A DNA stretch of 64,000 nucleotides from Pogonophryne albipinna (Eukaryota; Chordata; Actinopteri; Perciformes; Artedidraconidae). Below the pieces are notes generated by a model that had not been told where the DNA came from, ran no database searches, and was given only the letters and a program-made list of their open reading frames with translations. The number at the start of each line of letters is the position of its first letter. Positions within the stretch are counted from its first letter, which is position 1. A program made the translations under genes and the position numbers. Positions 1-64,000 of this stretch are shown here, one piece after another. The DNA lies in the NCBI GenBank assembly GCA_028583405.1, contig JAPTMU010000115.1, positions 114,501 through 178,500 of the forward strand, given 5' to 3'.

Positions 1-673
1 CAAATGTATGTTATTAATAAAGCATTTTTTAACGGTGCCGATTTCAGTGCTCAGCAGGATATGGTTATTTTAGAAATGTAAGTTTCTATCTGGCAAATAC
101 AGATTGAAAATAAATGCAGAAAAGAAACTGAACATTTTGAGTGACAGGTTTAGAAGATTGTGAAACCCTGAATTGGGTATACCAAGTTTATATTCTTGAC
201 TTTTCTTTTGAGGCTAAATTGTTATTATAGACCACCTTTTTACCATCTTGTTATAGTCCAGCACATAGAAGTGCATATGGACTTCAGACTAACCTACAGT
301 AAAGCCTGCATTTGGAAGGAGGGCAAGGTTTTCTAATGAACATTTCTCAAAATATTGCACGTTTAATCTTCTCCCTTTTACTGACATGACCAATGTCTGC
401 TAATCCTATGTAGTATGAGAGTTTTTAAATACTTTTCTAGTCCAGATGAGCTTTTATTGGACTGTTAAGGGAAGATTTATGCATGATGAGAGCCAAGCAT
501 TGCAATACAAACATTGGATTGACACGCTGTTATTTAAGAAAAGTATACACGTTTTATTATATTGCTGCTAAGATAACGTCTCAGATATCAAGCTCTCCAA
601 GGCACTCGAAATATACGAGATGAAGCTATGCAGTATTGAATATCTCCTCACTCATCGTCCCGTTCAACAACTG
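1..673. other. 3' flank of the NNGT-type glycoprotein gene
   Basis: This stretch lies downstream of the minus-strand gene ending at 674. A minus-strand AATAAA (plus-strand 552-557) sits about 117 nt past the stop and is the likely polyadenylation signal. The whole stretch recurs almost unchanged at 57179-57851 (offset 57178). A copy of the 'AACGGGACGATGAG' unit lies just past the stop (about 640-672). No other gene is seen. Confidence 0.6.
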
Positions 674-3307
674 CTAGTCGCTCATCGTCCCGTTGAACTT
701 TTCCTCGTCGCTCATCGTCCCGTTCAACATCTGGCCGTCTACTTTATGGGTATCCTGGAGTACTGAAAAAACATTTGTGTCATAAATGCTGGACGTCAAG
801 ATAATACATGATGTTCTCTAGACTGAAATCACAGCATGAATTCTTCTGTAATAGTTCCTCAATAAATCCTGTTTTTGTAAAAAATGAGCGATGTTGGAAG
901 TGAATTCAGCAACCTAACATTGATGCATTAACTTAAGACATGCAAGTGGTTTGTTTTAGCTCTTATACACAGGATTAGCTTGACATTGCTGTGTTTCAAA
1001 TGAATCCTACATATCACAGATTTCAGATCTTTTACACCACTTTTACGCAACACATTCTGTTGTCTTTTTGGTCTTTAGAACTCACCTTTGTGCTCATGCA
1101 GGACACCCCCCGTCGTGCCGTTGTTCTGCTGGACGCCCCGCGTCGTGCCGTTGTTCTGCTGGACGCCCCCCGTCGTGCCGTTGTTCTGCTGGACGGTGCC
1201 GTTGTTCTGCTGGACGGTGCCGTTGTTCTGCTGGACGCCCCCCGTCGTGCCGTTGTTCTGCTGGACGGTGCCGTTGTTCTGCTGGACGCCCCCCGTCGTG
1301 CCGTTGTTCTGCTGGACGCCCCCCGTCGTGCCGTTGTTCTGCTGGACGCCCCCCGTCGTGCCGTTGTTCTGCTGGACGGTGCCGTTGTTCTGCTGGACGC
1401 CCCCCGTCGTGCCGTTGTTCTGCTGGACGCCCCCCGTCGTGCCGTTGTTCTGCTGGACGGTGCCGTTGTTCTGCTGGACGGTGCCGTTGTTCTGCTGGAC
1501 GGTGCCGTTGTTCTGCTGGACGGTGCCGTTGTTCTGCTGGACGGTGCCGTTGTTCTGCTGGACGCCCCCCGTCGTGCCGTTGTTCTGCTGGACGCCCCCC
1601 GTCGTGCCGTTGTTCTGCTGGACGCCCCCCGTCGTGCCGTTGTTCTGCTGGACGCCCCCCGTCGTGCCGTTGTTCTGCTGGACGCCCCCCGTCGTTGCGT
1701 CGCCCCAAATGACAAACCGGTTCTGGACGTCCCCTGTCGTGGAGTCTACCCCAATGACGACCCATTTTTGGACATCCCCCTCCTTGGCCACTCCCCTAAC
1801 GACGACCCGGTTCTGGACAGCCTCTGCTGTGGCGGTTTCGCTAATGACGATCAGGTTCTGGACGCCCCCCGTCTTGGCTTTGTCCTTAATGATGACCAAG
1901 TTCTGGACGCCCCCCGCCGTGGCTTTTCCCCTAATGACGACCCGGTTCTGGACGTCCTCAGTTGTGGAGTTGCCTCCTATGATGACCCATTTTAGGTCAT
2001 GCCCCGCAGTGGAATTTCCCCTAATGACGACCCGGTTCTGGACGCCCCCCTCCGTGCCGTTGTCCCTCGTTACGACCTGGTTCTGGACATTTGTTGTCTC
2101 GTTGACGCTCTGGGGCTTTTGTTCAGGATTCTGGTGACTAGACGCATCAGCTTCCACGTCATTGGTTTCCAGTTGTACTGAAAGAAAGAAGGATTGACTA
2201 ACAAAATAAGAACCAAGAGAAATCACGTGATGTTATACGTCGACTGAAATCACAGCATGAATTGTTCTGTAGTTTTCTTTTAATTCTTGCTTTTTTTAAT
2301 GTGGCATTTAATAATATTGGGAGGGATGAAACCCTCTGTAATGATCACACATGCAGAGCACACAGTGAAATGTGTTCTCTGCTTTTAACCCTTCCTAGCA
2401 CCAGGAGTCTAGTACTAGGAGCAGTGGGCAGCTATTGCACAGCGCCCGGGGAGCAATGGGAGTAAGGGGGGGGGGGAAGGGGGTTTTTCCGGTGCCTTGC
2501 TCAAGGGCACCCCGGCAGGGCAGGAGGTGAACTAGGACCTCTCCAAGAATCAGTCCACACTCCATTTTTAGATCTGGTCAGGGACTTGAACCGGCGACCC
2601 TACGGCTCACAGTCCAATCCCCTACTGACTGAGCCACTGCCGGATTGAGGACTGTTTTTAAGATCAATTCTCAAAGTTAGTCAATTTGGCACGACATTTC
2701 TCAAACGCATGGCATCAACATGCACAATACATCATGGGATGGCCATCAAATACAAAAATCTTCCCAATTTCAAGTTTTTAAACCCAGTTTAAAGCATTAT
2801 CACCCCATAGTGTTCCTCAAGGGCTGGGTGTCAACTTGGTATAAGACGTACAGATATCATAAGGTTTTAAACCCTTTTATACACAGTTTAAATATCTTGA
2901 GTTCATCTTATATTTCCCAGCTTTCAGATCATTTTCACCACCTTAACACCGTTGACCTTTTAGCCTTTAGGGCTCACCTTCTCTAGCATCTTGGTCTAAC
3001 ATGGACTCCATCGACTGGAAAGGTGCAAAGGCTTTCTTTAAGGAGATCTCATTGGCAGACAGATCTGTAGGACACAGTATAATTAAAGGTTAGTGTCAGA
3101 CAGAGAGAAGAAACACTGCATAAAATCTAATGTTTTCAACTCTCAGTCTCCTCTGCAGCTTATATTCACCAGCTGGAAAACTGTGGACAGGAAACATGCT
3201 GTTAAATCAAACATTATTCCTTCATCTTCAACACAATTATCAAACAGGTAAATACCTCTGGCCAGACAAACAGTCAGCACACAGACGAGCATCCAAACAG
3301 CTGCCAT
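674..3307 (-). CDS. Secreted N-glycosylated repeat protein, NNGT type (hyosophorin-like), 4 exons
   Basis: Spliced minus-strand gene. Exon 1 is 3256-3307 (signal peptide MAAVWMLVCVLTVCLAR), exon 2 2978-3064, exon 3 1086-2177, exon 4 674-762. All junctions are GT-AG in phase 1, and the lengths sum to 1320 nt (439 residues). Exon 2 reads DLSANEISLKKAF and so on, a likely propeptide. Exon 3 begins VQLETNDVEADASSHQ, then has about nine degenerate repeats of roughly 15 residues (VQNRVVIRGNSTAGG-like), then about 22 copies of VQQNNGT or VQQNNGTTGG. Exon 4 adds two NGTMSD units before a TAG. Nearly every homogeneous repeat holds an N-G-T sequon. Known: fish egg hyosophorins are secreted tandem glycopeptide repeats stored in cortical alveoli. 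Inferred: this is such a protein. Exon 3 could instead read through its donor to a nearby TAA, giving a C-terminus ending HEHKGEF. Intron 2 (800 bp) holds a SINE. Confidence 0.8.
2325..2650 (-). mobile_element. tRNA-derived SINE in intron 2 of the NNGT gene
   Basis: On the minus strand the head resembles a tRNA. An A-box-like TGGCTCAGTCAGTAGG maps to plus-strand 2621-2636 and a B-box-like GGTTCAAGTCC to 2582-2592. The tail contains the 'ccttgctcaagggcac' motif (about 2494-2509) that is widespread in fish dispersed repeats, and a G-run at 2465-2476. The SINE is absent from the corresponding introns of the other array genes, so it inserted after they diverged. The outer limits are approximate. 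Confidence 0.6.
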
Positions 3308-4039
3308 CTCTGCAGTTTTCCAAGAGAGTGTTGCCTGAGCACCAGCCAGCTTTAAAGGAGGGAAACCTCCAGCAGCTGCTACTGATCAGCACTGATTGTC
3401 TCTCTGCACAGAGGAAAACACCATTTATCTGAGATTAAACTCTGAGAATGAGGAGTTTTTCATGGAGCTTGTTGTACATTTATGATTAGTAGAGACCATC
3501 ATTTTAAATTCACATTATGTTCAAATCAGTAAAAGAATATTGCATTTGAGAGGGTATAGCAACTACAACAAATAACAAGACCTCCCCCTGAAAAACAAAG
3601 ATCTGTATGAACATTTTATATTGTTGCCTAAAAACAATTTCACACAAGGTAAAAACTCTGAAAAAGTTATAGTAAATATCCAAAATATCCCTCCTCTTCA
3701 GAAAACAAAAAATTCAATTACAACATTTTACAACCCCCTTCCCTAAACACATAATTTGTAGAAGAGAAGAAAACAGGGTTATTTGAAAGCCTTCTTCCCG
3801 TCATGCCTCACCTAAAATACCTGATTGCTCATGAAACTTGCATTTTTAAGACGTAACAATAATGATGCTACGAAGAAACTAAAAATAAAATGCATAAAAA
3901 TAATTCTTTATGAATTCTTTTTAATTTTTTATGGGTATTTTTGCCTGAAGAGACACTTAGTGGTATAAATGAAATGGTGCGATTGTAGTGTTCCACAGAC
4001 ATGAAGTGAAAAATAAATGTCCTTTATCTTTCTTTCTAG
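3308..4039. other. Spacer between glycoprotein exon 1 and the fdxr fragment
   Basis: About 730 bp holding the upstream promoter region of the minus-strand gene and the former intron sequence preceding the fdxr penultimate exon. It recurs nearly unchanged at 10216-10947, 15843-16575, 25060-25791 and 37481-38209. No upstream fdxr exon is present, which shows the fdxr copies are fragments. No other gene is seen. Confidence 0.6.
3350..3356 (-). promoter_or_regulatory. TATA-like box of the NNGT gene
   Basis: TTTAAAG on the minus strand, 43-49 nt upstream of the ATG. This spacing predicts a 5' UTR of only about 20 nt. The same motif at the same distance precedes all seven complete genes. An E-box CAGCTG lies just upstream at 3373-3378. 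Confidence 0.5.
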
Positions 4040-6181
4040 GTCTCTACTGTAGTGGCTGGCTGAAAACAGACCCCACTGGTGTGATAGCGACCACTTTGAA
4101 CAATAGTTTTGACACGGTTCGATCCGTGCTGGAGGACATGGACTCTGGAACGTTGAACACATCGGCTGCGAAGCCGGGATCACAAAGCATCAACGCTCTG
4201 CTGGAAAACAGGTTCCTGATGACTGATGTTCAGGTGTATATCAGTATGTAGTGTCTCTACTTTAAAGAGTCCTCTCCTGCTGATGTTCAGGTGTATATCA
4301 GTATGTAGTGTCTCTACTTTAAAGAGTCCTCTCCTGCTGATGTTCAGGTGTATATCAGTATGTAGTGTCTCTACTTTAAAGAGTCCTCTCCTGCTGATGT
4401 TCAGGTGTATATCAGTATGTAGTGTCTCTACTTTAAAGAGTCCTCTCCAGCTGATGTTCAGGTGTATATCAGTATGTAGTGTCTCTACTTTAAAGAGTCC
4501 TCTCCCGCTGATGTTCAGGTGTATATCAGTATGTAGTGTCTCTACTTTAAAGAGTCCTCTCCTGCTGATGTTCAGGTGTATATCAGTATGTAGTGTCTCT
4601 ACTTTAAAGAGTCCTCTCCTGCTGATGTTCAGGTGTATATCAGTATGTAGTGTCTCTACTTTAAAGAGTCCTCTCCTGCTGATGTTCAGGTGTATATCAG
4701 TATGTAGTGTCTCTACTTTAAAGAGTCCTCTCCTGCTGATGTTCAGGTGTATATCAGTATGTAGTGTCTCTACTTTAAAGAGTCCTCTCCCGCTGATGTT
4801 CAGGTGTATATCAGTATGTAGTGTCTCTACTTTAAAGACTCCTCTCCTGCTGATGTTCAGGTGTATATCAGTATGTAGTGTCTCTACTTTAAAGAGTCCT
4901 CTCCTGCTGATGTTCAGGTGTATATCAGTATGTAGTGTCTCTACTTTAAAGAGTCCTCTCCTGCTGATATTCAGGTGTATTTCAGTATGTAGTGTCTCTA
5001 CTTTAAAGAGTCCTCTCCTGCTGATGTTCAGGTGTATATCAGTATGTAGTGTCTCTACTTTAAAGAGTCCTCTCCTGCTGATGTTCTGGTGTATTTCAGT
5101 ATGTAGTGTCTCTACTTTAAAGAGTCCTCTCCTGCTGATGTTCAGGTGTATATCAGTATGTAGTGTCTCTACTTTAAAGAGTCCTCTCCTGCTGATGTTC
5201 AGGTGTTTATCGGTATGTAGTTTCTCTACTTTAAAGAGTCCTCTCCTGCTGATGTTCAGGTGTATATCAGTATGTAGTGTCTCTACTTTAAAGAGTCCTC
5301 TCCTGCTGATGTTCAGGTGTATTTCAGTATGTAGTGTCTCTACTTTAAAGAGTCCTCTCCTGCTGATGTTCAGGTGTATTTCAGTATGTAGTGTCTCTAC
5401 TTTAAAGAGTCCTCTCCCGCTGATGTTCAGGTGTATATCAGTATGTAGTGTCTCTACTTTAAAGAGTCCTCTCCCGCTGATTTCCAGGTGTATATCAGTA
5501 TGTAGTGTCTCTACTTTAAAGAGTCCTCTCCTGCTGATGTTCAGGTGTATATCAGTATGTAGTGTCTCTACTTTAAAGAGTCCTCTCCCGCTGATTTCCA
5601 GGTGTATATCAGTATGTAGTGTCTCTACTTTAAAGAGTCCTCTCCTGCTGATGTTCAGGTGTATAGAGCTGTCCTGCCCCTTAGCCTAACACGTACAATG
5701 TGTTGGAGCGCTAGCCAATAGGAGCGTGAGTGTTTCATAGTGATGTGACTATGTTCTGGAAGTAAAGAAAGGAGTCCAATGTTTTTGGGAACCAGGAACA
5801 TAGCATGTATTTATCCCATAGGGCAAAAATGAGAGAATCTGATGGATAAAGTCAGATGTTATGCACTTAAGGACATTTTAGTCCTTAAAGGTCTTTCTCT
5901 GTGTGTTTGGGCTACACACTATATACTGATATTTAGAAATAAATAAATGTGCTATATGCCTTAAAACATAATTTAAGATCTAATCCGATTCCGAGGCTCA
6001 GGGTTAATTTAGTAAATGCATGTTACTGACTCTGATTTCGTGTCCTGCAGGAGTGAAACCAGTGACTTTCTCCGAGTGGGAGAAGATTGACAGTGAGGAA
6101 GTTCGGAGGGGGGCGGCGATCGGGAAACCCCGAGAAAAACTGCTGACTGTGGAGGAAATGCTACAGCTGGCTGGACAATAA
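4040..6181 (+). pseudogene. fdxr: fdxr terminal two exons, copy a (broken junction)
   Basis: Ferredoxin (adrenodoxin) reductase is the mitochondrial FAD enzyme passing electrons from NADPH to ferredoxin. Only its C-terminus is here. The penultimate exon, 4040-4211, encodes GLYCSGWLKTDPTGVIATT and so on. The last exon, 6051-6181, encodes [14 protein letters not shown] through [18 protein letters not shown], then TAA, with AATAAA at 6254-6259. Both match the conserved tail of vertebrate FDXR. The FAD- and NADPH-binding upstream exons are absent. The end of the first exon reads AACAG|GT where the other copies read AACAGAG|GT. This 2-nt loss would shift the last exon out of frame. The intron is almost entirely 57-bp minisatellite. 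Confidence 0.85.
4228..5664 (+). repeat. 57-bp minisatellite in the fdxr intron, about 25 copies
   Basis: Tandem units running gtgtatatcagtatgtagtg ... ctgatgttcag. Variants include ctgctgatttcc and cccgctgatg. Each unit ends in a pyrimidine-rich stretch, then TTCAG directly followed by GTGTAT. Because 57 is a multiple of 3 and the unit lacks stops in one frame, a long spurious reading frame spans the array. Confidence 0.95.
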
Positions 6182-7042
6182 CCTGACGACGACAACATTT
6201 CATACCGTCCTGTCTGGGATCAATGACAGAAATAATTACATTAAATTATACGTAATAAAAGCTATTAGGTACTGCAGTTTACCCGTTAAAGCTTTTAGTT
6301 TTCGTTCAACTTCCAATCAATCCAAAGCACTGAAAAACTAAGTTTCCTGACGTGCCAACATTAAAGACAATTCTCTATTAGATGCTATACATAATGAACT
6401 CCACTCGAATATAATGTATGTATTTTATAAAGGTAAACTTCATTATTGTTCAACCCCAAATTTATAATTGGTTCAGTATTGAGTGAGAGTTACCGTTCAA
6501 ATGTTTATTTCAGGGTGTCTTTGCTCTAAAGAGCCCCCATTATGCTTTTTGTTGCTTACATAATACTGGACTCATTTCAAAAACTGTTTCCCCAAAAGAC
6601 ATGGGATACTGTTCAGGAAAAATACTGAAGTTTCTCTTTAGAAGAGTAATGACTGCTTGGGGACCAAATTACATTTTGCAAGTGTTTGCACTGAAACCGA
6701 TATTTTATGAATAAATCATGATTTATATCCTTTCCGTCTTGAAGGAGCATTTCTTTCCGTTGCATTTTAAATATTTAGGTCTACGGAAATTTTGTAAAAG
6801 AAAACCCTAAATACAGATTCTATAAGTTCTGTCCACTGGTCTAAAAGATAATATGTTATTGAACAAAAATAATCCAAGTTTGACTAATGGATTAAAAAAA
6901 ACGGATGTTTTACCAGCAGTTCCATCACATATGAATATTAAGGACATTTTAAAGCAGAAATACACTAATAGTATAAGATGCTCTAAAATCAAACGTTTTG
7001 ATATTTGGAAAAGAAAACAGATTTATTAATGAAAGTTTTATT
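6182..7042. other. Convergent 3' spacer between fdxr copy a and glycoprotein gene 2
   Basis: About 860 bp holding the fdxr 3' UTR (AATAAA 6254-6259) and, at its right end, the polyadenylation signals of the minus-strand gene (plus-strand 7022-7027 and 7037-7042). The spacer is conserved in each unit: 12340-13198, 27987-28841 and 58997-59866. It is interrupted by insertions at 17628-22679 and 39376-42167. No coding sequence is seen. Confidence 0.6.
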
Positions 7043-10000
7043 TTATGGCAAAGATAAAAGCTCGATAATCGCTGTCTCGTTGACCCCGTCGTGGCGAACG
7101 TTATCCGTCCCGTTGACCTCGTCGTGGCGAACGTTATCCGTCTCGTTGATCCCGTCGTGGCGAACGGTATCCGTCTCGTTGATCCCGTCGTGGCGAACGG
7201 AATCCGTCTCGTTGATCCCGTCGTGGCGAACGGTATCCGTCTCGTTGACCCCGTCGCGGCGAACGTTATCCGTCTCGTTGATCCCGTCGTGGCGAACGGT
7301 ATCCGTCTCGTTGACCCCGTCGTGGCGAACGGTATCCGTCTCGTTGACCCCGTCGTGGCGACCGGTATCCGTCTCGTTGACCCCGTCGTGGCGACCGGTA
7401 TCCGTCTCGTTGACCCCGTCGTGGCGAACGTTATCCGTCTCGTTGATCCCGTCGTGGCGAACGTTATCCGTCTCGTTGATCCCGTCGTTGCGAACGGTAT
7501 CCTTCTCGTTGACCCCGTCGTTTCGAACGTTATCCGTCTCGTTGATCCCGTCGTGGCAAACGGTATCCGTCTCGTTGACCCAATCGTGGCGAACGGTATC
7601 CGTCTCGTTGACCCAATCGTGGCGACCGGTATCCGTCTCGTTGATCCAGTCGTGGCGACCGGTATCCGTCTCGTTGACCCAGTCGTGGCGAACGTTATGC
7701 GTCTCGTTGACCCCGTCGTGGCGAACGTTATGAGTCTCGTTGACCCCGTCGTGGCGAACGTTATCCGTCTCGTTGATCCCGTCGTGGCGAACGGTATCCT
7801 TCTCGTTGACCCAGTCGTTTCGAACGTTATCCGTCTCGTTGATCCCGTCGTGGCAAACGGTATCCGTCTCGTTGACCCAATCGTGGCGAACGGTATCCGT
7901 CTCGTTGACCCAATCGTGGCGACCGGTATCCGTCTCGTTGATCCAGTCGTGGCGACCGGTATCCGTCTCGTTGACCCAGTCGTGGCGAACGTTATGCGTC
8001 TCGTTGACCCCGTCGTGGCGAACGTTATGAGTCTCGTTGACCCCGTCGTTTCGAACGTTATCCGTCTCGTTGACCCAGTCGTGGCGAACGTTATCCGTCT
8101 CGTTGACCCAGTCGTGGCGAACGTTATCCGTCTCGTTGACCCAGTCGTGGCGAACGTTATCCGTCTCGTTGATCCCGTCGTGGCGAACGTTATCCGTCTC
8201 GTTGACCCAGTCGCGGCGGACGGTATCCGTCTCGTTGACCCAGTCGCGGCGGACGGTATCCGTCTCGTTGAACCCGTCGTGGCGAACGGTATCCGTCTCG
8301 TTGAACCCGTCGTGGCGACCGGTATCCGTCTCGTTGATCCAGTCGTGGCGACCGGTATCCGTCTCGTTGACCCAGTCGTGGCGAACGTTATGCGTCTCGT
8401 TGACCCCGTCGTGGCGAACGTTATGAGTCTCGTTGACCCCGTCGTTTCGAACGTTATCCGTCTCGTTGACCCAGTCGTGGCGAACGTTATCCGTCTCGTT
8501 GACCCAGTCGTGGCAAACGTTATCCGTCTCGTTGACCCAGTCGTGGCGAACGTTATCCGTCTCGTTGATCCCGTCGCGGCGGACGGTATCCGTCTCGTTG
8601 ACCCAGTCGCGGCGGACGGTATCCGTCTCGTTGAACCCGTCGTGTCGAACGTTATCCGTCTCGTTGACCCAGTCGTGGCGAACGTTATCCGTCTCGTTGA
8701 CCCAGTCGTGGCGAACGTTATCCGTCTCGTTGACCCAGTCGTGGCGAACGTTATCCGTCTCGTTGATCCCGTCGCGGCGGACGGTATCCGTCTCGTTGAC
8801 CCAGTCGTGGCGGACGGTATCCGTCTCGTTGAACCCGTCGTGGCGAACGTTATCCGTCTCGTTGAACCCGTCGTGGCGAACGTTATCAGTCTCGTTGACC
8901 CCGTCGTGGCGAACGTTATCCGTCTCGTTGACCCCGTCGTTTCGAATGTTATCCGTCTCCTTGAACCCGTCGTGGCGAACGTTATACGTCTCGTTGAACC
9001 CGTCGTGGCGAACGTTATCCGTCTCGTTGAACGCGTTGTGGCGAACTTTATCCGTCTCGTTGAACCCGTCGTGGCGAACGTTATCCGTCCCGTTGACCCC
9101 GTCGTGGCGAACGTTATCCGTCTCGTTGACCCCGTCGTGGCAAACGTTATCCGTCTCGTTGACCCCGTCGTGGCGAACGTTATCCGTCTCGTTGACCCCG
9201 TCGTGGCGAACGTTATCCGTCTCGTTGAACCCGTCGTGGCGAACGTTATCCGTCTCGTTGAACCCGTCGTGGCGAACGTTATCCGTCTCGTTGATCCCGT
9301 CGTGGCGAACGTTCTCCGTCTTGTTGATCCAGTCGTGGCGAACTTTCTGGTGACGTGACGCCTCAGCTTCCACTTCGTTGGTCTCCAGTTGAACTGAAAC
9401 AAATACCTTTCATTAAAAACTTTACAGAAATGTAATTAGTTTTTGCTTCAAGACTTTGTTCCTGTACTTTTTTTTTGTGTGAAAAAAGGCCATTTCATCG
9501 TGACGTCTGTAGTCAACAGATTATAAAAGACTACAATTACCACGGCACCTTCCTCTAAAAGTCTAAAGTGACAGAGATGGGCAACCTTTTTTGAACCGCT
9601 CAATTACCCTTTAAGTTATCAAGTTATACAAGCCTTAACAAAACAGCTTTTGGTAATTTGTTGTAGTTTAATTTTAAATAAATCATTTTGAAAATGTTTT
9701 TAAAGTTACTAAAACTGTGAGGCAAATTAAGTTTGGTGGCAATATTTCCCCTTTATACCTGTACTCGATTAAAATTGTTTTTAAAATGGCAAAGTACCTC
9801 AAAAGTCTTTTTAATATAGCATCTGTTGACTTTAACTTATCCCATGAAGATCAGTAAAAGAGAAAAGACATGACTCACCTTGGCCAGCGTCTCGCTCCAA
9901 CATGGACTCCATCGACTGGAAACGTTGAAAGGCTTTTTCTAAGGAGATCTCATTGGGAGACAGATCTGTAGGACACAGTATAATTAAAGGTTAGTGTCAG

Positions 10001-10215
10001 ACAGAGAGAAGAAACACTGCATAAAATCAAATGTTTTCAACTCTCAGTCTCCTCTGCAGCTTATATTCACCAGCTGGAAAACCAGAGACTGTGGACAGGA
10101 AACTTGCTGTTAAATCAAACATTATTCCTTCATCTTCAACACAATCATCAAACAGGTAAATACCTCTAGCCAGACAAACAGTCAGCACACAGACGAGCAT
10201 CCAAACAGCTGCCAT
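7043..10215 (-). CDS. Secreted N-glycosylated 11-residue-repeat protein, gene 2 (hyosophorin-like)
   Basis: Exon 1 is 10164-10215 (signal peptide), exon 2 9879-9965 (DLSPNEISLEKAFQRFQ and so on), exon 3 7043-9393. Introns are GT-AG of 198 and 485 bp, and the CDS totals 2490 nt (829 residues). Exon 3 starts VQLETNEVEAEASRHQK, then has 69 units of 11 residues with consensus VRHDG(V/I/F)NETDN, and ends NETAIIELLSLP. Almost every unit carries an N-E-T sequon (N-K-T in the first); a few have NEK and lose it. Variation is confined to a few columns: H/N, G/W, V/I/F and N/T. The stop TAA is followed at once by AATAAA, giving a very short 3' UTR. Inferred role: a multivalent glycopeptide precursor of the egg cortical alveolus. 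Other secreted mucin-like roles are possible. Confidence 0.85.
7060..9345 (-). repeat. 33-bp coding minisatellite with higher-order blocks (gene 2)
   Basis: About 69 copies of a 33-bp unit (minus strand AACGTTCGCCACGACGGG followed by (V/I/F)NETD codons). A marker pair of variants ('gttatgcgtctcg' then 'gttatgagtctcg') recurs with its second member at about 7729, 8026 and 8422. These spacings of 297 and 396 bp equal 9 and 12 units, so multi-unit blocks were duplicated. Confidence 0.9.
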
Positions 10216-10257
10216 CTCTGCAGTTTTCCAAGAGAGTGTTGCCTGAGCACCAGCCAG

Positions 10258-10264
10258 CTTTAAA
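10258..10264 (-). promoter_or_regulatory. TATA-like box of gene 2
   Basis: TTTAAAG at the conserved 43-49 nt upstream of the ATG, in a block identical to the other units. Confidence 0.5.
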
Positions 10265-10947
10265 GGAGGGAAACCTCCAGCAGCTGCTACTGATCAGCAC
10301 TGATTGTCTCTCTGCACAGAGGAAAACACCATTTCTCTGAGATTAAACTCTGAGAATGGGGAGTTTTTCATGGAGCTTGTTGTGCATTTATGATTAGTAG
10401 AGACCATCATTTTAAATTCACATTATGTTCAAATCAGTAAAAGAATATTGCATTTGAGAGGGTATAGCAACTACAACAAATAACAAGACCTCCCCCTGAA
10501 AAACAAAGATCTGTATTAACATTTTATATTGTTGCCTAAAAACTATTTCACACAAGGTAAAAACTCTGAAAAAGCTATAGTAAATATCCAAAATATCCCT
10601 CCTCTTCAGAAAACAAAAAATTCAATAACAACATTTTACAACCCCCTTCCCTAAACACATAATTTGTAGAAGAGAAGAAAACAGGGTTATTTGAAAGCCT
10701 TCTTCCTGTCATGCCTCACCTAAAATACCTGATTGCTCATGAAACTTGCATTTTTAAGACGTAACAATAATGATGCTACGAAGAAACTAAAAATAAAATG
10801 CATAAAAATAATTCTTTAGGAATTATTTTTCATTTTTTATGGGTATTTTTGCCTGAAGAGACACTTAGTGGTATAAATGAAATGGTGCGATTGTAGTGTT
10901 CCACAGACATGAAGTGAAAAATAAATGTCCTTTATCTTTCTTTCTAG

Positions 10948-12339
10948 GTCTCTACTGTAGTGGCTGGCTGAAAACAGACCCCACTGGTGTGATAGCGACC
11001 ACTTTGAACAATAGTTTTGACACGGTTCGATCCGTGCTGGAGGACATGGACTCTGGAACGTTGAACACATCGGCTGCGAAGCCGGGATCACAAAGCATCG
11101 ACGCTCTGCTGGACAACAGAGGTTCCTGCTGTCCCTTTAATTAATTTACACTGTGCTTCGATTAAAGTGGCCCTATTCTCCTCATTTTCAGGTGTTTATC
11201 GGTATGTAGTTTCTCTACTTTAAAGAGTCCTCTCCTGCTGATGTTCAGGTGTATATCAGTATGTAGTGTCTCTACTTTAAAGAGTCCTCTCCTGCTGATG
11301 TTCAGGTGTATATCAGTATGTAGTGTCTCTACTTTAAAGAGTCCTCTCCTGCTGATGTTCAGGTGTATATCAGTATGTAGTGTCTCTACTTTAAAGAGTC
11401 CTCTCCTGCTGATGTTCAGGTGTATATCAGTATGTAGTGTCTCTACTTTAAAGAGTCCTCTCCTGCTGATGTTCAGGTGTATATCAGTATGTAGTGTCTC
11501 TACTTTAAAGAGTCCTCTCCTGCTGATGTTCAGGTGTATATCAGTATGTAGTGTCTCTACTTTAAAGAGTCCTCTCCTGCTGATGTTCAGGTGTATATCA
11601 GTATGTAGTGTCTCTACTTTAAAGAGTCCTCTCCTGCTGATGTTCAGGTGTATATCAGTATGTAGTGTCTCTACTTTAAAGAGTCCTCTCCTGCTGATGT
11701 TCAGGTGTATATCAGTATGTAGTGTCTCTACTTTAAAGAGTCCTCTCCTGCTGATTTCCAGGTGTATATCAGTATGTAGTGTCTCTACTTTAAAGAGTCC
11801 TCTCCTGCTGATGTTCAGGTGTATAGAGCTGTCCTGCCCCTTAGCCTAACACGTACAATGTGTTGGAGCGCTATACAATAGGAGCGTGAGTGTTTCATAG
11901 TGATGTGACTATGTTCTGGAAGTAAACAAAGGAGTCCAATGTTTTTGGGAACCAGGAACAAAGCATGTATTTATCCCATAGGGCAAAAATGAGAGAATCT
12001 GATGGATAAAGTCAGATGTTATGCACTTAAGGACATTTTAGTCCTTAAAGGTCTTACTCTGTGTGTTTGGGCTACACACTATATACTGATATTTAGAAAT
12101 AAATAAATGTGCTATATGCCTTAAAACATAATTTAAGATCTAATCCGATTCCGAGGCTCAGGGTTAATTTAGTAAATGCATGTTACTGACTGATTTCGTG
12201 TCCTGCAGGAGTGAAACCAGTGACTTTCTCCGAGTGGGAGAAGATTGACAGTGAGGAAGTTCGGAGGGGGGCGGCGATCGGGAAACCCCGAGAAAAACTG
12301 CTGACTGTGGAGGAAATGCTACAGCTGGCTGGAAAATAA
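10948..12339 (+). pseudogene. fdxr: fdxr terminal two exons, copy b
   Basis: Penultimate exon 10948-11121 and last exon 12209-12339. Both are in frame with each other (joined as NRGVKPV) and end LQLAGK then TAA. The upstream gene body is missing, so no functional enzyme can be made from this copy. It differs from copy a in keeping the AACAGAG|GT exon end and in SIDALLDN instead of SINALLEN. The intron holds about 11 minisatellite units. Confidence 0.85.
11191..11824 (+). repeat. 57-bp minisatellite in fdxr copy b, about 11 copies
   Basis: The same unit as at 4228-5664 but shorter and more homogeneous. The first unit (tgtttatcggtatgtagttt) is a divergent edge unit shared with copies c, d and e. 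Confidence 0.95.
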
Positions 12340-13198
12340 CCTGAAGACGACAACATTTCATACCGTCCTGTCTGGGATCAATGACAGAAATAATGAAATT
12401 AAATTATTCGTAATAAAAGCTATTAGGTACTGCAGTTTACCCGTTAAAGCTTTTAGTTTTCGTTCAACTTCCAATCAATCCAAAGCACTGAAAAACTAAG
12501 TTTCCTGACGTGCCAACATTAAAGACAATTCTCTATTAGATGCTATACATAATGAACTCCACTCTAATATAATGTATGTATTTTAAAAAGGTAAACTTCA
12601 TTATTTTTCAACCCCAAATGTATAATTGGTTCGGTATTGAGTGAGAGTTACCGTTCAAATGTTTATTTCAAGGTATCTTTGCTCTAAAGAGCCCCTATTA
12701 TGCTTTTTGTTGCTTACATAATACTGTACTCATTTCAAAAACTGTTTCCCCAATAGACATGGGACACTGTTCAGGAAAAATACTGAAGTTTCTCTTTAGA
12801 AGAGTAATGACTGCTTGGGGACCAAATTATATTTTGCAAGTGTTTGCACTGAAACAGATATTTTATGAATAAATCATGATTTATATCCTTTCCGTCTTGA
12901 AGGAGCATTTCTTTCCGTTGCATTTTAAATATTTAGGTCTCCGGACATTTTGTAAAAGAAAACCCTAAATACAGATTCTATAAGTTCTGTCCACTGGTCT
13001 AAAAGATGACATGTTATTGAACAAAAAGAATCCAAGTTTGACTAATGGATTAAAAACCTGATGTTTTACCAGCAGTTCCATCACATTTGAATATTAAGGA
13101 CATTTTAAAGCAGAAATACACTAATAGTATAAGATACTCTAAAATCAAACGTTTTGATATTTGGAAAAGATAACAGATTTATTAATGAAAGTTTTATT
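12340..13198. other. Convergent 3' spacer between fdxr copy b and gene 3
   Basis: 859 bp without coding sequence, equivalent to 6182-7042. This is the insertion-free reference against which the LINE (17937) and TTAA element (39559) insertions were measured. Confidence 0.6.
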
Positions 13199-15842
13199 TT
13201 ATGGCAAAGATAAAAGCTCGATAATCGCTGTCTCGTTGACCCCGTCGTGGCGAACGTTATCCGTCTCGTTGACTCCGTCGTGGCGAACGTTATCCGTCTC
13301 GTTGACCCCGTCGTGGCGAACGTTATCCGTCTCGTTGACCCCGTCGTGGCGAACGTTATCCGTCTCGTTGATCCCGTCGTGGCGAACGTTATCCATCTCG
13401 TTGACCCCATCGTGGCGAAGGTTATCCGTCTCGTTGATCCCGTCGTGGCGAAGGTTATCCGTCTCGTTGATCCCGTCGTGGCGAAGGCTATCCGTCTCGT
13501 TGATCCCGTCGTGGCGAACATTAACCGTCTCGTTGACACCGTCGTGGCGAACGTTATCCGTCTCGTTGAACCCCTCGTGGCGAACGGTATCCGTCTCGTT
13601 GATTCCGTCGTGGCGACCAGTATCCGTCTCGTTGACCCCGTCGTTGCGAACGTTATCCGTCTCGTTTACCCCGTCGTTTTGAACGTTTTCCGTCTCGTTG
13701 AACCCGTCGTGGCGAACGTTATCCGTCTCGTTGAACCCGTCGTGGCGAACGGTATCCGTCTCGTTGATTCCGTCGTGGCGACCGGTATCCATCTCGTTGA
13801 CCCCATCGTGGCGAACGTTATCCGTCTCGTTTACCCCGTCGTTTCGAACGTTTTCCGTCTCGTTGACCCCGTCGTGGCGAACTTTATCCGTCTCGTTGAC
13901 ACCGTCGTGGCGAACTTTATCCGTCTCGTTGACCCGGTCCTGGCGAACGTTATCCGTCTCGTTGATCCCGTCGTGGCGAATGTTATCCGTCTCGTTGATC
14001 CCGTCGTAGCGAACGTTATCCGTCTCGTTGATCCCGTCGTGGCGAACGTTATCCGTCTCGTTGATCCAGTCGTTTCGAACGTTATCCGTTTCGTTGACCC
14101 CGTCGTTTCGAACGTTAGCCGTCTCGTTGACCCCGTCGTGGCGAACGTTATCCGTCTCGTTGACCCAGTCGTGGCGAACTTTCTGGTGACGTGACGCCTC
14201 AGCTTCCACTTCGTTGGTCTCCAGTTGAACTGAAACAAATACCTTTCATTAAAAACTTTACAGAAATGTAATTAATTTTTGCTTCAAGACTCTGATCCTG
14301 TATTTTTTTTTGTTGTGAAAAAAGGCCATTTCATCGTGACGTCTGTAGTCAACAGATTATAAAAGACTACAATTACTGTTGAAGTGAAATATTTGTATGT
14401 ATTCATGTTAGCAAACTATGAATAAGCTTAAATGGGAAATAATCTGTGTAAAACCGTGAGCTGGATTCAGGGCCTGCTGACATGAGTTTTGGAGGACAAA
14501 GGGTGCTTGGAGTTAACAGGTTTTATTGCCCTGTGGGGGAGGTGTAGCTGGCAGGATGAGAGTTGGATGAGAGTTCCTTCTGCTTAAGATCTCCTGTATG
14601 TCATGTTTCAGGGAAGTCAACATATCTTGAATAGTATATGTGTGTGTTTGATTACTTTGTATTCATATGAGGGTATTAATATGTATTATCTTTGTGAATT
14701 AAGGGATACAGCTCAGGCCTCTGGAATGTGCAGGAAAGTGTGTGCGTGAAAGTCTATGCAGGAAAGATAACGGACGCCAGATACATTTTATTACCCTCAG
14801 AGACACTTGTTTATTATCTTGGCTGGCTCGCGCTGATTCGCTAAGAAAAGTCATCTTTTACATCATCCAATGAGATAGACTGACTCGGCTCCTCCGGTGA
14901 TTTGTGGGTATAAAAGGGGGGTTTGAAGTTAGTTCATTCTCTTTTCTCCTCTGGCTGGCTGCAGGTAATGTAGGGATCCCATAGATAGCTGTATTGAATT
15001 TGTACTGTATGTGATTGTATTGCATTGTCATATTACCATTAAAGTGGATTATTGTTTAACGATTACTTGGTAGCTCTGGATTCCTTCCTGTGTTTTTAAC
15101 CAGCTTGATAAGGACGCGCGGAGATTTGAAATGCGGAGAAGATATCGCTTCTAATCTCTAACATTACCACGGCACCTTCCTCTAAAAGTCTAAAGTGACA
15201 GAGATGGATAACCTTTTTTGAACCGCTCAATTACCCTTTAAGTTATCAAGTTATAGAAGCCTTAACAAAAGAGCTTTGGGTAATCTGTTGTAGTTTAATT
15301 TTAAATAAATCATTTTGAAAATGTTTTTAAAGTTACTAAAACTGTGAGGTAAATTAAGTTAGGTGGCAATATTTCCCCTTTATACCTGTACTCGATTACA
15401 ATTGTTTTTAAAATGGCAAAGTACCTCAAAAGTGTTTTTAATATAGCATCTGTTGACTTTAACTTATCCCATGAAGATCAGTAAAAGAGAAAAGACATGA
15501 CTCACCTTGGCCAGCGTCTCGCTCCAACATGGACTCCATCGACTGGAAAAGTTGAAAGGCTTTTTCTAAGGAGATCTCATTGGGAGACAGATCTGTAGGA
15601 CACAGTATAATTAAAGGTTAGTGTCAGACAGAGAGAAGAAACACTGCATAAAATCTAATGTTTTCAACTCTCAGTCTCCTCTGCAGCTTATATTCACCAG
15701 CTGGAAAACCAGAGACTGTGGACAGGAAACATGCTGTTAAATCAAACATTATTCCTTCATCTTCAACACAATTATCAAACAGGTAAATACCTCTGGCCAG
15801 ACAAACAGTCAGCACACAGACGAGCATCCAAACAGCTGCCAT
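13199..15842 (-). CDS. Secreted N-glycosylated 11-residue-repeat protein, gene 3 (hyosophorin-like)
   Basis: Exon 1 is 15791-15842, exon 2 15506-15592, exon 3 13199-14229, giving 1170 nt (389 residues). This is the shortest member, with 29 repeat units between the VQLETNEVEAEASRHQK head and the AIIELLSLP tail. Several units read NEMD and have lost the sequon; others read ANV, ENV or VNV in the N/T column. Intron 2 is 1276 bp because a solo LTR (787 bp) sits in it; without it the intron matches the 485 bp of the sister genes. The frame is intact throughout, and stop then AATAAA is conserved. Confidence 0.85.
14377..15163 (+). mobile_element. Solo LTR in intron 2 of gene 3
   Basis: A 787-bp insertion starting TGTTGAAGTG and ending TAACA, flanked by TTAC (ATTAC if 5 bp) on both sides where the other units have a single copy. 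It shares its first roughly 100 bp and last roughly 200 bp with the LTRs at 47961 and 54234, so it belongs to the same family, with a different middle. A TATAAAAG box lies at 14909-14916. A solo LTR arises by recombination between two LTRs of a full element. Confidence 0.85.
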
Positions 15843-15884
15843 CTCTGCAGTTTTCCAAGAGAGTGTTGCCTGAGCACCAGCCAG

Positions 15885-15891
15885 CTTTAAA
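15885..15891 (-). promoter_or_regulatory. TATA-like box of gene 3
   Basis: TTTAAAG at the conserved distance from the ATG at 15842. Confidence 0.5.
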
Positions 15892-16575
15892 GGAGGGAAA
15901 CCTCCAGCAGCTGCTACTGATCAGCACTGATTGTCTCTCTGCACAGAGGAAAACACAATTTATCTGAGATTAAACTCTGAGAATGAGGAGTTTTTCATGG
16001 AGCTTGTTGTGCATTTATGATTAGTAGAGACCATCATTTTAAATTCACATTATGTTCAAATCAGTAAAAGAATATTGCATTTGAGAGGGTATAGCAACTA
16101 CAACAAATAACAAGACCTCCCCCTGAAAAACAAAGATATGTATTAACATTTTATATTGTTGCCTAAAAACAATTTCACACAAGGTAAAAACTCTGAAAAA
16201 GTTATAGTAAATATCCAAAATATCCCTCCTCTTCAGAAAACAAAAACATTAAATTACAACATTTTACAACCCCCTTCCCTAAACACATAATTTGTAGAAG
16301 AGAAGAAAACAGGGTTATTTGAAAGCCTTCTTCCCGTCATGCCTCACCTAAAATACCTGATTGCTCATGAAACTTGCATTTTGAAGACGTAACAATAATG
16401 ATGCTACGAAGAAACTAAAAATAAAATGCAGAAAAATAATTCTTTATGAATTATTTTTCATTTTTTATGGGTATTTTTGCCTGAAGAGACACTTAGTGGT
16501 ATAAATGAAATGGTGCGATTGTAGTGTTCCACAGACATGAAGTGAAAAATAAATGTCCTTTATCTTTCTTTCTAG

Positions 16576-17627
16576 GTCTCTACTGTAGTGGCTGGCTGAA
16601 AACAGACCCCACTGGTGTGATAGCGACCACTTTGAACAATAGTTTTGACACGGTTCGATCCGTGCTGGAGGACATGGACTCTGGAACGTTGAACACATCG
16701 GCTGTGAAGCCGGGATCACAAAGCATCAACGCTCTGCTGGAAAACAGAGGTTCCTGCTGTCCCTTTAATTAATTTACACTGTGCTTCGATTAAAGTGGCC
16801 CTATTCTCCTCATTTTCAGGTGTTTATCGGTATGTAGTTTCTCTACTTTAAAGAGTCCTCTCCTGCTGATGTTCAGGTGTATATCAGTATGTAGTGTCTC
16901 TACTTTAAAGAGTCCTCTCCTGCTGATGTTCAGGTCTATTTCAGTATGTAGTGTCTCTACTTTAAAGAGTCCTCTCCTGCTGATGTTCAGGTGTATATCA
17001 GTATGTAGTGTCTCTACTTTAAAGAGTCCTCTCCCGCTGATTTCCAGGTGTATATCAGTATGTAGTGTCTCTACTTTAAAGAGTCCTCTCCTGCTGATGT
17101 TCAGGTGTATAGAGCTGTCCTGCCCCTTAGCCTAACACGTACAATGTGTTGGAGCGCTAGCCAATAGGAGCGTGAGTGTTTCATAGTGATGTGACTATGT
17201 TCTGGAAGTAAACAAAGGAGTCCAATGTTTTTGGGAACCAGGAACATAGCATGTATTTATCCCATAGGGCAAAAATGAGAGAATCTGATGGATAAAGTCA
17301 GATGTTATGCACTTAAGGACATTTTAGTCCTTAAAGGTCTTACTCTGTGTGTTTGGGCTACACACTATATACTGATATTTAGAAATAAATAAATGTGCTA
17401 TATGCCTTAAAACATAATTTAAGATCTAATCCGATTCCGAGGCTCAGGGTTAATTTAGTAAATGCATGTTACTGACTCTGATTTCGTGTCCTGCAGGAGT
17501 GAAACCAGTGACTTTCTCCGAGTGGGAGAAGATTGACAGTGAGGAAGTTCGGAGGGGGGCGGCGATCGGGAAACCCCGAGAAAAACTGCTGACTGTGGAG
17601 GAAATGCTACAGCTGGCTGGAAAATAA
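16576..17627 (+). pseudogene. fdxr: fdxr terminal two exons, copy c
   Basis: Penultimate exon 16576-16749 and last exon 17497-17627, in frame with each other and ending LQLAGK. One substitution gives SAVKPGSQ where the other copies have SAAKPGSQ. The intron is short, with about 5 minisatellite units. The upstream fdxr exons are absent, as in the other copies. Confidence 0.85.
16819..17108 (+). repeat. 57-bp minisatellite in fdxr copy c, about 5 copies
   Basis: The smallest of the five arrays, retaining the divergent first unit and the terminal gtgtatagagctgtcc edge found in all copies. Confidence 0.95.
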
Positions 17628-17936
17628 CCTGAAGACGACAACATTTCATACCGTCCTGTCTGGGATCAATGACAGAAATTACATTAAATTATTCGTAATA
17701 AAAGCTATTAGGTACTGCAGTTTACCCGTTAAAGCTTTTAGTTTTCGTTCAACTTCCAATCAATCCAAAGCACTGAAAAACTAAGTTTCCTGACGTGCCA
17801 ACATTAAAGACAATTCTCTATTAGATGCTATACATAATGAACTCCACTCTAATATAATGTATGTATTTTAAAAAGGTAAACTTCATTATTTGTCAACCCC
17901 AAATGTATAATTGGTTCGGTATTGAGTGAGAGTTAC

Positions 17937-18913
17937 CTCCACTGTGCCTGTATTCTGCCTCTGACTCACTCTCAACGTTGTCATTGGAGGCAGTCGCAAT
18001 TTCTACAGGCTCACACTACCTGTTAGCATCTGGCATCTGTTAGCATCTAGCTCTCCTGCTTACAAACTTTTAGCCATCCCTGCTTATACAAGTAGTAGTT
18101 TTAGTTGTCTGCGATCTGCCGAGGCCTACTCTCACCTGTCGAGTACGGCTGTACTGAGGTGTTTTTCCTCCGGAGACGTCGCGAAGAGACGGAGCGGCTC
18201 CACCTGTTGCTGCATGCGATCTGCGATTTTACGGACGCCTGCTCGTCGCGAAGAGACGGAGCGGCTCCACCTGTTGCTGCCTCCCTCGACGGAGGCCTGC
18301 TCCCACCTGTATAATACGGCTGTACTGGAGAGGTTTTTACCCCGGAGTCGTCTCGGAGAGACGGAGTGGATCCACGCTTCGGGCTTGGCCTGCTTCCACC
18401 GGGCGTGTGCTGCTGTACGGAGGAGGATTTTACCACCGCTGGGGCCTGCTTTCCACCTGTCCTGGTTCTGCTGTTGCAGAGGCCTGCTTTCACCCCGGGA
18501 TACCACGGAGAGACCGGAGCGCTTCCACGTTGCTGTTTTCGCCTCTCCTTTGCTGCTGTGCTGATTTTGCTCCAGGAACATCGCGGATTCTGTGTGCTGG
18601 TCTGGGAAAATGGCCCATATCGGGATTCTGCTGTGCCTGTTAACTGTTTTGGACTATGAGAAGATCTCTAGTCATTCTGAGAAGTCTACTGGACTCAGGT
18701 CTGTTCTGCCAACCGCAGTGGGCATCCCCTGCAAAGGTTCGGATGTGTTGCTCAAACAATTACCGGTTGCCTTGTCACAGTCAATCTGCTCGACAAAATA
18801 TGTTTGTCTTTTTTGTTTTCCTGCAATGATGGTTCTTCAGGACTGCTTCTTAAGCTCAAATCACACTCTCGGCAGACTTTTCCGGTGTTTCTAAATTAGA
18901 TGACAATGTATGT
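17937..18913 (+). promoter_or_regulatory. LINE 5' untranslated / promoter region with internal tandem repeat
   Basis: GC-rich leader with a repeated block: 'gcgaagagacggagcggctc' occurs at about 18181 and again at about 18248. Related 'gagacggag' pieces lie further on. Short open frames here overlap on both strands and show no recognisable ORF1 domain. Confidence 0.5.
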
Positions 18914-21886
18914 GTGTCGTTTAAGAGGAAAAGATGCCTGGTTTTTTTGTTGTTATTACTGTCACGAAATGTACAACCTAACCCTGGTCCGCCCAGTAGT
19001 AGTAGTCAGATCGCTACTCCTGCTGATTTTAAAGCTAGGTCTGGGTTGGGTTTCATCCACTTGAATGTGCGCAGTCTGTTAGGTAAACTAGATTTTGTCC
19101 GTATCTGGGCGAGCTCGACTGACGCTGACGTCATTGTTTTATCAGAAACATGGCTAAATAAATCTATTTTGGCCTCTGACATTGCCTTAAATGGTTTTAA
19201 TGTGTATCGTTCCGACCGGCCTAATAAAGGTGGTGGCGTTGCCATTTATGTTAAGAATAAGTTCAGTGTAACCACATTAGTTTCCAAATCGATCAGTAAG
19301 CAATTTGAATTTTTAGCCATAAATATAGAAGTGGCAAAGGGTCAACAGGTCATGGTAGTGAGTTGTTACAGACCCCCCTCAGCTGTCAAAGACTCCTTGT
19401 CTTCACTAACAAATCTTTTATCACAACTAGACTACAAAGAAATAGTGCTACTTGGAGATTTTAACTGGGACTGGTTAACTGCAGTGTCAGAGGATTTTAA
19501 AAACCTTTGTATCTCTTTGAATGTTACTCAGATTGTGGACAGTCCTACTCGCCCTAATATTAAGTCCCCTAATAAATCCTCCCTAATTGATCTCATTTTA
19601 ACTAATGTTCCCCATAAATATTCATCTGTGGGAGTATTTGCAAATGATCTGAGTGATCACTGTGTTGTAGCCACAATTAGGGACACTAAGGTCCAAAAGG
19701 TTAAACCTCGGATTATCATTAAGAGAGACAAAAAACATTTTGTGGAGCAGGGTTTTGTTCATGATCTGTTTGGGTTTGATTGGGGTAAAATCGATCTGTG
19801 TGCTGATGTAGAAACCGCATGGTCTTATTTTTATCTTGGTTTTATGGAGATCATTGATAGACATGCACCCCTGCGTAAATTTAGAGTAAAGGGACGAGAC
19901 AATCCTTGGTTTTCTGCTAATCTGTCCAGTCTCCTTCATGAGAGAAACAAGGCCTGGGCAAAGGCTAGGAAATCAGGCTCAGAGGTAGAATGGCTGCGTT
20001 TTAGGCAGCTAAGGAATAGCTTCACATCGCAAATCAAGAGTGCAAAATCAAAGTACTATCTGTCAGTTACCACAAAGAATCTGAATAATCCTGGAAAATT
20101 TTGGAAAGCCATTAAATCGTTATCCACCGGCGATATCCGTAATGAGCTACCTCCGTGCATTACCACAGCATCTGGCTCTATATCGGACAGGGCTACTATG
20201 CTAAATTGCTTTAATGAGCATTTTGTGTCCTGTGGTTCTCTATTTGATTCTGTCACTAACTCTGCTTCTGTGAACACTACAGTCTGTGACTCTGAAAAAC
20301 GTGTTTTGGAAAACCCTTTCAGATTTACCCCTTTTACTGTTGATGTTGTTCGTGAAGCTTTAACCAAGTTAGATCCTAAGAAACCGGCTGGCCCGGACAA
20401 CGTAGAACCTTTCTTTTTAAAGATAGCTGCAGATTTTATTGCTCCACCTCTCACTACTCTTTTTAACCTCTCCCTCAGCACTAACACAATTCCAAAATTG
20501 TGGAAGTCAGCGTATGTCCTGCCTTTGCTAAAAGGAGGGGAGGCCACCTTATTAAATAACTATAGGCCAATCTCTAAGTTGTCAGTTCTGGCTAAGGTTC
20601 TTGAACGCTTAGTGAGTGAACAGGTAAAGGAGTTTTTATGTACAAATGACATCCTGTCTAAACATCAGTCAGGCTTCAGAAAGCAACACAGCACCATCAC
20701 TGCCACAATGAAAGTGCTGAATGATGTGGCGAGTATTTTAGATAATAAGCAGAGTTGTGCAGCTTTATTTATTGACCTATCCAAAGCGTTTGACACCGTC
20801 GATCATCGCATTTTGAAGCAGAGGCTGGCCAGTATTGGCATATCCAGCCATGCAGTGGGTGGTTTGTAAACTACCTCTCTGAAAGGTCCCAATGTGTTCA
20901 CTTTGATGGGCTGTCTTCTGAGTGGTTGAACATTGCAAATGGTGTTCCCCAAGGTTCTGTTTTAGGTCCACTTTTATTCTCCATCTACATCAACAGTTTA
21001 GGTGAAAATGTGGATGAAGCTACTTTAAATTTTTATGCGGATGATACCGTGATGTACTGTGCAGGTCCCTCCATTAAGGAAGCTGGTGTTAAATTACAGG
21101 CTGTTTTTAACATTATTCAGACTCAGCTCTCTGAACTTAAGCTTCTTTTAAATGTTGAGAAAACCAAGGTAATGCTCTTTTCTAAAGCTAAAAATACACC
21201 TGAGCCTGTTTTAGATATTGTAACTACGCAAGGAATAAAACTTGAAGTGGTTACCTGTTACAAATACCTTGGTATCTGGCTTGATGATTGTCTCACTTTT
21301 AAACTTCATGTCAATAACCTGCTTAAAAAGCTGAGGGTTAGGCTAGGTTTCTTCTACAGGAACAAGTCCTGTTTCTCGCTTGAGGCCAGGAAAAGGCTCT
21401 GTGACCTTTTTACCTGTGCTGGACTATGGTGATCTGATGTATATGAATGCACCTGCCAATTGCCTGGTCAAGTTAGATGCTGCGTATCACAGCGCACTAA
21501 GATTTGTGACAAACTGTAAAGCATTAACCCATCACTGTACCCTGTATGCAAGGGCTGGTTTGCTTTCACCAACTGTACGGAGGCTCAGTCATTGGTACAT
21601 TTTTATATACAAAGCCATGTTAGGGAAACTTCCATCTTATATCTGCTCCCTGATCTCACGGAAAATTGTAAGTGGCTACTGCCTGAGATCGAATGCTGTG
21701 GTTTTATTAAATGTGCCAACTGCTAGGACTGTCTTAGGGAAGACAGCTTTTAGATGCGCAGCTCCTCTGTCTTGGAATAGTCTGCAAATTAAATGGAAAC
21801 TGAACAATCTGGTGCCACTAAATGTTTTTAAAGCTCGGTTGGATGCTAGTCAATCGGAAGCTATTGGTACCTGTTTATGTGGATAA
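18914..21886 (+). pseudogene. LINE ORF2: endonuclease plus reverse transcriptase, two frameshifts
   Basis: The N-terminus is hydrophobic, followed by NVQPNPGP, which resembles a degenerate 2A motif. The APE-like endonuclease follows: FIHLNVRS, LSETWLN, SCYRPP, GDFNWD, SLIDLILTN and SDHCVV. The reverse transcriptase shows NNYRPISKLS, QSGFRKQHST, FIDLSKAFDTVDH, NGVPQGSVLGPLLF, the catalytic FYADD (about 21031-21045) and KYLGIWLDD. The frame shifts near 20860, where it runs into TAA, and again near 21410. All motifs up to the first break are intact, and the rest are readable in the shifted frames. The element is therefore probably inactive but young enough to be fully recognisable. Confidence 0.88.
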
Positions 21887-22037
21887 TTATGTAAATGATG
21901 CTTGATGTCCTTTTGTTGTTCTATTTATGTTTTTATGTTTCATGTGGAACTACTTGAGCAGGTCTCCCTTGAAAAAGAGATCAATGATCTCAATGGGATT
22001 TATCTGTCTAAATAAAGGTTTGAAATGAAATGAATTC

Positions 22038-22679
22038 AACTCCACTCTAATATAATGTATGCATTTTAAAACGGGAAACTTCATTATTTGTCAACCCCAA
22101 ATTTATAATTGGTTCGGTATTGAGTGAGAGTTACCGTTCAAATGTTTATTTCAGGGTATCTTTGCTCTAAAGAGCCCCTATTATGCTTTTTGTTGCTTAC
22201 ATAATACTGGACTCATTTCAAAAACTGTTTCCCCAAAAGACATGGGACACTGTTCAGGAAAAATACTGAAATTTCTCTTAAGAGTAATGACTGCTTGGGG
22301 ACCAAATTATATTTTGCAAGTGTTTGCACTGAAACAGATATTTTCTGAATAAATCATGATTTATATCCTTTCCGTCTTGAAGGAGCATTTCTTTCCGTTG
22401 CATTTTACATATTTAGGTCTACGGACATTTTGTAAAAGAAACTCCTAAATACAGATTCTATAAGTTCTGTCCACTGGTCTAAAAGATGACATGTTATTGA
22501 ACAAAAAGAATCCAAGTTTGACTAATGGATTAAAAAAACTGATGTTTTACCAGCAGTTTTATCACATTTGAATATTAAGGACATTTTAAAGCAGAAATAC
22601 ACTAATAGTATAAGATACTCTAAAATCAAACGTTTTGATATTTGGAAAAGAAAACAGATTTATTAATGAAAGTTTTATT
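22038..22679. other. Remainder of the convergent spacer after the LINE
   Basis: Begins with the second copy of the 97-bp flanking repeat and continues as the standard spacer up to the minus-strand polyadenylation signal of gene 4. No gene is seen. Confidence 0.6.
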
Positions 22680-25059
22680 TTATGGCAAAGATAAAAGCTC
22701 GATAATCGCTGACTCGTTGACCCCGTCGTGGCGAACGTTATCCGTCTCGTTGACCCCGTCGTGGCGAACGTTATCCGTCTCGTTGAACCCGTCGTGGCGA
22801 ACGTTATCCGTCTCGTTGAACCCGTCGTGGCGAACGTTATCCGTCTCGTTGAACCCGTCGTGGCGAACGTTATCCGTCTCGTTGAACCCGTCGTGGCGAA
22901 CGTTATCCGTCTCGTTGAACCCGTCGTGGCGAACGTTATCCGTCTCGTTGACCCAGTCGTGGCGAACGGTATCCGTCTCGTTGACCCAGTCGTGGCGAAC
23001 GGTATCCGTCTCGTTGACCCAGTCGTGGCGAACGTTATCCGTCTCGTTGACCCAGTCGTGGCGAACGTTATCCGTCTCGTTGACCCAGTCGTTTCGAACG
23101 GTATCCGTCTCGTTGATCCCGTCGTGGCGAACGGTATCCGTCTCGTTGATCCCGTCGTGGCGAACGGTATCCGTCTCGTTGACCCAGTCGTTTCGAACGT
23201 TATCCGTCTCGTTGAACCCGTCGTGGCGAACGTTATCCGTCTCGTTGAACCCGTCGTGGCGAACGTTATCCGTCTCGTTGAACCCGTCGTGGCGAACGTT
23301 ATCCGTCTCGTTGAACCCGTCGTGGCGAACGTTATCCGTCTCGTTGAACCCGTCGTGGCGAACGTTATCCGTCTCGTTGAACCCGTCGTGGCGAACGTTA
23401 TCCGTCTCGTTGAACCCGTCGTGGCGAACGTTATCCGTCTCGTTGACCCAGTCGTTTCGAACGTTATCCGTCTCGTTGACCCAGTCGTTTCGAACGTCAT
23501 CCGTCTCGTTGACCCAGTCGTTTCGAACGTTATCCGTCTCGTTGACCCAGTCGTGGCGAACGTTATCCGTCTCGTTGACCCAGTCGTTTCGAACGTTATC
23601 CGTCTCGTTGAACCCGTCGTGGCGAACGTTATCCGTCTCGTTGAACCCGTCGTGGCGAACGTTATCCGTCTCGTTGAACCCGTCGTGGCGAACGTTATCC
23701 GTCTCGTTGAACCCGTCGTGGCGAACGTTATCCGTCTCGTTGAACCCGTCGTGGCGAACGTTATCCGTCTCGTTGAACCCGTCGTGGCGAACGTTATCCG
23801 TCTCGTTGAACCCGTCGTGGCGAACGGTATCCGTCTCGTTGAACCCGTCGTGGCGAACGTTATCCGTCTCGTTGACCCAGTCTTTTCGAAATGTATCCGT
23901 CTCGTTGATCCAGTCATGGCGAACGTTATCCGTCTTGTTGACCCAGTCGTGGCGAACGGTATCAGTCTCGTTAACCCAGTCGTGGCGAACGGTATCCGTC
24001 TCGTTGACCCAGTCGTGGCGAACGGTATCCGTCTCGTTGACCCAGTCGTGGCGAACGGTATCCGTCTCGTTGAACCCGTCGTGGCGAACGTTATCCGTCT
24101 CGTTGAACCCATCGTGGCGAACGTTATCCGTCTCGTTGATCCAGTCGTGGCGAACGTTCTCCGTCTTGTTGATCCAGTCGTGGCGAACTTTCTGGGGACG
24201 TGTCGCCTCAGCTTCCACTTCGTTTGTCTCCAGTTGAACTGAAACAAATACCTTTCATTAAAAACTTTACAGAAATGTAATTAATTTTTGCTTCAAGACT
24301 CTGATCCTGTATTTTTTTTTTTTGTGAAAAAAGGCCATTTCATCGTGACGTCTGTAGTCAACAGATTATAAAAGACTACAATTACCACGGCACCTTCCTC
24401 TAAAAGTCTAAAGTGACAGAGATGGGCAACCTTTTTTGAACCGCTCAATTACCCTTTAAGTTATCAAGTTATACAAGCCTTAACAAAACAGCTTTTGGAA
24501 ATCTGTTGTAGTTTAATTTTAAATAAATCATTTTGAAAATGTTTTTAAAGTTACTAAAACTGTGAGGTAAATTAAATTAGGTGGCAATATTTCCCTTTAT
24601 ACCTGTACTCGATTACAATTGTTTTTAAAATGGCAAAGTACCTCAAAAGTGTTTTTAATATAGCATCTGTTGACTTTAACTTATCCCATGAAGATAAGTA
24701 AAAGAGAAAAGACATGACTCACCTTGGCCAGCGTCTCGCTCCAACATGGACTCCATCGACTGGAAAAGTTGAAAGGCTTTTTCTAAGGAGATCTCATTGG
24801 GAGACAGATCTGTAGGACACAGTATAATTAAAGGTTAGTGTCAGACAGAGAGAAGAAACACTGCATAAAATCAAATGTTTTCAACTCTCAGTCTCCTCTG
24901 CAGCTTATATTCACCAGCTGGAAAACCAGAGACTGTGGACAGGAAACATGCTGTTAAATCAAACATTATTCCTTCATCTTCAACACAATTATCAAACAGG
25001 TAAATACCTCTGGCCAGACAAACAGTCAGCACACAGACGAGCATCCAAACAGCTGCCAT
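22680..25059 (-). CDS. Secreted N-glycosylated 11-residue-repeat protein, gene 4 (hyosophorin-like)
   Basis: Exon 1 is 25008-25059, exon 2 24723-24809, exon 3 22680-24238, giving 1698 nt (565 residues) and 45 repeat units. The head reads MEAEATRPQK where other genes have MEAEASRHQK. The last sequon is NES rather than NET. The middle is very homogeneous: three runs of six to eight consecutive VRHDGFNETDN units (around 22780-22940, 23206-23440 and 23600-23850) separated by HDW or RND units. This pattern suggests block duplication or gene conversion within the array. No frameshift or stop occurs. Confidence 0.85.
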
Positions 25060-25101
25060 CTCTGCAGTTTTCCAAGAGAGTGTTGCCTGAGCACCAGCCA
25101 G

Positions 25102-25108
25102 CTTTAAA
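25102..25108 (-). promoter_or_regulatory. TATA-like box of gene 4
   Basis: TTTAAAG at the conserved distance from the ATG at 25059. Confidence 0.5.
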
Positions 25109-25791
25109 GGAGGGAAACCTCCAGCAGCTGCTACTGATCAGCACTGATTGTCTCTCTGCACAGAGGAAAACACCATTTCTCTGAGATTAAACTCTGAGAA
25201 TGAGGAGTTTTTCATGGAGCTTCTTGTGCATTTGTGATTAGTAGAGACCATCATTTTAAATTCACATTATGTTCAAATCAGTAAAAGAATATTGCATTTG
25301 AGAGGGTATAGCAACTACAACAAATAACAAGACCTCCCCCTGAAAAACAAAGATCTGTATTAACATTTTATATTGTTGCCTAAAAACAATTTCACACAAG
25401 GTAAAAACTCTGAAAAAGTTATAGTAAATATCCAAAATATCCCTCCTCTTCAGAAAACAAAAAATTAAATTACAACATTTTACAACCCCCTTCCCTAAAC
25501 ACATAATTTGTAGAAGAGAAGAAAAGAGGGTTATTTTAAAGCCTTCTTCCTGTCATGCCTCACCTAAAATACCTGATTGCTCATGAAACTTGCATTTTTA
25601 AGACGTAACAATAATGATGCTACGAAGAAACTAAAAATAAAATGCAGAAAAATAATTCTTTATGAATTATTTTTCATTTTTTATGGGTATTTTTGCCTGA
25701 AGAGACACTTAGTGGTATAAATGAAATGGTGCGATTGTAGTGTTCCACAGACATGAAGTGAAAAATAAATGTCCTTTATCTTTCTTTCTAG

Positions 25792-27986
25792 GTCTCTACT
25801 GTAGTGGCTGGCTGAAAACAGACCCCACTGGTGTGATAGCGACCACTTTGAACAATAGTTTTGACACGGTTCGATCCGTGCTGGAGGACATGGACTCTGG
25901 AACGTTGAACACATCGGCTGCGAAGCCGGGATCACAAAGCACCAACGCTCTGCTGGAAAACAGAGGTTCCAGCTGTCCCTTTAATTAATTTACACTGTGC
26001 TTCGATTAAAGTGGCCCTATTCTCCTCATTTTCAGGTGTTTATCGGTATGTAGTTTCTCTACTTTAAAGAGTCCTCTCCTGCTGCTGTTCAGGTGTATAT
26101 CAGTATGTAGTGTCTCTACTTTAAAGAGTCCTCTCCTGCTGATGTTCAGGTGTATATCAGTATGTAGTGTCTCTACTTTAAAGAGTCCTCTCCTGCTGAT
26201 GTTCAGGTGTATATCAGTATGTAGTGTCTCTACTTTAAAGAGTCCTCTCCTGCTGATTTTCAGGTGTATATCAGTATGTAGTTTCTCTACGTTAGAGAGT
26301 CCTCTCCTGCTGATGTTCAGGTGTATATCAGTATGTAGTGTCTCTACTTTAAAGAGTCCTCTCCTGCTGATGTTCAGGTGTATATCAGTATGTAGTGTCT
26401 CTACTTTAAAGAGTCCTCTCCCGCTGATGTTCAGGTGTATATCAGTATGTAGTGTCTCTACTTTAAAGAGTCCTCTCCTGCTGATGTTCAGGTGTATATC
26501 AGTATGTAGTGTCTCTACTTTAAAGAGTCCTCTCCTGCTGATGTTCAGGTGTATATCAGTATGTAGTGTCTCTACTTTAAAGAGTCCTCTCCTGCTGATG
26601 TTCAGGTGTATATCAGTATGTAGTGTCTCTACTTTAAAGAGTCCTCTCCTGCTGATGTTCAGGTGTATATCAGTATGTAGTGTCTCTACTTTAAAGAGTC
26701 CTCTCCTGCTGATTTTCAGGTGTATATCAGTATGTAGTTTCTCTACTTTAGAGAGTCCTCTCCTGCTGATGTTCAGGTGTATATCAGTATGTAGTGTCTC
26801 TACTTTAAAGAGTCCTCTCCTGCTGATGTTCAGGTGTATATCAGTATGTAGTGTCTCTACTTTAAAGAGTCCTCTCCCGCTGATGTTCAGGTGTATATCA
26901 GTATGTAGTGTCTCTACTTTAAAGAGTCCTCTCCTGCTGATGTTCAGGTGTATATCAGTATGTAGTGTCTCTACTTTAAAGAGTCCTCTCCTGCTGATGT
27001 TCAGGTGTATATCAGTATGTAGTGTCTCTACTTTAAAGAGTCCTCTCCTGCTGATTTCCAGGTGTATATCAGTATGTAGTGTCTCTACTTTAAAGAGTCC
27101 TCTCCCGCTGATGTTCAGGTGTATATCAGTATGTAGTGTCTCTACTTTAAAGAGTCCTCTCCTGCTGATGTTCAGGTGTATATCAGTATGTAGTGTCTCT
27201 ACTTTAAAGAGTCCTCTCCTGCTGATTTCCAGGTGTATATCAGTATGTAGTGTCTCTACTTTAAAGAGTCCTCTCCTGCTGATGTTCAGCTGTATATCAG
27301 TATGTAGTGTCTCTACTTTAAAGAGTCCTCTCCTGCTGATTTCCAGGTGTATATCAGTATGTAGTGTCTCTACTCTAAAGAGTCCTCTCCTGCTGATGTT
27401 CAGGTGTATATCAGTATGTAGTGTCTCTACTCTAAAGAGTCCTCTCCTGCTGATGTTCAGGTGTATAGAGCTGTCCTGCCCCTTAGCCTAACACGTACAA
27501 TGTGTTGGAGCGCTAGCCAATAGGAGCGTGAGTGTTTCATAGTGATGTGACTATGTTCTGGAAGTAAACAAAGGAGTCCAATGTTTTTGGGAACCAGGAA
27601 CATAGCATGTATTTATCCCATAGGGCAAACATGAGAGAATCTGATGGATAAAGTCAGATCTTATGCACTTAAGGACATTTTAGTCCTTAAAGGTCTTACT
27701 CTGTGTGTTTGGGCTACACACTATATACTGATATTTAGAAATAAATAAATGTGCTATATGCTTTAAAACATAATTTAAGATCTAATCGGATTCCGAGGCT
27801 CAGGGTTAATTTAGTAAATGCATGTTACTGACTCTGATTTCGTGTCCTGCAGGAGTGAAACCAGTGACTTTCTCCGAGTGGGAGAAGATTGACAGCGAGG
27901 AAGTTCGGAGGGGGGCGGCGATCGGGAAACCCAGAGAAAAACTGCTGACTGGAGGAAATGCTACAGCTGGCTGGAAAATAACCTGA
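25792..27986 (+). pseudogene. fdxr: fdxr terminal two exons, copy d (frameshifted)
   Basis: Penultimate exon 25792-25965. The last exon starts at 27853. In the last exon 'ctgactggagg' replaces 'ctgactgtggagg', a 2-nt deletion near 27950. The normal [10 protein letters not shown] ending is replaced by about ten unrelated residues and a TGA at 27984-27986. This confirms that at least this copy is not under selection for the reductase tail. The intron carries about 25 minisatellite units. Confidence 0.85.
26034..27467 (+). repeat. 57-bp minisatellite in fdxr copy d, about 25 copies
   Basis: Contains an internally duplicated block. The variant unit with 'gattttcag' and 'gttagagag/tttagagag' occurs at about 26260 and again at about 26713, about eight units apart, within matching neighbours. 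Confidence 0.95.
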
Positions 27987-28841
27987 AGACGACAACATTT
28001 CATACCGTCCTGTCTGGGATCAATGACAGAAATTATGACATTAAATTATATATAATAAAAGCTATTAGGTACTGCAGTTTACCCGTTAAAGCTTTTAGTT
28101 TTCGTTCAACTTCCAATCAATCCAAAGCACTGAAAAACTAAGTTTCCTGACGTGCCAACATTAAAGACAATTCTCTATTAGATGATATACATAATGAACT
28201 CCACTCGAATATAATGTATGTATTTTAAAAAGGTAAACTTCATTATTTGTCAACCCCAAATGTATAATTGGTTCGGTATTGAGTGAGAGTCACCGTTCAA
28301 ATGTTTATTTCAGGAGGTCTTTGCTCTAAGGAGCCCCTATTATGCTTTTTGTTGCTTACATAATACTGGACTCATTTCAAAAACTGTTTCCCCAAAAGAC
28401 ATGGGACACTGTTCAGGAAAAATACTGAAGTTTCTCTTTAGAAGAGTAATGACTGCTTGGGGACCAAATTATATTTTGCAAGCTTTTGCACTGAAACAGA
28501 TATTTTATGAATAAATCATGATTTATATCCTTTCTGTCTTTAAGGAGCATTTCTTTCCGTTGCATTTAAAATATTTAGGTCTACGGACATTTTGTAAAAG
28601 AAAACCCTAAATACAGATTCTATAAGTTCTGTCCACTGGTCTAAAAGATGACATGTTATTGAACAAAAATAATCCAAGTTTGACTAATGGATTAAAAAAC
28701 CTGATGTTTTACCAGCAGTTCTATCACATTTGAATATTAAGGACATTTTAAAGCAGAAATACACTAATAGTATAAGATACTCTAAAATCAAACGTTTTGA
28801 TATTTGGAAAAGAAAACAGATTTATTAATGAAAGTTTTATT
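27987..28841. other. Convergent 3' spacer between fdxr copy d and gene 5
   Basis: About 855 bp, the uninterrupted equivalent of 12340-13198. No gene is seen. Confidence 0.6.
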
Positions 28842-31800
28842 TTATGGCAAAGATAAAAGCTTGATAATCGCTGTCTCGTTGACCCCGTCGTGGCGAACGT
28901 TATCCGTCCCGTTGACCCCGTTGTGGCGAACGTTATCCGTCTCGTTGACCCCGTCGTGGCGAACGTTATCCGTCTCGTTGACCCCGTCGTGGCGAACGTT
29001 ATCCGTCTCGTTGACCCCGTCGTGGCGAACGTTATCCGTCCCGTTGACCCAGTCGTGGCGAACGTTATCCGTCCCGTTGATCCCGTCCTGGCGAACGTTT
29101 TCCGTCTCGTTGATCCCGTCGTGGGGAACGTTATCCGTCTCGTTGACCCAGTCGTTTCGAACGTTATCCGTCCCGTTGACCCCGTCGTGGCGAACGTTAT
29201 CCGTCTCGTTGACCCCGTCGTGGCGACCGGTATCCGTCCCGTTGACCCCGTCGTGGCGAACGTTATCCGTCCCGTTGATCCCGTCGTGGCGAACGTTATC
29301 CGTCTCGTTGACCCCGTCGTGGCGAACGTTATCCGTCTCGTTGACCCCGTCGTGGCGAACGTTATCCGTCCCGTTGACCCAGTCGTGGCGAACGTTATCC
29401 GTCCCGTTGATCCCGTCCTGGCGAACGTTTTCCGTCTCGTTGATCCCGTCGTGGGGAACGTTATCCGTCTCGTTGACCCAGTCGTTTCGAACGTTATCCG
29501 TCTCATTGATCCCGTCGTGGCGAACGTTATCCGTCTCGTTGACCCCGTCGTGGCGAACGTTATCCGTCTCGTTGACCCCATCGTGGCGAACGTTATCCGT
29601 CTCGTTGAACCCGTCGTGGCGAACGTTATCCGTCTCGTTGAACCCGTCGTTTCGAACGTTATCCGTCTCGTTGACCCAGTCGTGGCGAACGTTATCCGTC
29701 TCGTTGAACCCGTCGTGGCGAACGTTATCCGTCTCGTTTAACCCGTCGTGGCAAACGTTATCCGTCTCGTTGAACCCGTCGTTTCGAACGTTATCCGTCT
29801 CGTTGAACCCGTCGTGGCGAACGTTATCCGTCTCGTTGAACCCGTCGTGGCGAACGTTATCCGTCTCGTTGAACCCGTCGTTTCGAACGTTATCCGTCTC
29901 GTTGACCCAGTCGAGGCGAACGGTATCCGTCTCGTTGACCCAGTCGTGGCGAACGGTATCCGTCTCGTTGACCCAGTCGTTTCGAACGTTATCCGTCCCG
30001 TTGATCCCGTCGTGGCGAACGTTATCCGTCTCGTTGACCCAGTCGTGGCGAACGTTATCCGTCTCGTTGACCCAGTCGTGGCGAACGTTATCCGTCTCGT
30101 TGACCCAGTCGTGGCGAACGTTATCCGTCTCGTTGACCCAGTCGTGGCGAACGTTATCCGTCCCGTTGACCCAGTCGTGGCGAACGTTATCCGTCTCGTT
30201 GACCCAGTCGCTTCGAACGTTATCCGTCTCGTTGATCCCGTCGTGGCGAACGTTATCCGTCTCGTTGACCCCGTCGTGGCGAACGTTATCCGTCTTGTTG
30301 ATCCCGTCGTGGCGAACGTTATCCGTCTCGTTGACCCAGTCGTTTCGAACGTTATCCGTCTCGTTGACCCAGTCGTGGCGAACGTTATCCGTCTCGTTGA
30401 CCCAGTCGCGGCGAACGTTATCCGTCCCGTTGACCCAGTCGTGGCGAACGTTATCCGTCTCGTTGACCCAGTCGCTTCGAACGTTATCCGTCTCGTTGAT
30501 CCCGTCGTGGCGAACGTTATCCGTCTCGTTGACCCAGTCGTTTCGAACGTTATCCGTCTCGTTGATCCCGTCGTGGCGAACGTTATCCGTCTCGTTGACC
30601 CCGTCGTGGCGAACGTTATCCATCTCGTTGAACCCGTCGTGGCGAACGTTATCCGTCTCGTTGAACCCGTCGTTTCGAACGTTATCCGTCTCGTTGACCC
30701 AGTCGTGGCGAACGTTATCCGTCTCGTTGAACCCGTCGTAGCGAACGTTATCCGTCTCGTTGAACCCGTCGTGGCGAACGTTATCCGTCTCATTGAACCC
30801 GTCGTTTCGAACGTTATCCGTCTCGTTGACCCAGTCGTGGCGAACGGTATCCGTCTCGTTGACCCAGTCGTGGCGAACGGTATCCGTCTCGTTGACCCAG
30901 TCGTTTCGAACGTTATCCGTCCCGTTGATCCCGTCGTGGCGAACGTTATCCGTCTCGTTGACCCAGTCGTGGCGAACGTTATCCGTCTCGTTGACCCAGT
31001 CGTTGACCCAGTCATGGCGAACGTTATCCGTCTCGTTGATCCCATCGTGGCGAACGGTATCCGTCTCGTTGATCCCGTCGTGGCGAACGGTATCCGTCTC
31101 GTTGATCCCGTCGTGGCGAACGGTATCCGTCTCGTTGATCCCGTCGTGGCGAACGGTATCCGTCTCGTTGATCCCATCGTGGCGAACGGTATCCGTCTCG
31201 TTGATCCCGTCGTGGCGAACGGTATCCGTCTCGTTGACCCAGTCGCGGCGAACGTTATCCGTCTCGTTGAACCCGTCACGGCGAACGTTATCTGTCTCGT
31301 TGAACCCGTCGTGGCGAACGTTATCCGTCTCGTTGAACCCGTCGTGGCGAACGTTATCCGTCTCGTTGAACCCGTCGTGGCGAACGTTATCCGTCTCGTT
31401 GAACCCGTCGTGGCGAACGTTCTCCGTCTTGTTGATCCAGTCGTGGCGAACTTTCTGGTGACGTGACGCCTCAGCTTCCACTTCCTTGGTCTCCAGTTGA
31501 ACTGAAACAAATACCTTTCGTTAAAAACTTTACAGAAATGTAATTAATTTTTTGCTTCAAGACTCTGATCCTGTATTTTTATTTTTTATGAAAAAAGGCC
31601 ATTTCATCGTGACGTCTGTAGTCAACAGATTATAGAAGACTACAATTACCACGGCACCTTCCTCTAAAAGTCTAAAGTGACAGAGATGGGCAACCTTTTT
31701 TGAACCGCTCAATTACCTTTTAAGTTATCAAGTTATACAAGCCTTAACAAAACAGCTTTTGGTAATCTGTTGTAGTTTAATTTTAAATAAATCATTTTGA

Positions 31801-34800
31801 AAATGTTTTTAAAGTTACTAAAACTGTGAGGTAAATTAAGTTAGGTGGCAATATTTCCCCTTTATACCTGTACTCGATTACAATTGTTTTTAAAATGGCA
31901 AAGTACCTCAAAAGTGTTTTTAATATAGCATCGGTTGACTTTAACTTATCCCATGAAGATCAGTAAAAGAGAAAATATATGACTCACCTTGGCCAGCGTC
32001 TCGCTCCAACATGGACTCCATCGACTGGAAAAGCTGAAAGGCTTTTTTTAAGGAGATCTCATTGGGAGACAGATCTGTAGGACACAGTATAATTAAAGGT
32101 TAGGGAATGCTCCGGTATTGAGACAAAATTAACATGGGATCACTCTGGTCATTGAACGTACTTCGTCTCACTGGAATATTAACGGTCAGATTGAATACAA
32201 CATCGATCCAATTTCTCCGGGCAATGACGGGAGAGTTTTGAAAGTGACAAAACACTGTTTTCACACATTTAAAAAACACTTAAACAATTTTTACCCAGGA
32301 TTCAGGCACCTTCCCTGGCTTGTAAAATGTGGTGATGCCTATTTAAAACATGTATACCCAGGATTCAATCACTTTTCCTGGCTTGCAAAGTGCTGTGAAG
32401 CAGCCTGTTCTCTGGGTGCAGTCTGGGTGCAAGAGCCATGCACTGCAAGGAGATCTCTGGGTGTGCTCTGGGGCTCTCACAGGCAGCTTCTCTCTGGCTG
32501 CTCTCTCCCTGTATTCACATCACATTTACCCAGCTTTCACACACTTATTCCTGGGTAAGAAAGCCATGTGCATCACCCTGGATCTCTGCCTGTGTGCCTG
32601 TGAAATGCACATTTGAATTAAACCAGTTTAAGGCACTTTTAACACTGACATACCCAGGATTGAAGCTTCTTTCCTGGGTTACATAGTGCTGTGAAACAGA
32701 TTCTCCTCTGGGTGGGAAAGCGAGGTGCTGGAAGGAGCTCTCTGGATCACAGCCCCCTGCTGCTGTCTCCCTGTATTCACAGCACTGTTCCCCAGCTTTC
32801 ACACACTTATTCCAGGGTAAGAAAGCCATGTGCATCACCCTGGATCTCTGCCTGTGAGTGTGGGACCCTGCTTACAGCAGTGACTCTGCTGTACTTATGT
32901 TCTTGTACATTTCATGAGTCAAATGTGGATGAAATGGACATGTTTCAAGCTGCTTTCATGGTTTACATAGTGCTGTGAAACCGCCTCTCCTCTGGGTGGG
33001 AGAGCGAGGTGCTGGAAGGAGCTCTCTGGGTCACAGCCCGCTGCTGCTGTCTCCCTGTATTCACAGCACTGTTCCCCAGCTTTCACACGTATTCCTGGGT
33101 AAGAAAGCCATGTGCATCACCCTGGATCTCTGCGTAGGTGCCTTTGAGTGTGAGACCCTGTTTACAGCAGTGAACCTGCTGCCAGCATTACAAACATATT
33201 AATCAGGCATTTTCAACACTTTTTTCCATGAAAATGATTTTTATTCACTATCATGGGGCTATATAAATCAAATTCCGGGTAATTAGCAGCACAATTGTAA
33301 CTTTTATTATTTAAATGTATTTGTATTATATATTTTTGGGCTATTAAAATGACATTTCTGGGTGACTTTGTCAGTTTATGGCGCTTAGCCCACAATTCCC
33401 GGAGGTTCCAGGCCGAATTTGGGATCTCATAGGCGGCCTGCCATGCGCCCCCACCCGTGGAAAGCAAAAAAGTAAAGAAAATGGTCAATTATATCTTAAA
33501 ATAATCAAAAATTAAGTTTTTTAAAATTCTCTAAAAAACGGCTAAGTGCCAACGGAGGAGGGGCTCAAAAAAGCGCAAGTCGGAAGCCCTGGACATATTT
33601 TCACTCCCCCGTTGCATTTTACAACGGAGAGGGGAATCGAGACCTCCCTTCCTCCGTCAAAAAAAACCATTGATCTTTTCCAAGCTACCATCTGCACAAA
33701 ATCGGAAACCCAGTTTTTGAGAGCACTTAGAAAAAAACCGGCTGTTTCACATCATGGAGGAATGTTTCCGCTACATGAGTGCTTTGGCTCGGATACAATT
33801 GTTGCCTGGAGGACCCCAATCATGGTTCTTACCAAACTTTAAGATTTTCAACTGGCCTCTGGAGGAATGTAAGGAGAGTTGTCAGGGGACTCTACCCGCA
33901 TATGAGGCACTATTTTGGGATACATTTTGCCCGTTTTCATGGTTCTCCCAAAAGTGAACAGTCTTTTTCCTGATTTCTCACTGATCGAATGGCAAACGCG
34001 ACCCGCCATCGGAGGGCCTCCGCCGGCCCGGCCTCGTGCCGGTGCTCTGGCGGTCGGTTCCTTTGAACTGCGGGTTATTCTCCTCTGACCGCACTGATCG
34101 AATGGCAAACGCGACCAGCTATCGGCGGGCCTTCTCCCCCGGTCTACGTGCCGGTGCTCTGGCTGTCGGTTCCTCCGAACTGCGGGTTCGACTCTAATGG
34201 CCGGGAGGGTGTGCTGCGTGGGGGTAACCCTGCATGTCTCTTACCTCCCGGGCCGACCGATATGAAGCGTTTCCAAGACGAACCGTCTGACTCAGGGGTC
34301 CCACCACGGGTTCCGCAGCGGGGTGGAAGTTCCACCTCCCCACTTCGCCGCGGAGTGCCCGACAAACACTGTCGTTTCTCGAACCCTCCACTGTTGCATA
34401 GCGGCATTTGTCGGCTGCGGCATTCAGCAATCGGCCTTGCTCCGGGCACCGGTTCCCCCGGGGACCAGTGTTCGGTGGCTTCACATGATATAGGGTCGAC
34501 CCTACTTCATCACAGGCTACCTGGTTGATCCTGCCAGTAGCATATGCTTGTCTCAAAGATTAAGCCATGCAAGTCGAAGTACACACGGCCGGTACAGTGA
34601 AACTGCGAATGGCTCATTAAATCAGTTATGGTTCCTTTGATCGCTCTAACGTTACTTGGATAACTGTGGCAATTCTAGAGCTAATACATGCAAACGAACG
34701 CTGACCTTCGGGGATGCGTGCATTTATCAGACCCAAAACCCATGCGGGGTGCTCTCTGGGGCGCCCCGGCCGCTTTGGTGACTCTAGATAACCTCAAGCC

Positions 34801-37480
34801 GATCGCTGGCCCTCGTGGCGGCGACGTCTCATTCGAATGTCTGCCCTATCAACTTTCGATGATACTTTGTGCCTACCATGGTGACCACGGGTAACGGGGA
34901 ATCAGGGTTCGATTCCGGAGAGGGAGCCTGAGAAACCTACCCGTTTGATCCTGCGTAACAACCATATATGCTTGTCTGCAAAGAGGGAACTGCCTGGTCC
35001 TGCCCTGGTGTTCCTCTACGGCTAGTGTCCAGCCGTCAGCTGTGCCATCAGCAAATTTGACCCGCCATCGGAGGGCCTCCTCCCCGGGTCCACATGCCGG
35101 TGCTTGGCGGTCGGAAGAATAATATTTTACAGGACATAACGGAGCTCAGGGGTCTGCACTTTGAAGCTCCTCGATCAGACAAAGATATGTGCATTTGCCT
35201 GAATGATGGAAATAAACAAAAAATGCTATTTTACAGGACAGGCCGGATATAGGTGTATTTTCACAGCTTTTTGGAAATACACCAAATGTGATATTGCAGG
35301 GCAACGCGGAGCTCATTTTACCCATGTGATATTGTGCAGTACATTACGGAGCTCATTTAACGACATGGCGTTGTGGCGGCCTCGCCCTGGCCGACCACCG
35401 TGCGCCCTCCGGGTACCTGGCTCCCCTGCCTCCTCCGGGGGCAGGTGTGAGGGGTTCAATGCCTCCTCCTCCCCCCGCTGGAGCGCCCGGAGGTACTGTT
35501 GTCCCCACGTTACCATGTTGTCTGCAGGATAGGACCGAGAGATGACATACTCTCTACCCGGGTTACAAGTCACTATTTTTGGACACTTTCTTTGCTTTAC
35601 CCCGGTTCTATCACTCTTTCCTCCTTTGACCATAAAACGTGTTTCCTGCTGGGGTACTACCTGGTTCCGGGGCACCCCAAACCCTCTCATGGTCGGGCCA
35701 CCATGAATTGATGCATCGGACCCAATGTTGCCATCACCAGCCCCGCGTTGGTGCGGAGGTGGGACCATTTAGCCCGGTGGTAACCCAAGTCCTCCCTTGG
35801 TCCGTGTACCAGGCATTGAAGCATCGAACCCATTGTTGCAATCACCGGTTACGCTAACGCATATAAACGGAGAAACACAAAATAATTGAAATACAATTCT
35901 CTGTTTCAGTCCGGGGGAGATGCTGGAGCTGCTTAGTCCGTCGTTTGGGGCTCTTTGAAGGGCCAGAAAGAGGTGGTTTTCGCGCTCTGTCTCCTGGTAG
36001 TGTGAAATAGCTTGTTTGCTCATGTCAGGGGGAGATGCTGGAGCTGTTTAGTCCGTCGTTTGGGGCCATTTGAAGGGCCAGAAAGAGGTGGTTTTAGGTG
36101 TGTCATGGCTATGGGTCTCTGAAACAATCAGGCTTTTAGCACACTGTTAGCAGAGTTTAATCCGATTTTTAGCACTCTTTTCCCCGCAGAAACTAGTTTA
36201 AATCACCGTTGTCACTATTGTGGGGATTTAGGAATGTACCTGTGTGTGTTGCGGAGCTTCCCTGCACTTTAAATCCATTGATTTGCCTTTTTTTTTAGGG
36301 TGTTTTTGACTGTTTTTGCACTGTGCTCACTTGGCTGATACGCCCTCCTGTGGGGACACATGATAACTGCACTCAAATGGCTTTTTAAACGGTTTTAAAT
36401 CGTTTTTTCACTTTTAAAAACAGCTTTCTGCCCTGGAAATGATTTCTAATCATTATTACCGTTATGGAGGGGCTGCAGGAACACTTTACCCGCCTTGCAA
36501 ACACTTATTCCTGGGTAAAACAATCAATTTATTTCCGCCTGCTTTCCATCAGCACCTGACAGCCTGTTTGCTTATGTCAGGGAGAGATGCTGGAGCTGCA
36601 TAGTCCGTGATTTGGGGCTCTGTGTAGGGCCACAGAGAGGTGCTTTTCGCGCCCTGTCTCCTGCTGGTGTGGAATAGCCTGTTTGCTCATGTCAGGGGGC
36701 CATTAGTCCGTCATTTGGGGCTCTGTGTAGGGCCAGAAAGAGGTGGTTTTCGCGCTCCGTCTCCTGGTAGTGTGGAATAGTCTGTTTGCTCATGTCAGGG
36801 GGACATGCTGGAGGTCATTCGTCCGTCATTTGGGGCTCTGTGTAGGGCCAGAAAGAGGTGGTTTTCGCGCTCTGTCTCCTGGTAGTGTGGAATAGCCTGT
36901 TTGCTCATGTCAGGGGGACATTCTGGAGGTCATTAGTCCGTCATTTGGGGCTCTGTGAGCCGCCACAGAGAGGTGGTTTTCGCGCTCTGTCTCCTGGTAG
37001 TGTGAAATAGCCTGTTTGCTCATGTCAGGGAGAGATGCTGGAGCTGCTTAGTCCGTTAGTGTGAAATAAGCAGAGTGCCCATGTGAGGGAGACATGCTGG
37101 AGGTCTGTAGTCCGTCATTTGGGGGTCTTGGAGGGGCTACAAATAGGTGGTTTTCCCTCCTCCTAATTAGAGGTAAAATTAGGTCTGTCACTTTGGGTAA
37201 CCGCACCACTGTCAGACTTCTCCTGAGAATGGAGGTCCATTGTCTCGAAGATGGGTTAGTGTCAGACAGAGAGAAGAAACACTGCATCAAATCTAATGTT
37301 TTCAACTCTCAGTCTCCTCTGCAGCTTATATTCACCAGCTGGAAAACCAGAGACTGTGGACAGGAAACATGCTGTTAAATCAAACATTATTCCTTCATTT
37401 TCAACACAATTATCAAACAGGTAAATACCTCTGGCCAGACAAACAGTCAGCACACAGACGAGCATCCAAACAGCTGCCAT
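28842..37480 (-). CDS. Secreted N-glycosylated 11-residue-repeat protein, gene 5 (largest; hyosophorin-like)
   Basis: Exon 1 is 37429-37480, exon 2 31988-32074, exon 3 28842-31501, giving 2799 nt (932 residues). It has 78 repeat units, the most in the window. Near 31001-31012 one unit carries an in-frame 12-nt insertion (reads VNDWVNETDN). A 330-bp (10-unit) block around 29071 is repeated at 29401. Some units read NGTD instead of NETD, keeping the sequon. Intron 1 is 5354 bp against 198 bp in sisters because an rDNA-derived block sits in it. The coding frame is intact, but whether the enlarged intron is still spliced correctly cannot be seen. Confidence 0.82.
32365..33170 (+). repeat. About 290-bp spacer repeats, three diverged copies
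   Basis: Three related segments start near 32365, 32665 and 32950. They share 'gtgctgtgaa', 'ctccctgtattcaca', 'cccagctttcacac' and 'aagccatgtgcatcaccctg'. They resemble rDNA intergenic-spacer repeats because of their position upstream of ETS-like sequence. No coding potential is seen. Confidence 0.6.
33171..33960. other. Unrecognised stretch within the rDNA-derived insertion
   Basis: AT-rich then moderately GC-rich sequence between the spacer repeats and the ETS-like repeats. I see no RNA gene or credible open reading frame. Confidence 0.4.
33976..34517 (+). other. External transcribed spacer-like region upstream of 18S
   Basis: GC-rich sequence ending immediately before the 18S 5' end. 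The segment 'tgatcgaatggcaaacgcga' occurs twice (about 33983 and 34097) with the following 'atcggagggcct/atcggcgggcct' and 'gtgccggtgctctgg'. A third diverged piece lies at about 35057-35113, after the 18S fragment. Confidence 0.55.
34518..34936 (+). rRNA. 18S rRNA 5' fragment (about 420 nt, pseudogene)
   Basis: Starts at the canonical 5' end (tacctggttgatcctgccag) and follows vertebrate 18S through 'ggagagggagcctgagaaac', about a quarter of the usual roughly 1.85 kb. It shows point changes and a 2-nt deletion near 34865 ('gatgatactttgtgcc') relative to the conserved sequence. It is a non-functional fragment. Confidence 0.92.
34937..34985 (+). pseudogene. Second, degenerate 18S start
   Basis: Directly after the break in the first fragment, 'ctacccgtttgatcctgcgt' followed by 'atatgcttgtctgcaaagag' resembles the 18S 5' end again. 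Two truncated 18S heads therefore lie in tandem. Confidence 0.55.
35116..35905. other. GC-rich spacer-like stretch after the 18S fragment
   Basis: Contains repeated short motifs: 'attttacaggaca' at about 35132 and 35227, 'cggagctca' at about 35143, 35308 and 35347, and 'gcatcgaaccca/gcatcggaccca' at about 35712 and 35820. This is consistent with rDNA spacer. No gene is recognised. Confidence 0.4.
35905..37165 (+). repeat. About 110-130-bp spacer repeats, seven to eight copies
   Basis: Tandem and interspersed units with 'gctcatgtcagggggagatg', 'tagtccgtcatttggggctc', 'gccagaaagaggtggttttc' and 'ctctgtctcctggtagtgtg'. Starts lie near 35905, 36022, 36570, 36678, 36790, 36905, 37018 and 37078. 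Copies at 36110-36560 are interrupted by unrelated sequence. Likely an intergenic-spacer repeat family of the rDNA. Confidence 0.7.
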
Positions 37481-37522
37481 CTCTGCAGTTTTCCAAGAGA
37501 GTGTTGCCTGAGCACCAGCCAG

Positions 37523-37529
37523 CTTTAAA
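37523..37529 (-). promoter_or_regulatory. TATA-like box of gene 5
   Basis: TTTAAAG at the conserved distance from the ATG at 37480. Confidence 0.5.
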
Positions 37530-38209
37530 GGAGGGAAACCTCCAGCAGCTGCTACTGATCAGCACTGATTGTCTCTCTGCACAGAGGAAAACACCATTTC
37601 TCTGAGATTAAACTCTGAGAATGAGGAGTTTTTCATGGAGCTTGTTGTACATTTATGATTAGTAGAGACCATCATTTTAAATTCACATTATGTTCAAATC
37701 AGTAAAAGAATATTGCATTTGAGAGGGTATAGCAACGACAACAAATAACAAGACCTCCCCCTGAAAAACCAAGATCTGTATTAACATTTTATATTGTTGC
37801 CTAAAAACAATTTCACACAAGGTAAAAACTCTGAAAAAGTTATAGTAAATATCCAAAATATCCCTCCTCTTCAGAAAACAAAAAATTAAATAACATTTTA
37901 CAACCCCCTTCCCTAAACACATAATTTGTAGAAGAGAAGAATACAGGGTTATTTGAAAGCCTTCTTCCTGTCATGCCTCACCTAAAATACCTGATTGCTC
38001 ATGAAACTTGCATTTTTAAGACGTAACAATAATGATGCTACGAAGAAACTAAAAATAAAATGCATAAAAATAATTCTTTATGAATTCTTTTTAATTTTTT
38101 ATGGGTATTTTTGCCTGAAGAGACACTTAGTGGTATAAATGAAATGGTGTGATTGTAGTGTTCCACAGACATGAAGTGAAAAATAAATGTCCTTTATCTT
38201 TCTTTCTAG

Positions 38210-39375
38210 GTCTCTACTGTAGTGGCTGGCTGAAAACAGACCCCACTGGTGTGATAGCGACCACTTTGAACAATAGTTTTGACACGGTTCGATCCGTGCT
38301 GGAGGACATGGACTCTGGAACGTTGAACACATCGGCTGCGAAGCCGGGATCACAAAGCACCAACGCTCTGCTGGAAAACAGAGGTTCCTGCTGTCCCTTT
38401 AATTAATTTACACTGTGCTTCGATTAAAGTGGACCTATTCTCCTCATTTTCAGGTGTTTATCTGTATGTAGTTTCTCTACTTTAAAGAGTCCTCTCCTGC
38501 TGATGTTCAGGTGTATATCAGTATGTAGTTTCTCTACTTTAAAGAGTCCTCTCCTGCTGATGTTCAGGTGTATATCAGTATGTAGTGTCTCTACTTTAAA
38601 GAGTCCTCTCCTGCTGATGTTCAGGTGTATATCAGTATGTAGTGTATCTACTTTAAAGAGTCCTCTCCTGCTGATGTTCAGGTGTATATCAGTATGTAGT
38701 GTCTCTACTTTAAAGAGTCCTCTCCCGCTGATGTTCAGGTGTATATCAGGATGTAGTGTCTCTACTTTAAAGAGTCCTCTCCCGCTGATGTTCAGGTGTA
38801 TATCAGTATGTAGTGTCTCTACTTTAAAGAGTCCTCTCCTGCTGATGTTCAGGTGTATAGAGCTGTCCTGCCCCTTAGCCTAACACGTACAATGTGTTGG
38901 AGCGCTAGCCAATAGGAGCGTGAGTGTTTCATAGTGATGTGACTATGTTCTGGAAGTAAACAAAGGAGTCCAATGTTTTTGGGAACCAGGAACATAGCAT
39001 GTATTTATCCCATAGGGCAAAAATGAGAGAATCTGATGGATAAAGTCAGATGTTATGCACTTAAGGACATTTTAGTCCTTAAAGGTCTTACTCTGTGTGT
39101 TTGGGCTACACACTATATACTGATATTTAGAAATAAATAAATGTGCTTTATGCCTTAAAACATAATTTAAGATCTAATCCGATTCCGAGGCTCAGGGTTA
39201 ATTTAGTAAATGCATGTTACTGACTCTGATTTCGTGTCCTGCAGGAGTGAAACCAGTGACTTTCTCCGAGTGGGAGAAGATTGACAGTGAGGAAGTTCGG
39301 AGGGGGGCGGCGATCGGGAAACCCCGAGAAAAACTGCTGACTGTGGAGGAAATGCTACAGCTGGCTGGAAAATAA
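38210..39375 (+). pseudogene. fdxr: fdxr terminal two exons, copy e
   Basis: Penultimate exon 38210-38383 and last exon 39245-39375, in frame with each other and ending LQLAGK. It shares the SQSTNALLEN change with copy d, so d and e are the closest pair. The intron has about 7 minisatellite units. The upstream gene body is absent. Confidence 0.85.
38452..38853 (+). repeat. 57-bp minisatellite in fdxr copy e, about 7 copies
   Basis: Same unit and same edge units as in the other fdxr copies, with a 'gtatctacttt' variant near 38643. Confidence 0.95.
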
Positions 39376-39558
39376 CCTGAAGACGACAACATTTCATACC
39401 GTCCTGTCTGGGATCAATGACAGAAATAATGACATTAAATTATACGTAATAAAAGCTATTAGGTACTGCAGTTTACCCGTTAACGCTTTTAGTTTTCGTT
39501 CAACTTCCAATCAATCCAAAGCACTGAAAAACTAAGTTTCCTGACGTGCCAACATTAA

Positions 39559-41487
39559 AGAGCCTGTGACAGCATCCCAACAACTGTTGTGCAATGAAAT
39601 ATTGGGCTACTAGTCATCTCGAACGGTCAGTTTAAAAAAGAAGATGCGATACCGTTCCGATAAATATCAATAATTTCGAACATCGCGGGGAAATTCCTTC
39701 GAGTCATTTTGAAGTTTTGGGGGAAGCCGGAAGTGACGTCAATGCGGGAACGCTTCACTGTGCGGTGAGAGAGCGAAACACGGACAAAGTGTGTCGTCAT
39801 GCGTAGAAATGGTGAATTACTGAGTTTAGGCACGTTAATAACGTTTTAATGAAGTTGACTACAGTATATTCATATTTGTCAGTGCTTTCATGTCAATTCG
39901 GCGAACATAAACATAAATGATCGTGGTGAAGATGATGATTCAATTAGGATTACAAATCGGTAGTGAGAGCTGCTGAATTTCCTCCCGTAGGATGTGATAT
40001 AAAAACAAATCGATTATTTTTGTAGTTGTAGTACATCAACATGGATTAAACGTGTGTTTTTTTTTACCACAATGTTGGGGAAATTAATGGATAAAATGCA
40101 CGGATTATTATTATTATTCCCACTCCGATCGGGACACTAGGTCCACCGTTTCCCCGCAGCGAGGCTCCCCCCGTTGACAGTTTACGTGGGCTGGGTGCAG
40201 TGGCGGACTGGCCATCGGGACGAATCCCGATGGGCCGGTACCGAAGTGGGCCGGTCGGATAAGTCACTAGTACATCCCCCATAGGCGGCGCGTGAGGCTC
40301 AGGTTTGGGAAGGCTGAATAACTTTTTTTACCTGACGCTGCCCGACTCCGGGCTCCTATAGAAAAGAGATCAACTCAGTGTGCGGAGTTTAAATCTCTCA
40401 AGTTATATTACAGGATAAAGGAAATACAGTTTAAACTGCCGTATGCAGAGAAGACGCCGACGTGTCGCACTTATCATTCATATTACATCATCAATCAGAT
40501 CATCGATCATATAATATCATAATATATCATATATTTCCTTATCCGAGTGAGCTTCTCCAGCCGTATCTGGCCGTGCAACACTTACAGTGTCACATACTGT
40601 ATGCAGAAGTATTATTTTAAACAACACATTATGTTGACGAAACACTCAAGTCAAATGTAATTAAAGTCAGATCCACTCGTGTCTTAGACGTGAACGCGCT
40701 CTCAGCTGGTGAGAGAAACCCTGGCTTGATTTACCGAGTTGATAACCAGCGTCGTAGGACCGCTTAGCGAGATCTCGTTTGTTAGTTTGTTGTTGTTAGT
40801 TTGTTTGTTACTCAAACATATCCAGGGTATGTTGAACTGGCTTCGTAGTACAGGGCACAGGTGGCTAGCAGCGCTAATGTCAAAGACACAGACATTATAC
40901 ATTATATTTGTATTTTACCAGGATGCAGTGACACAAATATTTGGGAAGGCTTAGCCTTCCCTAGCCTACAGCACCCGCCGCCCCCGACATCCCCCACTCC
41001 CCCCGTTGACAATTTACTAGCGGTACCGAAGTGGGCCGGTCGAGAGTCCCGGGATGATTTTTAGTCCCAGTCCACCACTGGTTACATGACCGTATGATCG
41101 CCCATATTGACGCACCAAATTCCTAAACTTCTAACAGATACAACATAAACCGATCCTTCAGCCTCATATGAGCTCTCAGACACGTTCAAAATTAAACTGT
41201 CATCGCTGTCTGAGCTTGCTGCTGTGTGCGCCATCGTGCGTTAACATGCAGATGCTGGGATCCTGAACGGTGCAGCTGGAGCGCTGTGCCCGCAATGACG
41301 TCACCCATAATATGGCGGGACTTGAAGAATCCCCGAGAAGATCCAGAAAATGGTCAGCATTGAAGGGCAGATTAATGGTTATCAAAGTACAAATATCCAA
41401 AATCAGTTCAGTAACGGTTTTCAAGGGGACAATATTTACTCAAATTGATGGGTTTGGATGATGGGGGAAACTCGTGTCACAGGCTCT
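39559..41487. mobile_element. TTAA-flanked DNA transposon, non-autonomous (piggyBac-like)
   Basis: A 1929-bp insertion in the convergent spacer. It is bounded by TTAA on both sides (39555-39558 and 41488-41491), where uninterrupted units have one TTAA-containing site. The ends are a perfect 13-bp terminal inverted repeat, AGAGCCTGTGACA. TTAA target duplication is the hallmark of piggyBac-type transposases. No transposase open reading frame is visible, so it would have been mobilised in trans. Confidence 0.8.
40198..41081. mobile_element. Possible nested element inside the TTAA element
   Basis: Ends form an imperfect inverted repeat: cagtggcggactgg at 40198 and the complement of cagtggtggactgg ending near 41081. 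A further inverted segment ('ggtaccgaagtgggccggtc') occurs in the same orientation at both ends. No clear target-site duplication was found. Confidence 0.35.
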
Positions 41488-42167
41488 TTAAAGACAATTC
41501 TATATTAGATGCTATACATAATGAACTCCACTCTAATATAATGTATGTATTTTAAAAAGGTAAACTTCTTTATTTGTCAACCCCAAATGTATAATTGGTT
41601 CGGTATTGAGTGAGAGTTACCGTTCAAATGTTTATTTCAGGGTGTCTTTGCTCTAAAGAGCCCCCATTATGCTTTTTGTTGCTTACATAATACTGGACTC
41701 ATTTCAAAAACTGTTTCCCCAAAAGACATGGGACACTGTTCAGGAAAAATACTGAAGTTTCTCTTTAGAAGAGTAATGACTGCTTGGGGACCAAATTACA
41801 TTTTGCAAGTGTTTGCACTGAAACAGATATTTTATGAATAAATCATGATTTATATCCTTTCCGTCTTGAAGGAGCATTTCTTTCCGTTGCATTTTAAATA
41901 TTTAGGTCTACGAACATTTTGTAAAAGAAAACTCTAAATACAGATTCTATAAGTTCTGTCCGCTGGTCTAAAAGATGACATGTTATTGAACAAAAAGAAT
42001 CCAAGTTTGACTAATGGATTAAAAACCTGATGTTTTACCAGCAGTTCTATCACATTTGAATATTAAGGACATTTTAAAGCAGAAATACACTAATAGTATA
42101 AGATACTCTAAAATCAAACGTTTTGATATTTGGAAAAGAAAACAGATTTATTAATGAAAGTTTTATT
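41488..42167. other. Remainder of the convergent spacer before gene 6
   Basis: Standard spacer sequence continuing from the TTAA site to the polyadenylation signal of gene 6. No gene is seen. Confidence 0.6.
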
Positions 42168-44913
42168 TTATGGCAAAGATAAAAGCTCAATAATCGCCGT
42201 CTCGTTGACCCCGTCGTGGCGAATGCTATCCGTCTCGTTGACCCAGTCGTGGCGAACGCTATCCGTCTCGTTGAACCTGTCGTGGCGAACGTTATCCGTC
42301 TCGTTGATCCCGTCGTGGCGAACGTTATCCGTCTCGTTGATCCCGTCGTGGCGAACGCTATCCGTCTCGTTGATCCCGTCGTGGCGAACGCTATCCGTCT
42401 CGTTGATCCCGTCGTGGCGAACGCTATCCGTCTCGTTGAACCCGTCGTGGCGAACGTTATCCGTCTCGTTGAGCCAGTCGTTTCGAACGTTATCCGTCTC
42501 GTTGACCCAGTCGTGGCGAACGTTATCCGTCTCGTTGACCCAGTCGTTTCGAACGTTATCCGTCTCGTTGACCCAGTCGTTTCGAACGTTATCCGTCTCG
42601 TTGACCCAGTCGTTTCGAACGTTATCCGTCTCGTTGACCCAGTCGTGGCGAACGTTATCCGTCTCGTTGACCCAGTCGTTTCGAACGCTATCCGTCTCGT
42701 TGACCCAGTCGTTTCGAACGCTATCCGTCTCGTTGACCCAGTCGTGGCGAACGTTATCCGTCTCTTTGACCCAGTCGTTTCGAACGTTATCCGTCTCGTT
42801 GACCCAGTCGTTTCGAACGTTATCCGTCTCGTTGACCCAGTCGTTTCGAACGCTATCTGTCTCGTTGACCCCGTCGTGGCGAACGCTATCCGTCTCGTTG
42901 ACCCCGTCGTGGCGATCGTTATCCGTCTCGTTGATCCAGTCGTGGCGAACGCTATCCGTCTCGTTGACCCCGTCGTGGCGAACGTTATCCGTCTCGTTGA
43001 TCCCGTCGTGGCGAACGCTATCCGTCTCGTTGATCCCGTCGTGGCGAACGCTATCCGTCTCGTTGATCCCGTCGTGGCGAACGTTATCCGTCTCGTTGAT
43101 CCCGTCGTGGCGAACGCTATCCGTCGCGTTGACCCCGTCGTGGCGAACGTTATCCGTCTCGTTGATCCAGTCGTGGCGAACGTTATCCGTCTCGTTGAAC
43201 CCGTCGTGGCGAACGTTATCCGTCTCGTTGAACCCGTCGTGGCGAACGTTATCCGTCTCGTTGAACCCGTCGTGGCGAACGTTATCCGTCTCGTTGAACC
43301 CGTCGTGGCGAACGTTATCCGTCTCGTTGATCCAGTCGTGGCGAACGTTATCCGTCTCGTTGATCCAGTCGTGGCGAACGTTATCCGTCTCGTTGACCGC
43401 GTCGTGGCGAACGTTATCCGTCTCGTTGACCGCGTAGTGGCGAACGTTATCCGTCTCGTTGAACCCGTCGTGGCGAACGTTATCCGTCTCGTTGAACCCG
43501 TCGTGGCGAACGTTATCCGTCTCGTTGAACCCGTCGTGGCGAACGTTATCCGTCTCGTTGATCCAGTCGTGGCGAACGTTATCCGTCTCGTTGACCGCGT
43601 CGTGGCGAACGTTATCCGTCTCGTTGACCGCGTCGTGGCGAACGTTATCCGTCTCGTTGAACCCGTAGTGGCGAACGTTATCCGTCTCGTTGAACCCGTA
43701 GTGGCGAACGTTATCCGTCTCGTTCATCCCGTCGTGGCGAACGTTATCCGTCTCGTTGAACCAGTCGTGGCGAACGTTATCCGTCTCGTTGAACCAGTCG
43801 TGGCGAACGTTATCCGTCTCGTTGACCCCGTCGTGGCGAACGTTATCCGTCTCGTTGATCCCGTCGTGGCGAACTTTATCCGTCTCGTTCATCCCGTCGT
43901 GGCGAACGTTATCCGTCTCGTGGAACCCGTCATGGCGAACGTTATCCGTCTCGTTGATCCCGTCGTGGCGAACGTTCTCCGTCTCGTTGATCCGGTCGTG
44001 GCGAATGTTCTCCGTCTTGTTGATCCAGTCGTGGCGAACTTTCTGGTGACGTGACGCCTCAGCTTCCACTTCATTGGTTTCCAGTTGAACTGAAACAAAT
44101 ACCTTTCATTAAAAACTTTACAGAAATGTAATTAATTTTAGCTTCAAGACTTTGATCCTGCTATTTTTTTTTGTTGTGAAAAAAGGCCATTTCATCGTGA
44201 CGTCTGTAGTCCACAGATTATAGAAGACTACAATTACCACAGCACCTTCCTCTAAAAGTCTAAAGTGACAGAGATGGGCAACCTTTTTTGAACCGCTCAA
44301 TTACCCTTTAAGTTATCAAGTTATACAAGCCTTAACAAAACAGCTTTTGGTAATCTGTTGTAGTTTAATTTTAAATAAATCATTTTGAAAATGTTTTTAA
44401 AGTTACTAAAACTGTGAGGTAAATTAAGTTAGGTGGCAATATTTCCCCTTTATACCTGTACTCGATTACAATTGTTTTTAAAATGGCAAAGTACCTCAAA
44501 AGTGTTTTTAATATAGCATCTGTTGACTTTAACTTATCCCATGAAGATCAGTAAAAGAGAAAAGACATGACTCACCTTGGCCAGCGTCTCGCTCCAACAT
44601 GGACTCCATCGACTGGAAAAGTTGAAAGGCTTTTTCTAAGGAGATCTCATTGGGAGACAGATCTGTAGGACACAGTATAATTAAAGGTTAGTGTCAGACA
44701 GAGAGAAGAAACACTGCATAAAATCTAATGTTTTCAACTCTCAGTCTCCTCTGCAGCTTATATTCACCAGCTGGAAAACCAGAGACTGTGGACAGGAAAC
44801 ATGCTGTTAAATCAAACATTATTCCTTCATCTTCAACACAATTATCAAAGAGGGTAAATACCTCTGGCCAGACAAACAGTCAGCACACAGACGAGCATCC
44901 AAACAGCTGCCAT
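42168..44913 (-). CDS. Secreted N-glycosylated 11-residue-repeat protein, gene 6 (hyosophorin-like)
   Basis: Exon 1 is 44862-44913, exon 2 44576-44662, exon 3 42168-44089, giving 2061 nt (686 residues) and 56 repeat units. Characteristic variants are RHYG, RHDA and an S in the N/T column (NETDSVRHDG); one unit reads FHETDN and lacks the sequon. Exon 3 starts VQLETNEVEAEASRHQK and ends AIIELLSLP. In exon 1 the intron begins with a 1-nt longer stretch (aaagagggtaaat), shared only with gene 8, indicating that genes 6 and 8 are close relatives. Confidence 0.85.
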
Positions 44914-44955
44914 CTCTGCAGTTTTCCAAGAGAGTGTTGCCTGAGCACCAGCCAG

Positions 44956-44962
44956 CTTTAAA
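44956..44962 (-). promoter_or_regulatory. TATA-like box of gene 6
   Basis: TTTAAAG at the conserved distance from the ATG at 44913. Confidence 0.5.
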
Positions 44963-45166
44963 GGAGGGAAACCTCCAGCAGCTGCTACTGATCAGCACTG
45001 ATTGTCTCTCTGCACAGAGGAAAACACCATTTCTCTGAGATAAAACTCTGAGAATGAGGAGTTTTTCATGGAGCTTGTTGTGCATTTATGATTAGTAGAG
45101 ACCATCATTTTAAATTCACATTAAATATTCAAATATTTTTTTTTATTATTTTCTCCCTTTTACAGC

Positions 45167-46182
45167 AACCCTGTCTCCTAAAAATGACGTTCCCACAGAA
45201 CTAAACTGCATTCTCAATTACGTTTAGCTAGAAACGTATTTTCTCCTACGTTACGTTCGTTATGAACGTATCTCAAATACGTTTATTTTCTACATATCTT
45301 CTAGAAACATATTTTCTCCCACGTTACGTTTCTTATGAACGTATCTTAAATACGTTTATATTCTACATATCTTTGCCATTTGTTGTCTTGCTTATAATAA
45401 TGATAATAGTCATTTATAAATATCATTTTAGAGCACACATTTGAAATCAGTAGGCGAGGCTGTAATTTCTCCAGCTGTTCCTCTCATGAGCGAGGCAGAA
45501 AATAATAGTTTTAACATGCCAAAAAGCTGCTGTGTCGTTTATTGCACCTCAAACATTAAAACAAATCCAGAGTTACGTGTTTCTGTACTTCCTCTCAGAA
45601 GAAAGGACAGTAACAGAAGAGCTCTGTGGCTTCAGGCTTGATCGCCGTTCAAATGACAGCGTTGGTTTCCCCAAAAGTGGGCGGGGCTGTAAAGTGACGT
45701 AGATTTTACTCTCATCTATTATTCAAAACCATTCTATTTATTCTAACGTAAATTACATGCCAGTGTTTTATCTTTTTATTTATTTGTTTTTATTTTAAAT
45801 CGTATAATGTCGGACTTGTTTTCCCGTCTGTGAGGAAAAGAAATGGCTCAGAGCCTCAAAATACTGAAATCTGTTTTTTTTGAAAATCTTTTTTTCCTTC
45901 TAATTTGTTATTATTTTCTAAATAACACACTGTTATTTACTCAACAATAACACACAATTATCCTTGTTTTTATTTATTCGTTTAATTCTATAATATTGGG
46001 CTTTTTAGCCGTAAATAACGTCACCGGAAACAGACGTAGGCCTATAAGGGACATTTTGAGGATACACACCACAAACCCACTGAACAGATTACCCAAGATC
46101 CTCAGCTTGAAGCTCGTTGATTGGATGTTTTAGCAGCAATGCATGTTGGGATATGATGTTAATGCGATATGATATCCGAAAA
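45167..46182 (+). mobile_element. THAP-containing dispersed repeat, copy 1
   Basis: Starts 'aaccctgtctcctaaaaat' and ends near 'gatatgatatccgaaaa'. A homologous block lies at 62800-63804, and a shortened inverted one at 55500-56002 in a different context, which argues for mobility. Near its left end are two roughly 75-bp units with 'acgttacgtt', 'gaacgtatct' and 'tacgttta'. No complementary terminal inverted repeat is evident. Confidence 0.55.
45516..45641 (+). pseudogene. THAP zinc-finger fragment
   Basis: Reads MPKSCCVVYCTSN, then PLRRKDSNRRALWLQA, then stops. The N-terminal C-x(3)-C spacing and the following RRxxWLQA helix are typical of the THAP DNA-binding domain, found in P-element-type transposases and host THAP proteins. 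Only the first half of the domain is present; the distal Cys/His pair is missing. It is a broken remnant. Confidence 0.55.
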
Positions 46183-47151
46183 CATAAAAAATAAATAATA
46201 ATAATACTTTATTCGGAGTGTTCTTGCTTTTCTCTTTGGAAGTCATCACATAACGGCATTGTAATACACGGTTCGGCTGCATTAAATATTACACATCTGC
46301 CGTAGTTCTTTATTTATAGAGCCCTGATGAGAAGACTTCTGGACAAACAGGAGAACTACCGCCAAAACTGAATATGTGACGTGAATCATAAATATATCAA
46401 CAATTAAACAACACCTTGCATTTCTTTTCACAAAATACGTCTCCTTGCAGTATCAATAGTAATTCGGCTGACTTTTATATTTGATCCAATTGGTAGATAG
46501 GTTATATTTACACCATAACGGTGCACAGCTGATAGAAAAGGACTTGTCGTTTTTAAAGATATTACTGATTTTCTTTGAATATAAGAATGTAAATACTGAG
46601 TTGAGAGAATAGTCAGGGGATTTGGGAGATGGGAGACACATCTATGGAATCACAATTTCAATAGCTTACCATTAAATGACGGATATGCCTTTCTGTCTGT
46701 GATGTTTTACAAATCAGATATTAATGTGTAGAAGTAAAGCATGAGAAATAGTATAGCAATATCCTGTAAAATTATGTAAAAACACGAATAAAACTACACA
46801 TCTTCAGATGTTATACACAAGTGTCCTACACTAATAATACAAAGTTATTATTAGTATGCTGTGTGTACCTTGTGTGCACCGCCTAGTGGTTAAAGCACGT
46901 CATTGAATTATTTTTGTTGAATAATGTTATTTGATGAAAAAAATATTAAGAGTACATATTTTCATAGGGGGAAAGTAGAAGGTCAATGATAGAAATATAG
47001 AATATAAAAAAATCAAGAAGATACTATAAGTGATCTCTACAATAAAACAGTTTAGTGCTGGATGTACAAAAGATATTAATAGGAGGATGTGCAAAACAGA
47101 CAAACTAATTAACCTTTATTAACACATTAAAGAATACTTTAGGTTAAGGTC
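46183..47151. other. AT-rich unit flank
   Basis: About 970 bp of AT-rich sequence. The first part (to about 46380) recurs at 63805-64000. I see no gene, RNA or transposon end. Confidence 0.4.
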
Positions 47152-47516
47152 TGTCACGGCTGGAGGGCAAGGTACACAGGACCCAAATGCAGAATATCCA
47201 AATTCAAAATACTTTTGTTGCAAAACTAGCAACAAAGTAAAACTAAGGCAAGGCAAAAACACAAAAATCCCTCTGAACAAAAACCCTTCCAACAACATCA
47301 ATAATCCCACAAAGACAGACAGAAAACCCAGAACTTAAATGCACACAAACTAATCAACTGAACAGGACACAGGTGAGGGGGGAGGAGACAACACAGGGCA
47401 CCAGGTGCACACAATCAGCAGTAACAGAAAAGACGGGAGGGGGAACACAGAGACAGGAAACCAAAGACAGAACTAGACATGACAAAAACACAACACAACA
47501 CAGACAGATCGTGACA
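47152..47516. mobile_element. MITE-like element, 365 bp
   Basis: Begins TGTCACGGCTGG and ends ATCGTGACA, giving a short (7-bp) terminal inverted repeat. It is flanked by AGGTC on each side (AAGGTC if 6 bp). It is purine-rich on this strand and has no coding capacity. Confidence 0.55.
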
Positions 47517-47960
47517 AGGTCTTCTTTCAAATAAGAAAAAAGCTTTGGGGATATCTATCTACAGATAAATATTAAGCCTGACAAAGTACTTAACGTCTAA
47601 TATATTGCTTTCCTGCAATGTTAACTATGTTGAAGCACTTATTTTAACTGATATTATACACATTAATTATACTCTTATGTAGATAGTATAAGAAATGTGC
47701 AGAATATGACAGTTTAATGGTGGAGGTACACACATGTTGATAGATGTCTTGTAATGCACTGTTGAGGAACTTGTTACCCAAGTTTTTCATTCATTGCATA
47801 ACTACACCGTAGTTGTGTATATGATATGTCAATAAACCTTAGAAAATCTTGAAATCTTGAAAGGGATGTGCAAAATAGCCATTATATACAGTCTTTAATT
47901 AACTATTAGTACAGAATAACGAGTAATTCATATACTTTATAGAGATCTGCAGATAAATGT
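47517..47960. other. AT-rich flank left of the LTR element
   Basis: No gene seen. The last four bases (ATGT, 47957-47960) are the left copy of the LTR element's target-site duplication. Confidence 0.4.
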
Positions 47961-48531
47961 TATTGAAGTGAAATATTTGTATGTATTCATGTTAGCAAAC
48001 TATGAATAAGCTTAAATGGGAAATAATCTGTGTAAAACCGTGAGCTGGATTTGGGCCTGTTGACATGTGTTTTGGAGAACAAAGGGACATGGGGGGAGGC
48101 TAAGAGCATGTCTTGGTTGGCAGCCATCTTAGATCAAGAGATAAGGGCTGACCTACAGTGATTGGGGAAACCAAGACCTGAGGTGTTTGTGATATTTGGG
48201 CGGCCAATCAAGGAGGTCCACAAGGGAGGATCAGTTACCGCCTCCCATCCCATTGTAAGACTAGTATAAAACACAGACACACGCTAGGTTCAGCCTCTTT
48301 TGCTGGCTGGCTGGCTCATAATGATCATCAGGTAAAGTTGGGATCCCAAAGATAACTGTATTGAATTTGTACTGTATTTGATTGTATTGCATTGTCATAT
48401 TACCATTAAAGTAGATTATTGTTTAACGGTTACTTGGTAGCTCTGGATTCCTTCTTGTATTTTAACCAGCTTGAATAAGGACGCGCGGAGGTTTGAAAAG
48501 CGGACCAGTTATCCCTATTAAATCTCCTTCA
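47961..48531 (+). repeat. 5' LTR
   Basis: Starts TATTGAAGTG and ends CTTCA. The TATA box 'tataaaa' lies at 48265-48271. It shares both ends with the solo LTR at 14377. Confidence 0.88.
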
Positions 48532-48534
48532 ATA

Positions 48535-48549
48535 TGGTGACCCGACGTG
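48535..48549 (+). promoter_or_regulatory. Primer-binding site, tRNA-Trp type
   Basis: TGGTGACCCGACGTG, 3 nt after the 5' LTR. It matches the complement of the 3' end of tRNA-Trp except for one missing C in the C-run. tRNA-Trp priming is known from avian alpharetroviruses. Confidence 0.7.
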
Positions 48550-51500
48550 CCCGAACAAAGCTGAGGAAGAATCCAGACGACCGGAATGGGTCGGGAACAA
48601 ACGCTTTTATACACCTCAGACAATCAGCTGGGCCCTGACAAATAAGGTATTGCAGCCGCCTGGTATGCTGAAACATTAGGGTTGTCTGTAGGCGTTTCAC
48701 AGTGTTTTTAAAGTTTAAATGGAATATACAATGCATATTTTACTATGTTAGGAAAGTTATATACAAAACGAGAACGTTGATCGCCAGGTAGACGGAAAGT
48801 CCTGCGTAACGTAAATAGAGCGGTTTGGCGTGGATCTACAGGTAGTTTATTCCTGAGTGGCGTAGAGACGGTGCAGTTTGTTGGTTGCGAGGTTTCATTC
48901 CTGCACGGCAAAACCTGGAAACTCGATATGTTAGATTGGGTCGCCGTTTAAAACTGGGGTTAAATGACGGACCTAGGCTGATAAAGCTAAAAAGCCAGAA
49001 GTCTGTTATATGTTAAAATCGAGGGAGAGAACGCGAACCTCACCAAAAGTGTGACGGAACCGGCTCTTGTTTCCCTTTGACTGTAAACTTAATTTGAAAA
49101 GCTAACGTGTGATGAAGGTTAAATACACGTCACATTATGAAAGCTGGACAAACTGTACGGGGAATAAATCTGTGTGATTTTTACCTAAAATACCTGTGTG
49201 AGCGGTTGTCTGCGGAGCTCAGAAATGCACTCAGGAGAGTGAAGCTCATTTGTGGTCTGCTGCTGCCATCTAGTGGCTGAAAGGGGGTAACACCCCTTTG
49301 ACATTTTTATATGGTTTAGCTTCGAGCGTGGAGTTTAATCATTACATTGCTGGCCGGTATTGAAGACGGGAAGCACGTTAATAGTAACAACGACAATAGC
49401 CCAGTATATTAATACAAGTGAACACATCAGATGAAGAGATGCAAAGTCATAATGGTAGAATACCATGTGTTTAAGAAAGCCCCCCTTTCTCCACATTTCT
49501 GCTCTAATTGCTGGACATTGCTCTGGAAAATGGATGCTGAGCGTTGAATTTAAAGCAAGGAGTGGAAGATCAACGACTGATCTGAAGTTGGAGTGAATAA
49601 CATTGAAAATTAATGGATCAATGTGTGATTTGAGGTGGTAGATATTGAAATAAATAAGATACTATAATTTGTTGTTTTTAGCATTGAGGGATACAGTTAC
49701 GTCACATCGTGGTTTTTATGAGGAGTTTTGAGAACTGATTGTTACTATTGCATTGCATTGTGAATTTCATGGTATTTGTCATTAACTGGGAATTGTACTT
49801 AATCATATTTCAGAGGAATTTAATTACATACAGAAACGTTCAGGGAAAGTAAAAAGAGATTTACTGAGTATATGAAGTACATAGGGGTTAAGGTTCCATT
49901 CAAATTAAATATGATAGTGGATTATTCCACCTATATTAGACATAAAAAGAGGATAATTTGTTAAACATTAAATAACAAACTCACTGTAAGAAATATACAT
50001 TGTAATGTTATTTAGGAGTTGTGTTGATCATACCACAGTGACTCTAAGTTGGTGGTTGTTTAATGTAGATAGGAAACTGAAAACGCAAACAATTCACCAA
50101 AATTGTGTTTTAAGTTTGTGAAGAAAGAGTAGAAAGTACACAGAAGGTTTTGTAAGTTTGACAGAGAGAGGGACAGAGAGAGGGACAGAGAGAGAGACAG
50201 AGAGAGAGAGAGACAGAGAGAGAGAGACAAGGAAATATGATCAAATGATAGGATAGGAGGTGTTACATTTTTTAATTGAAGCCAGACTACAAGTCGTATG
50301 GTTTAATTTTTATTGAACTCAGTCTAGTCAGTTACACAATCTTGTGTAAGACAAATCGGTGTTCTTTTGTCACATTTTGAATTACGTAAGATTTCATTTT
50401 GCTAAATCAATTTATCTATAAATGTTGTAGGTGGAGTTTGGTGTTTGCTAACATTTCTAGGAACGAAATAGGCCTACGCTTGGGTCGAATTACATTACTG
50501 TGATCTGATTAGTGTGCTCTGCAACTTTACAATTGTTGCTAGATAGCAGTGGGATTTTTGAATGCGGAGGGGTTCTTTCATGGTGTGTGGAATATGCGAT
50601 GCTGGAAACATGTGGGTGTTGAGAAACTTAGTTTGGGTAAATATGTCACAATGGATGAAACGATTATTAGAGGGAGTTTATGTAATATCATTAGTAGACA
50701 TTAATTGTGTTGTTTGGATGGCATTTAACTACTAAGACAAATAGTATGATTAGAAAGAGACGGAGTGGAAAGGGTTGGATCTATTTAACCTCAGTGTGCT
50801 AGAATTTCTATAGGTAATGCGTCCCGAGACCTGGACTCTCTCTCTCTGCATGTCAGACGGCTAAGACCCCGATCCGCTTGAGCAATCAAAGGCCTAACCC
50901 AACAGGAGACTCCTCCTTCTCAGTGAACCAGAGCTGAACCAACAACAACAATAAGAACTGCATCCAGAACTATCTCCACCTGTGGCATCCAGAACCAAAC
51001 AGCTTGCTGACAGGCAGAGATCTATCAGTCCCTCGAACAAGAGCAAAGTGTGGGACATGAGAGCAGAATCCGCCCTCCATAAAGCAGCAGAGAGACTGTG
51101 AAGGAGGAGATGAAGTGCAAAGCAGTGCAAGAACAGTGGCATGATGGGGGCTGCAGATGTAGCTGGGCAGATGGCTGCCTCAAAGAGTGACAGCTGATGG
51201 ACAAAGGGGGAGGAGTCAGAATCAGGGGACTTGGCCGAGAATGTGAGGTGGCCAGGGATCACGGCTTGAGATAAACCAGAGGAGAGGAGAAGGGAATCAA
51301 CGGGAATGAGTGAGTTTACACATAAACACACTTATAAGCGCACATTTAGAGAACTTCAATTGACTTGATAAATAAGTGAAGATAAAAAGTTGTATTAACC
51401 ATAAATTAATCAATTGGTAAATTGTAAATAGCAGTAAAAAGGTAACTATTAAAGTAAAATGAGAATCATCCTAAAACACACTGAGGGATAAAGAGGGTTA

Positions 51501-53559
51501 CATATAGTATTCCATAACTATATTCTTCAATCTTTTCATCATGTTAACAAATCATTCTTCAAGAGATTTTTATTCACTTGTGAATAAAGTAGTGATCTCA
51601 TTTGTTACAATATTGATCACCATTAAAGGGATAGTTTTAGGAACCACTCTATAAGACAAATCTTTATTTGAATGGATAATGTTAAAGGGAGAGCTAGTGC
51701 CAAGCCAGATATAGTATTCCAATCTAAAGTATTGATTTCACCATTGTGCCATAGTTATTACCATAGGAGGGCTTTAAGATGGAAATATGAAATGACTTCT
51801 GTTTTTAAATCCTTGATAAAGGAGGGAGTAATTGTTGCATGGTCGGACACCCGATGTTCCACACACTGCTAAAGAGTTTAACATTGTTTTTTAGGTGGAC
51901 CAGAATTGAAGATGAGTTATGAAATGCATAGCAGAGCTACACAGATCCTAGTAATGGTTTGACACAAGATAATAGTGATGTACACAAGTTTCTGAAATAG
52001 ATCTATTAGACATTTTAATACTAATTAGGTGTAAATGAATTGCAGTAGTAGTACTATGAGGAAGTGACATTTTTTGGCTAACACTTTTCAGGGAATGTGG
52101 GGAACAGCTGTTCCGATGAAAAGTTAGAGATATCTGGAAAATTATAGTTGTGGTCGTGAATTGATTGATGATGGCGCTCCATATATAACAGATTTTTGTA
52201 GACAAAGGATACTGGCCTATGCCGAAATATCAAAGTCTCTGCAGAGCACACACATGGCCAAAAAGACTGAGACCAACTGACCTCTGACCCTGACCGACAG
52301 TGTGACTTGGGAAGGCACTGTCAATGACTGACTCTGGAGTGAATCTGACCAGACCAAGACTTTACAACCTGACAGACGGTGTGAGTGTGAATGAATGCCG
52401 GCATGTGATCAGTGTAACTGCATGGTTCTAAAACAATAACTAACCAAGCATGTTTTTGGACTAACATATTATTACCCGTTTCTAGTCCACTTGATGATAT
52501 TTTACTCCCACAGGAGGTGGCAGTTTGCGGAATGTGAAACTCAAACTAAAACATGAAGATTCTGTTTCTTTTAGGACTGAAGGATGGAGAGGAACACTTC
52601 ATTTCACTGAAGTGTTTACTGTGGAAATGATGGATGTACATTTGGGAAAATGTTTGGTATTTTCTTATAATCCATGGTTACACATGAGGTTCATGTGTAA
52701 AAAGGGGGAGTGTAAAATTCACAATGTACATTTTTCATTTAGGGACTGAAAGGAACCTGCTGCCCCAACTCAATTGTTCAATCTGACCATTGATTGACAG
52801 TTTTAGAATGGACCTGCTCCATATCTGGGGATAAGATACTGTTTGATGAATGTTGACATGTTTCTAATATTGATTGAGTTATAACAGGTAACACAGATGC
52901 AGAATCAGTGGCCAAGGGGCTGCTGTAAGTTGACCGGTGAGTAATGTTTCAACAGGTATTAAAGTAACTGAGGTTTGAAATGTAGAAAGAACATATTACA
53001 GTTAAAGCTAAAACATAGTAATGTAATGAGACATAATTTAATTTAGACAGCATCATGTAACTAGCCTGGTAAAGAAGTAAAAGCCATAGACTCTATTGTT
53101 TAGGTCATTATGGGGATATACATTTCATCTAAATTCATAATAGAAAGACATTTGATGACAGTTTGTTGGAATTCTGTATTCATTTTTGAGCTTGATAATA
53201 TCTAAGCACTGACCGGTAGAAGCAGTATCACCAGGAAATCATTCACTTTGTCAGTATCATGATTTTGGTTGTTTTTGAATCCATAACATTAGTGTGTTTC
53301 TTTACCAGAAACATTAACAGTTCATATTATATTTAGATTTTAAATAGGATCTCAGGGATTTCATTTAAAAATAAACACAGATGCTCGTCAGAAATTCAGA
53401 GCTATTGAAATATGTTATTTAGTTCACCTAGAGATGTGGGGGTTTTACTTTTAGTATTTTTATCCAAGTATTGAGATTCTGAAGCTGCACTGGCAGATAG
53501 GAGGGCCCCGGAGCCCGGAGCGTAGGCTTGAGGGATTTGTATCAGATTTCTCCACACAG
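48550..53559 (+). other. Internal region of the LTR element without recognisable genes
   Basis: AT-rich, with scattered stops in all frames. A (GA)n/GAGACA microsatellite lies at about 50161-50228. A more open segment lies at about 50820-51310, but I cannot match it to gag. The small open frames here (for example 51672-51872) have no recognisable domain. Confidence 0.5.
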
Positions 53560-53876
53560 GTTGGTGATGCCAAAGGGGGACCCAGGAGGCCGACACAGCG
53601 GAGTTCGTCTGGCTGAAGGTCATCAGGACAAAGTGGCTCAACCCCAGGCTCTCCGGCCCCGACCGAGTGACCCAGCGGATCTCTCATGCCGTCCGCGTGG
53701 GAGGAAAGGGGGACAGCCCGTACCACGGGAGCCAGTGTGCGGCGGGGAAACCACCTGCTAGGACCGGGGACGACATCAGGACGGACGTGGCCCTCGCAGA
53801 GGAGGTCGACTCGGAAGCAGCCATCAGTGGAATGGACGACAACGACCTCGAGGACATCCTTACAGCAGACAACTAG
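53560..53876 (+). pseudogene. Remnant of retroviral integrase C-terminal region
   Basis: One frame resembles the C-terminal tail of gammaretrovirus-like integrases: a WLNPRLSGP segment in the place of the conserved K-W-x-x-P-R-x-x-G-P stretch, then a hydrophobic V-T-x-x-x-x-A-V-R-V run, then YHGSQC. It continues with an acidic tail (DDNDLEDIL) to a TAG at 53874. Zinc-binding and catalytic-core regions are absent. It is described only as a broken remnant. Confidence 0.5.
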
Positions 53877-54221
53877 GAAGCGGCTGTCAGCGGGCTGGGG
53901 GACTTGTCGAGGCAGCAGAGGAGTCTACTTCTCTCTGATCAGTTCCACCAGTGAAGGGAAAGCCGCATCTCCCCCTCCCTATCAGGGGGGGGGGGGGCTG
54001 AGGATTCACCACAAAACGAGATGGCTTTCTAGCGCTCAGGTTGCCCTCTCATGGTTCCTTCACGGCCATGGAAAGTGGTGTTCTGTTCCCAAAGATTTCA
54101 AGTACTTTGGGTCTCAGTTTCTGATAGATTCATACAATATTGGGGGACAGACACAGTGGAAAGGAATGACAGTAGTTATGTTTCAAGTGCCTTGTGTAAG
54201 TTGGTCTCTTTAGAGAGAGAC

Positions 54222-54233
54222 CAAAAGGGGGAT
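54222..54233 (+). promoter_or_regulatory. Polypurine tract
   Basis: 'aaaagggggat' directly before the 3' LTR, the expected plus-strand primer site. Confidence 0.75.
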
Positions 54234-54804
54234 TATTGAAGTGAAATATTTGTATGTATTCATGTTAGCAAACTATGAATAAGCTTAAATGGGAAATAAT
54301 CTGTGTAAAACCGTGAGCTGGATTTGGGCCTGTTGACATGTGTTTTGGAGAACAAAGGGACATGGGGGGAGGCTAAGAGCATGTCTTGGTTGGCAGCCAT
54401 CTTAGATCAAGAGATAAGGGCTGACCTACAGTGATTGGGGAAACCAAGACCTGAGGTGTTTGTGATATTTGGGCGGCCAATCAAGGAGGTCCACAAGGGA
54501 GGATCAGTTACCGCCTCCCATCCCATTGTAAGACTAGTCTAAAACACAGACACACGCTAGGTTCAGCCTCTTTTGCTGGCTGGCTGGCTCATAATGATCA
54601 TCAGGTAAAGTTGGGATCCCAAAGATAACTGTATTGAATTTGTACTGTATTTGATTGTATTGCATTGTCATATTACCATTAAAATAGATTATTGTTTAAC
54701 GGTTACTTGGTAGCTCTGGATTCCTTCTTGTATTTTAACCAGCTTGAATAAGGACGCGCGGAGGTTTGAAAAGCGGACCAGTTATCCCTATTAAATCTCC
54801 ATCA
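54234..54804 (+). repeat. 3' LTR
   Basis: 571 bp, nearly identical to the 5' LTR. The TATA box is mutated (tctaaaa at 54538-54544). Confidence 0.88.
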
Positions 54805-54808
54805 ATGT

Positions 54809-55499
54809 TTAGTCTTCTCGAGCACCAACTATCAAATATCTCTCCTGATTGTTGGCACTTGACAATCACCTTCCCCTGAATATTACTCAGGTGTAACTAA
54901 AGTCTGCTTTAAGGGTTGTTTATATTTCACATCATTAATCAGAATCTGCAAAGTAACTCAAATAAATGTAGTGGAGTAAAAATACCAGATTAACCTCTGA
55001 ATTGTAGTGGAGTAGAATTACAAAGTAACAATGAGCTGTCATGTGGGTATATATTAATGCTGCCCATTATGGATACAAGCGATTTTCACCCATTTAGTAA
55101 TTACATGTTTTAAATGTGTACACACCAATGTGTTTCCTATCGCCTAAACCTCCAGGGCTGTACACAGTTTAATACTGTCAACTTCTCATTTTGGGGAAAA
55201 CGTCTTTTAAAACTACAATTCCCAGTAGAGACGTGCCATAGAGAACATGTTGCGAAACACAATAGCCAGCATGTGTAGTTCTGGGGGGGCGTTCGAGTCC
55301 AGTTTTGAATAGTCTGCCGTGGTTTCGTTCCATTTCAAAGCGCTTGACACTCGGCGTAACCTTGGCGCACTGCCACTCCAACATCCAGTCCCAGAGGTTG
55401 AAGATTAATCACGGGGTTTGTCAACGGGATTGTAGTCCCAAACAATAGCTGGGGATTGTGGGTAGTGTAGTGTCTTCGGCCATCCTAAACTGAATTTTT
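54809..55499. other. Unit flank right of the LTR element
   Basis: About 690 bp with no recognisable gene or element. Confidence 0.35.
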
Positions 55500-56002
55500 T
55501 TTCGGATATCATATCGCATTAACAACATCACATCTGAAGCCACAGAGATCTTCTGTTACTGTCCTTTGTTCTTAGAGGAAGTACAGAAACACGTAACTCT
55601 GGATTTGTTTTAATGTTTGAGGTGCAATAAACGACACAGCAGCTTTTTGTCATGTTAAAACTATTATTTTCCGCCTCGCTCATGAGAGTAACAGCTGGCG
55701 AAATTACAGCCTCGCCTACTGATTTCAAATGTGTGCTCTAAAATGATATTTATAAATGACTATTATCATTATTATAAGCAAGACAATAAATGGCAAAGAT
55801 ATGTAGAAAATAAACATATTTAAGATACGTTCATAAGAAACGTAGCGTGGGAGAAAATATGTTTCGAGAAGATATGTAGAAAATAAACGTATTTGAGATA
55901 CGTTCATAACGAACGTAACGTGGGAGAAAATACGTTTCTAGCTAAACGTAATTGAGAATGCAGTTTAGTTCTGTGGGAATGTAATTTTTAGGAGACAGGG
56001 TT
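55500..56002 (-). mobile_element. THAP-containing repeat, inverted and internally deleted copy
   Basis: The reverse complement matches 45167-46182, but about half of the right part is missing: the segment between the THAP fragment and the 'gatatgatatcc' end. The THAP fragment itself is at 55528-55653 on the minus strand and reads NMTKSCCVVYCTSN, then runs into a stop. Confidence 0.6.
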
Positions 56003-57178
56003 GTTTACAGACATGCCAACTTTATACTGTATGAATCCCACCCATTACAAATCGTATATATTATATTTAAACATATCTGCATGATTAGGGCCAAACCTTT
56101 CTAGACATACATATATATATATATATATGAATATATAATATATATATACAATCTGACACTATGTAAAAACTCTGAAAAAGCTCCATAAAAACATCCTTCC
56201 TCTTCAGAAAAGAAAAAATGCAATACAAAATAAAATAAAATTAACAACTCCCTCTTGTAATACTTTATTCTGATTGGTCGATTCGAAAAGTTCAGAGGTT
56301 GTTTATACCTGTTAACACACTGCTGTAAAACACAACATGCCCATTTGCTTATTCCTTGCAACATTTTTTTAAATAAAACGTTTAAAAATGTAACTTATAG
56401 TGCACAGGATAAACATTTAAAGTGCTGTAAAGCAGAAGTACTTCAAATAAAACAGTTTTTCCATCAGTAAAAGAATATGTGGGGATTGTCCACAGTACTG
56501 AATGTATGTAAGTTGCTTTGGATAAAAGCGTCTAACAAATGACATGTAACGTAATAAAGCAATTTTCAATCGTGCCGATTTACAGTTGTAGGGGTTTTTC
56601 TCCACTAATTGGATCGGTTTTCTTTGTAGAAACCAGGCAGCTGGATATGGTTATAAAAACAAGGCAAATACAGAACATTTCTTACAGCTGTGGAGACAGG
56701 TTTAAATGATTGTGCGTCCTTGATGGGAAAACCATGTTTTTATTCTCGAGTCTTTGTTAATTTTTATTGCAATAGTTGTACATTATTTATGTTAAAGTAG
56801 ACGGCATATTCCACTTATTGGATGTGATTTTAAGTAGAAAACCTGCAGGAGGATATGGTTATTTCTAACATGTGAGATTTATCTCTGGAAAATACAGACG
56901 AGAATATTTCTGAAAAACTACTTAAAACTTTGTATATTATAAGTTTCTCAAAATAAGAAACTTTAAAATAAACATTGTTAAAATCCCTTTAAAAGAGAAA
57001 AACATTTTTGAATTAACTCAAAATAAGAATCTTTAAAATAACATTAAACTCAATAAAAACGTTTTTAAAAATTCTACTTGGACCAATACAGGAATGAGAA
57101 GAACCACACCTTCCATTTACAAACTATGAGACTTCAGAAAACATTCAAAGGTCCTCGCAAATGTGTCGTCATGTTTGG
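56003..57178. other. Diverged ancient copy of unit spacer, with AT microsatellite
   Basis: An (AT)n run lies at about 56107-56155. The stretch 'actctgaaaaagct...cctcttcagaaa' at about 56168-56210 is a diverged version of the promoter spacer at 3656-3706. 'gtgccgatt...ggatatggttat' at about 56573-56656 is a diverged version of the window start. This looks like old duplicated array sequence. No gene is seen. Confidence 0.45.
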
Positions 57179-57851
57179 CAAATGTATGTTATTAATAAAG
57201 CATTTTTTAACGGTGCCGATTTCAGTAGTCAGCAGGATATGGTTATTTTAGAAATGTAAGTTTCTATCTGGCAAATACAGATTGAAAATAAATGCAGAAA
57301 AGAAACTGAACATTTTGAGTGAAAGGTTTAGAAGATTGTGAAACCCTGAATTGGGTATACCAAGTTTATATTCTTGACTTTTCTTTTGAGGCTAAATTGT
57401 TATTATAGACCACCTTTTTACCATCTTGTTATAGTCCAGCACATAGAAGTGCATATGGACTTCAGACTAACCTGCAGTAAAGCCTGCATTTGGAAGGAGG
57501 GCAAGGTTTTCTAATGAACATTTCTCAAAATATTGCACGTTTAATCTTCTCCCTTTTACTGACATGACCAATGTCTGCTAATCCTATGTAGTATGAGAGT
57601 TTTTAAATACTTTTCTAGTCCAGATGAGCTTTTATTGGACTGTTAAGGGAAGATGTATGCATGATGAGAGCCAAGCATTGCAATACAAACATTGGATTGA
57701 CACGCTGTTATTTAAGAAAAGTATACACGTTTTATTATATTGCTGCTAAGATAACGTCTCAGATATCAAGCTCTCCAAGGCACTCGAAATATACGAGATG
57801 AATCTATGCAGTATTGAATATCTCCTCGCTCATCGTCCCGTTCAACAACTG
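57179..57851. repeat. Duplicate of the window start (offset 57178)
   Basis: Near-identical to 1-673, with only scattered single-base differences and no net length change up to the exon 4 stop. It continues into the truncated gene. Confidence 0.9.
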
Positions 57852-58996
57852 CTAGTCGCTCATCGTCCCGTTGAACTTTTCCTCGTCGCTCATCGTCCCG
57901 TTCAACATCTGGCCGTCTACTTTATGGGTATCCTGGAGTACTGAAAAAACATTTGTGTCATAAATGCTGGACGTCAAGATAATACATGATGTTCTCTAGA
58001 CTGAAATCACAGCATGAATTCTTCTGTAATAGTTCCTCAATAAATCCTGTTTTTGTAAAAAATGAGCGATGTTGGAAGTGAATTCAGCAACCAAACATTG
58101 ATGCATTAACTTAAGACATGCAAGTGGTTTGTTTTAGCTCTTATACACAGGATTAGCTTGACATTGCTGTGTTTCAAATGAATCCTACATATCACAGATT
58201 TCAGATCTTTTACACCACTTTTATGCAACACATTCTGTTGTCTTTTTGGTCTTTAGAACTCACCTTTGTGCTCATGCAGGACACCCCCCGTCGTGCCGTT
58301 GTTCTGCTGGACGCCCCCCGTCGTGCCGTTGTTCTGCTGGACGCCCCCGGTCGTGCCGTTGTTCTGCTGGACGCCCCCCGTCGTGCCGTTGTTCTGCTGG
58401 ACGGTGCCGTTGTTCTGCTGGACGGTGCCGTTGTTCTGCTGGACGCCCCCCGTCGTGCCGTTGTTCTGCTGGACGGTGCCGTTGTTCTGCTGGACGCCCC
58501 CCGTCGTGCCGTTGTTCTGCTGGACTCCCCCCGTCGTGCCGTTGTTCTGCTGGACGCCCCCCGTCGTGCCGTTGTTCTGCTGGACGCCCCCCGTCGTGCC
58601 GTTGTTCTGCTGGACGGTGCCGTTGTTCTGCTGGACGCTCCCCGTCGTGCCGTTGTTCTGCTGGACGCCCCCCGTCGTGCCGTTGTTCTGCTGGACGCCC
58701 CCCGTCATGCCGTTGTTCTGCTGGACGCCCCCCGTCGTGCCGTTGTTCTGCTGGACGCCCCCCGTCGTGCCGTTGTTCTGCTGGACGCCCCCCGTCGTTG
58801 CGTCGCCCCAAATGACAAACCGGTTCTGGACGTCCCCTGTCGTGGAGTCTACCCCAATGACGACCCATTTTTGGACATCCCCCTCCTTGGCCACTCCCCT
58901 AACGACGACCCGGTTCTGGACAGCCTCTGCTGTGGCGGTTTCGCTAATGACGATCAGGTTCTGGACGCCCCCCGTCTTGGCTTTGTCCTTAATGAT
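57852..58996 (-). pseudogene. Truncated NNGT-type glycoprotein gene (gene 7)
   Basis: Exon 4 (57852-57940) and the 3' part of exon 3 (58264-58996) match the gene at 674-3307, including the splice donor and the two NGTMSD units. It has about 18 VQQNNGT units in a different order. Exon 3 is cut at 58996, where the sequence switches abruptly to the fdxr stop-codon region (ggaaaataacctg). The head of exon 3, exon 2, exon 1 and the promoter are gone, so no secreted product is expected. Confidence 0.85.
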
Positions 58997-59866
58997 GGAA
59001 AATAACCTGAAGACGACAACATTTCATACCGTCCTGTCTGGGATCAATGACAGAAATAATTACATTAAATTATACGTAATAAAAGCTATTAGGTACTGCA
59101 GTTTACCCGTTAAAGCTTTTAGTTTTCGTTCAACTTCCAATCAATCCAAAGCACTGAAAAACTAAGTTTCCTGACGTGCCAACATTAAAGACAATTCTCT
59201 ATTAGATGCTATACATAATGAACTCCACTCGAATATAATGTATGTATTTTAAAAAGGTAAACTTCATTATTTTTCAACCCCAAATTTATAATTGGTTCAG
59301 TATTGAGTGAGAGTTACCGTTCAAATGTTTATTTCAGGGTATCTTTGCTCTAAAGAGCCCCCATTATGCTTTTTGTTGCTTTCATAATACTGGACTCATT
59401 TCAAAAACTGTTTCCCCAAAAGACATGGGACACTGTTCAGGAAAAATACTGAAGTTTCTCTTTAGAAGAGTAATGACTGCTTGGGGACCAAATTACATTT
59501 TGCAAGTGTTTGCACTGAAACAGATATTTTATGAATAAATCATGATTTATATCCTTTCCGTCTTGAAGGAGCATTTCTTTCCATTGCATTTTAAATATTT
59601 AGGTCTACGGAAATTTTGTAAAAGAAAACCCTAAATACAGATTCTATAAGTTCTGTCCACTGGTCTAAAAGATGACATGTTATTGAACAAAAAGAATCCA
59701 AGTTTGACTAATGGATTAAAAAAAACTGATGTTTTACCAGCAGTTCCATCACATTTGAATATTAAGGACATTTTAAAGCAGAAATACACTAATAGTATAA
59801 GATGCTCTAAAATCAAACGTTTTGATATTTGGAAAAGAAAACAGATTTATTAATGAAAGTTTTATT
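58997..59866. other. Convergent 3' spacer with only the fdxr stop and 3' UTR
   Basis: Starts with the last bases of the fdxr coding region (GGAAAATAA) and then follows the standard spacer. No fdxr exon precedes it. It ends at the polyadenylation signal of gene 8. Confidence 0.7.
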
Positions 59867-62545
59867 TTATGGCAAAGATAAAAGCTCGATAATCGCTGTC
59901 TCGTTGACCCTGTCGTGGCGAACGTTATCCGTCCCGTTGACCCCGTCGTGGCGAACGTTATCCGTCCCGTTGACCCCGTCGTGGCGAACGTTATCCGTCT
60001 CGTTGATCCCGTCGTGGCGAACGGTATCCGTCTCGTTGATCCCGTCGTGGCGAACGGAATCCGTCTCGTTGATCCCGTCGTGGCGAACGGTATCCGTCTC
60101 GTTGACCCCGTCGTGGCGAACGGTATCCGTCTCTTTGACACCGTCGTGGCGAACGTTATCCGTCTCGTTGATCCCGTCGTGGCGAACGGTATCCGTCTCG
60201 TTGACCCCGTCGTGGCGAACGTTATCCGTCTCGTTGATCCCGTCGTGGCGAACGTTATCCGTCTCGTTGATCCCGTCGTGGCGAACGGTATCCTTCTCGT
60301 TGACCCAGTCGTGGCGAACGTTATCCGTCTCGTTGACCCAGTCGTTTCGAACGTTATCCGTCTCGTTGATCCCGTCGTGGCGAACGTTATCCGTCTCGTT
60401 GACCCAGTCGTTTCGAACGTTATCCGTCTCGTTGATCCCGTCGTGGCAAACGTTATCCGTCTCGTTGATCCCGTCGTGGCGAACGGTATCCGTCTCGTTG
60501 ATCCCGTCGTGGCGAACGGTATCCGTCTCGTTGACCCAATCGTGGCGACCGGTATCCGTCTCGTTGATCCAGTCGTGGCGAACGTTATCCGTCTCGTTGA
60601 CCCCGTCGTGGCGAACGTTATCCGTCTCGTTGAACCCGTCGTGGCGAACGTTATCCGTCTCGTTGACCCCGTCGTGGCGAACGTTATAAGTCTCGTTTAC
60701 CCCGTCGTTTCGAACGTTTTCCGTCTCGTTGACCCAGTCGTGGCGAACGTTATAAGTCTCGTTTACCCCGTCGTTTCGAAAGTTTTCCGTCTCGTTGACC
60801 CAGTCGTGGCGAACGTTATACGTCTCGTTTACCCCGTCGTTTCGAACGTTATCCGTCTCGTTGACCCAGTCGTGGCGAACGTTATACGTCTCGTTTACCC
60901 CGTCGTGTCGAACGTTTTCCGTCTCGTTGACCCCGTCGTGGCGAACGTTATACGTCTCGTTTACCCCGTCGTGTCGAACGTTTTCCGTCTCGTTGACCCC
61001 GTCGTGGCGAACGTTATACGTCTCGTTTACCCCGTCGTTTCGAACGTTTTCCGTCTCGTTGACCCAGTCGTGGCGAACGTTATACATCTCGTTTACCCCG
61101 TCGTTTCGAACGTTATCCGTCTCGTTGACCCAGTCGTGGCGAACGTTATACGTCTCGTTTACCCCGTCGTTTCGAACGTTTTCCGTCTCGTTGACCCCGT
61201 CGTGGCGAACGTTATCCGTCTCGTTGAACCCGTCGTGGCGAACGTTATCCGTCTCGTTGACCCCGTCGTGGCGAACGTTATCCGTCTCGTTGACCCAGTC
61301 GTTTCGAACGTTATCCGTCTCGTTGACCCAGTCGTGGCGAACGTTATCCGTCTCGTTGATCCCGTCGTGGCGAACGGTATCCGTCTCGTTGATCCAGTCG
61401 TGGCGAACGGTATCCGTCTCGTTGACCCAGTCGTGGCGAACGGTATCCGTCTCGTTGACCCAGTCGTGGCGAACGGTATCCGTCTCGTTGACCCAGTCGT
61501 GGCGAACGGTATCCGTCTCGTTGACCCAGTCGTGGCGAACGGTATCCGTCTCGTTGAACCCGTCGTGGCGAACGTTATCCGTCTCGTTGAACCCATCGTG
61601 GCGAACGTTATCTGTCTCGTTGATCCAGTCGTGGCGAACGTTCTCCGTCTTGTTGATCCAGTCGTGGCGAACTTTCTGGTGACGTGTCGCCTCAGCTTCC
61701 ACTTCGTTTGTCTCCAGTTGAACTGAAACAAATACCTTTCATTAAAAACTTTACAGAAATGTAATTAATTTTTGCTTCAAGACTCTGATCCTGTATTTTT
61801 TTTTTTTGTGAAAAAAGGCCATTTCATCGTGACGTCTGTAGTCAACAGATTATAGAAGACTACAATTACCATGGCACCTTCCTCTAAAAGTCTAAAGTGA
61901 CAGAGATGGGCAACCTTTTTTGAACCGCTCAATTACCCTTTAAGTTATCAAGTTATACAAGCCTTAACAAAACAGCTTTTGGTAATCTGTTGTAGTTTAA
62001 TTTTAAATAAATCATTTTGAAAATGTTTTTAAAGTTACTAAAACTGTGAGGTAAATTAAGTTAGGTGGCAATATTTCCCCTTTATACCTGTACTCGATTA
62101 CAATTGTTTTTAAAATGGCAAAGTACCTCAAAAGTGTTTTTAATATAGCATCTGTTGACTTTAACTTATCCCATGAAGATAAGTAAAAGAGAAAAGACAT
62201 GACTCACCTTGGCCAGCGTCTCGCTCCAACATGGACTCCATCGACTGGAAAAGTTGAAAGGCTTTTTCTAAGGAGATCTCATTGGGAGACAGATCTGTAG
62301 GACACAGTATAATTAAAGGTTAGTGTCAGACAGAGAGAAGAAACACTGCATAAAATCAAATGTTTTCAACTCTCAGTTTCCTCTGCAGCTTATATTCACC
62401 AGCTGGAAAACCAGAGACTGTGGACAGGAAACATGCTATTAAATCAAACATTATTCCTTCATCTTCAAAACAATTATCAAAGAGGGTAAATACCTCTGGC
62501 CAGACAAACAGTCAGCACACAGACGAGCATCCAAACAGCTGCCAT
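59867..62545 (-). CDS. Secreted N-glycosylated 11-residue-repeat protein, gene 8 (hyosophorin-like)
   Basis: Exon 1 is 62494-62545, exon 2 62208-62294, exon 3 59867-61722, giving 1995 nt (664 residues) and 54 repeat units. The centre (about 60690-61190) is a 22-residue higher-order repeat: one 11-mer with Y in the D column (NETYNVRHD) alternates with one having E (NETENVRND), about seven to eight times. This is the only member with this pattern. The head reads MEAEATRHQK and the tail AIIELLSLP. The frame is intact. Upstream it shares the THAP-repeat flank with gene 6. Confidence 0.85.
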
Positions 62546-62587
62546 CTCTGCAGTTTTCCAAGAGAGTGTTGCCTGAGCACCAGCCAG

Positions 62588-62594
62588 CTTTAAA
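62588..62594 (-). promoter_or_regulatory. TATA-like box of gene 8
   Basis: TTTAAAG at the conserved distance from the ATG at 62545. Confidence 0.5.
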
Positions 62595-62799
62595 GGAGGG
62601 AAACCTCCAGCAGCTGCTACTGATCAGCACTGATTGTCTCTCTGCACAGAGGAAAACACCATTTATCTGAGATTAAACTCTGAGAATGAGGAGTTTTTCA
62701 TGGAGCTTGTTGTGCATTTATGATTAGTAGAGACCATCATTTGAAATTCACATTAAATATTCATATATTGTTTTTTTTAAATTTTCTCCCTTTTACAGC

Positions 62800-63804
62800 A
62801 ACCCTGTCTCCTAAAAATTACGTTCCCACAGAACTAAACTGCATTCTCAATTACGTTTAGCTAGAAACGTATTTTCTCCCACGTTACGTTTCTTTTGAAC
62901 GTATCTCAAATACGTTTATTTTCTACATATCTTCTAGAAACATGTTTTCTCCCACGTTACGTTCGTTATGAACGTATCTTAAATATGTTTATTTTCTACA
63001 TATCTTTACCATTTGTTGTCTTGCTTATAATAATGATAATAGTCATTTATAAATATCATTTTAGAGCACACATTTGAAATCAGTAGGCGAGGCTGTAATT
63101 TCTCCAGCTGTTACTCTCATGAGCGAGGCAGAAAATAATAGTTTTTAACATGCCAAAAAGCTGCTGTGTCGTTTATTGCACCTCAAACATTAAAACAAAT
63201 CCAGAGTTACTGTTTCTGTACTTCCTCTAAGAACAAAGGACAGTAACAGAAGATCTCTGTGACTTCAGGCTTGATCTCCGTTCAAATGACAGCGTTGGTT
63301 TCCCCAAAAGTGGGCGGGGCTGTAAAGTGACGTAGATTTTACTATCATCTATTATTCAAAACCATTCTTTTTATTCTAACGTAAATTACATGCCAGTGTT
63401 TTATCTTTTTATTTATTTGTTTTTATTTTAAATCGTATAATGTCGGACTTGTTTTCCCGTCTGTGAGGAAAAGAAATGGCTCAGAGCCTCAAAATACTGA
63501 AATCTGTATTTTTGAAAATCTTTTTTTCCTTCTAATTTGTTATTCTTTTCTAAATAACACACTGTTATTTACTCAACAATAACACACAATTATCCTTGTT
63601 TTTATTTATTCGTTTAATTCTATAATCTTGGGCTTTTTAGCCGTAAATAAAGTCACCGGAAACAGACGGGACATTTCGAGCGATACACACCACAAACCCA
63701 CTGAACAGATTACCCAAGATCCTCAGCTTGAAGCTCGTTGATTGGATGTTTTAGCCGCAATGCATGTTGGGATATGATGTTAATGCGATATGATATCCGA
63801 AAAA
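62800..63804 (+). mobile_element. THAP-containing dispersed repeat, copy 3
   Basis: Colinear with 45167-46182 and in the same position relative to the neighbouring glycoprotein gene, so it arose by segmental duplication rather than new insertion. The THAP fragment (from 63150) is more decayed: an extra T before the ATG and a deletion near 63210 break its frame. Confidence 0.6.
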
Positions 63805-64000
63805 ATAAATAAATAATAATAATACTTTATTCCGAGTGTTCTTGCTTTTCTCTTTGGAAGTCATCACATAACGGCATTGTAATACACGGTTCGGCTGCAT
63901 TAAATATGACACATCTGCCGTAGTTCTTTATTTATAGAGCCCTGATCAGAAGACTTCTGGACAAACAGGAGAACTACCGCCAAAACTGAATATGTGACGT
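63805..64000. other. Unit flank at the window end
   Basis: Matches about 46183-46382. The duplicated unit evidently continues beyond the window. Confidence 0.5.

Follow-up and report, generated by a model that had tools for sequence, protein, structure and literature searches.

A 64,000-nt stretch of the Pogonophryne albipinna genome (contig JAPTMU010000115.1, positions 114,501-178,500 of the forward strand; hereafter, the window) harbors a tandem cluster of seven related genes that is probably a hyosophorin-type polyprotein cluster and a candidate member of that class. Judging from the encoded proteins, it appears rather likely that these genes form a tandemly arrayed family encoding secreted N-glycopeptide polyproteins of hyosophorin design that act in eggs in the manner proposed below. 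Hyosophorin is a cortical-alveolus polyprotein, described as consisting of over 90% glycan, that is proteolysed at the cortical reaction (PMC12753239).

The original prediction placed seven related genes between positions 674 and 62545 of the window, and all seven were found, from the stop codon of the first gene at 674 to the ATG of the last at 62545, all on the minus strand. We denote the six genes built of 11-residue repeats G1-G6, the seventh gene, with another repeat, B1, and a truncated eighth copy B2:

674-3307, minus strand: gene B1, exons 3307-3256, 3064-2978, 2177-1086 and 762-674; 439 residues, 28 sequons
7043-10215, minus strand: gene G1, exons 10215-10164, 9965-9879 and 9393-7043; 829 residues, 69 units, 66 with sequon
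13199-15842, minus strand: gene G2, exons 15842-15791, 15592-15506 and 14229-13199; 389 residues, 29 units, 27 with sequon
22680-25059, minus strand: gene G3, exons 25059-25008, 24809-24723 and 24238-22680; 565 residues, 45 units, 45 with sequon
28842-37480, minus strand: gene G4, exons 37480-37429, 32074-31988 and 31501-28842; 932 residues, 78 units, 76 with in-register sequon
42168-44913, minus strand: gene G5, exons 44913-44862, 44662-44576 and 44089-42168; 686 residues, 56 units, 54 with sequon
59867-62545, minus strand: gene G6, exons 62545-62494, 62294-62208 and 61722-59867; 664 residues, 54 units, 51 with sequon
58253-59023, minus strand: B2, a copy of the repeat exon of B1 that is truncated at its 5' end and abuts the 3' end of FDXR

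Each G gene consists of three exons and B1 of four; no leader exons were found beside B2. The shared architecture that had been claimed holds throughout, with a 52-nt exon 1 and an 87-nt exon 2 in all seven genes, introns 1 and 2 both phase-1 GT-AG, and in-frame models that span the predicted 389 to 932 residues. The hydrophobic N-terminus MAAVWMLVCVLTVCLA, signal-peptide-like by hydrophobicity, is likewise present in 7/7 genes, and AATAAA lies immediately past the stop codon in every G gene. The seven look like real genes, with apparently secreted repeat products.

The number of 11-residue units, previously given as about 331, is exactly 331 (69 + 29 + 45 + 78 + 56 + 54 for G1-G6), and the near-universal sequon is confirmed, with N-x-S/T in register in 319 of them; these are predicted N-glycosylation sites. 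Variants that break the sequon are weakly depleted (p of 0.04 and 0.03, one-sided and uncorrected); positions R2 and D4 of the unit are conserved about as well as the sequon itself. The computed net charge of the six products at pH 7, glycans excluded, ranges from -57 to -135.

B1 carries a different repeat on the same leader. Its array starts with eight degenerate rows, of which seven span 15 residues and one spans 30; together they hold only 3 sequons. It continues with 22 VQQNNGT units, 13 as 10-mers and 9 as 7-mers, each with a sequon. By the three-exon model, the product is almost uncharged at pH 7 (-4.8), so the strong acidity of the other six is not a feature of the whole cluster. The peptide QKPQSVNETTN at the start of B1 exon 3 was considered as a relic of the 11-mer and is not supported: among 5000 shuffles of each kind, 2271 plain ones and 3106 that preserved the sequon reached its profile score.

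Arginine occupies position 2 in 322 of the 331 11-mer units and, in these genes only, might mark a cutting site. The same residue would suit a hormone- or defence-like peptide precursor that frees bioactive 11-mers at the repeated arginine. We regard such a precursor as very unlikely, given that the arginine is single rather than dibasic, that the sequon is located mid-unit, and that in B1, with the same leader, only one of the 22 VQQNNGT units contains arginine.

The repeat genes are part of a duplicated block that includes the last two coding exons of FDXR on the opposite strand. FDXR was identified by tblastn of the window with human FDXR as the query, and the motif scan of the window was done with blastn. 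An intact FDXR gene was sought in the 64-kb window and rejected: tblastn matched the last two exons only, five times, and the remaining matches, with E of 2 or more, are noise. Each copy comprises the penultimate and last coding exons:

4039-6178, plus strand: FDXR copy u1, frame-shifted; its first exon ends 2 bp short of that in the four other copies
10947-12336, plus strand: FDXR copy u2, intact frame
16575-17624, plus strand: FDXR copy u3, intact frame
25791-27980, plus strand: FDXR copy u4, last exon frame-shifted
38209-39372, plus strand: FDXR copy u5, intact frame

Among the literature matches listed for hyosophorin-related terms together with FDXR, none mentions FDXR. In u1, the intron separating the two exons contains a 57-bp minisatellite.

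This minisatellite bears on the reading of the repeat arrays as non-coding or decaying minisatellites that are open by chance. The 33-bp consensus unit can be read without a stop in four of its six frames, so that openness of the arrays is in itself weak evidence; furthermore, the 57-bp array, presumed non-coding, has 0% indels in each of its five occurrences, and frame alone therefore proves little. Nevertheless, chance openness is very unlikely, because the leaders are joined in phase to the arrays in 7/7 genes, the six G arrays end in a common short tail and stop codon, and both the leader and the proximal promoter are preserved. Specifically, pairing B1 with each G gene except G3 gives a leader dN/dS of 0.36-0.56, whereas intron 2 has decayed to the point of being unalignable between B1 and the G genes. 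Over the 110 bp preceding the ATG, all seven genes are identical, compared with 28 variable sites among 553 positions in the G genes (Fisher p 0.006); these positions cover intron 1 of the G genes other than G4, the initial portion of intron 2 and the 3' flank, whereas the final portion of intron 2, where 15 of 187 sites vary, is excluded. Low variation is not peculiar to the promoter: the stretch from -240 to -181 and part of the FDXR exon also show none across the five genes compared, and recent homogenisation could be its cause.

Several features align the cluster with hyosophorin, for which criteria have been published, along with an osmotic mechanism for salmonid polysialoglycoprotein (PSGP; PMC3528131). 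Tandem short-peptide repeats occur in all seven genes, and one N-glycosylation site per unit is found at the level of sequons in both repeat types; further hyosophorin criteria are a secretory signal peptide, a carbohydrate content of 80-90%, and storage in cortical alveoli with cleavage at fertilisation. In contrast to the identical units described for hyosophorin, the 331 units here fall into 101 amino-acid types and are similar, not strictly identical. Of the original proposal of a multigene hyosophorin locus, or a new family of like design, the gene models stand, as do the single sequon per short unit and the design of an apparently secreted product; the hyosophorin identity is that of a candidate. 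A full-text literature search found neither the repeat peptides nor two control repeats of known type, and is accordingly uninformative.

The cluster resembles the N-glycan hyosophorins of medaka and flounder, as described, in its tandem short peptides, with a predicted site here where those units carry a large N-glycan. Unit sequence and length differ: the medaka unit is a nonapeptide, compared to 11 and 10/7 residues here. Carp hyosophorin has reportedly been cloned as well (Tsao 1999). Like the cluster, PSGP is a multigene family with varying repeat number; a literature search on this family yielded nothing useful among the matches listed. Salmonid PSGP is also a repeat polyprotein, and its depolymerisation at fertilisation has been described; unlike the cluster, with its N-sequons in units of 11, 10 and 7 residues, it is described as bearing O-linked polysialic acid on a 13-residue unit. 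The cod egg sialoglycopeptide Gm-SGPP is short and bears a single N-glycan, at Asn-Gly-Thr, the B1 sequon, although the reported flanking residues differ from those of B1.

The products likely work like a hyosophorin. In the growing oocyte, the repeat polyprotein chain would enter the secretory pathway, where one N-glycan would be attached to each unit, and the glycosylated product would be kept in cortical alveoli. At fertilisation, it would be released and then cleaved to glycopeptides which, retained within the chorion, would pull in water and expand the perivitelline space. Tandem duplication of genes would raise dosage, and unequal exchange would alter unit number.

The same secreted N-glycan repeat design might instead be used in mucus, blood or seminal fluid, and the sequence itself does not point to a tissue. 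The leader contains no known domain: Pfam gave no match above the cut-off for the N-terminal 120 residues of either G2 or B1, and PDB none for those of G2; against viral contigs, the same G2 segment gave 7 pattern matches, none confirmed as a relative. In a single-sequence structure prediction of G2 (mean pLDDT 49), only a low-confidence helix in the leader is interpretable, the short second exon being predicted as helical. The fish repeat glycoproteins found in the literature are egg proteins, a biased lead from an egg-focused search rather than a test, and we consider a role outside cortical alveoli rather unlikely.

One cluster and one leader hold two different glycan-repeat cassettes, the 11-mer and the 10/7-mer. 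Tentatively, a constant leader and promoter may have carried both, with hyosophorin-type genes evolving by replacement of the whole repeat while one sugar site per unit is kept; if true, this would explain the unrelated-looking repeat peptides across fishes. The two cassettes open repeat replacement, and change of unit number by unequal exchange, to direct study. If egg-expressed, the cluster would supply gene models, a locus in the genome and, in FDXR, a landmark for seeking N-glycan hyosophorin genes in other fishes. It could also yield gene-level candidates for the substrates of a fish acid PNGase that was identified recently (PMC12753239).

Two introns of the cluster contain inserts. Intron 1 of G4, from exon 1 (37480-37429) to exon 2, is 5,354 bp long because of the following insert:

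32104-37253, strand not assigned: 5.15-kb insert in G4 intron 1, with 6 bp of target repeated at both ends

An 18S rRNA fragment lies within it at 34559-34964 (plus strand). Intron 2 of G2, at 1,276 bp, contains an insert of about 0.79 kb.

Seven copies of a common leader lie on the minus strand, each made up of a signal-peptide-like exon 1 of 52 nt (MAAVWMLVCVLTVCLAR) and an exon 2 of 87 nt (DLSPNEISLEKAFQLFQSMESMLERDAGQ or variants thereof); exon 3 starts with VQLETNEVEAEASRHQ or a variant, after which the repeats follow. Introns 1 and 2 are in phase 1 and bounded by GT-AG in all seven genes, bearing out the shared leader and junctions of the original prediction, whose unit count (331), protein lengths and coordinates were likewise all correct when recounted from the sequence. 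Exon 3 carries 11-residue units with the consensus VRHDGVNETDN in six genes (69, 29, 45, 78, 56 and 54 units in G1 to G6, respectively) and VQQNNGT units in the seventh, B1. Therefore, one leader bears two different repeats, which is the most interesting part of the locus.

A sequon had been predicted in nearly all 11-mer units, and 319 of the 331 contain one in register. All six 11-mer arrays end in AIIELLSLP or AIIKLLSLP, followed by a TAA stop and, immediately, AATAAA. Judged by their sequences, the products look secreted; they contain 27-77 sequons each and are acidic, with computed net charges of -57 to -135 at pH 7. In B1, exon 3 opens with eight degenerate rows, one 30 residues long and the other seven 15, that include only three sequons; it continues with 22 VQQNNGT units, namely, 13 10-mers, one of which has a TRG end, and 9 7-mers, all 22 with a sequon. 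The B1 total is 28 sequons, and the product is nearly uncharged (-4.8 at pH 7, computed for the three-exon model). A four-exon model fits this gene, with its end at 674; the alternative, without the third intron, ends at 1075 and encodes 413 residues, and the sequence does not favour either model.

PSGP, the salmonid polysialoglycoprotein, is encoded by a multigene family in which the repeat number varies. The design of hyosophorins, a tandemly repeated short sequon-bearing peptide, is matched by this cluster, and a hyosophorin-type gene cluster is the probable reading. As described in the accounts of PMC3528131 and PMC12753239, hyosophorins are cortical-alveolus glycoproteins consisting of one tandemly repeated peptide with 80-90% carbohydrate, and PSGP is cut at fertilisation, when the perivitelline space swells osmotically. 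By analogy, the products of the cluster would be made in the egg, glycosylated, stored in cortical alveoli and cleaved.

The open frame through the arrays is a weak sign of coding because the consensus unit is free of stops in four of its six frames; comparisons of units, leaders and upstream sequence give better evidence. Variation was analysed in 324 of the 331 units, leaving aside the six array-final units and a single aberrant one in G4. Among these, sequon-breaking changes number 11 copies over 13 possible types (at most 4 copies), other replacement changes 529 copies of 64 types (at most 113), and silent changes 106 copies of 21 types. Sequon-breaking changes are nominally depleted (uncorrected one-sided p 0.04 and 0.03). 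Outside the sequon, replacement and silent variation are equally common (two-sided p 0.58), which suggests that constraint acts on a part of the unit only. R2 (315 of 324) and D4 (318) are conserved about equally with the sequon positions N7 (320) and T/S9 (317).

Across codons 18-62, B1 differs from five G genes (all except G3) by dS of 0.23-0.38 and dN of 0.13-0.14. Intron 1 of B1 diverges from the G genes (without G4) by only 1.5% and exon 2 by 15%. Homogenisation with the other genes has thus probably affected the 5' part of B1, the remainder being an older paralogue. Intron 2 is unalignable (55-57% of aligned positions differ). The 110 bp upstream of the ATG show no differences among the seven genes, whereas 28 of 553 positions vary in the G genes when their 3' flank, the first part of intron 2 and, for all but G4, intron 1 are combined (Fisher p 0.006, excluding the last part of intron 2, 15/187 variable). 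Homogenisation among the genes could contribute to this invariance; other upstream windows, including part of an FDXR exon, are likewise invariant in the five genes compared. Taken together, G1-G6 and B1 are likely to be genuine genes that follow a known design.

The 331 units comprise 123 DNA types and 101 protein types. The longest duplicated run of identical units within a gene is seven in G3, six in G1 and G4 and one in G2, and runs shared between genes do not exceed four. Adjacent units are on average nominally closer than all pairs in all six genes. Run lengths and neighbour likeness thus fit local duplication within most arrays and limited exchange between genes.

The duplicated block also includes five plus-strand copies of the penultimate and last coding exons of FDXR (adrenodoxin reductase; match to PDB 1cjc, E 4.9e-25), with a 57-bp minisatellite in the intervening intron; the remaining FDXR exons were not found within the window.

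Orphan FDXR copies (last two coding exons), with minisatellite copy number
4039-6178, plus strand, u1, about 25 copies
10947-12336, plus strand, u2, about 11 copies
16575-17624, plus strand, u3, about 5 copies
25791-27980, plus strand, u4, about 25 copies
38209-39372, plus strand, u5, about 7 copies

Since u1 is 2 bp short where its first exon ends and the frame of u4 is shifted in the second exon, these copies are probably passengers of the duplication. No FDXR exons lie upstream of G5 and G6. B2 (58253-59023, minus strand), a 5'-truncated copy of the B1 repeat exon, is joined to an FDXR 3' end, as illegitimate or unequal exchange would leave it. Positions 1-1096 match 57179-58274 at 99.2% identity, spanning the 3' ends of B1 and B2, and 44040-46382 match 61673-64000 at 96.9%; the gene cluster may therefore extend past the window.

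Intron 1 of G4 contains a 5.15-kb insert (32104-37253) whose ends repeat 6 bp of the target. This insert includes an 18S rRNA 5' fragment (34559-34964, plus strand), identified no more closely than as eukaryotic, as well as 113- and 115-bp tandem repeats, and is possibly rDNA-derived. A LINE-like element (17937-22038), in which two overlapping ORFs encode endonuclease and reverse transcriptase, is flanked by a repeat of about 98 bp of target, apparently an exceptional length for a target-site duplication. Paired 73-bp tandem doublets (45228-45373, 55796-55938 and 62861-63006) lie within a 470-bp element (45166-45635 and 62799-63268; inverted copy at 55534-56003). A 574-bp direct repeat (47960-48533 and 54233-54806) shows 99.5% identity, and part of it is about 90% like 14962-15158, within the G2 intron 2 insert.
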